Origin: Cheilinus undulatus
Lineage: Eukaryota; Chordata; Actinopteri; Labriformes; Labridae
Direction: 5' to 3'
Length of the DNA: 64,000 nt
NCBI RefSeq assembly: GCF_018320785.1
Contig: NC_054878.1
Coordinates: forward strand, 43,499,023-43,563,022
The notes beneath the pieces were generated by a model. The model worked only from the letters and a program-made list of their open reading frames with translations. It did not search any database and had not been told where the DNA came from. Positions 1 through 64,000 of the stretch are shown one piece after another; positions within the stretch are counted from its first letter, which is position 1, and the number at the start of each line of letters is the position of its first letter. Position numbers and translations under genes: made by a program.

Positions 1-97
1 TGATATTACCTCCACCTGAATTTGAGTTTTTTGACTGATGTTCTGACTATATCATGTTCAGACAGTCTGTTTCAAAAGAACTTCCTCCTGTTTTTAG

Positions 98-3000
98 CTT
101 TCCAAAAAACATGGCTCGGTATTCACTGTGTATCTTGGGCCCAAGAAAGTGGTGGTTCTGGCAGGATACAAGACAGTGAAGGAGGCACTAGTTCACTATG
201 CAGACGAGTTTGGAGACAGAGATCCACTGAGGATAACACAAGAAACCAACAAAGGCCATGGTGAGTAAAAAAACAACACATTTAGAATATAGAATGCTGT
301 TGTCCTTCATATACACTCACCTCCAATAGTATTGGAACAGTGAGGCCAGTTCCTTTATTTTTTTCGCTGTCTTTGGGCTTAGCATCAAAAGATGAATACA
401 AGACAAACAATAAATAGCGCTGAATGTCCACGCTCAGTTTCAGATTTGGGGTTTTTCTGTGCAGACTGCATTTATAGTTAGAGGTGTAACCATGACAACC
501 AGAGAGCTGACTATGGGTGGAAGACAAGCCACTGTGAAGCTGAGAGAAGATGGAAAATCAATCAAAGCCGCTGCACAAACATTGGCCATAGCCAGTACAA
601 CCATTAGGAATGTCCTGAAGAAGAAAGAAACCACTGGTGTACTCAGTCACTTGGCACACTTTTTTTCTGTGTATTAACTACTAATCCAATCCTTAACTTT
701 ACACCCATGGTTGCCTCTGTTAACCCATTACTGCCACTATTAACTCCATTTTTTACACCCATTTTAACCACATTTCACTGTTGTGCCCATTCTGCCAACT
801 TCTGCCTATCTTTCTGCCTCAGTTAATCTGTTTTGGTTACTTTAAACCACTTTTAATTCCCATTTCATCAAATTTCCACCCATTTTTGACACTTTCAAAG
901 CCATTTCTGCCACTTACAGTATCTTTTTACTACCTTTTCTGATAATTTTTGCCACTTAAACCCATTTTTTCCTGTTTTGTCTTATTTTTGCCACTCCTAA
1001 CCAATGTCTGCTATGTTTAAAATCCAATTTCACCACCTTTTCTACCAATTTTTGCCATTTTTAACCTATTTTTGCAAAAACTTTGGTGGCCCACAGCTTG
1101 GCTGTACCCCAGAAAGCTCTCCCCTTTATCCCCCCTTACAGGCAGCCTTGTCTGCACATGACTATTCTTGATTGTCCATGGTTGTGTTCAACTGTCCCCA
1201 GGTACAGTGGGGACTCTGGTCTCTGGCACCTTTATTTTGGGGGTGGGGGGCTGAAAAGTTGAGGACCACTGCTATAGAGCATGCATTTTACCAGCTAAAG
1301 AGGAGCCTGAAGGGAGTAACCACCCAGAACAAACAACTGAAAGAGCAGGGAAAGCCTGGAGCAGTATCACAGAGGAAGAATGCTAAAGTGCAACTAAATA
1401 TTCAGTCTTATTCACTTTAATCTGTTTTAAGTCTATCTGCTCCAGCACGTTTGCTCACATGAAAAATCAGTGTTCTCTTACAGAAAATGCCATCTTGTGT
1501 ATCAGATCCAGATGCAAATACCTGGAAATAATAGCTGAAATGTTGATGTCTTGTTTCATATTCATCTTTTGACATCAAACCCAAATGTTTTCAGTCAAAC
1601 AGCGGAAATAAAGAAACTGGTCTCACTGTTCCAGTACTGTTGGAGGGACATGTACCAGCACACATTTAAAGAAATACATCATTTAAATTTTCTTTGAGCA
1701 GGTGTTTTATGGGCAAATGGGGAGTCATGGAAAGAGATGAGACGATTTTCTTTGATGAACCTGAGAGACTTCGGGATGGGCAAGAGAGCCTGTGAGGACA
1801 AAATCACTGAGGAATGTGACCATCTCATCCAAGTGCTGAATAAGTTCAAAGGTCAGTGAGATCATGTTGACCACAACAAGCAGCATGACTTCTAAAAGGT
1901 TGAATTATCCTTTTTTTGATGCCATTACAGGAGAAGCCTTTGACACAACCCAACCAGTGAACTATGCGGTGTCTAATATCATCTGCTCCATCGTTTACGG
2001 CAGCAGGTTTGAATATGACGACCCAGAGTTCACATCATTGGTGGATCAGTCCAACAAAAGGATTCAACTTGGAGGCTCTCCATCGTTACAGGTACCATTG
2101 ATAGTTTTCTTCAGCTTTAAGCTTTTTTTGTTTTCAGTTAAAACAGAAAGTGAAACAGCTTGTCAAACAATGGGTTTGAGCAGCAACGATGTACTGGATC
2201 CTGAAGCTGACAGGAAGCCAGTGGAGGGAGACTGGTGTGACGTGATCACACCGTCTCTTCAGAAGACATGCAGCTATAAACAACGAAGCAAGGACTGATC
2301 AGTACTGACATACAGGGGGCTACAATGGACCAAACTCATTCAAAGGGAAATACTTTGCAGCTAGATGAAACTTGTCTTTACCACTGATAATATCTGTTTA
2401 TAAAATTTATAGGAACTTTCAAAGATAACTCCAAGATTGTTGACAGAGGGGCAACTGGAGGAACCTAGAGGTCTGTGAACTCTGACATAACCTGGAGCTC
2501 AGACTGACCCACGAAGAAGATTTCCATTTTCTTTTTGTTTAGAAATATAGCTCCATCCAGGATTTAACATCTTCAAGACTATCTAGCAGAGCATGTATAG
2601 AGTAAGTGTTGTACCCAAGACCACACTATCCAAGACCAAGACCTACCCAAGACCAGAGTGCTCTGAGACCAAGAAAAGACCAAGACTTTAAGGGTTCAAG
2701 ACCGAGACTGAGACAAGCCAAGACCAAGACAAAACCAAGACTTTTAGGGTTCAAGACCCTGTCAAGACAGAGACACAGACAAGACCAAGACTTTAGGGGT
2801 CAAGGCTGAGTCAAGTCCAAGACCAAGACACATCAAGACCAAGACAAAACCAAGACTTTTAGGGGTTCAAGACCAGGTCAAGACTGAGACAACTACATGA
2901 CCAAGACTTTAAGGGGTCAAGACAGAGACTGAGACAAGCTGAGACCAAGAAAAAACTAAGACTTTTAGGGTTCAAGACCAGGTCAAGACCAAGACAAGGA

Positions 3001-6000
3001 CAAGCACAAGACTTTCAGGGGTCAAGACAGAGACTGAGACAAGCCGAGACCAAGAATAAACTAAGACTTTTAGCGTTCAAGACCAGGTCAAGACCGAGAA
3101 AGAGACAAGACCAAGACTTTAGGGGTCGAGACTGAGTCAAGTCGGAGACCAAGACACATCAAGACCAAGACAAGACCAAGACTTTTAGGGGTCAAGACTG
3201 AGTCAGGTCCAAGACTGAGACAAGTCAAAGATGTTAAGGGGTTGAGACAGAGTCAAGACAGAGACTGAGACAAGACCAAGACTTATAGGGGTCGAGACTG
3301 AGTCAAGACAAGACCAAAACAAGACTTTTAGGGGTCGAGTGGAGTCAAGACCGAGACCAAGACAAGCCTAGACCAAGACAAGACCATGACATTTAGTTCT
3401 TGACTCAGTCTCGACTGGAATGAGTCAAGACTGAGACAGAGGCAAGACAAAGACTTTTACGGGTAGGGACCGAGTCAAGACTGACAACAAGACAAGACCA
3501 AGACTTGTAGAGGTCTAGACTGAGTCAAGACAGAGACTGAGACAAGACCAAGACTTTTAGGGGTCAAGACTGAGTCAGGTCCAAGACTGAGACAAGACCA
3601 AGATGTTAATGGGTTGAGACGGGGTCAAGACAGAGACTGAGACAGGACCAAGACTTATAGGGGTCGAGACTGAGTCAAGACAAGACCAAAACAAGACTTT
3701 TAGGGGTCGAGTGGAGTCAAGACCGAGACCAAGTCAAGCCTAGACCAAGACAAGACCGAGACATTTAGTTCTTGACTCAGCCTAAACTGAGAATGAATCA
3801 AGACTGAGACAGAGACAAGACCAAGACTTTTAGGGGACGAGATCGAGTCAAGACTGAGATAAGCCGAGACCAAGACAAGACCAAATCTTTTAGGGGTCGA
3901 GACTGAGTCAAGGCAAAGACTTTTACGGGCCGGGACCGAGTCAAGACTGAGAACGAGACAAGACCAAGACCATTAAAATCAATTTAAAATGGCAGGGCCA
4001 GCTGTGACAGACAGTGATTTCTGGGAGTATTTCTGAGCCCATGCATTCTAGTATAAAATCATGCCTGAGTCTTTCAAGTGGGCCCCTGTCAAACACAATC
4101 ACAGTACCACCTGTTACCAAGCAACCGTCCTACCTGTGGAATGATCCATCTGTTTTCTGGACATTCCCTGGCTTTCTCAATCTTTTCCTTCTCCAGTTCT
4201 AACTTTTTAGAACTTTCTAAAGGCATCAAATCCTATACTTACAAACATCATAATTTAGGCTTGAACAAATTTGCAAATAATTGTTCACATTTTAAACAAT
4301 GTTCCAACAATTTTGGAATTTAGGGTTTTTACTGAAAAAGGATATATGATCTTTGCACATACAGCATAGAAAGTGAACACAGATACACTTGTGTCATGTG
4401 TCTGTTTGTCTCCAGCTGTATAACCTGTTCCCATGGGTCGGTAAATGGTTTGCTAACAACAGAGAGTTCCAGAAAAACACAGACTGGGTTTTAAACCAAA
4501 ACTTGGAGCTCTTCAAGCACCTGAAAGAAACCCTCAATCCACAGATGTGCAGAGGATTTGTGGATGCCTTTCTGGTCAGGAAGCAAAGCCTTGAGGTATG
4601 GACGATTTATGAACCAACTTCAGACCTGTCCTATGAGATGATCTGATAAATGTGATTTTGTATAGGTGCTGTTCATATCCCTCTTTGTATCTACAGCAGT
4701 CAAAATGGGGCTTTCAGGCTGACAAACATTTTCATTTTCTTCTCTGACAAGGAGGTTTAAACCGTAACAAGAGAAGCACTCTCTTTATTTTTTAAACCTT
4801 ATGATATACTTCCATGTTGTTAAATCAGGGTTAAGGCTGGCTTAATAGGTATAAGATTCTTGTCATCCAATTCTGATCAAACTGCTGCTGTATTATTGCT
4901 AAGTTTATTAGAAAATGGTTAAATCTGTCCTCGTGTCTGTGGTCTCCATGCTGAGTGCAGTGAATGTGTCTCAGTAAATGTTGTGTAAAGACACCTGGGT
5001 CTGAAAGGTCCAGTCACTAGTTCATCAATATTCATAGCTACCATTACACCGTGGAGATAAAAAACACTTCAAGACTCTGAACATCCTCCGGAGTTCAGTT
5101 AAAAACATCAAGAAATGAAGGAATATGGCACATGTGTAAATCTGTCTAGATCAGGCCGTCTTCACAAACTGAGTGAGCGTGCAAGAAGGAGACTAGTGAG
5201 AGAGGCCACCAAGACACCTATGACTACTCTGAAGGAGTTCCAAGCATCAGCAGCAGAGATGGGAGAGACTCTGCAGACAACAACTGTTGGCCGGGTTCTT
5301 CACCAGTCAGAGCTTTATGGGAGAGTGGCAAAGAGAAAGACACTGTTGAAGAAAACTCAGATTCAATCTGGACTAGAGTTCACAAGAAGGCATGTGGGAA
5401 ACTACATGGTCAAGAGGAAGAAAGTTCTTTGGTCAGAATGAACAAAAATGGAGCTGTTTGGCCATCAGAGAAGACGCTGACATCACCACAAATACACCAT
5501 CCCCACTGTGAAGCATGGTGGTGGCAACATCATGCTGTGGGGATGCGTCTTGGTAGCTGGCCCTGGAAGGCTTGCAAAGGTAGAGGGTAAAATGAATGCA
5601 TGTCCTGGAGAACAATCTCATTTTGTTGGTCCAAAAAAGCCGAATTACATCGACCATGATTGATTTATAAAATCAATAAAAGACTAAAAAACTCCAAGTG
5701 GGTAAATACCTTCAATAGGCCCTGTAGACAGTGTCTTATGTGACTGTTTTGGGTCATTTTTATGTAATAATTGTTCTCATTCATCTTAACATGCAGGAAT
5801 CAGGGATTTCTAACAGTCACTACCATGATGACAATCTTCTGATGACAGTCCTCAGTCTGTTTGCTGCTGGCACTGATACCACAGCAACTACACTGAGATG
5901 GGGACTTCTGCTGATGGCCAAGTATCCAGAAATACAGGGTAGGCTTTGAACAATGTCTAATCATTTAAAATAAATTTAAATAGAGTCTTGGAGTAGCTGA

Positions 6001-7850
6001 CTTGGGCAGCTTCAGTGAAAATACTTTTTATTGTTTTGATCTGTGCCCGATGAAGGCTCCATTCACGAGGAAGTCATTGTTTTTTTTTGTTCACTATGTC
6101 AGCAAAAATGCCACTAAATGTCACAAAGTCACATCAATAAAGCTGTTTTTAAAGAAATTGACATGATGAAAGCTTAGTTTGGACTGTTTTTGCTGCAATC
6201 ATTTGTGTTTTTGTAGACCAGGTCCAGGAGGAGCTGAGCAGGGTGGTAGGAAGCCGTCGGGTGCAGCTCGATGACAGGAAGAATCTTCCCTTCACAGACG
6301 CCGTCATTCATGAGACGCAGAGAGTGGGCAACGTCGTCCCCATGTCACTCCCCCACAAAACCACCAGGGATGTTCTCTTCCAGGGTTTCTTCATTAAGAA
6401 GGTTCTGATTCCTCCACCTACAGTGCACTGATCAGCTGTTGGAGTCTAAAACATCTTAACTTGAATTTTTCCTGCCTGACAGTTGAGTTATATCCTGTTA
6501 AAGCCTGATAACTTAAATATTAGCCAGAAAATTCCCTTTTGTGGATCTGAAATGTTTATTCAATTTTTTTTACCAAAATCCCCAAAAGAAAAAATGCAAA
6601 AAATTTCACATATTTCTTTTTTTTGTATCACATTTGTATCAGATTTTATAATTTATCTGATTGTATTCAACAGTTTGTTGAGTAACCTATCGATCTCGTT
6701 GATTAGATAGAGATCTCATAAAAGTATGCTTCAAATATGGGATAGGGATATTAGGGGCATCTTTAAAAAAATGGAATATCATGAAAACACTCTTTTCTTA
6801 TTCCACTGATTTCATTCAAGAAGTGAAATTTCCATTTATTCTAGATTCATCTCATACATATTTAAAGATCTTTTTGTTTAGATGTTGATGATTACAGCTT
6901 ACAGATCACATAAATCAAAAATCCACTATCTCAAAATATTAGAACATCACAAATCATCAGTCCAGAAAAGGATTTATGATGTAGAAATGTTGACCTGCTG
7001 CCAAATCGTGCTCATTTATTTACTCAGTACTTGTTCGGGGCTCCTTTTACACACATTACTGCATCTATGTGATGTAGCATGGTGGCGATCAGTCCGTGGC
7101 ACTGCTGTGGTGTTATGAAGCCCAGGTTGCTCTGATAGCAGCCTTCAGATGTCTGGATTGTTGAGTCTCTCATCTTCCTCTTGACATTTCCTCAGAGATT
7201 CTCTACAGGGTTAGGTTGGGCTTGTGTGATTGGCTGGCGACCAGTCCAGGGTGTACCCCGCCTCTCGCCCAGTGACAGCTGGGATAGGCTCCAGCTTTTG
7301 ATGACAGGAAAAAAAAATTGAGATGCACCTTTATATTGTAAATTGTTAGTTTAATAATATCATTGATGACCACTTCCCTTCAAAAAGCTGAACTATCCCT
7401 TTAAAATATGGCCTAATGACTGTTGTCCTGTCTAAAGGGAACCACGGTGTACCCTCTGTTGACATCCGTCCTGTATGATGAGAGCGAGTGGGCGACCCCT
7501 CATACTTTTAACCCCGCCCACTTCCTGGACAGAGATGGAAAGTTTGTCAAGCCAGACGCCTTCATGCCTTTTTCTGCAGGTTTGTTTGCCGAGCCGTCAC
7601 TTCCTGTCACCGTTTATTTAACCTACAGTCGACCTACATCTTTCCTTCATTCCCTCCTGCAGGCCGGAGGGTTTGTGTGGGGGAGGGCCTGGCCCGGATG
7701 GAGCTCTTCATCTTCTTCACCACCCTCCTGCAGCACTTTCGCTTCACTCCTCCTCCCGGAGTCTCAGAGGAGGATCTGGATCTGACTCCTCGTGTGGGAT
7801 TCACCCTCAGCCCTGTTCCTCATAAACTGTGTGCTGTGTCCTGTATGTGA
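98..7850 (+). CDS. cyp2k: Cytochrome P450 family 2 (CYP2K-like), exons 2-9, 5' partial
   Basis: Haem-thiolate monooxygenase, expected to be anchored in the ER membrane and to oxidise lipophilic substrates with P450 reductase. Exons read from splice sites and phase: 98..260, 1702..1851, 1931..2091, 4416..4595, 5797..5938, 6217..6401, 7438..7579, 7663..7850. They total 1311 bp in one open frame (436 codons plus TGA). Exon sizes 163, 150, 161 and 142 bp match the classic CYP2 pattern. Motifs: C-helix WKEMRR (exon 3), I-helix [10 protein letters not shown] (exon 6), HETQR ExxR (exon 7), and [15 protein letters not shown] haem loop with the Cys ligand across exons 8/9. [12 protein letters not shown] and the [14 protein letters not shown] tail resemble CYP2K. 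Exon 1 (membrane anchor, about 60 residues) is outside the window. The exon 7 donor (GTTCTG) is weak but leads correctly into exon 8. Introns hold Tc1 remnants and a large minisatellite. The subfamily call is from memory; the P450 call is certain. Confidence 0.93.
309..660 (+). mobile_element. Tc1-like transposon fragment (5' end and HTH region)
   Basis: Lies in CYP2 intron 2. The conceptual peptide at 459-650 ([17 protein letters not shown]..., then [20 protein letters not shown]) is the N-terminal helix-turn-helix DNA-binding region of a Tc1-like transposase. It is preceded by a typical start (TATACACTCACCTCCAATAG). The catalytic domain and right end are missing. Confidence 0.7.
661..1110. 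repeat. Degenerate CCATTTTTGCCACTTTTAA-type repeat
   Basis: Repeated short units containing CCATTTT, TTTGCCAC and TTAACCCA. The same motif in the opposite orientation (GTGGCAAAAATGGG) fills 52.75-53.33 kb and 63.28-63.47 kb, so this is a dispersed family and not local CYP2 sequence. I see no gene in the rest of this intron (1111-1701). Confidence 0.6.
2610..3975. repeat. 1.35-kb degenerate minisatellite (GACCAAGAC / TTTTAGGGGTC units)
   Basis: Irregular tandem array inside CYP2 intron 4. Motifs such as AAGACCAAGACTTTTAGGGG and GTCAAGACTGAGTCAAGACC recur dozens of times with point changes. Higher-order copies are visible: about 3180-3430 and about 3550-3790 share a long order of variants. The sequence is strongly purine-rich on this strand. 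The open frame at 2606-2809 is a by-product of the repeat. Confidence 0.9.
5040..5680 (+). mobile_element. Tc1-like transposon remnant in CYP2 intron 5
   Basis: The frame at 5115-5440 encodes a Tc1-type paired-domain/catalytic-domain stretch ([20 protein letters not shown], then [20 protein letters not shown]). Past 5440 the DDE region continues out of frame (TGAAGCATGGTGGTGGCAAC corresponds to the KHGGGN block). Frameshifts show it is inactive. Confidence 0.8.
6755..7210. repeat. Dispersed Tc1/mariner-like non-coding repeat in CYP2 intron 7
   Basis: The start (TGGAATATCATGAAAACACT) and the segment GATGATTACAGCTTACAGAT match an abundant fish repeat known from memory. There is no usable reading frame. 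Family placement is tentative. Confidence 0.45.
7212..7312 (+). mobile_element. LINE L2-type 3' tail
   Basis: Contains TGGCTGGCGACCAGTCCAGG, GTGTACCCCGCCTCTCGCCC and GCTGGGATAGGCTCCAGC, the widely dispersed 3' end shared by fish L2-type LINEs and their SINE partners. Only about 100 bp is present. Confidence 0.65.
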
Positions 7851-7889
7851 GGAGAAGGATGGAAACGCTTCTACTGCTCCAAAACTGTG

Positions 7890-7895
7890 AATAAA
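7890..7895 (+). terminator. Polyadenylation signal AATAAA of the CYP2 gene
   Basis: AATAAA lies 40 bp after the CYP2 stop codon at 7848-7850, implying a very short 3' UTR. Repeat sequence starts almost at once afterwards. Confidence 0.7.
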
Positions 7896-7902
7896 TACTT
7901 TA

Positions 7903-8060
7903 GGAAAGGCAAGTTTATTTGTATATAGCACATTTCAGCAACAAGACAATGCCACGGGCTTCACGCAGTACATTAAAACACAATGACAACGGGAAAAAGA
8001 AACACGATGGAATCATTTTAAAGCAAATAAGACCTGCAAAAGATCAAAACCCAGGTTCCT
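7903..8060. mobile_element. Possible L2-like LINE tail fragment
   Basis: AAGTTTATTTGTATATAGCA followed by CATTTCAGCAACAAGACAAT resembles the start of the 3' UTR of fish L2-type elements in antisense. It has no coding part and abuts the TA run. Confidence 0.4.
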
Positions 8061-8087
8061 CTCTGTTTATTTTTCATTTATTTACTT

Positions 8088-8088
<1 letters not shown>

Positions 8089-8127
<39 letters not shown>
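8089..8127. repeat. (TA)n microsatellite
   Basis: Uninterrupted TA dinucleotide run directly before the tandem array at 8128. Confidence 0.95.
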
Positions 8128-8130
<3 letters not shown>

Positions 8131-8760
8131 AGAACCAACCTTGGTCCAGAGACCGGATTCTGTCCCAGAAAGTTTCAAGTTTCTGACCTATCCCGGATGC
8201 CAGAAACAACCTTGGTCCGGGGACGTGATTCTGTCCTAGACAGTTTCACGTTTCTGGCCAATCCCTCTATATATATATGCCAGAAACAACATTGGTCAAA
8301 GACCGGATTCTGTCCCAGACAGTTTCACGTTTCTGGATGATCCCGGATGCCAGAAACAACCTTGGTCCGGGGACCGGATTCTGTCCCAGACAGTTTAACA
8401 TTTCTGGCCAATACCAGATCCCTATCTGAACTCCAAGCAACCAACTTTTTTTTTATTTTGTTTTGTTTTTTTATTTGTTTGTTTCTCATTTTCTATGTCA
8501 GAAACAACCTTGGTCAAAGACCGGATTCTGTCCCAGACAGTTTCACGTTTCTGACCAATGCTAGATCCCTACCTAAGTTCCAAGCAACCAGGGAGTTTTT
8601 TGTTGTTGTTGTTTTTTGTTTCTTTCTTATTTTCTATGTCAGAAACAACCTTGGTCCAAAGACCGGATTCTGTCCAGACAGTTTGACATTTCTGACCCTT
8701 GATTATATATAATGTTTTTTTTAATTATTTTCTTATTTTATATGTCAGAAACACTTTGTA
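8128..8760. repeat. Tandem array of about 70-bp units (ATGCCAGAAACAACCTTGG...)
   Basis: Six good copies and one partial, beginning near 8128, 8199, 8278, 8348, 8497, 8636 and 8742. Each has CAGAAACAACCTTGGTC, GACCGGATTCTGTCC and CAGACAGTTTCACGTTTCTG. From the fourth copy the units are spaced further apart by AGATCCCTA...CCAAGCAACCA plus a T-rich stretch, so the period grows from about 70 to about 140 bp. Long frames through it (for example 8347-8712) are repeat artefacts. Confidence 0.88.
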
Positions 8761-9401
8761 CTTTATACAAAGCTCCATTGATAAGAGCATCATGTTGTCC
8801 TATTTTGTTGTCATTTTATCAATAAAACAATTAAAAACAGTGTTGATTTTTGACAGTAGAAGGGCTTCTTTTCTTGCAGTAGAAGCATGGGACATCACCT
8901 GGCATTGCATTGCATCTATAAAAAATGTAATTCTCTGCCCTGTAAATTTCAGGCTCCTCTTGTAAATGGTGTGATATCTCAGAAAAACTGACAAATATGG
9001 AGAAAAGGATAGATCAGTTACTACCTGTCCTTGTGACAGTGGAGCTGCACCAGTCTGCTGTAGGAAATGCTCTGCTGTCTGTCCAGCAGGTGGTGCTGCT
9101 GGGGGTGTTAAGGATCATCCACCATGATAAAGTTTTAGGCTCCTCCTCTCTAACATCACTACAAATGTTAATCACTTAATCCAGTCTATTGACATTGAAA
9201 TGTCTAATAGTGTGTGCACAGAGGAAGCTATCCTCAGCCATTTAAATGCATGTGAAAGAGAACAGGGCAGTGGTGCAAATATCATGTGTCACTTCACACT
9301 GCTTCTCCCATGGCTGGTTTGTAATACTGTGATAGGAATAAGTAAAATATAGCTGAATTTATCACTCGTGCTTGCTCTCATTATGTTCTATAAGGACACA
9401 C
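8761..9401. other. No recognisable gene
   Basis: AT-rich DNA with short frames only. I see no splice-supported coding exon and no repeat family I can name. Confidence 0.5.
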
Positions 9402-10750
9402 ATGGAGTTATATTTGTGCCTCAGGTCTGAGCGAGCACTGGGAAATTGTGAGTGCAGAAAAATATATTGTGCAAGCACACTTATCATATTTGAGGAAAAT
9501 TAAACTTGAGCAAAGAAATACTTCAGGTTGAGCAAACAAGAATCTCTTCAGTGCTCAGTTTTACACCACATTCTGTCATGAACTCGCTGACAGACTGCTG
9601 CACGCTCACTCCAACCGTCTCTCCCTCTCTGAAAATCAGCCCTTCATGTTAATGCTGAACTTCCCCTGCATGATCTATCAAGTTGTGCACAGTGCAACAT
9701 ATGTGCTACAAAGTCAACCAATCAGAGAGCTGGGGGCGTCACACTCTGATTGGCTGCTTCGACTCGAATTAGCTTGCAACATCAGTCTAAAACATCAGCA
9801 TGTCTCTGAGCATATATAAGCAGTTCATGCTCTGGTCTTGCTCAGAACAAATGCTGATTTTTTTTTCTCCCAAATCCTTTATTGAAATATAACAATCACA
9901 GACATGGTCATTAATGCAATCATAAAGAATTCAGGACCAGAGCAAATAAACACACCGAATAAAGAGCAAAAAAGTCGTTTAAGCGGCTCTCTAAATATTA
10001 GAATCACCAATGGTTGTAATCTTCAGTTTTGCCATTTTAAAGGTATAAATTAGGTTTTTGAATGACTGCTTTTTGCTTTGTGGATGTGATATGAAGACGT
10101 GATGTAGTCAGCAACAAAACTATGATTTAATACAGCTATAAAAGTCATACAAAACTCTACCCCTTTGTATTATAGATGACTTATTTAATTTATTTGACTG
10201 AATTTTTCTTTTACTTTCATTTGAAGAAGAAAACAAAACACAATTTTATCATGATGACCTTTTTAACTCTATATTTGTTTACTACAATTCTTCCCATATA
10301 TTAGAAATTATGAAAGAATGTGAATTTCGCTGTGTTTGTGTTAATGTATTGTGCATCATATTATTTCTTTTAAAGTTGTTAAAAAGAAAAAAAAAGGTTA
10401 GCAATAAGGACATACTTCTGGGATGCTGCAGTCTAATTGAAGCTGAAGCAGCCAGAGTTTGACGCCCCCCCCCCGAGCTCTCTGATTGGTTGACTTTGTG
10501 GCACATTTGTTGCACTGTGCACAACTTGAGAGAGCGTGAAGGGGAAGCTGAGCGTGGACATGAGGGGCAGAGTTCGAGAGAGGAAGAGACAGTTGGAGTG
10601 TGCAGCAGTCTGCCAGCACACCGAAGAAGAGAGCATAAAGCACGGTTAATTTTTCCTCAAATACGATTCTTGTGCTCGCACAGTATATTTTATATTTTAC
10701 TAAAAGTTTCCCATCATTCACTCAGAACTGAGGCACAGATATAACTCCAT
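9402..10750. mobile_element. Foldback-type element with terminal inverted repeats of about 330-385 bp
   Basis: The left arm (9402 to about 9785) is the reverse complement of the right arm (about 10420 to 10750). Landmarks: ATGGAGTTATATTTGTGCCT at 9402 against the complement of AGGCACAGATATAACTCCAT ending at 10750; AGACTGCTGCACGCTCACTC against AGACTGCTGCACACTCCAAC; and GTCAACCAATCAGAGAGCT in both. The arms diverge by roughly 15-20% by eye, including a C run in the right arm. The 630-bp centre has no transposase frame and begins with a T run and TCCTTTATTGAAATATAAC. No clear target-site duplication was found. Confidence 0.8.
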
Positions 10751-11234
10751 AGACACGCTGTAATCCAGCATTTGTTGGACTTATCCATAGATCATAAACA
10801 TTCAAAATGTTCCACAGGCAAAGAGTAAAATCAGTCACAGTGGCTGCTCTGAAAGGTCTGAATAAACATCAGTTACAGAGCATCAAACACATGTAGAAGT
10901 GTTTAATATAACAGCAGAAAACCAAGTAAACATGATTTTCCCACATGCATTTGTTTTTAGCTTGTCTTGAGTCTTATTGGGTTTGTAAAAGAGGATGTTT
11001 AAACACTTCTTACACTGATGAGCGCAACAGGAAATATAATGAAAGAGCTGTGACTCAACAGAGAGGAACATGAAACTGTCTCTTTTGTTATTTCTTTATA
11101 ATCCAAACACAAGTTACAGGATGGATCTCAACGCTTCTGAAACCTCATTTCTCTATGAAACACATTCATCTGACCACTAAGCAATCTTATTTATCTAATA
11201 ATTTCAACATATTAAAGGCAAAAAGGCCTAAATT
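10751..11234. other. No recognisable gene
   Basis: AT-rich intergenic DNA with no supported exon or repeat family. Confidence 0.45.
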
Positions 11235-12290
11235 GCCTGTACACAGTAATTTTACCTTAGTAAATTCTACTCAAATTTAATAAAAATTTTACTCCAAAAA
11301 ATATAACATTTAGTCCCTGTCAGTTTGGAGTAAAATTTTCTCTGCTGGCAGAGTAATGTTTTCAGAGTTGTTTTTTACCCTAAAAGTGTTTTTATTTAAC
11401 TCTAAATGATGATTATGTGCTCCATGATGACCAAAATAAAAACAACTCTACGGTAACTGTACTCTCTACTGAGTAATACAGACCTTAGTTTACTCATTAT
11501 AGAGCTTTTTTCCTCAATATAAATTGATATTTAGTCCTTTCAGAGCTGTTTTTCATTATTTTCAGTAATGTTCTCCACTCCTTATAGTACAATTTCTCCT
11601 CCATTTACAATTTGGTAATGCTTATGTTGAACTGTATCTTACTCTAAATAGATTGATCTTCCTCTTTCCTCTTAATAGATAATTCTGCCTTTCCACCTAT
11701 AAAGGGCATGACAACAAAAGAGGGTACATATTGGACATAGTGTTCTTATATTATAGAAACAATAGTGATGAACATTTGACAAGGGCCCAGGAGCAGAGCA
11801 GGAGATGAGGCAGTAAGGTTAAAGAAGTTTTGTTGACAACAGTGCAAATGTCCTGGCTGTGGCTGGCAGAATCACTGGCTGTGAGATGGAGACACTGCAA
11901 AAAAAGAGGACAAAATGGAGTTAGACAAGGCAAAAACTCACCTAAAATCACTAGATTATCAAAGGTTGAAGAGGAGCCAGGTTACCTGAGTAAAAGCTGT
12001 AGTACACAGGTGTCTGAAAGTTCATCAACAGGTGAGGAAGTCTTGATTGCAAAGGATTATCTGCAGCTGGGGCAGCTAACGAGCTGCAGCCGTGACTGGC
12101 CATGAGTGACGCCAGCTTAACTGGAACTTAAGTGGATGTGGTTAAAGTTTTACTCCGGCAGAATTTACTCTGTGTTTTTACTCCAACTCTGGCAGCGGCT
12201 GGTAATAAATACACACAAAAGAAAGAGTACATTTTACTACTTTTGAGTAAAATATTGTTTACTCTGGAAAAATTACTCCCCAGATTTTCC
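11235..12290. mobile_element. Possible non-autonomous DNA element with TTTTACTC-rich ends
   Basis: Both ends are dense in TTTACTC/GAGTAAA-type motifs: ATTTTACTCCAAAAAATATA near 11288 and GAGTAAAATATTGTTTACTC near 12245, roughly inverted. The middle (11760-12110) is GC-richer and looks like an insertion. Boundaries are uncertain. Confidence 0.35.
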
Positions 12291-13374
12291 TGTGTAATGA
12301 AAAATAATATCTGCACATCAGCAGGAAAACCTTACCTACGTTTCTTTCTTTATGTGTATTTTTTAAAGTGAATTAAGCTCCATGCAACTTTGCAGAGGTG
12401 CAGAAACCAGGGGGAAATTTCCCCTTTTATTGTCTTCTGCAGGAGTGAATAAATGCTGGTAAACAGTGCATGTCTTCTTCTTTTATATTGATAATAGTAT
12501 CAATAATATTATATTATTACTCTCTCGCAACAAGACGACAGAGACCACTCTGCATCCTTCTGAAAGCCGGTTATTTCACACCATAATAACTTGCACAGAC
12601 TCTTAGTTTACAATGATTTATTTCTTAAGTTTCTACACAATAAATCTGTCTCTGCTAGAGCTACAGTACTGCACATTAACCGTCTTCCCCCTGTATTTTT
12701 ATCATCATCGTGCCTGACATCAGGCCTTATGACTCCTGCACAAGGTTGATTCATCACTACTTTCATCACTACTGTAGCAGGGCATGGAAATTTCACAGTA
12801 TATATAAACACAAAAATGATTTGCTAACTCAGTCTTAAATAACATTTTCTCTATACAGACAAATCCTGCTGGTACAGCTTTCATTTCTAATGTTTAGGTT
12901 GGAGTCACATGTATGTAATGTAATATCTCCCCTCAGTGAAACATTAATGCACATACAGTAGGAAAACAAGGGCTGGGAAAGGGGTCAAATACATGTCACA
13001 TTAGTTTTGTTGTTATCCACAGGCACACCTTGATACTTCTCAGTTTTCTAGGTCACTAAGAGAGTTCATGTTTGATAATGATTCAGCACCTAAAGGCTGT
13101 TTTTTAACATTTTAAACTGATCTCTATCACTTTTTGAGCAATAACCACTGACAGAGAATTCATGGCCCTGCACAGGGTCATTGTCTGTATAATAGCAGTT
13201 TTTACCTTTGATGGTATAAATCTTATTCCTGTGTCACATCTTTGAGTGTGTCACATGACTTAAGAGCAGCGAAGCAAGTCTAACTAAAAATAGACATAAA
13301 TTCTCAGCATGTCATTTGAGTACTAGCACACACGCATTCACCCATGGTTGGATGTGTCATTTCCTCTTCTGTAT
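12291..13374. other. Probable 3' UTR and flank of IgSF gene A
   Basis: On the minus strand this follows the stop codon of gene A. No coding exon was seen in either strand. Confidence 0.4.
12617..12622 (-). terminator. Candidate polyadenylation signal of IgSF gene A
   Basis: TTTATT on the plus strand is AATAAA on the coding strand, about 755 nt after the gene A stop. Other TTTATT hexamers exist nearby (for example near 12425), so this one is only a candidate. Confidence 0.35.
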
Positions 13375-16300
13375 TTAATTTTTGCTGATGGTGCTGTAGA
13401 GACTGCTGGGATCATCGTCTTTCCCCATCTTAACTGCAGACTTGACTGTAGAATAAGTCACCGCATCTTCATTTACACCCTGTGGACAAAGGATGAAGAA
13501 TCACTCATATTATTAACTAAAAACACAGCTACAGGCTTCACTGTAAATTCTTTTTGACAGTTTATGAAAACTTGATAATGAAAGAATGAAAGAATTCAGG
13601 AAGTAGGAGTTGTGAAAGATTTTTAGTCAAGTTTTAATTTCCAGTCGAATAATCATTGGCATTCATGAGGGCTGTCGTGTAAATCTTGATGGATTTGAAG
13701 TCCAAAATGCATGCATTTTTTCAGTCACATGAACAGTTTGCTAGGTCGTCCTGTTTGATGCACCATGGTCATGCTGCAGTTCTGCACAGCTGATGAATAC
13801 TTGGTAAAGTGCTTTTTATTCTTACAGTGATTAAAATAGGACACCACTGCTCCCTCTAATGTCTCATTTCTCTTTTAAACTATTGAATGCCAGTCTGCGT
13901 GCCTCTGAAGGTATGCAACTGTCATTAGATCTTTGATGCAGAGCGGACACTGGTGCAAAGTTTTACAAAAATCCCTTAAAGTGCCCATTAGATATTGCAC
14001 AATTGTACATACACAATTGTACATACTGTATGTATTTATGGATGAATGACCTGAAAACATGATGCCTAAAACCCCCCACTGTCCCCAGCACAGAGACAAT
14101 AAAAAAACCACAGACAGCTCAGTGGAAAAGTCTAAAGTCATTAAGCACTTTGCTTTCTCACTCTTGAGCTATTTTCATTTTCTGTTCTATATGTAGTAAG
14201 CTTTTTTTGATTAAGCTAATGTTGTAACTTTCAGTCAACGAGATGTTCCTTATTTTATGTCAATGTGAGAGCAGGTTCATATTTAAACAGGAAGTCAGTT
14301 TAGAAAGGTACAATTCACAAAGCAAAAGCATAACAAACAAACAAACAAGAACAGAAAATATCTTGGGTCCCGTCCATACAGAGATGAATTCAGGAGTATA
14401 CGAAAAAGTTTTCTGTTGTATCGGCATTTCATCCACACGGAAACGGCGTTTTGGGTGACTGTAAACGATACTTTTTGAAAACGGGTCCCAGAGTGCATAA
14501 ATCCGTAAACGAATACCGTTTCGTCTCCGTGTGGACGGCATCTTTCCTGAAACGTTTACGTCACACACAGCGTAGCTCCCTTAAGGCACCTGCGCGGTTT
14601 CAGCCAAAACAATAATAGCAGATTACAGGGTTGTGTTTGTGCTGCAGAAGCTACTGAGCTTGTTATGGCTTTTACAGCAAAATCTGATGCTCCTTTCCCA
14701 CCATCGCGAAATGCATACACCAGATGTTCTTAAATCCAACGTGGAAAACAACCAGAAGGGTAACTAGAAGAAAGTTTGTGTCAGTTTTCTGTAATGTTCT
14801 TCTTCTCTTTTGGTGCATTTCCATGGCAGCAACACAGCGCCACGTACAGGCGTGGCATATGCACTACAGCGTTTTCAGTCGTTTCCAGTGGTTTCATGCT
14901 TACACGAATATTTCCTGAAACGATCCCGTCTTTACGGAAAACTCTTCCAAAACGAAATGGCAATATATCGCTTTCATCTCCATGTGGGCAGGGCCTTAGC
15001 CTCCTAGGCTACGCTCACACTGTAGGCCTAAATGCTCAATGCTAATCTTTTCTCAGACACTGGAGTCAACTTCCAAAAGATCAGTATCTTAGAACCGGAT
15101 ATGAAAGTGGCCTGAATCTGATTTGAAAAGTTCAGATTCAATGTGACTTGCGCTGTTCACACTTAGAGAAAAAAATCAGACACGAGATACATGTAAGCAA
15201 AATAATCAGATTCAGCTCACTTTTAACTGCAGTGTGAACGTAGCCCTTGTTAACCTTAGAGGGTCATGTCATTTTGTACATGCACTCCTGCATATTTTTA
15301 GATACTAAAGTATTTGGCTATCTACCAATGGCAGCATTCAAATACATGTACTTCATGTGGACTTGTTGTCCTTTCTGCAGCTAGCATTCATTCTGCAGAG
15401 TGTTTATGAAGTCAGGTACTGATGTTAGACAAGAACGCCTGACTTGCAATCTCCATACAAATTCATCTCAAAGGTGCAGGATGGGGTTGAGGTCACGGTT
15501 TTGTGCAGGCCAGTCAAGTTCTTCCCCACAGAACTTATAAAACCATGTCTTTATAGTCCTTCTTGGTGCACTGGGGCAGAGTCATGATGGAATAGAAAGG
15601 GATGTCCCCAAACTGTTGCCACAAAGTTGGAAGCATAGCATTGTCCAAAATGTCTTGGTATGCTGAAGGACTAAGATTATCGTTGACTGGTGATAAGTGC
15701 TGTAAAAAGCAGCCCCATACTGTTATCCCTCCCCCACCAAACTTCACAGTTGGCACAATGCAGTCAATGCAGTTTACACTGTTCAATCTGATGCTAGGCA
15801 TTGGACTTGGTGATGTGAGACTTGCATGCAGCTGCTCGGCTATGGAAACCCATCTATGAATCTCCCACTGGAATCAACAGAGCTTTGGCGGCTTTTATGA
15901 ACCATGAGCCTTAGCAGTCCCTGGATCTGTGATTTTGCAGTCTTCTACTTTGTGGCTTAGTTGTGGTGTTTCCTAAATGCCTCCACTTTCTAATAATATC
16001 ACTTAGAGCTGCCATTAAATTATCCAGCAGGAATGAAATTTGCTCCAGAACGACCAATTTAGTACCACCTCATGGCTAAATACTTGATTTTTTGCTTAAA
16101 ATCAATAATCAACAGATGTGGCCAAATACTTGTCCATATAGTCAATATACCAGTGTAAGAGAGTGTATTTGACAGAGCAAGCACTTTGAAGCAGACTCCT
16201 AAGACATGGTTTCACACCACACTGACGTAGTCATGTTGCACTCACTGAAAGAGTTATTCTAACAGTAAACATCATAAAACACAAACACACATCTCTTTGA

Positions 16301-19300
16301 CTTCATTTGATTCACAAATCAACTGATAAAAAAACATTTTTAGGTAAAGGCATGGTAAAGAAAGTTCTAGGTCATGGTAGATGTGATAAAACATAAATAC
16401 AGGTACTTACCCTTATATTTGAAAACGCCTGTTGTTTACTGTGATTTACAGTGACGTAGGTCAGATTACTCTCTGGATCATCCTGAGGGAAAAGAAAACA
16501 AAGGTTTACAATGTAAACACACACTGAAACACATTATTGCCTCTGTATTTTGTGTTGGGTAAACACAAGAACAAGTTTGAGATGAAAGATTGTGTAAAAA
16601 AATGTATTTCACTCACAGGTTGTTGGGTTGGTTTTGGAACATCTAAAAAAAAAGAAAAATGTATAATTCTTTACACATTATGTTTAAATTTGTACCAGTT
16701 TCAGTGAAAACATTTGTTTTTGAATTTTTTGTAATGATTCCCCTTTAACTAAAACAAGTATCAACCAGTAACATCTGAGTTACCTTTGTACTCGCACAGA
16801 ACTCCTGCTCTGATGTTGTCATACTTAGATTTGATAATATGGTCTTAAAACGTGATACACTATATTGCCAAAAGTATTCACTCACTAATCCAAATAATTG
16901 AAATCAGGTGTTCCAATCACTTCCATGGCCAAAGGTGTATAAAATCAGACTGTTTCTACAAACATTTGTGAAAGAATGGCTCGCTCTCAGGAGCTCAGTG
17001 AATTCCAGGGTGGTACTGTGATAGGATGCCACCTGTTCAAAAAGTCCAGTGGTGAAATTTCCTCTTTCCGAAATATTCCACAGTCAACTGTCAGTGGTAT
17101 TATAACAAAGTAAAGTGATTGGGAACGACAGCAACTCAGCCACCAAGTGGTAGGCCATGTAAAATGATGGAGCGAGGTCAGCGGATGCTGGCAATCTGAT
17201 GGACCAGTCTGGGTTTGGCGGTTGCCAGGAGAACGGTACTTGTCTGACTGCATTGTGCCAAGTGTAAAGTTTGGTGGAGGTTGGATTATGGTGTGGGCTT
17301 GTTTTTCAGGAGCTGGGCTTGGCCCCTTAGTTCCAGTGAAAGGAACTCTAAGATTTCGGACAATTCCATGTTCCCAACTTTGTGGGAACAGTTTGGGGAT
17401 GGCCCCTTCCTGTTCCAACATGACTGTGCACCAGTGCACAAAGCAAGGTCCATAAAGACATGGATGAGAGAGTTTGGTGTGGATCAACTTCACAGAGTCC
17501 TGACCTCAACCTGATAGAACACCTTTGGGATGAATTAGAGCGGAGACTGAGAGCCAGGCCTTCTCATCCAACATCAGTGTGTGACCTCACAAATGTGCTT
17601 CTGGAAGAATGGTCAAAAATTCCCATAGACACACTCCTAAACCTTGTGGAAAGCCTTCCCAGAAGAGTTAAAGGTGTTATAGCTGCAAAGGGTGGACTGA
17701 TGTCATAATAAACCCTATGGATTAAGAATGGGATGTCACTTAAGTTTATATGCGAGTCAAGGCAGGTGAGCGAATACTTTTGCTAATATTGTGTATCACA
17801 CAGCTGGCCAAATCTGAAATTAGTCTTTTGCTAAGAAGTCACGGGTAAGCTGCTCTGTTATTCGAGCGTGAATTGAGAATCACAACAAATGATATCATGA
17901 GATGGCAAATTATGGCATGACCATACATGGCAAAGCTAATCATGGGATAACCAATCATGACATGAAGAATAATGGCATAACCAATCACGGTATGACAAAT
18001 CTCGGCATAGCTAATTATGACATGGCGAATCCTTGCCTTACCAATTATAACATAGCCAATCGTGGAATGGCAAATTATGGGTAGCCAATCATAGCATGGC
18101 CAATCAAGCAACTGTGAATCATGCTAAAGCCAGTCATGGCATTGCAAATCAAGGCAACGTCAATGATGGCAAGGCAAATTATAGCATAGAGAACCCTGGC
18201 AAAGAGAATCATGACACAGTCATTCTGACATAGCCAATAATGACATAAAGAATCATGGGACAGCAAATCATGACAAAGTGAACAATGAGATTGTGAGCTT
18301 TAGCATAGTGAATCATATTGCAATAGGATTTCCCTGTCATGGCATAACATATTGTCATAAAGCACATCATTACAAAGTTTGTTATGACAGGGAATATCAC
18401 GGCACAGTGGCCTTCATGGCAGAACATATTTCAACATAGGAGTCTTCTGCAGCATCAGGTATCATGACATAGCCTTTTATGGCCTAAGGTATCATGAAAG
18501 AGCAATTATGACAAAGTATATCAAGGCATACTGCATTAACACATATCACAATACAGCGTAGTTCTTCCCAGCACAACAAAATACATCAGTATAGCATGTG
18601 CACTATAGCAAACTTTGACATGGAGTAACATAAACCTCATCGCAGCATCTTAGAGCAAACAAATCATAGAGTATTCTCTAACAGTGTATCCAAGTCCAAG
18701 TCCAAACCACATGAGCAGAAATTGTGTATAATGAAGTGTCACTGACCTGCAACTTTGTCTCTCTTTTTGTGTTTGATGAGAACAACAGCCATGATGATGA
18801 GAAGTAACACCACCCCAACCAAGACACCAACGATGATGAAGATTAGCTTAAGATCAGGACTGGAATTAGAACTAGGACCAGGACCAACACCAGGATCTTG
18901 TGTGGGATCTGGTATGGGATCTGTAGAAGAGAATGATTTCAGTGATTTAAATTTAATAACGTGCAATCCATTTGTTTTACAAGTAAAATAACTGATCTAA
19001 AGACTTGTAATTTGATAGCAGTATATTTATAGAATATTTAAGTTAACGTGTTTAAGCCATGTTTAGATTCTAGCCTCTTTATTATACTTCCAGTGATCTT
19101 AAGGTCTGCTCAGACTACACAAATTCAGCCAGATTTTGGCCCAACAGCATCGTCACAGCTTTGTTTTGTGTTTTTTCTTCTTCTTTTCAGGGCAAAAGAT
19201 GACAAGTGTCCCATAGAGCGGTTTGGGGGTAGCAGAAGTCTGATTCACTCTCTATGACCCACTTCCCTGTGAACTCACACACAGTCTGAGACAATGGTGA

Positions 19301-22300
19301 CATCAACATACGACTAGTGGTCAGGATCACTCTTGTAGTGTGGCAAGACATTGCATAGTTAGACACGGTGCCATTGTAAAAAAAAAAAAAAAACAGTGTT
19401 GTCTGAGCTGGCCTTGATGTGACCATACCTTTCAAAAAAGGTGTGTAGTCAGCCTCTATCTCCACAATGTTCTCCTTGTTAAGGACCTGGCAGGTGAATT
19501 TCTTGTTGTTTCCACTTTGACGCTTCACTTTCAGATAAGACAAACAGTCTGTACCTCTAGAATTCCTTTCAACACCTTCAGTTATTGTAGCTCCTGTCTC
19601 ATCTACCCAGTGGAGAGGGCTCGATGGACAGGAGTGGAGATCTCTGTATCTCATCAAAGAGCACTCCAAGCTCAGTTCATCGTCCCTCTTTGGATCAAAG
19701 TCTGCTGGTTCTGGAGAGACTGAAAGAAAACAAACGAGCTCAGTTAATAAAACGTTCATTCTGATGAAAACTTGGTGACTTTCCAAAAAGAAAAGCTTCT
19801 TTTGTGTTGTGCTCTGTGCAGGTGTTGATAGATGTGTGCATCTATAATTGTCAATTTGATATCCTGATGCATCAGGATTCATCCAAAACATGGCTGCTTT
19901 AAATCATAGAAGACAAACAGTCTGATCAAGTCCCTAAGTCAATGTGACTTTTTCTTTTTTTCTTCTTATAGAATTTACCCAAAATACATTAAATAACATC
20001 AACAATATAAAATACATTAAATTAATGATCTTATTTTAAGTAGAAGGTTTACATGAAAAGCTTTTAAATAAGGCATACTGAAATAGGCTTAATATTTGAA
20101 ACTATAAATAAAGGTTTAGCTGCTTTTTTCTCCTTTTTTCAGTTATTTATAGGTTAACTTGTTTCCAACCACATTTAAATAAAGTGTTACGTATTTAAAT
20201 TAAAAACCTTTATCTCTGTTTTTGTTTCACTCTCTCTCGTCTTATTTAATGAGTGGATGAACTTCATATCGTCCTGTTAGGATTTCAAACTGAGCTGAAA
20301 ATAAGACTAAGTTTCCTCCTTTCATATTCTTTTATTCACTCAAAGGATTTTTATACTGACTCAGGCTAATGCAGCTTTAAGGAAGGAGCTGATTGGTTGA
20401 GCAGCGTCACATGTGACTACTACTACCATAAAACCGCATCAATTAAAACAGACTACCAAAGCATATTTACAGCAGGTCCAGCTGCAAGAGAGAAGCTTCC
20501 AGACGACCTGAGGACTTCTACAAGATGGAGCTCATCGATTTAGGGCTACAAACATTTCTGCTTAAAAAGTTAGTCAGTGAGTTAGTTTAATTCAGGTTTT
20601 TGCATCTTTTCTTGCTTTGATCTCAGAAAATTTGTTTAAATTTTTTTTGTTACTTTATTTTCTTTAAAATGCAGTTTCTATTTGCAAATAACATCCATCA
20701 AAATATGGCATGAAGGCTTTTCTTTCTTTCTTTCTTTCTTTTTTTTCTACTGCAGTGAACTACATTCCCCAAGTTTTATAGCACTATTTAGAAATTCTAA
20801 GTAAATTCTACAAATTTTCAGAGATAATTGAATGTGTGAGTGTTTTTAAATGATTTTATAAGTCAAGTGGAGAGCAGTGGGAGGCTGAGCCAAACTGTCA
20901 GACTTTTTCACCCCATGTGGTCTTTTCCTCCACCAGAGAGTCTGTGAGCTATGGAAACATTCAAATTTATGTCGGTACCTTGCTTGGCGTCCGTGTAGCC
21001 ATAGCAACACATCATAATTGGTGCTGATTTATTTGTCTCATGTAAAGAACGACATGCTGGACAGCTCACCGCCTCATTGGCTGCTGGTAATGCCTCAATG
21101 CAAAGCAGAAGCCCCAAGACAGCGTAAATTCTGTTTTTTTTTTTTTTTTTTTTTTTTGTTTATGTGGAAGAAAAGACCAGCGGAAGGAGATGGATTTCCG
21201 GTTTCATCTTCTTCTATGCCGTCTTTTCTTCTTGTTTGCTGTTTGTTTGTAACCACAGCCCCTCTAATGGGCAGAGGTTGTTGGTGTTCAGACGGTTTAG
21301 TCCATTTGACCAAGGGCAGTGTGAATGCAAACCTGACCAAGAGCAATGTGAATGCGAACCAAACCAAAAGAAGGTGCAGCAATGTTGCAATTTCTGTTCC
21401 AAAACGGATCGAGCCTCCTGGACTATCAGGTGTAAAAATGACCTTAGACAAAGTCCCCAGGCATCCCTCAAGGCCCCATTTTAGGTCTCATTTACATTTT
21501 TATGTATTTGTAATCCTTATTTTAAAATGTAGATTTCTTTGCAAGCACATTACATATAAACATATCTGTGCAGAAAAATAAATAACTCCATGCAAGCCAT
21601 GCTTTACTAACATTTAAACATGGCTGGAATAAGACTTTTTCAAATCTCAATGAAAAGAAAGCTGAAAAAACACAGAAAGTACTGAAACTAGGGCTGAACA
21701 ATTTCGCAAAAGTAATTTAATTGCAAATTTTTCCCCCCAATATTGTGATTACAATTTAAAATGTGATTATTGTTGTCATCGTGTGTGTTTTTCCACAATT
21801 TGAAGCCATAAATCATTCTAATCATTCTAAAGGGGGTCCAGCCTGGTACTAGCAAGGTGTACCTAATAAAGCGGCTGGCATATATACGTGCGGTGCATCT
21901 GATTCAGGATGCCATGGAGCACATTGGAAAATTGGCCGCTGCAAAATTTAAGCATTGAGCACACAAACTATTAGAGCCCAAATACAAATTTAAAGACAAG
22001 AGATAGGACTTACCTTTAAAAAGACTTAAATACATGCGGACATCAAAAGTAGTAGTATCATCAAGTCGACATGTGTAGAGTCCAACATCCTCAGCAGAGA
22101 AATTTTTAATGACCAAAGAACAGTCGGTGCCCAATCTCAGCCGGTTAGCTCGGCGTGACGTCTTCTTCACCGTTCCTTTAATTGCCTCACCTAAAGTCTC
22201 TGATGAATCTCTGTTATAAAGCCATGAAATCCTGGAGCATTGTAGAGGTTGATACTGACTGTCACAGTGTAAGGTGACATCTTGATGGAAGTGGCTGTAA

Positions 22301-22524
22301 ATCTCTTTTTGACAAGTGCTCACTACGATGAAAAGAAGAAAAAGAAAAGCAAACATAAAGGCAGATCTGTGGAGATAACATTAGTTTTAATTAAAATGTG
22401 AACTAAACTGTTGCCTAACTTTCAGAGGTCCACTAGATCATTAAAGAGGAATCTGTTTTGAAAAGAAATCAGCTTTACCTTCAAACAGGAGTCCAACAAC
22501 AAAGATGACTTCCAGTGGAGTCAT
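13375..22524 (-). CDS. IgSF receptor gene A: V + C Ig domains, TM, three ITIM-like motifs
   Basis: Type I membrane receptor of 340 residues. Exons (minus): 22524..22479 leader, 22322..22014 V, 19719..19429 C, 18920..18747 stalk/TM, 16642..16617, 16482..16411, 13479..13375. All junctions are phase 1 until the 26-bp exon and phase 0 after it, 1023 bp in all. The start ATG opens [15 protein letters not shown], a signal peptide continuing into VSTC. The V domain has [23 protein letters not shown] with an NFS sequon, and [10 protein letters not shown]. The C domain starts [20 protein letters not shown] and has LHWVDETG and [15 protein letters not shown] Pro-rich stalk precedes [22 protein letters not shown]. 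The tail has LTYVTV, VTYSTV and SLYSTI, fitting the ITIM consensus [ILVS]xYxx[ILV], which recruits SH2 phosphatases; inhibitory function is inferred. Introns hold two Tc1 copies, MITEs and a minisatellite. I cannot place it firmly in NITR, DICP or another named family. Confidence 0.87.
14365..14995. mobile_element. hAT-like MITE in the last intron of gene A
   Basis: The left end GGGTCCCGTCCATACAGAGATG pairs imperfectly with the inverted right end at 14974-14995 (GGCCCTGCCCACATGGAGATG on the other strand). The interior repeats GTGTGGACGG and GAAACG-type motifs and has no transposase. A target duplication was not evident. Confidence 0.6.
15007..15245. mobile_element. 239-bp MITE with GGCTACGTTCACACTGCAG termini
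   Basis: The left terminus GGCTACGCTCACACTGTAG is the near-perfect inverse of the right terminus CTGCAGTGTGAACGTAGCC. It is non-coding, hAT-like by its ends, and sits right after the element ending at 14995. No clear 8-bp duplication was seen. Confidence 0.75.
15340..16150 (-). mobile_element. Tc1-like transposon remnant, reverse orientation
   Basis: On the minus strand, 15801-15535 encodes [19 protein letters not shown], then [10 protein letters not shown], which is the catalytic-domain block of Tc1 transposases. The terminus near 16110-16140 (AAATACTTGTCCATATAG) is of Tc1 type. The other end is missing and the frame is broken. It lies in the last intron of gene A. Confidence 0.75.
16856..17795 (+). 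mobile_element. Nearly full-length degenerate Tc1-like transposon
   Basis: The ends are inverted: TACACTATATTGCCAAAAGTA at 16856 and AATACTTTTGCTAATATTGTGTA at 17773-17795, with flanking TA. The transposase is scattered over frames: [20 protein letters not shown] (17252 on), [20 protein letters not shown], and [18 protein letters not shown] with [16 protein letters not shown] at the C terminus. Length is about 940 bp, shorter than an intact element. It is inserted in gene A between the TM exon and the 26-bp exon. Confidence 0.88.
17880..18560. repeat. Degenerate 16-18-bp minisatellite (AATCATGGCATGGCAAATCATG type)
   Basis: About 40 loose repeats of a unit like CATGGCAAATCATGGCATAGC-CAAT, with strong drift. 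It creates pseudo-frames on both strands rich in N/G/M/A or I/C/Y repeats. It is located in the same gene A intron as the Tc1 copy. Confidence 0.85.
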
Positions 22525-22566
22525 TCTGTGTTCATTCTCTGTCGGCACTAAAACATTTTCTGACTC

Positions 22567-22572
22567 TTTATA
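22567..22572 (-). promoter_or_regulatory. TATA box of IgSF gene A
   Basis: TATAAA on the minus strand (GAGTATAAAGAGTCAGA), 43 nt before the ATG. The same element at the same distance precedes genes B, C and D. Confidence 0.7.
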
Positions 22573-23912
22573 CTCATGAAAGTCACGCAAGTGGAGCAGC
22601 TTCCTCTTTGTGGTTGAATTGGTATGAAAATGACTTGAGAAACAGCCTTTCCTCCCAGCCAGCTTGTCACAAGTCCCACATACTCAGACTTACATTACTT
22701 CATTTCCCTTTACCGTACACAGACTTCACATGCACTCCTACTAGGAAAAACACCAACGCCACAAAGAGCAGTTTGACGGTTGAAAAAATGACAAAGAAAT
22801 TGGCAATGGTTTAATGTGAAGATCTATTGTGTATATAAGTTGATGATTCTGGTGAATGCTTGGGGGGATGGTTTATACCAGTGGATGATTAGCAGTGGGA
22901 TGGTGTAGGAGCCAAACATGTAAGTTTTGGAGATGCCTTTGGGGTAGGTGGGTTTTGGTTTATGCACGGATTAGTGGGCGTGGTTTTTAGTGGCACGGCG
23001 GTGATCAGTTAATTTACTTCACCTGTGCACATGTGGTGTGCTTCTGCTGGCAGTTGGAGTGTGGTGAGCACAGGGAGGACATTTTCTGTTGTTTTAGGTT
23101 AGAATTTGACCTATTATTGGGTTTTTGTTCAGTAAAGTTGTTCAATGGTATGATGCAGCGTTATGTAAATAAGCTGGGTTTGGTGAGATAAAGTAGCGAG
23201 TGCCTGTCATCACTTTGACTCCCGTGTTTAGCCTGCAGCGGCTTTAATTTTGGATGGATCGGCCGCTATAGATGGTTTAAAAGGGAGATATTCTGTGTTG
23301 AACTGTCTTTGATGGTGTTAACATGGTGCCCTTAAATAAATGAAAAGTGTTTTCCACCTGCTCCTTCATTGCCTCAGCCACTCCAGCCAGCTGACAGTCT
23401 AGGGATCTTAGGGGATCACAAGCTATTGTATACGGTGGCCTGGAAGGTCAAACAGCCTCCAACAGTCAGACACATTCCAACTAAAACAAGAAGACTGCAA
23501 TAAGACAAAAAACTGTCCAAGAATCAAAAATCGATTTCTGAATGGCAAACACAGAAACCTTGCTTGGGATATTCACCACATGAGCTATTTGTTTGGTAAA
23601 AATTCTAAATAAGAGTGAAATATTTTCACATAAAGCAGCATGTTCTGTTCACTTTAAAACACTTTCTGATAAGCTATTTTTTTTTTTTTTTTCAGTTTGA
23701 CACTCAGAACCATAAAGCCTTCTCACATCATCATCCATATTCAGTTTGGTGTCCTCTGCTGGACCCCAAAGGTCTCTAAGTGTAACTGCACTGTCATAAC
23801 AACAGGATGGTGAAGCTGCAGAAGACGCTGGGAGAAGCAGAAGAACCATGTGGACAAAGAAATCACAGTAATCCTACTGGACTCAGAGTCAGTGTGACTC
23901 TACTAGTGTCTA

Positions 23913-24404
23913 CTAGAGCTGAACGATTGGATAGTAATTGAATTGCAGTTTTTTTTCCCCCAATATTGTGATAGCAATCTAATATGCAATTAATTTTTAG
24001 GGTTTTCATCTTATGAATTATTCCATAAAAATAAGCAATAAATCATTCTAGATTATAAGCAACAAAAATTAGACAACATATCTCATTGGGATTTGGCTCA
24101 TGTAGCAAATTTGATATCAATTGCTGTACTGAGGGGATAATTTTTCTTTATGTTATTCTCATTTTGATTAAGAAAATCATAAACACTGATAGGAAAAGCA
24201 GGATTTTAGTAAACTATTCTGAAAAGGTGACACTTGTACATGTGCACAATGTGTAGCGCATGAAATTTCTGCCACAAAAAAAATTGTATCAAATTGGTAT
24301 TTTTCCACATTTCAGGATAAAAAAATATTGCACTGTCTGCGATTTGAAAAGTGCAGCAGGCCAAAATAATTTGAGCTAATTTGCGATTTATTTCCCAGCC
24401 TTAG
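23913..24404. mobile_element. hAT-like MITE (CTAGAGCTGAACGATT ... CCCAGCCTTAG)
   Basis: About 490 bp, non-coding. The start (CTAGAGCTGAACGATTGGAT) and the end (GCGATTTATTTCCCAGCCTTAG) are imperfect inverted termini of a very common vertebrate element. A second copy is at 44668-45159, and a truncated relative lies at about 21688-21790. Confidence 0.6.
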
Positions 24405-24480
24405 TATCCACTTCCAGTTGCTCACAACTGTTGCATGTGGTGTCGACCAGTTGTAGCAGAGAAATGTTAAATAAAGCATC

Positions 24481-24528
<48 letters not shown>
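24481..24528. repeat. (GATA)n microsatellite at the right end of block X copy 1
   Basis: Twelve GATA units directly after AATAAAGCATCA. The same flank and microsatellite end block X copy 2 at 45236. Confidence 0.95.
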
Positions 24529-24928
24529 TATTTAAGGGACTGATTAACTTCCTTTTTTAGTCAGCAACACTTTCATCATACTTTAACCATTTTATTTGTA
24601 TTTACAGTTTTACTTGGTAGAGAAGGTTTTGCTTTGACTTTCCAGGGAGCGCAAAGCTAGAAACCCCCATATGGATGGATATATTTATGACAATGTGTAC
24701 TGAAAACAATTAAATTGTTTTAATTGTAATAATAATTCTGATAATAACAACATTAATAATTAATACCAATAACAACAATAATAATCTAAATAATGTAGCT
24801 GGGTGAACTAGAGACTGTTCAAAGTACTGTTACAATAATCTAAATGTTAGATTCTAGTCATTATCACTGTAAGAGCTGCTGCTCCTCATCGAGGTTGCAC
24901 TGTCCCTTTAAAAGCCAAGCAGGGCTCG

Positions 24929-25316
24929 ACCATAGACTGTAGAAAGAATTGGACAAACCCCGTGTGACATCAGTCGTCTGCTTGGCTCTTGAAGCCAATC
25001 CGTGGATGCTTCCATATTGAAATCATGGTCTCAACCAAACTTTGGATCAACCTAACGGCCCGCCCACTAACTGCGACTTCCTGTCAGCCTGCTAGCTAGC
25101 ATCCTGGTTGACAGAAACGGAGCCTCTGCCTGCCGAGCTATCTGTCAATCAAATGAGACAGGCCAATCAGCTTTCATCCTTAATATAATCCAAATAATCA
25201 TGGAACAAAAAATTCACCCCCTGTACAGTGGGAGCACAATAAGACACTAACTAATGAGACACGTTTGGTGTTTTAAACCAGGCTGTAAACCAGTTTATTT
25301 CCAGTGTCAAAACCAG
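24929..25316 (+). mobile_element. MITE-like repeat (CCATAGACTGTAGAAAGAATTGG...)
   Basis: About 390 bp, non-coding. The reverse complement of this sequence occurs at 34564-34945, including GACATCAGTCGTCTGCTT and CCTAACGGCC. The right end here abuts a LINE fragment. Confidence 0.7.
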
Positions 25317-25317
25317 C

Positions 25318-26160
25318 TGCTAAGTAGAGCTTTGTAAGTAAACGTGTGTGTGCAGGTCACATCTCTCTGAGAGCGACGACCACCCAACTTTACTGTAAAG
25401 GATGCGGTGGTGAGTGTTATAGGCATCTCCTGTGATAAACCTAAGTGCAGAGTGGAAAACTGCATCCAGGGGTTTTAAAGTTGCAGCCGAGGTATGCCTA
25501 TACAAAATATTCCTATAATCCAACACTGATAGAAAAGTTGCCTCAACCAGAGTTTTGTTTCTATAGAAAAAGCCAATTTTTTGACAAAGTTTACCTACCA
25601 AATTAGAAACATATTTTTTTGAAGTAGTCTTCTCGTCAATCCAAATGCCAAGATATTTATATTCTGACACTCTTTCAATATTGGTGCCACTATGAGTAGT
25701 CATAATGACACTCCCAAAATCGATGTTTTTAGCTCTAGAAAAGAGCATAAATTTGGTTTTCTATGCACTAATGTGATTGGTCAGAGCAACCTCCAAACCA
25801 TTAAAGCAGCTCTGAAGAGAACCCACAGCAGACTGAACATTATCAGCAGTGCAATACAAAACTGTGTCATCTGCATAAAGACGAATTTTACAATTTGAAA
25901 CCGTTGACACAATATCATTTATATAAATAGTAAAAAGCACTGGACCAAGAACAGAACCATGTGGAATACCATTTGTAAGAATAATAAAATCTGATTTTGC
26001 ATTTCCAAGTGCTACACACTGCTGTCTAACCATGAGATAGCTCTTGAACCAACAGTAAGCATTCTTATCGGAGCCAATAGTATCAAGCTTACTTAAAAGC
26101 ACTGCATGATTGTTAAAGGCTTTGGAAAGGTCAATAAATAAAGCTGCACAGTGTTTTTAG
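25318..26160 (-). mobile_element. Non-LTR retrotransposon fragment (RT domain C-terminal half)
   Basis: Minus-strand frame 26102-25761 includes CWFKSYLMVRQQCVAL, HGSVLGPVLFTIYINDI and RLYADDTVLY, the catalytic YADD block of a non-LTR reverse transcriptase. Frame 25748-25320 continues with EYKYLGIWIDEKTT and TLVEATFLSVLDYRNILY. The two frames are interrupted and the 5' part is missing. The clade is probably jockey/L2-like; not resolved. Confidence 0.85.
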
Positions 26161-26639
26161 TTATCCAGGCCTGAAATAATGTCATTTAAAACAAGAGTGG
26201 CAGCAGTTATCTACTATTGTGTATTATCTACTGTTGTCTATTAACTACTGTTGTCTATTTACCGTTGTTTACTATTGTCTATTTACTATTATTTACTTTT
26301 GTTTATTTTTGATACTAGTATTTCACAACAGTTTCATGGTACTTTTCATGTGAATCTGGCCAGATAAAGTTACACCATTGTAAGTCAAGAATTCAGATTA
26401 CAAACTTCAAGAATTTATTTGAAACAGAAATGCAAAAAAACTGTTCCATACAGTGAATACTGTGAAATCCTTCTGTTCTCAGTTATAGAAAAAATGTATG
26501 CTGTTTCTTATGCTTACTGTAAGTACAGTCGGGGAATAAAGACCCACACAAAAAAATATTTTGTGTGTTCCTGTCTCTTATTGACCCGGTTAAAATAATA
26601 GTAACTAGAAAAGCACTTGGAGAGTGCAGACCTCTGCTA

Positions 26640-26860
26640 TTTGCCCTATCTCCCATTAGTAAAGAATCCTTTTAAAAATTCCTGGATCCAGATCAGTCCC
26701 AAACTCGAATCAGTTCTTCCTCATGCCATTTCTGACATTTCCTGAAAATTTCATCAAAATCCGTCCATAACTTTTCGAGTTATGTTGCTAACAAACAAAA
26801 AAACTAACTAACTAACAAACCCTGCCGATAACACAACCTCCTTGGCGGAGGTAATAATAA
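26640..26860. repeat. Short dispersed repeat ending CTCCTTGGCGGAGGTAATAA
   Basis: ATTTCATCAAAATCCGTCCA, TTTTCGAGTTATGTTGCTAA and CTCCTTGGCGGAGGTAATAA form a common fish repeat tail followed by an AAT run. It is non-coding and the parent element is uncertain. The preceding 26161-26639 is AT-rich with no gene seen. Confidence 0.55.
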
Positions 26861-26919
26861 TAATAATAATAATAATGATAAAAACAATAATAATGATTTT
26901 GATGATGATGATAGTAATA

Positions 26920-28627
26920 ATAATACATTTTTATTTATATAGCGATTTTCAAAACTCAAAGACACTGTACAAAAGTTAAAAGACATTACATACCAAAGAA
27001 ATCAAAAGACCCCAAAACAGCTAAACAGACAACAAACAGATTATCAGGCAGAAAAAGACAAGACAACAGAATCAAACATTAAAAGTTAGTTTAAAAAGGT
27101 GAGTTTTGAGCAGGGGTTTGAACGTGGATGAGTCCGCACAGTCTTGGATATGTTTAGGGAGTGAGTTCCAGAGGGAGGGGGCGGCTATGGAGAAGGCTTT
27201 GTCCCCCCAGGTTCGGTGCTTGGTTCTTATTGGTGGAGAGAGGAGATTGAGGTTTGAAGAGTGGAGGTTACGGGAGGGAGTGTGATGGTGTAAGAGGTCA
27301 GTAAGTTTACGATGGGCCTGTTGGTTTAGGGCTTTATGGGTGAGGAGGAGGATTTTGAATTGGATGCGGAAGGGGACAGGGAGCCAGTGGAGGTTTTGGA
27401 GGACGGGGGTGATGGGAGAGCGGGTGTGGGTCAGGAGACGTGCTGCAGAGTTCTGGATGTACTGGAGTTTATTGAGGACTGTTGAGGATGTGCCATAGAG
27501 GATGCTGTTGCAGGAATCTAGTCTATATGTGATGAAAGCATGGATAAGAGTTTCAGCTGCAGGGAAGGAGAGTAGTGGACGGATGCGGGCTGTTTTTTAG
27601 GTGGAAGGAGGCAGTTTTAGTGAGCTGGGTGACGCTGATGAAAGGAGAGGTAACTGTCAAAAATGATACCAAGGTTGCAGGTGTGAGGGGAGGGGGATAG
27701 GGTGAAAGAGTCTAACTGGAGGCTGAAGTTATGGATTTGGGGCCAGTGATCATAAGTTCAGATTTATTGTAATTTAGAGAAAAGAAATTGTTGTTCATCC
27801 AGGTATTTATTTCAGAGGCAGTTGGTTAGTGTGGAGTTTGTGTCTGAGGTGATGGAGGTGGTGGAGATGTACAGCTGGATGTCAGCAGTGAAAACTGAGT
27901 CCATGGTGGTGGATGATATGACCGAGGGGGAGCAAGTAGATGATGAATAGGAGGGGTCCAAGCACCGAACCTTGGGGGACACCTTGTGTCAGGGGGGCAG
28001 TGGAGGAGGAGCAGTTGTTGATGTGAATGAATTGTTGTCTGTCCATGAAGTATGATCGGATCCAGGATAGTGCGGTACCGGTGATGTTAAATGAATGTTT
28101 CAAGAGAGAGAGCAGGATGGAGTGGTTGATATTGTCAAATCCAGCTGTAAGGTCCAGGAGGATGAGGATAATCATGTGGCCAGAGTCTGAGGAGAGGAGG
28201 AGGTCATTGGTGACTTTGAGGAGAGCTGTTTTGGTGCTGTGTTGGGGACGGAAGCCAGATTGAAAGGGTTCAGAAAGGTTGTTACAGGAGTGGTGGGATG
28301 TCAGTTGAGATGCGAAGACTCATTTCAGAATTTTAGACAGAAAGGGGAGGTTGGAGATGGGCTGGAAGTTGCACAGGTTGTCTGGGTTGAGTCCAGGCTT
28401 TTTGAGGATGGGGGTAATGGCTGCCAGTTTGAGGGATTGGGGAACTGAGGGAGGAGTTGATGATGGTGGTAATGAGAGGGGAGATGGCTGGGAGACAGTC
28501 TTTGATCAGGTTGGATGGGATGGGGTCCAGGACGTGAGTTGAGTTTTTCATTCCAGCAGTGATGGTGGCCAGGTCTGTTGGGGATATTGGGGAGAACTGG
28601 GACAGTGTCTGGGTGATGATGCGGGAT
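26920..28627 (-). mobile_element. LINE L2-type fragment (copy in block Z1)
   Basis: The 3' end is at about 26925 (TTTTATTTATATAGCGATTT in antisense). Minus-strand coding pieces are [35 protein letters not shown] (28175-27882), and upstream STHVLDPIPSNLIKDCLP with LITTIINSSLSS (28551-28333). Multiple frameshifts are present. It is duplicated at 58250-59698 with the adjacent gene end. Confidence 0.85.
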
Positions 28628-29926
28628 TTGGCTCATACAGCAAATTTGATTTCAATTGCTATATTGAGGAAATAATTTTTCTTAATAAAAAAATTAATAA
28701 AATACTACTACTACAAATAATAATAATAACAATAATGATAATACCCACATCCCCACAACCACTGGTCCAGGCCACCTCCTCTAACACAGGGGTTTACTGA
28801 TGGTTTACACTGATCTCTGCTGATATTTGACTTTCTCCTGAGCTAATCTTGGTCTGGAAGTTGTTGAAGCTCCATAGAAGCAGCAGTATGATATCTTTCA
28901 TTTTCATAGTCGACTTCAGTGACATCTTCATGCACCTGTGAAATTCAACACAACCAATGAGATTCAAAACAACAAGTAAATGTGTCAAACTCTGCAGAGG
29001 CCATCATCTCAGAAGACAGAGGGAATTTCACATTACATTTTTCTGATCATATTCTTATGTTTTAAACTCACTTTACTCGATGGTTTGATGATCCCTGGAA
29101 GTACAATAACAAAAAAGCAGCATTAATGTTCTATGTCTGATCAGTCTGAACTATCTCTGCCACATTGATGGTGTTTATATCCTCACCTCTGAGGGTGAAG
29201 ACCAAAACAGAGCTCACGATCATCAAGACAAGAGCTGAAATACGCAGAGCGAGCATGATGGAGCTCAGAGGAGACCAGCCTGTGGAGTCTGTTGAAGCTT
29301 AAAGAAAAAAACACATGAATAAATGAATAACTGTAACTGAACGTATCAGGATATGTGTCAGTGAAGACAGAATTATAAACCCGAGCATTCTGGTCACCAT
29401 GAGGCTCAGGATCATTTTTTAAAATACCGAGCCACAAAGGAGAAATATTATTAGTGTGATTTCAAAGTTAGTTTAGAGAAAATGATGATAGATCATCTGC
29501 TCATTCTACTGAACAACACTGCAGACTATATTTAAATTCTTTGTATATAAATGTATTTTATGGTTGTTGAATAACTTGTTTCTGGTTCTGGAAGTATTAG
29601 AGGTCAAAGATCATACCCTCTTTCCTTTTGAGTTCAGTCCCCTGAGGTCTAAATGAAATGTCTGCTCTGTGTTTTGGTTCAAATATATCATAGATCAAGC
29701 ACCATAGAGCTTTTTTACCCCTTGACACTTTTGAGAGCGGCCTTAAGAGTCTTTTTGTTGGAAAACCCAAGAGCTCATTGTAACATCTGAAGAGCATGAC
29801 TTACTCAGATGGTCTTCAAACTTTCCATTCAAACCTGCCTTTGTGCTCTAAACTGCCTCCTTGTGCTGAGATTTAAACTTTAGCTGCTCGCTTAAATTTC
29901 CTGCTCATGCTCAAACCATTCTCCTC
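27139..29926. repeat. Segmental duplication block Z, copy 1
   Basis: Collinear with 58250..61576. It holds the L2 fragment, the last exons and TM exon of gene D, and intron DNA. Copy 2 differs by a 588-bp MITE at 59845; copy 1 has the empty site near 28770. Confidence 0.85.
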
Positions 29927-32900
29927 TCGTTCAGGCTGATTATTTTAATCTACAGTGCTGTGAAAAAGTATTTGCCCCCTTTCTGATTCTTGATGTTTTT
30001 GCATATTTATCACACTTAAATGTTTTGCATCATCAAACCAGTTTTAAAATCTCACAAAGATAACCCAAGTAAATACAAAATGCAGTTTCTAATTATTTTT
30101 TAAGTGCCTGATAGCCAGGGCTTGACATTTACACCCGCCAACTAGCCAAATGTGGGTGGATTTCGACCGTGGTGGGTAGCAGTGTGACTCTAACTAGCCA
30201 CGATGTCGGGTTGAGTTTATCAGTGTCACAACTAATGCTTCACTCTGACCGTGCTTATCTGTTAGCCCTTATGATTTAGGCTGGTTACAGAGAGGCCATT
30301 CGGCACATAAAGGCTCAAATTTCCCTATAAAATAACTTGAAGGGCTGGTCTCTTCATTGATTTGTGCATTTTTATGCAGCCCCAAGGGCTTTGTTGCTGC
30401 ATGACAAACATAAACGCGACATTCACACACATATACTAATACACACTCACACTGATATGTTGGTAATGTAGACTGAAGGCTTCTTTCTGTTAAGGGAAAA
30501 TGTTTCAGAATGTTGGAGGATAAACTCAGACCTGAACTTTCGCCTTCTGCTTTAAAGCTTTTCTCTGTCCATGGAGGATCAGTGCATCAGCACCGTTTGT
30601 GTGTGTGCGCTCCAGCTGTGCATCTCTGTCGCTTGTGCAGGCCAGGGTGTTCAGTGTGTCTGAACATTGTTTGATTAATACTCCATCTTTATTCTTTCTT
30701 TATTGGACGATCAAAATGATAAAACCTCTGCAAATGTGAGGACAATTTAAAGGTTATTAAAACCTTTGATACGAATGTATAATGATTTGCCATATATCGC
30801 TAATTAACGGATATAAAAGACGACAGAAACTCTGAAACTTTAAATCAGTTCACTGAGGCAGAGAGAAACAGAGGCAGAAGGATAAAAGTCTGTAAATGTT
30901 CACTTAGGAAACAGAATTCAACTAAACAGGGATTTTTGTTGCTTCTATTATTAGACAACAGACAGTCCAGTTGTTTAATGTTCTCCAAACGTGAGCTTCA
31001 TGCACCAAATGTAAGTCATCTATTATTTAAACAGATTTTTTAATTAAGTTAGACAAGCATATGAAGACATTTCCACCATACAGTTTAAAAGAGAATAGAG
31101 CAGAGGACAGGAGAAGTTTGACACTCAACATCCTATGGTGATTTGTCAGAGTGAAAATTAGAGATGTTGTTATTATCTGCTGTAGTTTTTTCCTAATAAA
31201 CAGCCATTTAACAGTATTTTAATATTAGCGTAAACTTAATATGCATTGAAGAAAATAAAAATCAAAGAGTCTTGACTCTTAGATGACTGTCTCTAACAGT
31301 GAACTACGACATATCTCTGTAGTGTGCTGTGTACAGGCAGAGGTGCTTTACACCGCTTTCCACATTATTATGAAAACAACATTTTTCTCTTATTTTCCTA
31401 AATATTGATGCAAATGACAGTTATCAGCCGTTAGAGCATAAGTCAAATGTTTTTGAACAAACTTCATAACGATAACCATTATTTTTTAAAAATCAAAACC
31501 TCAAATGCACGGTTCCACATTATTATGCAAAACAGCATTTTAAAAGATTTTTTTAGGTTGTTTAGAACTGAAAATTTACAGCATTAGGAGGTCATACTTA
31601 CTGAAATCAAAAGCTATTTCAATCAATAACATCTTAACAAGCAAAATGTATTTAAAGGAGAGCTGATATTGATCATATTAAAGAGGGAAAGTAGAGCATG
31701 TGTGTCATATCGTACACTTTGTACCAAATTTGGCATATAGCTCTGAGTTTCCAAATACCAAAATGGCTAGTGGAAATACTGAGTGGCTAGTAAGTTTGCA
31801 AAACCACTATCCACCATGGCTGGTGACCAAAAAAGTTCATGTCAAGCCCTGCTGACAGCACTAGTGTTTATATACACTAATGTTAATCTAAAAGTCAACA
31901 TGTCTGAAAATTCAGGGTTCCTTTAAAAACGGGAAACCACATTTATTTTATGAATGCATGAATAATAATCCCACCTCTGTTGTCTCTGAAGGAAGGTGTG
32001 TAGTCGGCCTGTATCTCCACCTTGTTGTTGTTAAGGACCTGGCAGGTGAACGTCCTGTTGTTTCCACTTTGACGCTTCACTTTCAGATAAGACAAACACT
32101 CTGAATGGTTGGAGCTCTTTTCAACACCTTCAGTCATCACAGCTCCTGTCTCATCCACCCAGCGGAGAGGGTTCGATCTACAGGAGTGGAGACCTCTGTA
32201 TCTCATCAAAGAGCACTCCAAGCTCAGTTCATCGCCCCTCTTTGGATCAAAGTCTGCCGGTCCTGGAGAGACTGAAAGAAAACAAGCCAGCTCAGTTAAT
32301 AAAATGCATTCTGATGAAAACTTGGTGACTTTCCATAAAGAAAAGCTTCTATTTATCTTCAAGATACTAACTATACCAGTGGTACTCAGCCTTGTTCTAT
32401 CTAAGATCTGTGTTGGGGTGTTGATAGATCTGTGCATCTTGACTCGTCTCATGTTTCGATTCGATATCCCGACACGTCACAATTCATCCTAAACATGGCT
32501 ACTTTAAATCAATTAAGACAAATGAGCAATAATAGAGCAAGAAGAACAGGAGCAACCCAAGGGCTAATTGCCATCATGTAAATAAATTGTGATGGGATAA
32601 ATGAGACCTGAAGTCTTTTAGTCCTCTTCATAGGAGCCCTAAAACAACAGCCCGAGGGCAAAAGCTCAAACTCACTCTGAAGTGGATGATTAGGACAATC
32701 CAGAATAGCATTAGCCTTCCTCAGGACCTGTCTGTTATACATAGACATTACCCCGGCCTGCTGACTTCCTGAGATTTTTCCAGCAGGTTTTACAAGACTA
32801 CCAAGACGATTCTTATTGGACAAGTTCAGGTTTCCAAACCATGCAACACGACAAAAGGTTAAAAGAGATTCAATAAAACTTCGGTAAAAGAGAGTCATCA

Positions 32901-34196
32901 TCTCAGAAGAAACATCGCTTTGTGTATTATAAACATATCAGTGCAGAAAAATAAATGCAAGCCATGCTTTACCAACATTTAAACATGGCAGGAGTGAATT
33001 TTTTTTCAATCTCAGTGAACTTTAAACTGCAATGACATGGGAAGAACTGAAATCTTGTTTGTTAATTTTTCTAATTTTTTTTCAGTATCATCTCATTATA
33101 CTCAAAAAGACACTTTCACTCAGAAGTTCAACTAAATACCTTATTTAAAGCTATTGAAGGCTGACAATAAGTCCTGAATTGCTGGATATGTATCATGAAA
33201 CAGGGAACCTTTAGTTTGTACATCTCATTTATAGACTAGTAAGTAACGTTTTCTGCATTGGCAAATCCTTTTGATGATCACAACTAAGGCTTTTACATAT
33301 TTTAAAATTAGATGTTTACCTTGTAATACTAAGGGATTATGGTGTTATATCAAACAAATGAATTAGCTAAGATTGCAATTTTGCAGTGTTTTGATGAGAT
33401 TTTTCAGCTTTATTAACCCTTTGATGTGCAACATGGGGATGGGGATGATTACTGATCACTGAGGAAATATGTCACGGCTGTCAATTTTACTTGCCCCTCT
33501 TGCTGTTACATCTCTGCTTGCAAACAGAAAGGGTCTCCGCCATTAAGATCTTCCCCAATCACCAGTGAAACCAGCAGGTTCAAAGGACGGGTACTAACAG
33601 AGACAAAGCACAAATCTGAGAAATTAAAGATAAAGACTTACTGCTAAGAAGACTTAGGTGCACGCTGAAATCTTGTTGACCTTCCTGTCGACATGTGAAG
33701 CGACCAATATCCTCAGCAGTGACATTTTTAATGGCCAAAGAACAGTTGATGCCCAAACTCATCCGATCAGCTCTGGGTGACCTCCAATTAATCTCTCCTT
33801 TCTCTGCCTCATAAGGACTCCCTGTTAAATCTCTGTTATAAAGCCAGAAAACGTCGGAGCATTGTCGAGGTTGATTCTGACTGCCACAGGGCAGGGTGAC
33901 ATCTTTACCAGGTTGGGAGTAGAGATCAATCTCTTCCTGACAGTTACCCACTGAAATGACAAGAAGCAAACATGAAAGTAGATCTGTGGAGAAAAAAGTG
34001 AACAAAACTGCTGCCTAACTTTTAGAGGTTCATCGGGTCATTAAAGCCAATCAACAAGGTCTGCTAAGCAAGACGACTGTATATGCAGCAGTAATATTTA
34101 GGTAGGTAGCCTAAATTATGACACCTGTTTGAAATAGAAATCAGCTTTACCTTCAAACAGGAGTCCAACAACAAAGATGACTTCCAGTAGAGCCAT
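28843..34196 (-). CDS. IgSF receptor gene D: V + C Ig domains, TM with arginine, no ITIM
   Basis: Predicted 292-residue type I receptor. Exons (minus): 34196..34151 leader ([15 protein letters not shown]), 33950..33642 V, 32271..31975 C, 29297..29187 stalk/TM, 29094..29072, 28935..28843; 879 bp in frame. The V domain has VGNCQEEIDLYSQPGKD, TLPC, CSDVFWLYNRD, INCSLAIKNVT (N-glycosylation sequon) and DIGRFTCRQ. The C domain has ELSLEC, LRWVDETG and SGNNRTFTC. There is no separate stalk exon: the TM exon starts ASTDSTGWSPLSS, then a membrane span IMLALRISALVLMIVSS with an Arg about one quarter in. The tail VHEDVTEVDYENERYHT has a tyrosine at the position of the B/C ITIM, but +3 is Glu. Arg-containing TM plus no ITIM suggests partnering with an ITAM adaptor (inference). 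The TM-C intron took a 2-kb Tc1/hAT insertion that gene E lacks. Confidence 0.83.
29951..31915. mobile_element. Tc1-type terminal fragment interrupted by a hAT element
   Basis: ACAGTGCTGTGAAAAAGTAT, then TTTATCACACTTAAATGTTTTG, at 29951-30115 matches the left end of the Tc1-like element at 52018. It resumes only as a short stretch after the hAT insertion. Gene E has no counterpart of the whole 29927-31915 segment. Confidence 0.6.
30116..31851. mobile_element. 1.74-kb non-autonomous hAT element with 8-bp target duplication
   Basis: It starts CAGGGCTTGACATTTACACC and ends GTTCATGTCAAGCCCTG, a 12-bp terminal inverted repeat CAGGGCTTGACA. Flanks are CTGATAGC (30108-30115) and CTGACAGC (31852-31859), a 7-of-8 duplication typical of hAT. 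CTAGCCA/TGGCTAG motifs recur inside both ends. No transposase frame was seen in the interior. Confidence 0.85.
32509..32910 (-). mobile_element. Non-LTR retrotransposon RT C-terminal fragment
   Basis: Minus frame 32901-32509: LFYRSFIESLLTFCRVAWFG, NLSNKNRLGSLVKPAGKISG, VLRKANAILDCPNHPLQSEF, ELLPSGCCFRAP. This is the region after the RT palm in fish LINEs that encode SFIESxLTF...WFGNL. It lies in the V-C intron of gene D and is 5' truncated. Confidence 0.8.
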
Positions 34197-34238
34197 TCTG
34201 TGTTCATTCTCTGTCGGCACTGAAACGTCTTCTGACTC

Positions 34239-34244
34239 TTTATA
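34239..34244 (-). promoter_or_regulatory. TATA box of IgSF gene D
   Basis: TATAAA on the minus strand, 43 nt before the ATG, in the same context as in gene A. Confidence 0.7.
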
Positions 34245-34439
34245 CTCATGAAAGTCACACAAGTGGAGCAGCTTCTTCTCTGTGGTTGAATTAGTATGAA
34301 AATAACTTGAGAATCAGCGTTTCCTCCCCGGCTTATCGCAAGTCCCACATAATCAGACTTACATTACTTAATTTCCTTTTATGTACGCAGACTTCACATG
34401 TACTCCTACAGACCCAGAAAAACACCAACACCACAAACA

Positions 34440-34945
34440 AGCGCCAGCCTCTGGTCCTGAAAAATGAAGCCGATGCAGAAGTGTAAAAAATTGTTATACC
34501 GTTAGTGTCCACTTGAGGGTGGCTGCAGGAACACCGGAAGTCCTGTCTGGACACATGTTAAACAGCCGGTTTTGACACTAGAAATAAACTGGTTTAGAGC
34601 CTGGTTCAAAACACCAAACGTGTCTCATTAGCTAGTGTCTTATTGTGCTCCCACTGTACAGGGGGTGAATTTTTTGTTCCACGATTATTTGGATTATATT
34701 TAGGATGAAAGCTGATTGGCGCGATTGACAGATAACTGTCAACCAGAATGCTAGCTAGCAGGTTGACAGCTATCTGTCAAGCTTAGTGGGCAGGCCGTTA
34801 GGTTGATCCAAAGTTTGGTTGAGACCACGATTTCAATATGGAAGCCTCCACCGATTGGCTTCAACAGCCATTTGAGTCCGCCTATTGTAAGCAGACGACT
34901 GATGTCACACGGGGTTCATCCAATTCTTTCTACAGTCTATGGTCA
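34440..34945 (-). mobile_element. MITE-like insertion upstream of gene D
   Basis: Interrupts a tract that is continuous upstream of gene B (ACACCAACGCCACAAAGAGC at 43490). Here ACACCAACACCA is followed by foreign DNA and the tract resumes at about 34943 with CACAAAGAGCAGTTTGATGG. The inner 380 bp is the inverse of 24929-25316. Confidence 0.75.
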
Positions 34946-34976
34946 CAAAGAGCAGTTTGATGGTTGAAAAAATGAC

Positions 34977-34977
<1 letters not shown>

Positions 34978-35023
<46 letters not shown>
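34978..35023. repeat. (GATA)n microsatellite at the left end of block Y copy 1
   Basis: Separates the gene D upstream tract (ending AAATGACAA) from block Y. Sequence to the right matches that after the microsatellite at 45236. Confidence 0.95.
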
Positions 35024-35029
35024 TCATTT

Positions 35030-35285
35030 ATTGTCATTATATTGTAAAACCACAACAAAATTTTGTTTGGCTGTCTCTCTGTAGCAGCAAGCAGTGGTTG
35101 GAAATCCACAGCCTTACATCATCCATCCTGCTGGCGATGGAGCAGGCATTTGTGTGGGGCAGCTCTTAGCCTAGCCTGCAGCCCAGCTTGTTTGCCCCGC
35201 TTCTGCCTTCCCGCATAATGCCGTCTCTGCCTCCTCCGCATCTGAGTACTCTAACAGAGTACTTTGTAACATGTTACCCCCAACA
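35030..35285 (-). mobile_element. Non-LTR LINE 5' ORF fragment
   Basis: In antisense it encodes RQKRGKQAGLQARLRAAPHK and RSIASRMDDVRLWISN (clearer in the second copy at 45302-45520), like the start of the endonuclease domain of fish LINEs. It directly abuts the broken end of the BTBD9-like fragment. Confidence 0.6.
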
Positions 35286-35288
35286 CTG

Positions 35289-35941
35289 TCCCTGAGTGTC
35301 TGTTCCCTCCACATGCTGCCGGCACCAATGACTCAAGGCCTGGAAAATCTCCTTCTCAGTGGCAGCAAATGAATCCTGTCTGACCACAGTAAGCAGTGCA
35401 GTCTAGAAACAGAAGTATGAAAACATGAGGACTGTTTAGGTTTAAAAAACAAAGCATTTAAGCGGTTGTGCATTATAATCAATTTAAAAAACAGATTTTT
35501 GACATCTTTTGTCCTTTGAGTTAAAAAGCTCTAAAAAAAAAAAGGGCAACATCTCATAATCATACTGTAGTCCTGTCATAGCTCTCACCTTGGATAGCAT
35601 GAGGAAGCCATCAGAATTCAGCACTTTTGGAGCGTGTCTATCCATATAGGCACAGCAGGCTGCACTGAGCGTGCTCAGAGTACAGACAGGCCACATCAAA
35701 AACAAGACAGACGTTGTTGGTGTGTAGGAAGAACTCAGAGGTGGAGTCTTTGAGTGGCTGGAGGCCATAGCGAAGAGCCAAACCCAGGAAGTCTAGCAGC
35801 ACCTCTTCCCGGGCGGAGCTGAGGCTGGCCCTGCCCGTGTACAGGTAATGTAGCAGCATGGAGAAGGCTTCAGCCCGCGTCTCCTCTAGACACACCTCTG
35901 CCTGGGGCTGGGACTCCTTCATTCCACCATACAGAAGAGCC
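35289..35941 (-). pseudogene. btbd9: BTBD9-like gene fragment, two exons, frameshifted (copy 1)
   Basis: Exon a (minus 35941..35589) follows acceptor TTTAG and encodes ALLYGGMKESQPQAEVCLEE, AFSMLLHYLYTGRASLSSAR, EEVLLDFLGLALRYGLQPLK and NNVCLVFDVACLYS. This is the BTB domain of BTBD9, a Cullin-3 adaptor-type protein. After LYS the match moves one base out of frame (AACCAYMDRHAPKVLNSDGF, LMLSK) before a GTGAGA donor. The exon is 353 bp, one base too long for its phases. Exon b (35402 to about 35289) encodes TALLTVVRQDSFAATEKEIF and QALSHWCRQHVEG, then breaks at the LINE piece. No exons for the first part of the BTB domain or the C-terminal half are visible. It is a relic, not a working gene. 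Confidence 0.85.
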
Positions 35942-35989
35942 CTAAAGAGCCAGAAGAGAGTGTTTGGGGTTGTGTTTAATGGCTTAGAC

Positions 35990-37505
35990 ATTTTACCTTA
36001 CTTTCTCTGCTCAGAAACTGTTGAGAATAGTTCTGTTAGCTGTTAGAAATCCAAAAAATACAGTAACAAGCATCATGAACAACATAGGAATGTATAGAGA
36101 CTCTCAAATAGATTCTCTGGAGGATGGGCTTAAACTAGAATATGTATGAGAGAAGCTTACACACAAAGCACATAATGCAAAAATCACTCAGATAATTCAA
36201 GGTGTCATTTCAGCCCTAATGCTATTGTTGCTTTAGTAAAATGATGTCTGTCTCAATAAATCAACCCATTTTAAAAGTATTATGAGCATTTTCATAATGT
36301 TAACATTGTGCAGAGATCCAGAATTTAAGTTGATGAAAGTCATCAAGAAAATTTGTGCAAATTGTGCAAACAGTGTGCAAATAGTAAATCAGTAACATCA
36401 GAGGGTATTTAAGCTCATAAATAGTGTGAAGACCACACTCTAATGATGTCATGATGTGTGTGTGACAGTGTTATCTTTCACCTCCAAGGTATAAAGGAGG
36501 AAGTTGTGGGTGTGAAGAATCTAATTCTAGATAAATGTCTGCAATCATGCACAAGATCTGTTGCTTCCCCTTTTTATCATTGAAGTCATTTTTTCAGAGT
36601 TTTGGAGGAAGTGAGAATGTGGGTACAACAGCACCACATTTTAACCAATGACCTGTGGGCGGATAAACATCAGAAACACTAAAGGTTCTCAGGACAAGAT
36701 TCAACTCTTTATAAGGATATGAGACAGACAGACACCAACCTCTGAGCAAGGACTCTATTGAAACTATAGACATTTTCAGATATCATCATCATTTTAAACC
36801 TTGATGGCTTGTTTTTGGGACTCTTAACATGACTAAAATGTCCCAAAATCCTTCTAGAAAATTGTCCCCCAGTGGAAATGTACATATTTTAGTGGTTTAG
36901 TACAACTCCATTGTGCAGAGACCTGCTCAGAAAATCAGCACACATATGTATCATGATTAGATGAATTAAAAAGTCTCTTGGAACCATCATTTAAAATGTA
37001 AACACAAAGTTTAGGTCAAATTTTGGCATATTGTGGCAGATGAACAGGTTCCACATTTTTCATCCTCCTTTGAGGGATTTTATCGATTGATTCCTGATTT
37101 TTTTGGCTCCTTCTAGACGAGTTGGAGCTTAAAAGCTCATAAAACATGAGTTTTCACCAAAGAGCAGGGCCGTGACCAGGGGCCAAGTTTAGAAAAGCTC
37201 TTTTCTGCTTTCTTGCAGTCTTCCAGGAACAATAAACACTCTGAGATCTACAGTGCTTATGTCAATCATCACCAAACTGAACAGGGACAATCACACATTG
37301 ATCCTGAATATATTCATACATCAATATCATTACTTTGGCACAGCGGCCCCTTCTGGGGGAACATTTCCTCCTCTGATCGTTGAATTTTCTCTTAAAACAT
37401 TCAGCCCACTGGTCTCACTTGGATCTTTATAAAAAGTTGAACAGGCTGTGCTGCTCCCAGGTGGTTGGGGAGAGTAATGCAACTGAGGAGCTACAGAGTT
37501 GAGTT
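35990..37505. other. Unassigned DNA between the BTBD9-like relic and the gene B 3' end
   Basis: About 1.5 kb with no supported exon and no repeat family I can name. It is nearly identical in the second copy (46.29-47.81 kb). Confidence 0.45.
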
Positions 37506-37511
37506 GAGATT

Positions 37512-37517
37512 TTTATT
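37512..37517 (-). terminator. Candidate polyadenylation signal of IgSF gene B
   Basis: AATAAA on the minus strand (GGAATAAAAATCTCAACTC), about 690 nt after the stop codon of gene B. It is conserved at 47814 for gene C. Confidence 0.45.
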
Positions 37518-38208
37518 CCAAGAAGAAATAATATACAAAGAAAACATTAAAACAAAACAGTAAAATAATAATCATTAAAACAGTGAAAATGTAAAGCGGG
37601 AGAAACTGTCAGCAGAAAGATAAAGTTTATTAGCAGGTCTGAAAGAAATGGGAAGAAGTGAACTCTTATTTAGGCATCAGGTGCCTGCTCTATCATTTTA
37701 TTTTATATATGAAAATATAAATGAGCAAACATGATATCTAATATATGATTACAGCTTTAAATCCTCCAGAAAAGCACAAATATTAACACTATTATTCTTA
37801 GAAAAATAGACCTATTTATATAAAAGAGAGCAGATAAAAATACACGTTGACAGTAAACTGGAGCCTGCAGACACCTTGTGGAAGTCAAACCTCTTCTTCC
37901 TCCCTGTACAGAGGGAAAATCAGGTTAAATATTAAACACATACATTCATGTCTATAAAGGGAATCTGATGGAGTGATGTGCATCCTTAGTTTCAGACTGA
38001 AGCCTACATTTATACATGTCTGCTCATTTTCAGTTCATTTACATTTGATCATATTTAGGCTCCTTTTTCAAGGGAAAACCAAGATCTTCAATACAAGAGT
38101 TAGTGACAGGATTAGGGAGGTTCTCCTTCTTGTCGAGGAAAGATGACATGAACTCCTCTGATCATGATGTTGTTGATCTGTGTAGTCTGACAGAGACACA
38201 AGTGTTGG

Positions 38209-41200
38209 TCAATCCTCTGCAGAAGCTCTGATGTTTTCATAGTTCACTGTCTCATCTTCATCATCCTCATCCACCTGTGAAAATCAACACAATCAAAGCA
38301 ACACTCTGAAACACTCAGACTGATTGTAGCCCCTATACTAACAAAGACTAGACTGAACAGCCTCCTAAAATCAGCTGAGCAGTAACTAAACTCCACTCTC
38401 ACTGCTTTTAAAAACTCACCACCTTATCATTCCTCTGTGATTGTTTCCCTGAAAGATGAGAGAAAGAGTGGATTTTGCTTCCACAGAGAAAATACATGTT
38501 TATATAAACTTCTTGTGTGTAAATTGAATCTGTGAATGTTCTCACCTTTAGTTCTTGTCCATATGTTGACGGTCACAACAGTTATGATGAGAGCTGATAA
38601 ACCCACAGAGACAACGATGAACCTGGCTGCAGAGAGAATGAGAGCAAATCAAATCTTTGTTGTAGGTTTCTATGAAAGAAAGTTGAAATGTCATTTATGT
38701 GTAATAACACATTCATTTGTTTTTACAAACATAAAATAAATGATCAGAAAAATGTTCATCACTAGTGTTTAGATGAGAAGAGTCATTGGTTCCTGCTGCT
38801 GTGGTCTTTTCAGTCGGTCCTGTTGGTTTCATTGTTGTTTTTGTGGTTGTTGTTTGTGACGCTGTTGTTGTTTCTGTCATCGTTGTTGTTCATCCTCTAA
38901 TCAGTTTATTAACTCCAAACACCTGCAAAGGTTTCCTGAGTCTTTATTCTCTGGCTCTGGTTCAGTTCACACAACCACAATCATGGAGAAGACTGCTGAC
39001 TTCATAGTTGTCCAGAAGACAATCACTGACTCCCTCCACAAGGAGGGTAAGCCACAGAAGGCCACTGATGAAAAGACAGGCTGTTCTCAGAGTGCCTTAT
39101 CAAAGGAATACACCACATACAGCAGTGTTCAATTTAAACTCAACAACTACCACAGTAAAATACTGCACAAAGACAAAGCAACAACATAGCAGATCCCCAT
39201 TTTATACATGCCCCTTAATATACAGAACTTTAAGCCTGGATATAACTGAACATGGTAGAGCTGTCATACAGGAACATAGGATTTAAAAACTAAACCTTTA
39301 AACAGGTTTATATCACCAGTACAGATGTTGCTGGACTTCTTATGGACTTGGGAAAGATTCTCTCGACAAGCACAACACCAGCCTGACCTGAGCTGGATCA
39401 GGCCAGAATCCTGTCCCAGCTAATTTGAACTGACTCTCAAAGAATCTTGGGATATGTCAGGCCACAAAGGCGACACCATTTGGTGTTTAAAGAAAGAAGG
39501 ATGGATTTGAAGGAGGTTTCAAAATGGGACAGTTGCCTTCAAGCTTGCCCTCCATAGATGCAGCTCCTGAATTGGGACCTAAATACGATCTTCAGCAGCT
39601 TTAAAACTGCAGGGAGTGAGACAGTCTGCACATCTGGCTTTTCAAAAGTCTGTTTACATGCATCTCTTTGGTGCAAAAACAGTTGTGTCTTCTTTACCTT
39701 TGAGAATTGAGGACTCACTGGGACCAGCATCAGAACCAGGACCAACACCAGGATCTTGTGTGGGATCTGGTATGGAATCTGTAGAAGAGAATGATTTTAG
39801 TGATTTAAATTTAACAACGTGCAATCCATTTGTTTTACAAGTAAAATAACTGATCTAAAGACTTGTAATTTGATAGCAGTATATTTATAGAATATTTAAG
39901 TTAACGTGTTTAAGCCATGTTTAGATTCTAGCCTCTTTGTTATACTTCCAGTGATCTTAAGGTCTGCTCAGACTACACAAATTCAGCCAGATTTTGGCCC
40001 AACAGCATCGTCACAACTTTGTTTTGTGTTTTTTCTTCTTCTTTTCAGGGCAAAAGATGGCAAGTGTCCCATAGAGCGGTTTGGGGGTAGCAGAAGTCTG
40101 ATTCACTCTCTATGACCCACTTCCCTGTGAACTCACACACAGTCTGAGACGATGGTGACGTCAACATACGACTAGTGGTCAGGATCACTCTTGTAGTGTG
40201 GAAAGACATTGCATAGTTAGACACGGTGCCATTGTAAAAAAAAAAAAAAACAGTGTTGTCTGAGCTGGCCTTGATGTGACCATACCTTTCAAAAAAGGTG
40301 TGTAGTCAGCCTCTATCTCCACAATGTTCTCCTTGTTAAGGACCTGGCAGGTGAATTTCTTGTTGTTTCCACTTTGACGCTTCACTTTCAGATAAGACAA
40401 ACAGTCTGTACCTCTAGAATTCCTTTCAACACCTTCAGTTATTGTAGCTCCTGTCTCATCCACCCAGTGGAGAGGGTTTGATGGACAGCTGGGGAGACCT
40501 CTGTATCTCATCAAAGAGCACTCCAAGCTCAGTTCATCGTCCCTCTTTGGATCAAAGTCTGCTGGTTCTGGAGAGACTGAAAGAAAACAAACGAGCTCAG
40601 CTAATAAAACGTTCATTCTGATGAAAACTTGGTGACTTTCCAAAAAGAAAAGCTTCTTTTGTGTTGTGCTCTGTGCCGGTGTTTATAGATCTGTGCATCT
40701 TGACTCGTCTCATGTTTCGATTCGATATCCCGACACGTCACAATTCATCCTAAACATGGCTACTTTAAATCAATTAAGACAAACAGTCTGATCAAGTCCC
40801 TAAGTCAATGTGACTTTTTCTTCTTATTTGTCCTATAGAATGTACCTGAATTATATTAAATAACATCAACAATATGAAATATATTAAATTAATTACTATT
40901 TTAAGTAAAAGGTTTACAGTAACAGCTTTTAAATAAGGCATACTGAAATTGGCTTAATATTTGAAACTATAAATAAAGGTTTAGCTGTTTTCTCATCAGT
41001 TATTTATAGGTTAACTTATTTTCGACCACATTTAAATAAAGTGTTACGTATTTAAATTAAAAACCTTTATCTCTGTTTTTGTTTCACTCTCTCTCGTCTT
41101 ATTTAATGAGTGGATGAACTTCATATCGTCCTGTTAGGATTTCAAACTGAGCTGAAAATAAGACTAAGTTTCCTCCTTTCATATTCTTTTATTCACTCAA

Positions 41201-43263
41201 AGGATTTTTATACTGACTCAGGCTAATGCAGCTTTAAGGAAGGAGCTGATTGGTTGAGCAGCGTCACATGTGACTACTACTACCATAAAACCGCATCATT
41301 TAAAACATTTCTGCTTAAAAAGTTAGTCAGTGAGTTAGTTTAATTCAGGTTTTTGCATCTTTTCTTGCTTTGATCTCAGCAAATTTGTTTAAATTTTTTT
41401 TTTAACTTTATTTTCTTTAAAATGCAGTTTCTATTTGCAAATAACATCCATCAAAATGTGGCATGAAGGCTTTTCTTTCTTTCTTTCTTTTTTTTCTACT
41501 GCAGTGAACTACATTCCCCAAGTTTTATAGCACTATTTAGAAATTCTGAGTAAATTCTACAAATTTTCAGAGATAATTGAATGTGTGAGTGTTTTTAAAT
41601 GATTTTATAAGTCAAGTGGAGAGCAGTGGGAGGCTGAGCCAAACTGTCAGACTTTTTCACCCCATGTGGTCTTTTCCTCCACCAGAGAGTCTGTGAGCTA
41701 TGGAAACATTCAAATTTATGTCGGTACCTTGCTTGGCGTCCGTGTAGCCATAGCAACACATCATAATTGGTGCTGATTTATTTGTCTCATGTAAAGAACG
41801 ACATGCTGGACAGCTCACCGCCTCATTGGCTGCTGGTAATGCCCAATGCAAAGCAGAAGCCCCAAGACAGCGTAAATTCTGTTTTTTTTTTGTTTTGTTT
41901 TTTTGTTTATGTGGAAGAAAAGACCAGCGGAAGGAGATGGTTTCATCTTCTTCTACGCCGTCTTTTCTTCTTGTTTGCTGTTTGTTTGTAACCACAGCCC
42001 CTCTAATGGGCAGAGGTTGTTGGTGTTCAGACGGTTTAGTCCATTTGACCAAGGGCAGAGTGAATGCAAACCTGACCAAGAGCAATGTGAATGCGAACCA
42101 AACCAAAAGAAGGTGCAGCAATGTTGCAATTTCTGTTCCAAAACGGATCGAGCCTCCTGGACTATCAGGTGTAAAAACAACCTTAGACAAAGTCCCCAGG
42201 CGTCCCTCAAGGCCCCATTTTAGGTCTCATTTACATTTTTATGTATTTGTAATCCTTATTTTAAAATGTAGATTTCTTTGCAAGCACATTACATATAAAC
42301 ATATCTGTGCAGAAAAATAAATAACTCCATGCAAGCCATGCTTTACTAACATTTAAACATGGCTGGAATAAGACTTTTTCAAATCTCAATGAAAAGAAAG
42401 CTGAAATAACACAGAAAGTACTGAAACTAGGGCTGAACAATTTCGCAAAAGTAATTTAATTGCAAATTTTTCCCCCCAATATTGTGATTACAATTTAAAA
42501 TGTGATTATTGTTGTCATCGTGTGTGTTTTTCCACAATTTGAAGCCATAAATCATTCTAATCATTCTAAAGGGGGTCCAGCCTGGTACTAGCAAAGTGTA
42601 CCTAATAAAGCGGCTGGCATATATACGTGCGGTGCATCTGATTCAGGATGCCATGGAGCACATTGGAAAATTGGCCGCTGCAAAATTTAAGCATTGAGCA
42701 CACAAACTATTAGAGCCCAAATACAAATTTAAAGACAAGAGATAGGACTTACCTTTAAAAAGACTTAAATACATGCGGACATCAAAAGTAGTAGTATCAT
42801 CAAGTCGACACATGTAGAGTCCAACATCCTCAGCAGAGACATTTTTAATGACCAAAGAACAGTCGGTGCCCAATCTCAGCCGGTTAGCTCGGCGTGACGT
42901 CTTCTTCACCGTTCCTTTAATTGCCTCACCTAAAGTCTCTGATGAATCTCTGTTATAAAGCCATGAAATCCTGGAGCATTGTAGAGGTTGATACTGACTG
43001 TCACAGTGTAAGGTGACATCTTGATGGAAGTGGCTGTAAATCTCTTTTTGACAAGTACTCACTACGATGAAAAGAAGAAAAAGAAAAGCAAACATAAAGG
43101 CAGATCTGTGGAGATAACATTAGTTTTAATTAAAATGTGAACTAAACTGTTGCCTAACTTTCAGAGGTCCACTAGATCATTAAAGAGGAATCTGTTTTGA
43201 AAAGAAATCAGCTTTACCTTCAAACAGGAGTCCAACAACAAAGATGACTTCCAGTGGAGCCAT
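38209..43263 (-). CDS. IgSF receptor gene B: chimeric V + C receptor with one ITIM
   Basis: Predicted 300 residues. Exons (minus): 43263..43218 leader ([15 protein letters not shown]), 43061..42753 V, 40576..40286 C, 39778..39698 stalk, 38626..38546 TM, 38448..38420, 38274..38209; 903 bp in frame. V and C are nearly identical to gene A (for example [14 protein letters not shown] against [14 protein letters not shown]). The stalk reads [15 protein letters not shown] (as A), then SDAGPSESSILK (as C). TM is FIVVSVGLSALIITVVTVNI. The tail KQSQRNDKV-VDEDDEDETVNYENI contains a single ITIM-type motif, VNYENI, and ends six residues later (RASAED). An inhibitory role is inferred from the ITIM. B looks like the product of recombination between an A-like and a C-like gene. 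A Thr-rich alternative exon may lie between stalk and TM. Confidence 0.85.
38763..38873 (-). other. Candidate alternative Thr-rich stalk exon of gene B
   Basis: On the minus strand, between an AG (GATGACAG) and a GT (CTAGTGATG), 111 bp read ETTTASQTTTTKTTMKPTGP, then TEKTTAAGTNDSS, a mucin-like stretch. The phases fit in frame between the stalk and TM exons. The acceptor lacks a pyrimidine tract, so it may be a dead exon. The copy in gene C is at 49066..49176. Confidence 0.35.
38914..39115 (+). mobile_element. Tc1-like transposon N-terminal fragment
   Basis: TCACACAACCACAATCATGG, then MEKTADFIVVQKTITDSLHK and EGKPQKATDEKTGCSQSALS, resemble a Tc1-like element 5' region. Only about 200 bp. Its duplicate is at 49217-49415. 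Confidence 0.65.
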
Positions 43264-43305
43264 TCTGTGTTCATTCTCTGTCGGCACTAAAACATTTTCT
43301 GACTC

Positions 43306-43311
43306 TTTATA
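43306..43311 (-). promoter_or_regulatory. TATA box of IgSF gene B
   Basis: TATAAA on the minus strand, 43 nt before the ATG, as in A, C and D. Confidence 0.7.
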
Positions 43312-44667
43312 CTCATGAAAGTCACGCAAGTGGAGCAGCTTCCTCTTTGTGGTTGAATTGGTATGAAAATGACTTGAGAAACAGCCTTTCCTCCCAGCCA
43401 GCTTGTCACAAGTCCCACATACTCAGACTTACATTACTTCATTTCCCTTTACCGTACACAGACTTCACATGCACTCCTACTAGGAAAAACACCAACGCCA
43501 CAAAGAGCAGTTTGATGGTTGAAAAAATGACAAAGAAATTGGCAATGGTTTAATGTGAAGATCTATTGTGTATATAAGTTGATGATTCTGGTGAATGCTT
43601 GGGGGGATGGTTTATACCAGTGGATGATTAGCAGTGGGATGGTGTAGGAGCCAAACATGTAAGTTTTGGAGATGCCTTTGGGGTAGGTGGGTTTTGGTTT
43701 ATGCACGGATTAGTGGGTGTGGTTTTTAGTGGCACGGCGGTGATCAGTTAATTTACTTCACCTGTGCACATGTGGTGTGCTTCTGCTGGCAGCTGGAGTG
43801 TGGTGAGCACAGGGAGGACATTTTCTGTTGGCCGCATGTTTTAGGTTAGAATTTGACCTATTATTGGGTTTTTGTTCAGTAAAGTTGTTCAATGGTATGA
43901 TGCAGCGTTATGTAAATAAGCTGGGTTTGGTGAGATAAAGTAGCGAGTGCCTGTCATCACTTTGACTCCCGTGTTTAGCCTGCAGCGGCTTTAATTTTGG
44001 ATGGATCGGCCGCTTTAGATGGTTTAAAAGGGAGACATTCTGTGTTGAACTGTCTTTGATGGTGTTAACATGGTGTCCTTAAATAAATGAAAAGTGTTTT
44101 CCACCTGCTCCTTCATTGCCTCAGCCACTCCAGCCAGCTGACAGTCTAGGGATCTTAGGGGATCACAAGCTGTTGCATACGGTGGCCTGGAAGGTCAAAC
44201 AGCCTCCAACAGTCAGACACATTCCAACTAAAACAAGAAGACTGCAATAAGACAAAAAACTGTCCAAGAATCAAAAATCGATTTCTGAATGGCAAACACA
44301 GAAACCTTGCTTGGGACAGTCACCACAGGAGCTATTTGTCTGGTAAAAATTCTAAATAAGAGTAAAGTATGTTCACATAAAGCAGCATGTTCTGTTCACT
44401 TTAAAACACTTTCTGATAAGCTAATTCTTTTTTTTTTTTTTTTTTTTCAGTTTGACACTCAGAACCATAAAGCCTTCTCACATCATCACCCATATTCAGT
44501 TTGGTGTCCTCTGCTGGACCCCAAAGGTCTCTAAGTGTAACTGCACTGTCATAACAACAGGATGGTGAAGCTGCAGAAGACGCTGGGAGAAGCAGAAGAG
44601 CCATGTGGACGGAGAAATCACAGTAATACTACTGGACTCAGAGTCAGTGTGACTCTGCTAGTGTCTA

Positions 44668-45159
44668 CTAGGGCTGAACCATTTGATAATAATTGAATTG
44701 CAGTTTTTTTTCCCCCAATATTGTGATAGCAATTTAATATGCAATTAATTTTTAGGGTTTTCATCTTATGTATTATTCCATAAAAATAAGCAATAAATCA
44801 TTCTAGATTATAAGCAACAAAAATTAGACAACATATCTCATTGGGATTTGGCTCATGTAGCAAATTTGATATCAATTGCTGTACTGAGGGGATAATTTTT
44901 CTTTATGTTATTCTCATTTTGATTAAGAAAATCATAAACACTGATAGGAAAAGCAGGATTTTAGTAAACTATTCTGAAAAGATGACACTTGTACATGTGC
45001 ATAATGTGAAGCGCATGCAATTTCTGCCGCAAAAAAATTGTATCAAATTGGTATTTTTCCACATTTCAGGATTAAAAAAATGTTGCAGTGTCTGCGATTT
45101 GAAAAGTGCAGCAGGCCAAAATAATTTGAGCTAATTTGCAATTTATTTCCCAGCCTTAG
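44668..45159. mobile_element. hAT-like MITE, duplicate of the copy at 23913
   Basis: Same termini (CTAGGGCTGAACCATT ... TTTCCCAGCCTTAG) and same position in block X. It was copied with the block and is not an independent insertion. Confidence 0.6.
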
Positions 45160-45235
45160 TATCCACTTCCAGTTGCTCACAACTGTTGCATGTGGTGTCG
45201 ACCAGTTGTAGCAGAGAAATGTTAAATAAAGCATC

Positions 45236-45293
<58 letters not shown>
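45236..45293. repeat. (GATA)n microsatellite joining block X copy 2 to block Y copy 2
   Basis: The left flank AATAAAGCATCA is that of block X and the right flank TTATTTATTGTCATTATATT is that of block Y, so the junction of the two blocks lies in the microsatellite. Confidence 0.95.
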
Positions 45294-45588
45294 TTATTTA
45301 TTGTCATTATATTGTAAAACCACAACAAAATTTTGTTTGGCAGTCTCCTCTGTAGCAGCAAGCAGTGGTTGGAAATCCACAGCCTTACGTCATCCATCCT
45401 GCTGGCGATGGAGCGGGCACCCGGGAGAAAAATGCCCGGTAAGACAGGTTTGTGTGGGGCAGCTCTTAGCCTAGCCTGCAGCCCAGCTTGTTTGCCCCGC
45501 TTCTGCCTTCCTGCATAATGCCGTCTCTGCCTCCTCCGCATCTGAGTACTCTAACAGAGTACTTTGTAACACGTTACCCCCAACACTG

Positions 45589-46243
45589 TTCCTGAGTGTC
45601 TGTTCCCTCCACATGCTGCCGGCACCAATGACTCAAGGCCTGAAAAATCTCCTTCTCAGTGGCAGCAAATGAGTCCTGTCTGACCACAGTAAGCAGTGCA
45701 GTCTAGAAACAGAAGTATGAAAACATGAGGACTGTTTAGGTTTAAAAAACAAAGCATTTAAGTGGTTGTGCATTATAATCAATTTAAAAAACAGATTTTT
45801 GACATCTTTTGTCCTTTGAGTTAAAAAGCTCTAAAAAAAAAAAAAGGGCAACATCTCATAATCATACTGTAGTCCTGTCATAGCTCTCACCTTGGATAGC
45901 ATGAGGAAGCCATCAGAATTCAGCACTTTTGGAGCGTGTCTGTCCATATAGGCACAGCAGGCTGCACTGAGCGTGCTCAGAGTACAGACAGGCCACATCA
46001 AAAACAAGACAGACGTTGTTGGTGTGTAGGAAGAACTCAGAGGTGGAGTCTTTGAGTGGCTGGAGGCTATAGCGAAGAGCCAAACCCAGGAAGTCTAGCA
46101 GCACCTCTTCCCGGGCGGAGCTGAGGCTGGCCCTGCCCGTGTACAGGTAATGTAGCAGCATGGAGAAGGCTTCAGCCCGCGTCTCCTCTAGACACACCTC
46201 TGCCTGGGGCTGGGACTCCTTCATTCCACCATACAGAAGAGCC
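45589..46243 (-). pseudogene. btbd9: BTBD9-like gene fragment, two exons, frameshifted (copy 2)
   Basis: Exon a is minus 46243..45891 (353 bp) and exon b is 45702 to about 45589. Exon a differs from copy 1 by very few bases (for example RYSLQ for RYGLQ). It carries the same one-base frame shift after VACLYS and the same break against LINE sequence, so the damage predates the block Y duplication. It was carried along passively between IgSF genes. Confidence 0.85.
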
Positions 46244-47813
46244 CTAAAGAGCCAGAAGAGAGTGTTTGGGGTTGTGTTTAATGGCTTAGACATTTTACCT
46301 TACTTTCTCTGCTCAGAAACTGTTGAGAATAGTTCTGTTAGCTGTTAGAAATCCAAAAAATACAGTAACAAGCATCATGAACAACATAGGAATGTATAGA
46401 GACTCTCAAATAGATTCTCTGGAGGATGGGCTTAAACTAGAATATGTATGAGAGAAGCTTACACACAAAGCACATAATGCAAAAATCACTCAGATAATTC
46501 AAGGTGTCATTTCAGCCCTAATGCTATTGTTGCTTTAGTAAAATGATGTCTGTCTCAATAAATCAACCCATTTTAAAAGTATTATGAGCATTTTCATAAT
46601 GTTAACATTGTGCAGAGATCCAGAATTTAAGTTGATGAAAGTCATCAAGAAAATTTGTGCAAATTGTGCAAACAGTGTGCAAATAGTAAATCAGTAACAT
46701 CAGAGGGTATTTAAGCTCATAAATAGTGTGAAGACCACACTCTAATGATGTCATGATGTGTGTGTGACAGTGTTATCTTTCACCTCCAAGGTATAAAGGA
46801 GGAAGTTGTGGGTGTGAAGAATCTAATTCTAGATAAATGTCTGCAATCATGCACAAGATCTGTTGCTTCCCCTTTTTATCATTGAAGTCATTTTTTCAGA
46901 GTTTTGGAGGAAGTGAGAATGTGGGTACAACAGCACCACATTTTAACCAATGACCTGTGGGCGGATAAACATCAGAAACACTAAAGGTTCTCAGGACAAG
47001 ATTCAACTCTTTATAAGGATATGAGACAGACAGACACCAACCTCTGAGCAAGGACTCTATTGAAACTATAGACATTTTCAGATATCATCATCATTTTAAA
47101 CCTTGATGGCTTGTTTTTGGGACTCTTAACATGACTAAAATGTCCCAAAATCCTTCTAGAAAATTGTCCCCCAGTGGAAATGTACATATTTTAGTGGTTT
47201 AGTACAACTCCATTGTGCAGAGACCTGCTCAGAAAATCAGCACACATATGTATCATGATTAGATGAATTAAAAAGTCTCTTGGAACCATCATTTAAAATG
47301 TAAACACAAAGTTTAGGTCAAATTTTGGCATATTGTGGCAGATGAACAGGTTCCACATTTTTCATCCTCCTTTGAGGGATTTTATCGATTGATTCCTGAT
47401 TTTTTTGGCTCCTTCCAGACGAGTTGGAGCTTAAAAGCTCATAAAACATGAGTTTTCACCAAAGAGCAGGGCCGTGACCAGGGGCCAAGTTTAGAAAAGC
47501 TTTGTTCTGCTTTCTTGCAGTCTTCCAGGAACAATAAACACTCTGAGATCTACAGTGCTTATGTCAATCATCACCAAACTGAACAGGGACAATCACACAT
47601 TGATCCTGAATATATTCATACATCAATATCATTACTTTGGCACAGCGGCCCCTTCTGGGGGAACATTTCCTCCTCTGATCGTTGAATTTTCTCTTAAAAC
47701 ATTCAGCCCACTGGTCTCACTTGGATCTTTATAAAAAGTTGAACAGGCTGTGCTGCTCCCAGGTGGTTGGGGAGAGTAATGCAACTGAGGAGCTACAGAG
47801 TTGAGTTGAGATT

Positions 47814-47819
47814 TTTATT
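47814..47819 (-). terminator. Candidate polyadenylation signal of IgSF gene C
   Basis: AATAAA on the minus strand, about 690 nt after the stop at 48511; identical context to gene B. Confidence 0.45.
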
Positions 47820-48510
47820 CCAAGAAGAAATAATATACAAAGAAAACATTAAAACAAAACAGTAAAATAATAATCATTAAAACAGTGAAAATGTAAAGCG
47901 GGAGAAACTGTCAGCAGAAAGATAAAGTTTATTAGCAGGTCTGAAAGAAATGGGAAGAAGTGAACTCTTATTTAGGCATCAGGTGCCTGCTCTATCATTT
48001 TATTTTATATATGAAAATATAAATGAGCAAACATGATATCTAATATATGATTACAGCTTTAAATCCTCCAGAAAAGCACAAATATTAACACTATTATTCT
48101 TAGAAAAATAGACCTATTTATATAAAAGAGAGCAGATAAAAATACACGTTGACAGTAAACTGGAGCCTGCAGACACCTTGTGGAAGTCAAACCTCTTCTT
48201 CCTCCCTGTACAGAGGGAAAATCAGGTTAAATATTAAACACATACATTCATGTCTATAAAGGGAATCTGATGGAGTGATGTGCATCCTTAGTTTCAGACT
48301 GAAGCCTACATTTATACATGTCTGCTCATTTTCAGTTCATTTACATTTGATCATATTTAGGCTCCTTTTTCAAGGGAAAACCAAGATCTTCAATACAAGA
48401 GTTAGTGACAGGATTAGGGAGGTTCTCCTTCTTGTCGAGGAAAGATGACATGAACTCCTCTGATCATGATGTTGTTGATCTGTGTAGTCTGACAGAGACA
48501 CAAGTGTTGG

Positions 48511-51500
48511 TCAATCCTCTGCAGAAGCTCTGATGTTTTCATAGTTCACTGTCTCATCTTCATCATCCTCATCCACCTGTGAAAATCAACACAATCAAAG
48601 CAACACTCTGAAACACTCAGACTGATTGTAGCCCCTATACTAACAAAGACTAGACTGAACAGCCTCCTAAAATCAGCTGAGCAGTAACTAAACTCCACTC
48701 TCACTGCTTTTAAAAACTCACCACCTTATCATTCCTCTGTGATTGTTTCCCTGAAAGATGAGAGAAAGAGTGGATTTTTGCTTCCACAGAGAAAATACAT
48801 GTTTATATAAACTTCTTGTGTGTAAATTGAATCTGTGAATGTTCTCACCTTTAGTTCTTGTCCATATGTTGACGGTCACAACAGTTATGATGAGAGCTGA
48901 TAAACCCACAGAGACAACGATGAACCTGGCTGCAGAGAGAATGAGAGCAAATCAAATCTTTGTTGTAGGTTTCTATGAAAGAAAGTTGAAATGTCATTTA
49001 TGTGTAATAACACATTCATTTGTTTTTACAAACATAAAATAAATGATCAGAAAAATGTTCATCACTAGTGTTTAGATGAGAAGAGTCATTGGTTCCTGCT
49101 GCTGTGGTCTTTTCAGTCGGTCCTGTTGGTTTCATTGTTGTTTTTGTGGTTGTTGTTTGTGACGCTGTTGTTGTTTCTGTCATCGTTGTTGTTCATCCTC
49201 TAATCAGTTTATTAACTCCAAACACCTGCAAAGGTTTCCTGAGTCTTTATTCTCTGGCTCTGGTTCAGTTCACACAACCACAATCATGGAGAAGACTGCT
49301 GACTTCATAGTTGTCCAGAAGACAATCACTGACTCCCTCCACAAGGAGGGTAAGCCACAGAAGGCCACTGATGAAAAGACAGGCTGTTCTCAGAGTGCCT
49401 TATCAAAGGAATACAACACATACAGCAGTCAATTTAAACTCAACAACTACCACAGTAAAATACTGCACAAAGACAAAGCAACAACATAGCAGATCCCCAT
49501 TTTATACATGCCCTTAATATACAGAACTTTAAGCCTGGATATAACTGAACATGGTAGAGCTGTCATACAGGAACATAGGATTTAAAAACTAAACCTTTAA
49601 ACAGGTTTATATCACCAGTACAGATGTTGCTGGACTTCTTATGGACTTGGGAAAGATTCTCTCGACAAGCACAACACCAGCCTGACCTGAGCTGGATCAG
49701 GCCAGAATCCTGTCCCAGCTAATTTGAACTGACTCTCAAAGAATCTTGGGATATGTCAGGCCACAAAGGCGACACCATTTGGTGTTTAAAGAAAGAAGGA
49801 TGGATTTGAAGGAGGTTTCAAAATGGGACAGTTGCCTTCAAGCTTGCCCTCCATAGATGCAGCTCCTGAATTGGGACCTAAATACGATCTTCAGCAGCTT
49901 TAAAACTGCAGGGAGTGAGACAGTCTGCACATCTGGCTTTTCAAAAGTCTGTTTACATGCATCTCTTTGGTGCAAAAACAGTTGTGTCTTCTTTACCTTT
50001 GAGAATTGAGGACTCACTGGGACCAGCATCAGAACCAGGACCAACGCCGGGATCTTGTGTGGGATCTTGTGTGGGATCTTGTGTGGGAACTTGTGTGGGA
50101 TCTTGTGTGGGAACTTGTGTGGGATCTTGTGTGGGATCTTGTGTGGGATCTGTAAAAGAGTATGATTTCAGTGATTAAATCTGATAACGTGCAATCCATT
50201 TGTTTTACAAGTAAAATAACTGATCTAAAGACTTATAAATTGATAGCAGTATATTTATAGAATATTGAAGTTGATGAGACCATACCTTTGAAAGAAGGTG
50301 TGTAGTCGGCCTCTACCTCCACCTTGTTGTTGATAAAGACCTGGCAGGTGAATGTCTTGTTGTTTCCACTTTGACGCTTCACTTTCAGATAATACAAACA
50401 GTCTGCACCTCTATAGTTCTTTCCAACACCTTCAGTTATTGTAGCTCCTGTCTCATCCACCCAGCGGAGAGGGTTCGATGGACAGGAGTGGAGATCTCTG
50501 TATCTCATCAAAGAGCACTCCAAGCTCAGTTCATCGTCCCTCTTTGGATCAAAGTCTGCTGGTTCTGGAGAGACTGAAAGAAAACAAGCCAGCTCAGCTA
50601 ATAAAACGTTCATTCTGATGAAAACTTGGTGACTTTCCAATAAGAAAACTTTCTATTTATCTTTAAGACACTAACTAGACCAGCAGTACTTTTTTCTATA
50701 AAATTACACATGGCTAATTTTTATCAATGAACAGTCTGATGAACTCCTTGATTCAATGTATACTTTTTTCCTCTTGTATAATTTACCTGAATTATGTTGA
50801 ATAACATTAACAATATAAAATACATTAAATTAATAACCTTATATTAAGTAGAAGGTTTACATGAAAAGCTATTAAATAAGGCATACTGAAATAGGCTCAA
50901 TATTTGAAACTATAAATAAAGCTTTAGCTGTTTTTCTCCTGTTTTCAGTTATTCATAGGTTAACTTATTTCCAGTGGTGTGCGGGGGGGGGGGGGGGGGG
51001 ATTACCCCCTTTGCGGCCAAATTGTTGAAAAACCCGTGCTAAAGTGCCCTCTTTGGAGCCAAAACACGTGCTTAAGTGCCCTCCTGGTTGATAAAACCCA
51101 CTAAACTGCCCCCGTGGGTGAAGAAAACACACTAAACTCCAGAAGACCATTAGGACCAAGAGATACTATGAAACATTACTTTTGCAATGACTTTCATGTT
51201 GGGCCCTTTCTTGATCTATATTGATCCAGAACTATATCTCACAGAACTAGTTTGGATTGTCTGGTGCTAATATGGTGTTAAAATACACTAGAATACAGGA
51301 AATGACAACTTAGTTGAAAATGTTCTGGGGGAAGACCCCCAGAACCCCTAGGGATTTATTTATTTCTGTGTGTTCTTCACAGTCCAGCGTTGAATCTACA
51401 CAGTTCTTGTGGATGCTGATCCTAACTACAAACTAATGTGAGTAGTCTGTCTAGTTAGTCTGTTTTAAGGCTATATAATGTGCCACTTATATGACATATA

Positions 51501-54191
51501 AACATGTCTAAAGTGCCCTCGAAAACACGCAAACGTCCACACACACATCCCTGCCCTTGAAAAAGTCTGTGCACGCCACTGCTTATTTTCAACCACATTT
51601 AAATAAAGTGTTAGATATTGAAATTAAAAAGCTTTATCCCTGTTTTTGTTTCACTCTCACTCGTCTTATTTAATGAGAGGAATGAACTTCACATCGTCCT
51701 GTTAGGATTTCAAACTGAGCTGAAATAGACTAAGTTTCCTCCTGTCATATTCTTTTATTCACTCATTAAAGGATTTTTATACTGACTCAGGCTAATGCAG
51801 CTTTAAGAAAACATTGTTTACACGCTATTAGGAAGTGTTCTACTGTTTTGGGATAATGTTGAATTAATCATACAGGGCTCTTAGTTCATTTATTTCCGTG
51901 TCATGTCTGCTCCACAGGTGTGTGTTTATTCATATTTATGTCAACATTACTGCATTCAGCCATCACAACAGCACTGAAAATATGAGACACTCTGGTTTTA
52001 AACTATCAGTGAGACATACAGTGAAAAAGTATTTGACCCCTTTCTGATTCCTGACTTTTCTATTGGCATATTTATCACACTTAAATGTTTCGGATCATCG
52101 AACCACTTTTAGTATCTCACAGAGACAACCCAAATAAATACAAAATGCAGTGTCTGAATGATTATTTAATTCTTTTAAAGAAATATTCTGTGGACTGACA
52201 AGACAAAAGCTGAACTTTCTGGAAGGTGTGTGGCCCGTTACATCTGGAGTAAAAATATCACAGCATTTGATTCAAAGAACATCATGCCAACAGTCAAACA
52301 TGGTGGCGGCAGTGTGATGGTCTGGGGCTGCTTTGCTGCTTCAGGACCTGGACCACTTGCTGTGATTCATGGAACCATGAATTCTGCTGTCTACCAGAAA
52401 ATCCTGAAGGCCAACGTCCGGCCATCAGTTCATGACCTCAAGCTCAAGCGCTCTTGGGTTATGCAGCAGGACAAGTCCAGACTGAAATCCAGTTGAGATC
52501 CTGTGGTGTGACCTTCAACAGGCAGTTCATGCTGCCTGTTTAAGATCAGCATGCAGTTAACTCAGCCATATTCTCCAATATGGCTGAATTAAAACAATTC
52601 TGGGAAGAAGATTGGGGCAAAATTTCACCACAGCGATTTTAAAGACTCATCACCAGTTATCACAAATGCTTGATTTTGGTTATTGCTGGCAAGGGTGGAA
52701 CAACCAGTTATTAGGTTCAGGGGGGCTATTACTTTTTCAAACAGGGCCAGATAGGTTTGGTTGGTTTTGCAAGAGCCACAATCTAAATGGTGAAAAGTGG
52801 CAAAATGAGTTGAATTGGAAATAAAAATGAGTACAAGGTGGAAAAATGGTCAAAAAAAAGTGGCAAAAAATGGGTGAAAAGGGAAAAAAGGCATAAAATG
52901 GACAAAAATAAGTGCAAAGTCGCAAAAAAATGACATCCATGTAATCAAAAATGCAGCAAAAATAAAGTCTAAAGTGATTAAAACTGGCAAAACAGGTGGG
53001 AAAATGGAGGGAAAGTGGCATTTACTGGCAAAAGCATCTTGAATGGGTGAAAAGTGGCAAACAAGGGGGAAAAACTGCAAAACAGCAGGATGAAAGTTGC
53101 AAAAACTGCTAAAAAATTCAAACCCAGGGCAAAAGTGGAAAAAAATTTGCAAAAAGTGGCTAAAAGAAGTGGTAAAAATGGAATGAAAGCAGCAGAAATG
53201 GATTAAAAGTGACAGAAAATGTAAAAAAAGAAAAAAAAAAGGGACAAAAATGCATATAAGGGCAAAATATACGGAAAAAAAATAAAGGTGGACAATTAAG
53301 TTTGACCATTAGTACCTACTGTATAAGCGTGGGAAACAAACTGATTAATGTGACTTGCAATGGATCATTTCTGAGGTCAAAGTCTCTATTTTAAAGGTTT
53401 CTATTTCAAATGAAGACATACAGGAGCCACAAATCATCACAAAAGAGCCACATGCTGAGAATCACTGAATTATGTTTATAAATTAAACAAATGCACTTGC
53501 TGAGATTGCAGTTTTTTGAGTGTTTTGATGAGATTTTTCAGCTTTATTAAGAAGGGGATGATTATTGACTTGCTCCTCTTGCTATTGCATCTCTGCTTGC
53601 AAACAGAACTAAGCACAAATCTGAAAAATAAAAGATAAAGACTTACTTCTGAGAAGACTTAGGTACACATTGGCAGCTTGTTGACCTCTCTGTCGACACG
53701 TGAAGCGACCAACATCCTCAGCAGTGACATTTTTAATGGCCAAAGAACAGTCGATGCCCAAACTCGTCTGATCAGCTCTGGGTGACCTCTGATAAATCTT
53801 TCCTCTCCTTGTCTCTAAAGTGGCTCCTGATGAATCTCTGTAATAAAGCCAGAAAACGTTGGAGCATCGTCGAGATCGATTCTGACTGCCACAGGGCAGG
53901 GTGACATCTTTACCAGGTTGGGAGTAGAGATAAATCTCTTCTTGACTGTTGCCCACTAAAATGACAAGAAGCAAACATGAAAGTAGATCTGTGGAGAAAA
54001 AAGTGAATGAAACTGCCGCCTAACTTTTAGAGGTTCATCAGATCATTAAAGCTGATCAACAAGGTCAAGACGACTGTATATGCAGCAGTAATATTTACAG
54101 GTAGCCTAAATCATGACACCTGTTTGAAATAGAAATCAGCTTTACCTTCAAACAGGAGTCCAACAACAAAGATGACTTCCAGTAGAGCCAT
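48511..54191 (-). CDS. IgSF receptor gene C: V + C receptor, expanded DPTQ stalk, one ITIM
   Basis: Predicted 323 residues. Exons (minus): 54191..54146 leader, 53955..53647 V, 50573..50286 C, 50149..49997 stalk, 48929..48849 TM, 48750..48722, 48576..48511; 972 bp in frame. The V domain is closest to gene D: SQEEIYLYSQPGKD, TLPC, CSNVFWLYYRD, IDCSLAIKNVT, DVGRFTCRQ. The first cysteine seen in A and D (STCQ/GNCQ) is Ser here (GNSQ). The C exon is one codon shorter than in A and B. The stalk has eight PTQ repeats (DPTQ or VPTQ) where B has one. TM and tail are the same as in gene B, with the ITIM VNYENI. The V-C intron contains a 610-bp hAT-type MITE, a Tc1 remnant and a satellite-like repeat. 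An inhibitory role is inferred. Confidence 0.85.
49066..49176 (-). other. Candidate alternative Thr-rich stalk exon of gene C
   Basis: Same sequence and phases as 38763..38873 in gene B (duplicated with block Y). Same weak acceptor. Confidence 0.35.
49217..49415 (+). mobile_element. Tc1-like transposon N-terminal fragment (copy in block Y2)
   Basis: Duplicate of 38914-39115. It lost two bases near the right side (CAGCAGTCAA against CAGCAGTGTTCAA). Confidence 0.65.
50051..50149 (-). repeat. Coding 12-bp minisatellite in the stalk exon of gene C
   Basis: Eight units of TCTTGTGTGGGA or ACTTGTGTGGGA (plus strand), reading (D/V)PTQ on the coding strand. Two units carry T-to-A, giving Val for Asp. 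All units keep frame. Confidence 0.92.
50972..51581. mobile_element. 610-bp hAT-type MITE in gene C, with target duplication
   Basis: Termini CAGTGGTGTGC and GCACGCCACTG are inverted, flanked by CTTATTTC and CTTATTTT (7 of 8). The paralogous introns at about 20157, 41013 and 62385 read straight through (for example AACTTATTTTCGACCACATT), giving empty sites. Inside are a G run of about 18 at 50983 and repeated AGTGCCCTC motifs. It is non-coding. Confidence 0.88.
52018..52740 (+). mobile_element. Degenerate Tc1-like transposon
   Basis: Begins ACAGTGAAAAAGTATTTGAC and ends near GGGGGCTATTACTTTTTCA. The catalytic remnant at 52230-52490 reads [40 protein letters not shown], then GWVMQQDK-like sequence. 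The 5' half of the transposase is deleted. Confidence 0.85.
52745..53330. repeat. Degenerate GTGGCAAAAATGG satellite-like repeat
   Basis: Loose tandem units such as AAAAGTGGCAAAATGAG and GGGTGAAAAGTGGCAAAC. It starts GCAAGAGCCACAATCTAAAT, exactly as at 63281, and is followed by GGAGCCACAAATCATCAC. It is the same family as 661-1110 in the opposite orientation. Confidence 0.75.
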
Positions 54192-54233
54192 TCTGTGTTC
54201 ATTCTCTGTCAGCACTGAAACGTCTTCTGACTC

Positions 54234-54239
54234 TTTATA
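54234..54239 (-). promoter_or_regulatory. TATA box of IgSF gene C
   Basis: TATAAA on the minus strand, 43 nt before the ATG. Confidence 0.7.
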
Positions 54240-54694
54240 CTCATGAAAGTTACTGAAGTGGAGCAGCTTCCTCTTTGTGGTTGAATTACCATGAAAATAA
54301 CTTGAGGAACAGCTTTTTCTCCCAGCTGGCTTGTCACAAGTTCCACATACTCAGACTTACATTACTTCATTTCCTTTTACATGCGCAGACTTCACATGCA
54401 CTCCTACTAGGAAAAACACCAACGCCACAAAGAGCAGTTCGATGGTTGAAGAAATGACATGGGGTCATTCCCCATAGAGACTGGTGGGGTTGTGGGCTTC
54501 TCTAGTCGTTCTGGTCAAATTAAAACAAGCCAGTTAAGAGGTGGACAACTTTCTGATGGTCTAAATCAAAAATTCAGTTACAGAGTCATAGATCTCAGTG
54601 TTTTCACGTTTACAGCAACGTTATTCCAACAAATCTAGAGTAGTGAGACATGAAGGTTGGACTTCACTTTACACTTTAACTTTAAATATAACAA

Positions 54695-56110
54695 TCGTTT
54701 TTTTTTTTAATAGCTTTATTTTTGAGGTTTTCAGCTTGAACAACACATACAAACATTAACACACATACATGTTAACATACCGAACGTACTGAACTTGTAC
54801 ATACAGTAATCAACATCAAACCTGCCCATAATCCCTCAGTTCCCCCCATTAGACTAAGAGCACACCCTAACCCAAAAGTAATAAAGACAATTTGAAATAA
54901 AGAGTACACTGACAACAACAAATAAATAATACTAATAAACATGAAGTAAGATACTGAGATTGGACATGTAAATTCACAAGTCAAACATTAAAAAAAAACA
55001 TTTAAACTAAAGTGAGACAGTAAGGGATCCATTTCACAGTCATTATCCACTGCAGCAACAGGTCAACCCACTGAGCATTAGCTGGCTGGCATCAGAGAGT
55101 AATTTCTTTAATAAATTCGACAAAAGGAGACCATACTTTGGTGAACTTATCAGGGCATCCTCTCAGTGTGTACCTTATTTTCTCTAGTTGTAGCAGAGAC
55201 AGCAACTCATTCACCCATCTCTCTCCATTAGGATGAGTCTGCGTGATATAAGGTTGTTGAATGCTATTGCTGTTCTCTGGGCATTTGTGGCATGGATTTC
55301 TATTGGTAATACTCCAAAAATGGCAGTGAGTGGGTTGGGCCACACAGAGCAGAGAGGCAGTCAAATACTGAGGACCAAAGTTAACCACGGAGGGGCAAGA
55401 CCAGAACATGTGACCTAATGAAACTGGGTTCCTGCATCGAGGGCAGTTAGGGTTAACAGTGGGGTATACAGTATTTTAGCTAGTCTATTACTGGAGTAGT
55501 GAGTTCTATGTAGCACCTTGAACTGGATTAGTCCATGTCTTATACAAATAGAGGAAGTATGAATACTAGAGATGCAATCTGCCCAGACTTCTTCAAGGAT
55601 TAGGATTTCTAGATCCCGTTCCCAGGCCTCCCGTAGTTTAGTCATCCTCGAGGATCAATATTTTGGATGATACTGTAAGTTCTTGAAATTAGTCCCTCAA
55701 AAGGGTTCAGATTTAACTTTCATACATATGGTCTTTGTTTGGAGGTTTGGGATAGGTAGGGAAGTGTTTGGCAGCAAAGTTGCACACTTGGAGGTATCTA
55801 AAAAAATGTGATTTTGGGATATTGTTCTTTACATAGAAATCCGAAGAACGTAATGATTCTTCATCAAACAGGTCTTGAAAGAAAAGCAGCCCGTGTCGAT
55901 GCCAGCCTGCAAAGCTTAAATCCATTTGTGAAGGTTTGAAAATATGATTAGAGGACAGTGGAGAGAAACTATTTATTTGGTCAAAATTGAAGTGACGGTG
56001 AAATTTGTGTCTAGATTTTAATACCGTTAGACACTACAGGGTTAGAGAAAAACGCTGTTGCATGACGATAGTGGAGCAGTGAGTAAAGAAACTGGGGATA
56101 CTGCTGTATG
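54695..56110 (-). mobile_element. L1-like LINE, 3' portion of ORF2
   Basis: Minus-strand pieces in order: DLSFAGWHRHGLLFFQDLFD, KSHFFRYLQVCNFAAKHFPT (55925-55713); REAWERDLEILILEEVWADC, HGLIQFKVLHRTHYSSNRLA (55645-55415); then MFWSCPSVVNF and ERWVNELLSLLQLEKIRYTL (55409-55092). This is the order of the ORF2 C-terminal region in L1-type fish LINEs. Frames are separated by stops or shifts, and the 5' end is truncated. A T run at 54699 marks the 3' end. Confidence 0.85.
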
Positions 56111-56189
56111 TGAGTTGAGTTCCATCTTTGCCCAGGTAGGACCATCTTTATCAGAGAAAGTGGTCACCAAATAGGTCAGCATCTGAGGG

Positions 56190-57200
56190 AGCGGGAGGAG
56201 GTGGCTATGTGAAGGAGATCGGAGAGATGGCGGGGGGGCGAGATTGTGGATGGCCTTGAATGCATACAGGAGGATTTTGAATTTGATTCTGAATTTTACC
56301 GAGAGCCAGTGGAGCTGCTGTAGGACGGGGATGATGTGGTGAAATGAGGGGGTTCTGGTGATGATGCGAGCAGCTGAATTCTGAACCAGTTGAAGTTTAT
56401 GGAGAGATTTTTGAAGAAGACCAAAGAGGAGAGAATCACAGTAATCAATACGGGAGGTAACGAGGCTGTGGACAAGAATAGATGGACATATGCAGACCAG
56501 GTAATATTACTGATGTGGGCTTGGAATGATAGAGAGCTGTCGAGGATGACACCCAGACTCTTAACCTGAGGGGAGGGGGAGACTGAGGAGCTGTCAATTG
56601 TGAGGGAGAGACTGTCAGCTTTGGATAAAGTGGATTTGGTGCCAATGAGGAGGATCTCTTTTTTTAATCGCTGTTTAATTTGAGGAAGTTTGAGGTGAAC
56701 CAGGATTCTATTTCAGATAGGCAGTTGGTGAGGGAGGGGGGTGGGAGACAGGAGGTGGGTTTGCGGGAGAGGTAGAGCTGGGTGTCAACCGCGAAGCAGT
56801 GGAAGTGGATGTTGAATTTACGGAAAAATATTGCCAAGGGGAAGGAGGTAGATGTGCCCCAGGACAGAGCCCTGGGGCACACCGGAAGTGACGGGGGAGG
56901 GCTGGGATGTGAATGATTTGAGACGGACAAACTGAGTGCGGCCTGAAAGGTGTGAGTGAAACCAGTCTAGGGGGGTGGAAGTGATGCCAGTTGAAGATAA
57001 TCTTTTTAGGAGGATGGTGTGAGAAATTGTGTGATTTTTATGAGGGCCGTTTCTGTACTATGGCGAGGGCGGAAACTGGACTGGTGAATGAGGAGTGGAT
57101 GATGGCAGATACGAGGGGGAGCAGAGAGGGGAGGCAGGATTTGACCAAAGCTGTGGGGAGGGGATCAAGCTGACAAGTGGAGGGCTTGGACTTTCAGGTG
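56190..57200 (-). mobile_element. LINE L2-type fragment, distinct from the block Z copies
   Basis: Minus frame 56930-56664 includes [13 protein letters not shown] (degenerate PQGSVLGPLLF), [20 protein letters not shown] (FHCYADDTQLYLS block) and [20 protein letters not shown]. The flanks show the same RT organisation. It is frameshifted. Confidence 0.8.
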
Positions 57201-57349
57201 ATGGAAGAATAAATGTGAATATGTGAATGTTAGAGTTTCCTATCAGTGGGTGTAGACAAAAGACGAGGTGACATATTTGGTAAGAAACCAAATAAACTAA
57301 ACACAATAAAACTAAACACACACAGCTGATCATGGTGATTACAACAGTG

Positions 57350-57965
57350 TAACCATGGCAACATCAACTGTCTTTGATGGTGTTAACATGGTGTTCTAAA
57401 ATAAATGAAAAGTATTTGCATGTGTTTTCCACCTCCTGCTCCTTCATTGCCTCAGCCACTGGAGCCAGCTGACAGTAGTGTAGATCTCAGGGGATCACAG
57501 GCGGTTGCATACGGTGGCCAGGAAGGTCAAACAGCCTCTAACAGTCAGACACATTCCAACTGAAACAAAAAGACTACAATAAGACAAAATGCTGTCCAAG
57601 GATCAAAAACAAATTTATGAACGGCAAACACAGAAATCTTCCTTGGGACAGTCACCACAGGAGCTTTTATTTGTATGGTAAAAAATTCTAAATAAAAGTA
57701 AAGTATGTTCACATAAAGCAGCATGTTCTGTTCACTTTAAAACACTTTCTGATGAGTTTAATTTTTGTTTATTTCAGTTTGACAGTCGGAACCATAAAGC
57801 CTTCTCACATCATCACCCATATTCAGTTTGGTGTCCTCTGCTGACCCCCAAAGGTCTCTAAGTGTAACTGCACTGTCATAAAAACAGGATGGTGAAGCTG
57901 TAGAAGACGCTAGGAGAAGCAGAAGAACCATGTGGACAAAGAAATCACAGTAATACTGAACGATT
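57350..57965. repeat. Diverged relic of the block X upstream tract
   Basis: CAACTGTCTTTGATGGTGTTAACATGG through GAAATCACAGTAATACT parallels 23306-23880 and 44048-44630. It belongs to the upstream region of gene C, separated from its promoter by the LINE insertions at 54.7-57.3 kb. Confidence 0.8.
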
Positions 57966-58099
57966 TTTTCTGAAGTGAGTGTGAATGCGAGGAGGCGGTG
58001 CAGAAGTGTGTTACTCTGTTAGATGGCTTTAATAACCCTGGCGGGTTGTGTTGTTTTTGTGTGCATACGACACTAAAAATAAATTGCTTACTGCAGCTT

Positions 58100-58215
<116 letters not shown>

Positions 58216-58249
58216 CAGACAGGCAGACAGACAGATAGGTTGATTGATT

Positions 58250-59698
58250 GAGTCTTGGATATGTTTAGGGAGTGAGTTCCAGAGGGAGGGGGCGGCTATG
58301 GAGAAGGCTTTGTCCCCCCAGGTTTGGTGCTTGGTTCTTATTGGCTGAGAGAGGAGACTGAGGTTTGAAGAGTGGAGGTTACGGGAGGGAGTGTGATGGT
58401 GTAAGAGGTCAGTAAGGTAAAAAGGGGCCTGTTGGTTTAGGGCTTTATGGGTGAGGAGGATTTTGAATTGGATGCGGAAGGGGACAGGGAGCCAGTGGAA
58501 GTTTTGGTCATGGGAGCGGGTGTGGGTCAGGAGACCCAGGAGGATGCTGTTGCAGGAATCTAGTCTGGATGTGATGAAAGCATGGATAAGAGTTTCAGCT
58601 GCAGGGAAGGAGAGTAGTGGATGGATGCAGGCTGTTTTTTAGGTGGAAGGAGGCAGTTTTAGTGAGCTGGGTGAAAAGGAGAAAGGAGAGGTAACTGTCA
58701 AAAATGATACCAAGGTTGCAGGTGTGAGGGGAGGGGGATAGGGTGAAAGAGTCTAACTGGAGGCTGAAGTTATGCATGGTTTTGGTGACTGATTTGGGGC
58801 CAGTGATCATAAGTTTGGATTTATTGCAATTTAGAGGAGGGAAATTGTTGTTCATCCAGGTATTTATTTCAGAGAGGCAGTTGGTTAGTGTGGAGTTTGT
58901 GTCTGAGGTGATGGAGGTGGTGGAGATGTACAGCTGGATGTCAGCAGTGAAAACTGAGTCCATGGTGGTGGATGATATGACAAAGGGGGAGCAAGTAGAT
59001 GATGAATAGGAGGGGTCCAAGCACCGAACCTTGGGGGACACCTTGTGTCAGGGGGGCAGTGGAGGAGGAGCAGTTGTTGATGTGAATGAATTGTAGTCTG
59101 TTCATGAGGTATGATCGGATCCAGGATAGTGCTGTACCGGTGATGTTAAGTGAATGTTCCAGATGGGAGAGCAGGATGGAGTGGTTGATGGTGTCAAATG
59201 CTGCTGTAAGGTCCAGGAGGACGAGGATGTTGGTGTGGCTGGAGTCTGAGGAGAGGAGGAGGTCATTGGTGACTTTGAGGAGAGCTGTTTTGGTGCTGTG
59301 TTGGGGACGGAAGTCGGATCGAAAGGGTTCAGAAAGGTTGTTACAGGAGTGGTGGGATGTCAGTTGAGATGCGATGACTCATTTCAGAATTTTAGACAGA
59401 AAGGGGAGGTTGGAGATGGGCTGGAAGTTGCACAGGTTGTCGGAGTTGAGTCCAGGCTTTTTGAGGATGGGGGTAATGGCTGCCAGTTTGAGGGATTGGG
59501 GAATGGGACCAGAGCTGAGGGAGGAGTTGATGATGGTGGTAATGAGAGGGGAGATGGCTGGGAGACAGTCTTTGATCAGGTTGGATGGGATGGGGTCCAG
59601 GACGTGAGTTGAGTTTTTCATTCCAGCAGTGATGGTGGCCAGGTCTGTTGGGGATATTGGGGAGAACTGGGACAGTGTCTGGGTGATGATGCGGGATT
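58250..59698 (-). mobile_element. LINE L2-type fragment (copy in block Z2)
   Basis: Minus-strand pieces: VLDPIPSNLIKDCLPAISPL and SLKLAAITPILKKPGLNSDN (59621-59379), NCLSEINTWMNNNFPPLNCN (59041-58595). It is slightly more complete than the copy at 26.9-28.6 kb: it keeps the bases for SSGPIPQSLKLAAITP that are deleted there. Confidence 0.85.
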
Positions 59699-59844
59699 TG
59701 GCTCATACAGCAAATTTGATTTCAATTCCTATATTGAGGGAATAATTTTTCTTAATAAGAATAATAACATATATAATTCATAATAATAACAATAACAATG
59801 ATAATGATAATACCCACATCCCCAGAACTACTGGTCCAGGCCAC

Positions 59845-60432
59845 CAGAGGTGGAAAAAGTACTAGACTATTGTACTCAAGTAAAAGTAAAGCTACTTTGG
59901 ATAAAATTTACTTAAGTAGAAGTAAAAGTAACAATCTATAAATCTACTCAAGTAAAAGTAAATCTAAGTTATTTACTTAAAATTTACTTAAAGTACTGAG
60001 TTACAGAGTAGCTACTTTTGATACCTGAGGAGGTTATATAGTAAAATATGATCTTTTATTGGTGTAAAATAACTACAAGAGAACATGAACCTTTTATAAG
60101 GTGAGATTTAACCTGAAGTCAAATGCAAAAGCTGTTTTAGGATGAAATGTAGAGTCATTCTCTCACTACTGACCACCATGTGCTGTGAAAGTCAAACTTT
60201 TGGCCATTTTCTTGTTGCTCAAATGAGAACCTCCTTGTTTGTCTTTTAAGTGTTATTTTTTTTTACTCAGTACTTCTTGCTTTTTAAAATGTAGTGAAGT
60301 ACAATACTTCCTTCAAAATGCACTTAAGAAAAAGGAAAAGTAGTGATTTTGAAAAGTACTCAAAAAAGTACACATAAAACCTACTCAATTACAGTAACTT
60401 GAGTAAATGTAATTAGTTACTTTCCACCCCTG
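59845..60432. mobile_element. 588-bp hAT-type MITE with target duplication and a paralogous empty site
   Basis: Starts CAGAGGTGGAAAAAGTACTA and ends TTACTTTCCACCCCTG; the interior is rich in AAGTAAAAGTA motifs. It is flanked by CAGGCCAC (59837-59844) and TAGGCCAC (60433-60440). The paralogous site at about 28768-28776 reads GGTCCAGGCCACCTCCTCTA without interruption. Confidence 0.93.
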
Positions 60433-61942
60433 TAGGCCACCTCCTCTAACACAGGGGTTTACTGATGGTTTACACTGATCTCTGCTGATATTTGACTTTC
60501 TCCTGAGCTAATCTTGGTCTGGAAGTTGTTGAAGCTCCATAGAAGCAGCAGTATGATATCTTTCATTTTCATAGTCGACTTCAGTGACATCTTCATGCAC
60601 CTGTGAAATTCAACACAACCAATGAGATTCAAAACAACAAGTGTGAATGTGTCAAACTCTGCAGAGGCCATCGTCTCAGAAGACAGAAGAAATGTCACAT
60701 TACATTTTTTAGATCATAGTTTTTCACTCACTTTACTGGGTGGTTTGAAGTTCCCTGGAATTAAAATAACAAAAAAGCAGCATTAATGTTCTATGTCTGA
60801 TCAGTCTGAACTACCTCTGCCACATTGATGGTGTTTATATCCTCACCTCTGAGGGTGAAGACCAAAACAGAGCTCACGATCATCAAGACAAGAGCTGAAA
60901 TACGCAGAGCGAGCATGATGGAGCTCAGAGGAGACCAGCCTGTGGAGTCTGTTGAAGCTTAAAGAAAAAAACACATGAATAAATGAATAACTGTAACTGA
61001 ACGTATCAGGATATGTGTCAGTGAAGATAGAATTATGAACCTGAGCATTCTGGTCACCTTGAGGCTCAGGATCATTTTTTAAAATACCGAGCCACAAAGG
61101 AGAAATATTATTAGTACGATTTCAACGTCAGTTAAGAGAAAATGATGATAGATCATCTGCTCATTCTACTGGACAACACTGCAGACTATATTTAAATTCT
61201 TTGTATATAAATGTATTTTATGGTTGTTGAATAACTTGTTTCTGGTTCTGGAAGTATTAGAGGTCAAAGATCATACCCTCTTTCCTTTTGAGTTCAGTCC
61301 CCTGAGGTCTAAATGAAATGTCTGCTCTGTGTTTTGGTTCAAATATATCATAGATCAAGCACCATAGAGCTTTTTTACCCCTTGACACTTTTGAGAGCGG
61401 CCTTAAGAGTCTTTTTGTTGCAAAACCCAAGAGCTCATTGTAACATCTGAAGAGCATGACTTACTCAGATGGTCTTCAAACTTTCCATTCAAACCTGCCT
61501 TTGTGCTCTAAACTGCCTCCTTGTGCTGAGATTTAAACTTTAGCTGCTCGCTCAAATTTCCTGCTCATGCTCAAACCTTTTAAACCTCCTTTAAAAAGAG
61601 AAACCACATTTATTTCATGAATGCATGAATAATAATCCCACCTCTGTTATCTTTGAAGAAGAGAGTGTGGTCGGCCTGTATCTCCACGTTGTTGTTGTTA
61701 AGGACCTGGCAGGTGAATTTCTTCTTGTTTCCACTTTGACGCTTCACTTTCAGATAAGACAAACAGTCTGAATGGTTGGAGCTCTTTTCAACACCTTCAG
61801 TTATTGCAGCTCCTGTCTCGTCCACCCAGTGGAGAGGGTTCGATGGACAGTCGGAGAGAAGACTGTATCTCATCAAAGAGCACTCCAAGCTCAGTTCATC
61901 GTCCCTCTTTGGATCAAAGTCTGCTGGTTCTGGAGAGACTGA

Positions 61943-63276
61943 AAGAAAACAAGCCAGCTCAGTTAAAAAAAAACGATCATACTGATGAAAACTTGGTGAC
62001 TTTCCATAAAGAAAAGCTTCTTTTGTGTTGTGCTCTGTGCAGGTGTTGATAGATCTGTGCATCTTGACTCGTCTCATGATTCGATTCAATATCCCGATGC
62101 ATCAGGATTCATCCAAAACATGGCTGCTTTAAATCAATGAGACAAACAGTCTGATCAAGTCCCTAAGTCAATGTGACTTTTTCTTCTTTATCTTCTTATA
62201 GAGTTTACCTGAATTATGTTAAATAACATCAACGATATGAAATATATTCAATCAATAATCTGATTCTAAGTAGAGTTTTTTCATGAAAAGCTTTTAAATA
62301 AGGCATACTGAAATAGGCTTAATGTTTGAAACTATAAATAAAGGTTTAGCTGTTTTTCTCCTTTTTTCAGTTATTCATAGGTAAACTTATTTTTGACGAC
62401 ATCTGAATAAAGCTTTATAAATTGAAATTAAAAAGCTTTATCTCTGTTTTTGTTTCACTCTCTCTCGTCTTATTTAATGAGAGGAATGAACTTCACATCG
62501 TCCTGTTAGGATTTCAAACTGAGCTGAAAATAAGACCAAGTTTCCTCCTGTCATGTTCTTTAATTCACTCATTAAAGGATTTTTATACTGACTCAGGCTA
62601 ATGTAGCTTTAAGAAAGGAGCTGATTGCTTGAGTAGCGTCACGTGTGACTACTACTACCGTAAAGACACGCAAAGCTGCACCATTTATAACAGTCTACCA
62701 TTGAAATGCATTGAAAAAAGCTCAGTTTAAAGCATATTTACAGCAGGTCCAGCTGCAAGAGAGAAAATACATAAGCAGCACTGTCTGCATCTGTTATGAG
62801 CTGCTAAGCAGAATCGTCAGTGTTTGCATCACAGATATTATAATTTCAACACCACTAGGTATTGACAGTATGGGGCTTGGGAACCAACATCAAGTTGCAT
62901 TATGAAGCGCAGCAGGCATGGTGAGGGGCTATGATAAAAGAACAGAGATAGAAAGTGCTTGAAAGAGACTGATGCAGATTTTGCTTTCATCCTCCCCACC
63001 TGTGGATCAAGCTTCCAGAAGACCTGAGGACTTCTGCAAATGGGAGCTCATCCATTTACAGCTCAAAACATTTCTGCTTAAAAAGTTACTCAGTTAGTTT
63101 AATTCAGGTATCTCGCATCTTTTCTTGCTTTTACCTTAGCATTTTGTTGCAAACTTGTTTTAACATTTTAATTTTGTTTTACTTTAGTGTCTTTCAAACA
63201 CAGTTTCTATTTGTGAATAACATCAATCAAAATGTGGTTACTCAACGCCGCTCGACCAAAGAGCCAAACTCTTGAA
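61943..63276. other. C-V intron of gene E, no recognised gene
   Basis: Collinear in part with the same introns of A, B and C (for example TTTAATGAGAGGAATGAACT at 62474 against 51672). The segment near 62730-63110 resembles 20460-20590 and may be an old LINE remnant. No coding exon was found. Confidence 0.5.
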
Positions 63277-63560
63277 AAACACTTTTGCAAGAGCCACAAT
63301 CTAAATGGTGAAAAGTGGCAAAATGTTAAAATGAGTTAAATTGGCAATAAAAATGACTACAAGGTGGAAAAATGGTCAAAAATCAGCATAAAATGGACAA
63401 AAATGAGTGCAAAGTCACAAAATATTGAGTTCCATATAATAAAAAAGAATAAGCGTGGAAAACAAACTGATTAATGTGACTTGCAATGGATCATTTCTGA
63501 GGTCAAAGTCTCTATTTTAAGGTTTCTTGAGATAAACTATTTCAAATGAAGACATACAGG
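63277..63560. repeat. Degenerate GTGGCAAAAATGG satellite-like repeat, short copy
   Basis: GCAAGAGCCACAATCTAAAT and the following bases match 52767 onward. The central array is much shorter here; the common right flank (CATACAGGAGCCACAAATCA) follows. It occupies the position in gene E's C-V intron that the 52.75-53.33 kb array has in gene C. Confidence 0.75.
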
Positions 63561-64000
63561 AGCCACAAATCATAATAGCAAACAAAATAGCAACAAGTTG
63601 ACTATCACTGGATTATGGTTATAAATTTAACAAATGCACTTGCTGAGATTGCAGTTTTTCAGTGTTTTGATGAAATTTTTCAGCTTTATTAAGAAGGGGG
63701 TGATTATTGACTTGCTCCTCTTGCTATTGCATCTCTGCTTGCAAACAGAAAGGGTCTCTGTCGTTAAGATCTTCCCCAATCACCAGTGAGACCAGCAGTT
63801 TCAGAGGACGGGTACTAACGGAGACCAAGCACAAATCTGAAAAATGAAAGATAAAGACTTACTGCTAAGAAGACTTAGGTACATATGGACATCTTTGTGA
63901 CCGTCCTGTCGTCACGAGAAACGACCAACATCCTCAGCAGTGACATTTTTAATGGCCAAAGAACAGTCGATGCCCAAACTCATCCGATCAGCTCTGGGTG

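Follow-up and report, generated by a model that had tools for sequence, protein, structure and literature searches.

A minus-strand cluster of five V-C2 immunoglobulin receptor genes in Cheilinus undulatus, with a candidate hybrid gene joined inside its stalk exon

Background

Five neighbouring immunoglobulin (Ig) receptor genes of Cheilinus undulatus with similar outer domains and differing tails raise the question of whether they form a paired-receptor cluster, to which teleost family they belong, and how one kind of outer domain came to be joined to more than one kind of tail. New signalling signs in paired receptors are generally attributed to recombination. All positions below are numbered within the window, the whole 64,000-nt stretch of NC_054878.1 analysed here (43,499,023 to 43,563,022); C14 denotes the chromosome that holds it.

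Results

Gene models built from the sequence place five V-C2 Ig receptor genes on the minus strand, called G1 to G5 by rising coordinate (TM, transmembrane exon; V-set values are Pfam E-values).

G1, 13375-22524, minus strand: 7 exons, 340 aa, frame open over all exons with consistent GT/AG and phases, V-set 3.1e-8; leader 22479-22524, V 22014-22322, C 19429-19719, stalk and TM 18747-18920, cytoplasmic exons 16617-16642, 16411-16482, 13375-13479
G2, 28843-34196, minus strand: 6 exons, 292 aa, V-set 1.1e-5 with the score at the curated cut-off; leader 34151-34196, V 33642-33950, C 31975-32271, TM 29187-29297, then 29072-29094, 28843-28935
G3, 38209-43263, minus strand: 7 exons, 300 aa, hybrid (5' part G1-like, 3' part G4-like), V-set 5.2e-8; leader 43218-43263, V 42753-43061, C 40286-40576, stalk 39698-39778, TM 38546-38626, then 38420-38448, 38209-38274
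G4, 48511-54191, minus strand: 7 exons, 323 aa, V-set 1.2e-6; leader 54146-54191, V 53647-53955, C 50286-50573, stalk 49997-50149 (containing DPTQ repeats), TM 48849-48929, then 48722-48750, 48511-48576
G5, 60508-64000 (part inside the window), minus strand: broken receptor gene, leader and 5' V past the window end; leader 64362-64407, V 63863-64171 (63863-64000 inside), C 61642-61938, TM 60847-60957, then 60732-60754, 60508-60600
Upstream block of G1, 22525-22700, minus strand: common to the other genes, with ACCACAAAGAGGAAG at 22600-22614 and a TATA-like GAGTATAAAG

The preliminary description of five co-oriented genes on one exon plan is borne out by these models: the predicted leader is 46 bp and the V exon 309 bp in all five, the C exons measure 291, 297, 291, 288 and 297 bp from G1 to G5, every predicted junction from leader to TM is in phase 1, and GT and AG are present at each internal boundary used. 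All five genes were found, with a reservation for the last, as four (G1-G4) lie whole inside the window and G5 both extends beyond its end and is broken by a TGA codon. The frames of G1-G4 run open through to the stop codon. The four V exons whole in the window each match V-set (E 3.1e-8 to 1.1e-5, the weakest, G2, scoring at the curated cut-off).

The start of the V exon was placed by hand. G1 and G3 carry an 11-bp pyrimidine-rich insertion, and only the inner acceptor (..CATCGTAG) is in frame with their leader; the outer acceptor is usable in G2 and G4, and V exons starting there were dropped because the frame breaks in G1 and G3. The upstream block was found in all eight genes having a leader match, and the exact 15-mer ACCACAAAGAGGAAG recurs at 43339-43353 and 54267-54281.

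A genome search with the C domain returned 39 matches, all of them at C14:43,518,452-43,885,363 (within 367 kb). We consider it likely that the cluster forms the left edge of a single large teleost array of V-C2 Ig receptor genes, which would be paired, germ-line-encoded leukocyte receptors. Four cysteines of the C domain are invariant in the alignment of all five genes, and four of the V domain (16, 25, 64 and 81) in the four rows aligned. The C domain has no significant match in Pfam, where the best Ig model is C2-set_2 (E 0.14, G2), and none in the PDB. Against the PDB, titin (E 3.2e-7) leads the best 60 of the 111 matches of the V profile. JAML is the best PDB sequence match of the whole ectodomain (E 1.6e-4), which we take as generic Ig similarity because JAML is absent from those best 60 of 111 and from the matches of the C profile. 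The ectodomain matched no phage record, and single-domain AlphaFold models of V and C are poor (pLDDT 43 each). G2 and G1 are 53% identical in V and 77% in C. Among G1-G5, dN/dS exceeded 1 in every V pair (10 of 10) and in 4 of the 10 C pairs, but no pair of the 20 reached p<0.05 and the medians over all cluster pairs are below 1 (0.80 for V, 0.67 for C); for these reasons diversifying selection is not claimed.

The preliminary description had proposed a profile check against named families. For the novel immune-type receptors (NITRs) it came back negative: in hhalign the V domain matched that of one NITR-like gene of the same genome (contig C22) with probability 17.3, and the C domain matched the I domain of that gene with probability 0.2. 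According to PMC2442602, the V and/or I domain of a NITR closes with a J or J-like motif (FGXGTXLXV); the second domain has six highly conserved cysteines. By eye, the translations of G1-G5 hold no J or J-like motif at the end of V or C in any of the five genes, the V exons ending in ..YLSLFK, ..HLSLLS or ..YLSLLR and the C exons in ..ADYTPFLK or alike, whereas the NITR-like gene (L031) has J-like ends; a strict search (FG.G[TS].L.V) found none in loci L001-L008 or L029-L033. NITR genes, too, encode V-type receptors and lie in clusters, the majority bearing ITIMs and a few a TM arginine (PMC2442602); the cluster here likewise unites an ITIM form (G1) with TM-Arg forms (G2/G5), a feature common to many receptor families. 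Lacking the J motif, with four and not six invariant cysteines in C and low hhalign probabilities, they are not NITRs.

The NILTs were excluded by cysteine spacing. Those of salmonids and cyprinids are reported to carry an extra V cysteine pair (CX3C, CX6C or CX7C) and, where a second Ig domain is present, one of V type (PMC3022915). No such spacing occurs among the invariant V cysteines here. For the second domain no Pfam Ig model, V type included, gives a significant match. Tight clustering, ITIM tails, pseudogenes and transposable elements are shared with NILTs, as are phase-1 introns closed by one of phase 0 ahead of the final tail exon, an arrangement that is not specific (PMC3022915).

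With these two families set aside, it is quite possible, if short of probable, that the genes belong to a yet unnamed teleost IgSF family in which V shares its ancestry with the V genes on the left and C is its own. The V domain matches that of the left-neighbour gene far better (hhalign probability 98.8) than the NITR-like V, and the C domain resembles neither the second domain of the left neighbour (probability 0.1) nor the NITR-like I and has no match outside the C14 region, but the C profile behind these comparisons is shallow, built from five near paralogues, and could miss distant kinship. A further point against an unnamed family is that fish proteins of this kind are presumably already stored in public databases as uncharacterized. 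Among titles and abstract openings no paper on the G1-G5 family appeared, most subscription papers falling outside that scope; many uncharacterized Ig-like receptors are reported from zebrafish NK-like cells (PMC5340972).

The genes might instead be DICPs (diverse immunoglobulin domain-containing proteins), a family named in zebrafish, and we hold this possible on a likeness of description. DICPs have a V-type D1, an Ig-like D2 and varied tails, and their genes are clustered and linked to MHC class I. They are described as a multigene family whose mammalian homologues are not readily recognised and whose Ig domains bind lipids (PMC6869251).

The tail of G1 holds three ITIM-like tyrosines (NLTYVTV, AVTYSTV, SLYSTI), those of G3 and G4 hold one (TVNYENI), and G2 and G5 combine an arginine in the TM with a tail (VDYENE) that has no ITIM-like tyrosine. 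These counts agree with those given earlier, but the earlier division into 'one' and 'none' as separate types needs qualifying: the tails of G3/G4 and G2/G5 both hold YEN, differing at the +3 residue (I versus E), and their final exons look homologous. As a single residue separates the two groups under the ITIM rule, only G1 can be called inhibitory with confidence from its sequence. Within 264 kb, six of seven G2-type tails keep YEN and six of seven G2-type TMs keep the arginine, the seventh being frameshifted there. The ITIM-rich tail of G1 occurs once in the 264 kb searched, and 'paired' therefore rests on one inhibitory gene. The G2 TM-and-tail peptide matched DUF7807 only below the cut-off of that model (E 0.0093).

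Part of the array is broken. In G5 an in-frame TGA stands in place of the F-strand Cys codon of the V domain, and the same TGA is present in a copy of G5 20 kb away (84.4-84.7 kb), which makes a base-call error unlikely; in the gene at 74 kb both C and TM are frameshifted, and a unit of ~10.3 kb exists in three copies, 97-99% identical. All of this would suit a cluster in decay, its tails and copies being by-products of segmental duplication and few of its genes working, but in G1-G4 the frames are still open, the splice signs canonical, and leader and TM kept, and we regard such general decay as improbable.

The origin of one tail can be followed by alignment. G1 and G3 are 98% identical in V and 97% in C and differ in TM and tail, and G3 divides as follows.

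G3 5' part, 41303-45283, minus strand: upstream region, leader, V and part of the next intron; 97.8% identical to G1 20550-24528
G3 middle with C exon, 39732-41307, minus strand: 95.0% identical to G1 18874-20450
G3 3' part, 35149-39780, minus strand: stalk, TM, tail and 3' flank with a BTB exon; 99.5% identical to G4 45449-50079
G3 stalk exon, 39698-39778, minus strand: G1-like sequence gives way to G4-like sequence over about 20 bp (G1/G3/G4 alignment)

On this pattern G3 is evidently a hybrid, with the outer domains of G1 and the tail of G4 joined inside the stalk exon; this apparent tail exchange, missed by the preliminary description, is what is new here. An assembly artefact of two haplotypes or near-identical repeats, for which the very high identity of the flanking segments (97.8% and 99.5%) might speak, is very unlikely, since the switch sits within the stalk exon and preserves the frame, and scattered substitutions separate G3 from both relatives.

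Discussion

The anatomy of the locus partly supports the paired-receptor cluster first proposed: the arrangement fits and the G1/G3 pair shows an exchange of tails, but only G1 is confidently inhibitory, G2 is no more than 53% (V) and 77% (C) identical to G1 and G5 is broken, and the sign of the G3 tail (YENI), borne on outer domains 97-98% identical to those of G1, is ambiguous by sequence. KIR, LILR and other paired receptors likewise join similar outer domains to opposite tails; their Ig domain types are unlike those of G1-G5.

Paired innate receptors reshuffled by recombination are, in our view, the best reading. The products would be expressed at the surface of leukocytes and recognise ligands there, G1 presumably inhibiting through three ITIMs that recruit SHP-type phosphatases, and G2, like G5 before its breakage, activating through an adaptor of FcR-gamma or DAP12 type paired with the TM arginine; the YEN tyrosine of G3 and G4 fits an ITIM as well as a Grb2-type YxN site. 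Since all exons from leader to TM meet in phase 1, exchange between tandem copies preserves the frame, and one event in the stalk exon probably gave G3 the outer domains of G1 and the tail of G4.

A wider model, which we offer tentatively and think rather unlikely as a whole, is an unnamed teleost family with a private C domain, about 38 C exons in one 367-kb array, and a repeat-bearing stalk exon as the crossover point at which whole signalling tails are swapped between loci, single events yielding differently signalling forms of one specificity, with V-C pairs also multiplying within a gene to up to about ten Ig domains.

Conclusions

The cluster stands apart from the NITR-like genes that this fish also has, and one probable tail exchange in it can be narrowed to about 20 bp inside a stalk exon. 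With broken, hybrid and possibly domain-multiplied copies in the same array, how paired receptors arise in fish would become directly testable here by resequencing and expression.

Gene structure

The five receptor genes constitute a real, co-oriented and mostly intact V-C2 set on the margin of an extensive array. Final models place all of G1-G5 (numbered by rising coordinate) on the minus strand with a single exon plan, as the preliminary description had it: a 46 bp leader, a 309 bp exon for the first Ig domain (V) and a 288-297 bp exon for the second (C), with phase 1 joints from leader to transmembrane segment (TM), then a 23-29 bp exon and tail exons that begin in phase 0. Predicted frames are open up to the stop codon in G1 (340 aa), G2 (292 aa), G3 (300 aa) and G4 (323 aa). 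G5 is broken: its right end lies outside the window, and its V exon carries TGA where the F-strand Cys codon is expected; the identical TGA occurs in a copy 20 kb rightward. The four V exons that the window contains in full match Pfam V-set (E 3.1e-8 to 1.1e-5), and the C domain has no significant match to Pfam (the top Ig model, C2-set_2, gives E 0.14 for G2 and 0.07 for a flank relative) or to PDB sequences (best E 0.22). An 11 bp pyrimidine-rich insertion near the V exon start in G1 and G3 (22.3-22.4 kb; 43.1 kb) takes the outer splice acceptor out of the reading frame and gives the inner acceptor a longer pyrimidine tract.

A hybrid gene and shared tails

Two stretches of G3, together covering the upstream region, leader, V and C, resemble G1 (DNA identity 97.8% in 3,996 aligned columns and 95.0% in 1,587; protein identity 98% in V, 97% in C), and a third, with the stalk, TM, tail and 3' flank, resembles G4 (99.5% in 4,635 aligned columns). 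Three-way alignment of G1, G3 and G4 locates the switch within ~20 bp, in the G3 stalk exon around the common GTTGGTCCTGG. Judged from these alignments, G3 is the product of one exchange in the stalk exon that joined G1 outer domains to another tail. This exon measures 153 bp in G4 versus 81 bp in G3, the extra length being accounted for by DPTQ-type repeats, which may have promoted the exchange. The 99.5% identical segment also includes, 3' of G3 and G4, a minus-strand BTB-domain frame (35.6-36.0 kb, 45.9-46.3 kb; Pfam BTB 2.2e-9 on scanning the first copy), probably a fragment of a gene that travelled with the segment.

The three tail types first described are there: NLTYVTV, AVTYSTV and SLYSTI in G1; TVNYENI, with no internal TM charge, in G3 and G4; and VDYENE, with a single TM arginine (..IMLALRISALVLMI..), in G2 and G5. 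In the G2 and G3 types the final exons share both their start (V-x-E-D) and YEN, and are read here as homologous; on that reading, the single 'ITIM' of G3 and G4 hinges on having Ile at +3. The Grb2-type site, too, is YxN. Within the 264 kb read (the window plus 100 kb per side), six of seven G2-type tails have YEN and six of seven G2-type TMs have Arg, the remaining TM being frameshifted at that position. The G1-type ITIM tail occurs once in the 264 kb, and none was found in a further 16 kb (C14:43,698,500-43,714,500).

Extent of the array

The fish's own genome (1.17 Gb, 46 contigs; the window is C14:43,499,023-43,563,022) was searched with the G4 C domain at an E cut-off of 0.001, with 40 candidates scored. 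Every one of the 39 matches falls at C14:43,518,452-43,885,363. They represent ~38 exons (a single frameshifted exon accounts for two of the matches, one per half, and another two span only 42 residues). This is a lower bound, and very diverged C domains elsewhere may escape the search. The 264 kb contain 16 C matches, or 15 exons, and 27 V matches, 17 in the window and right side and 10 on the left; the latter make 8 exons, since two are each split in two. Those left-hand V genes examined have a different second domain (CEHTVQWFY type). Left-hand TMs resemble that of G3 and G4 (6 matches), a left-neighbour V is akin to the cluster V (hhalign probability 98.8), and the two left-neighbour tails inspected carry YEN (VFYENS) and YED (VVYEDP).

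At C14:43,698,500-43,714,500, five V-C exon pairs recur at ~1.9-3.2 kb steps, mostly 2.6 kb, with phase 1 splice sites in all ten exons. The run closes with the only TM and tail of known type there (~149 kb beyond the right edge of the window), in which His replaces Arg and YEN is kept. The arrangement suggests a candidate single gene with ten Ig domains; no leader of known type was found at this run. Other features of the region are as follows (window numbering; positions above 64 kb lie in the right flank).

1.8-7.9 kb, plus strand: cytochrome P450 exons adjoining the cluster (Pfam p450 1.7e-19, frame at 6.2 kb)
Left flank (~6,970-7,400 of stretch L020, its own numbering): second, similar P450 stretch, by eye
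25-28 and 56-59 kb; 5.1-5.6, 15.5, 17.0-17.7 and 52.2 kb: transposon-like frames (reverse-transcriptase-like and Tc1-transposase-like) between genes, picked out of the ORF list by eye
58.1-85.5 kb: ~10.3 kb unit in three tandem copies, 97-99% identical, two with the same V stop and the middle one with C and TM frameshifts
126.65-131.3 kb, plus strand: three consecutive V exons with a single C exon after them, which may form a V-V-V-C gene
133.9-134.3 kb, plus strand: von Willebrand A-like frame (DGSGSVG.., by eye) between receptor genes

The transposon-like frames may help unequal exchange.

Upstream region and selection

About 200 bp upstream of the ATG is common to all eight genes with a leader match, and includes a TATA-like stretch together with ACCACAAAGAGGAAG or a close variant of it. 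Allowing one mismatch, this 15-mer occurs three times in the window (0.01 expected), each time exactly and upstream of a leader (G1, G3, G4); the G2 version has two changes, and the most diverged of the eight genes, at 93.6 kb, keeps ACCACAAAGAGGAA. The 15-mer resembles a RUNX site adjoining a PU.1/ETS site, which would fit blood-cell expression, although upstream conservation is weak evidence because the genes are recent copies.

Among G1-G5, all 10 V pairs and 4 of 10 C pairs have a dN/dS greater than 1 (32 nonsynonymous and 5 synonymous changes for the G2-G4 V pair). With a lowest Fisher p of 0.078 over these 20 non-independent pairs, and cluster-wide medians of 0.80 among V pairs (134 of the 136 entered) and 0.67 among C pairs (90 of the 91), diversifying selection is not claimed.

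Relation to known families

According to PMC2442602, the hallmarks of NITRs are a six-cysteine I domain and J motifs; G1-G5 have neither, which rules out NITR identity. A gene on contig C22 (L031) does have a six-cysteine second domain and, by eye, J-like ends, with both domains in one exon; it is the sole one read among many V-set matches at C22:3.60-4.09 Mb. NILT identity is likewise ruled out: PMC3022915 gives CX3C, CX6C or CX7C as required, and the V domains compared here have none of these. Sections of PMC6869251, PMC5340972, PMC8818700 and PMC7867084 discuss the DICP family, a possible assignment for these genes, and sections of PMC4810170 and PMC3031540 discuss NITRs and further fish receptors.

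Of the paired-receptor cluster originally proposed, the co-oriented, mostly intact V-C2 set stands, and paired function is what we best infer for it. New here are the in-stalk hybrid, the confinement of the C domain to a single region, the broken fifth gene and the common YEN tail.
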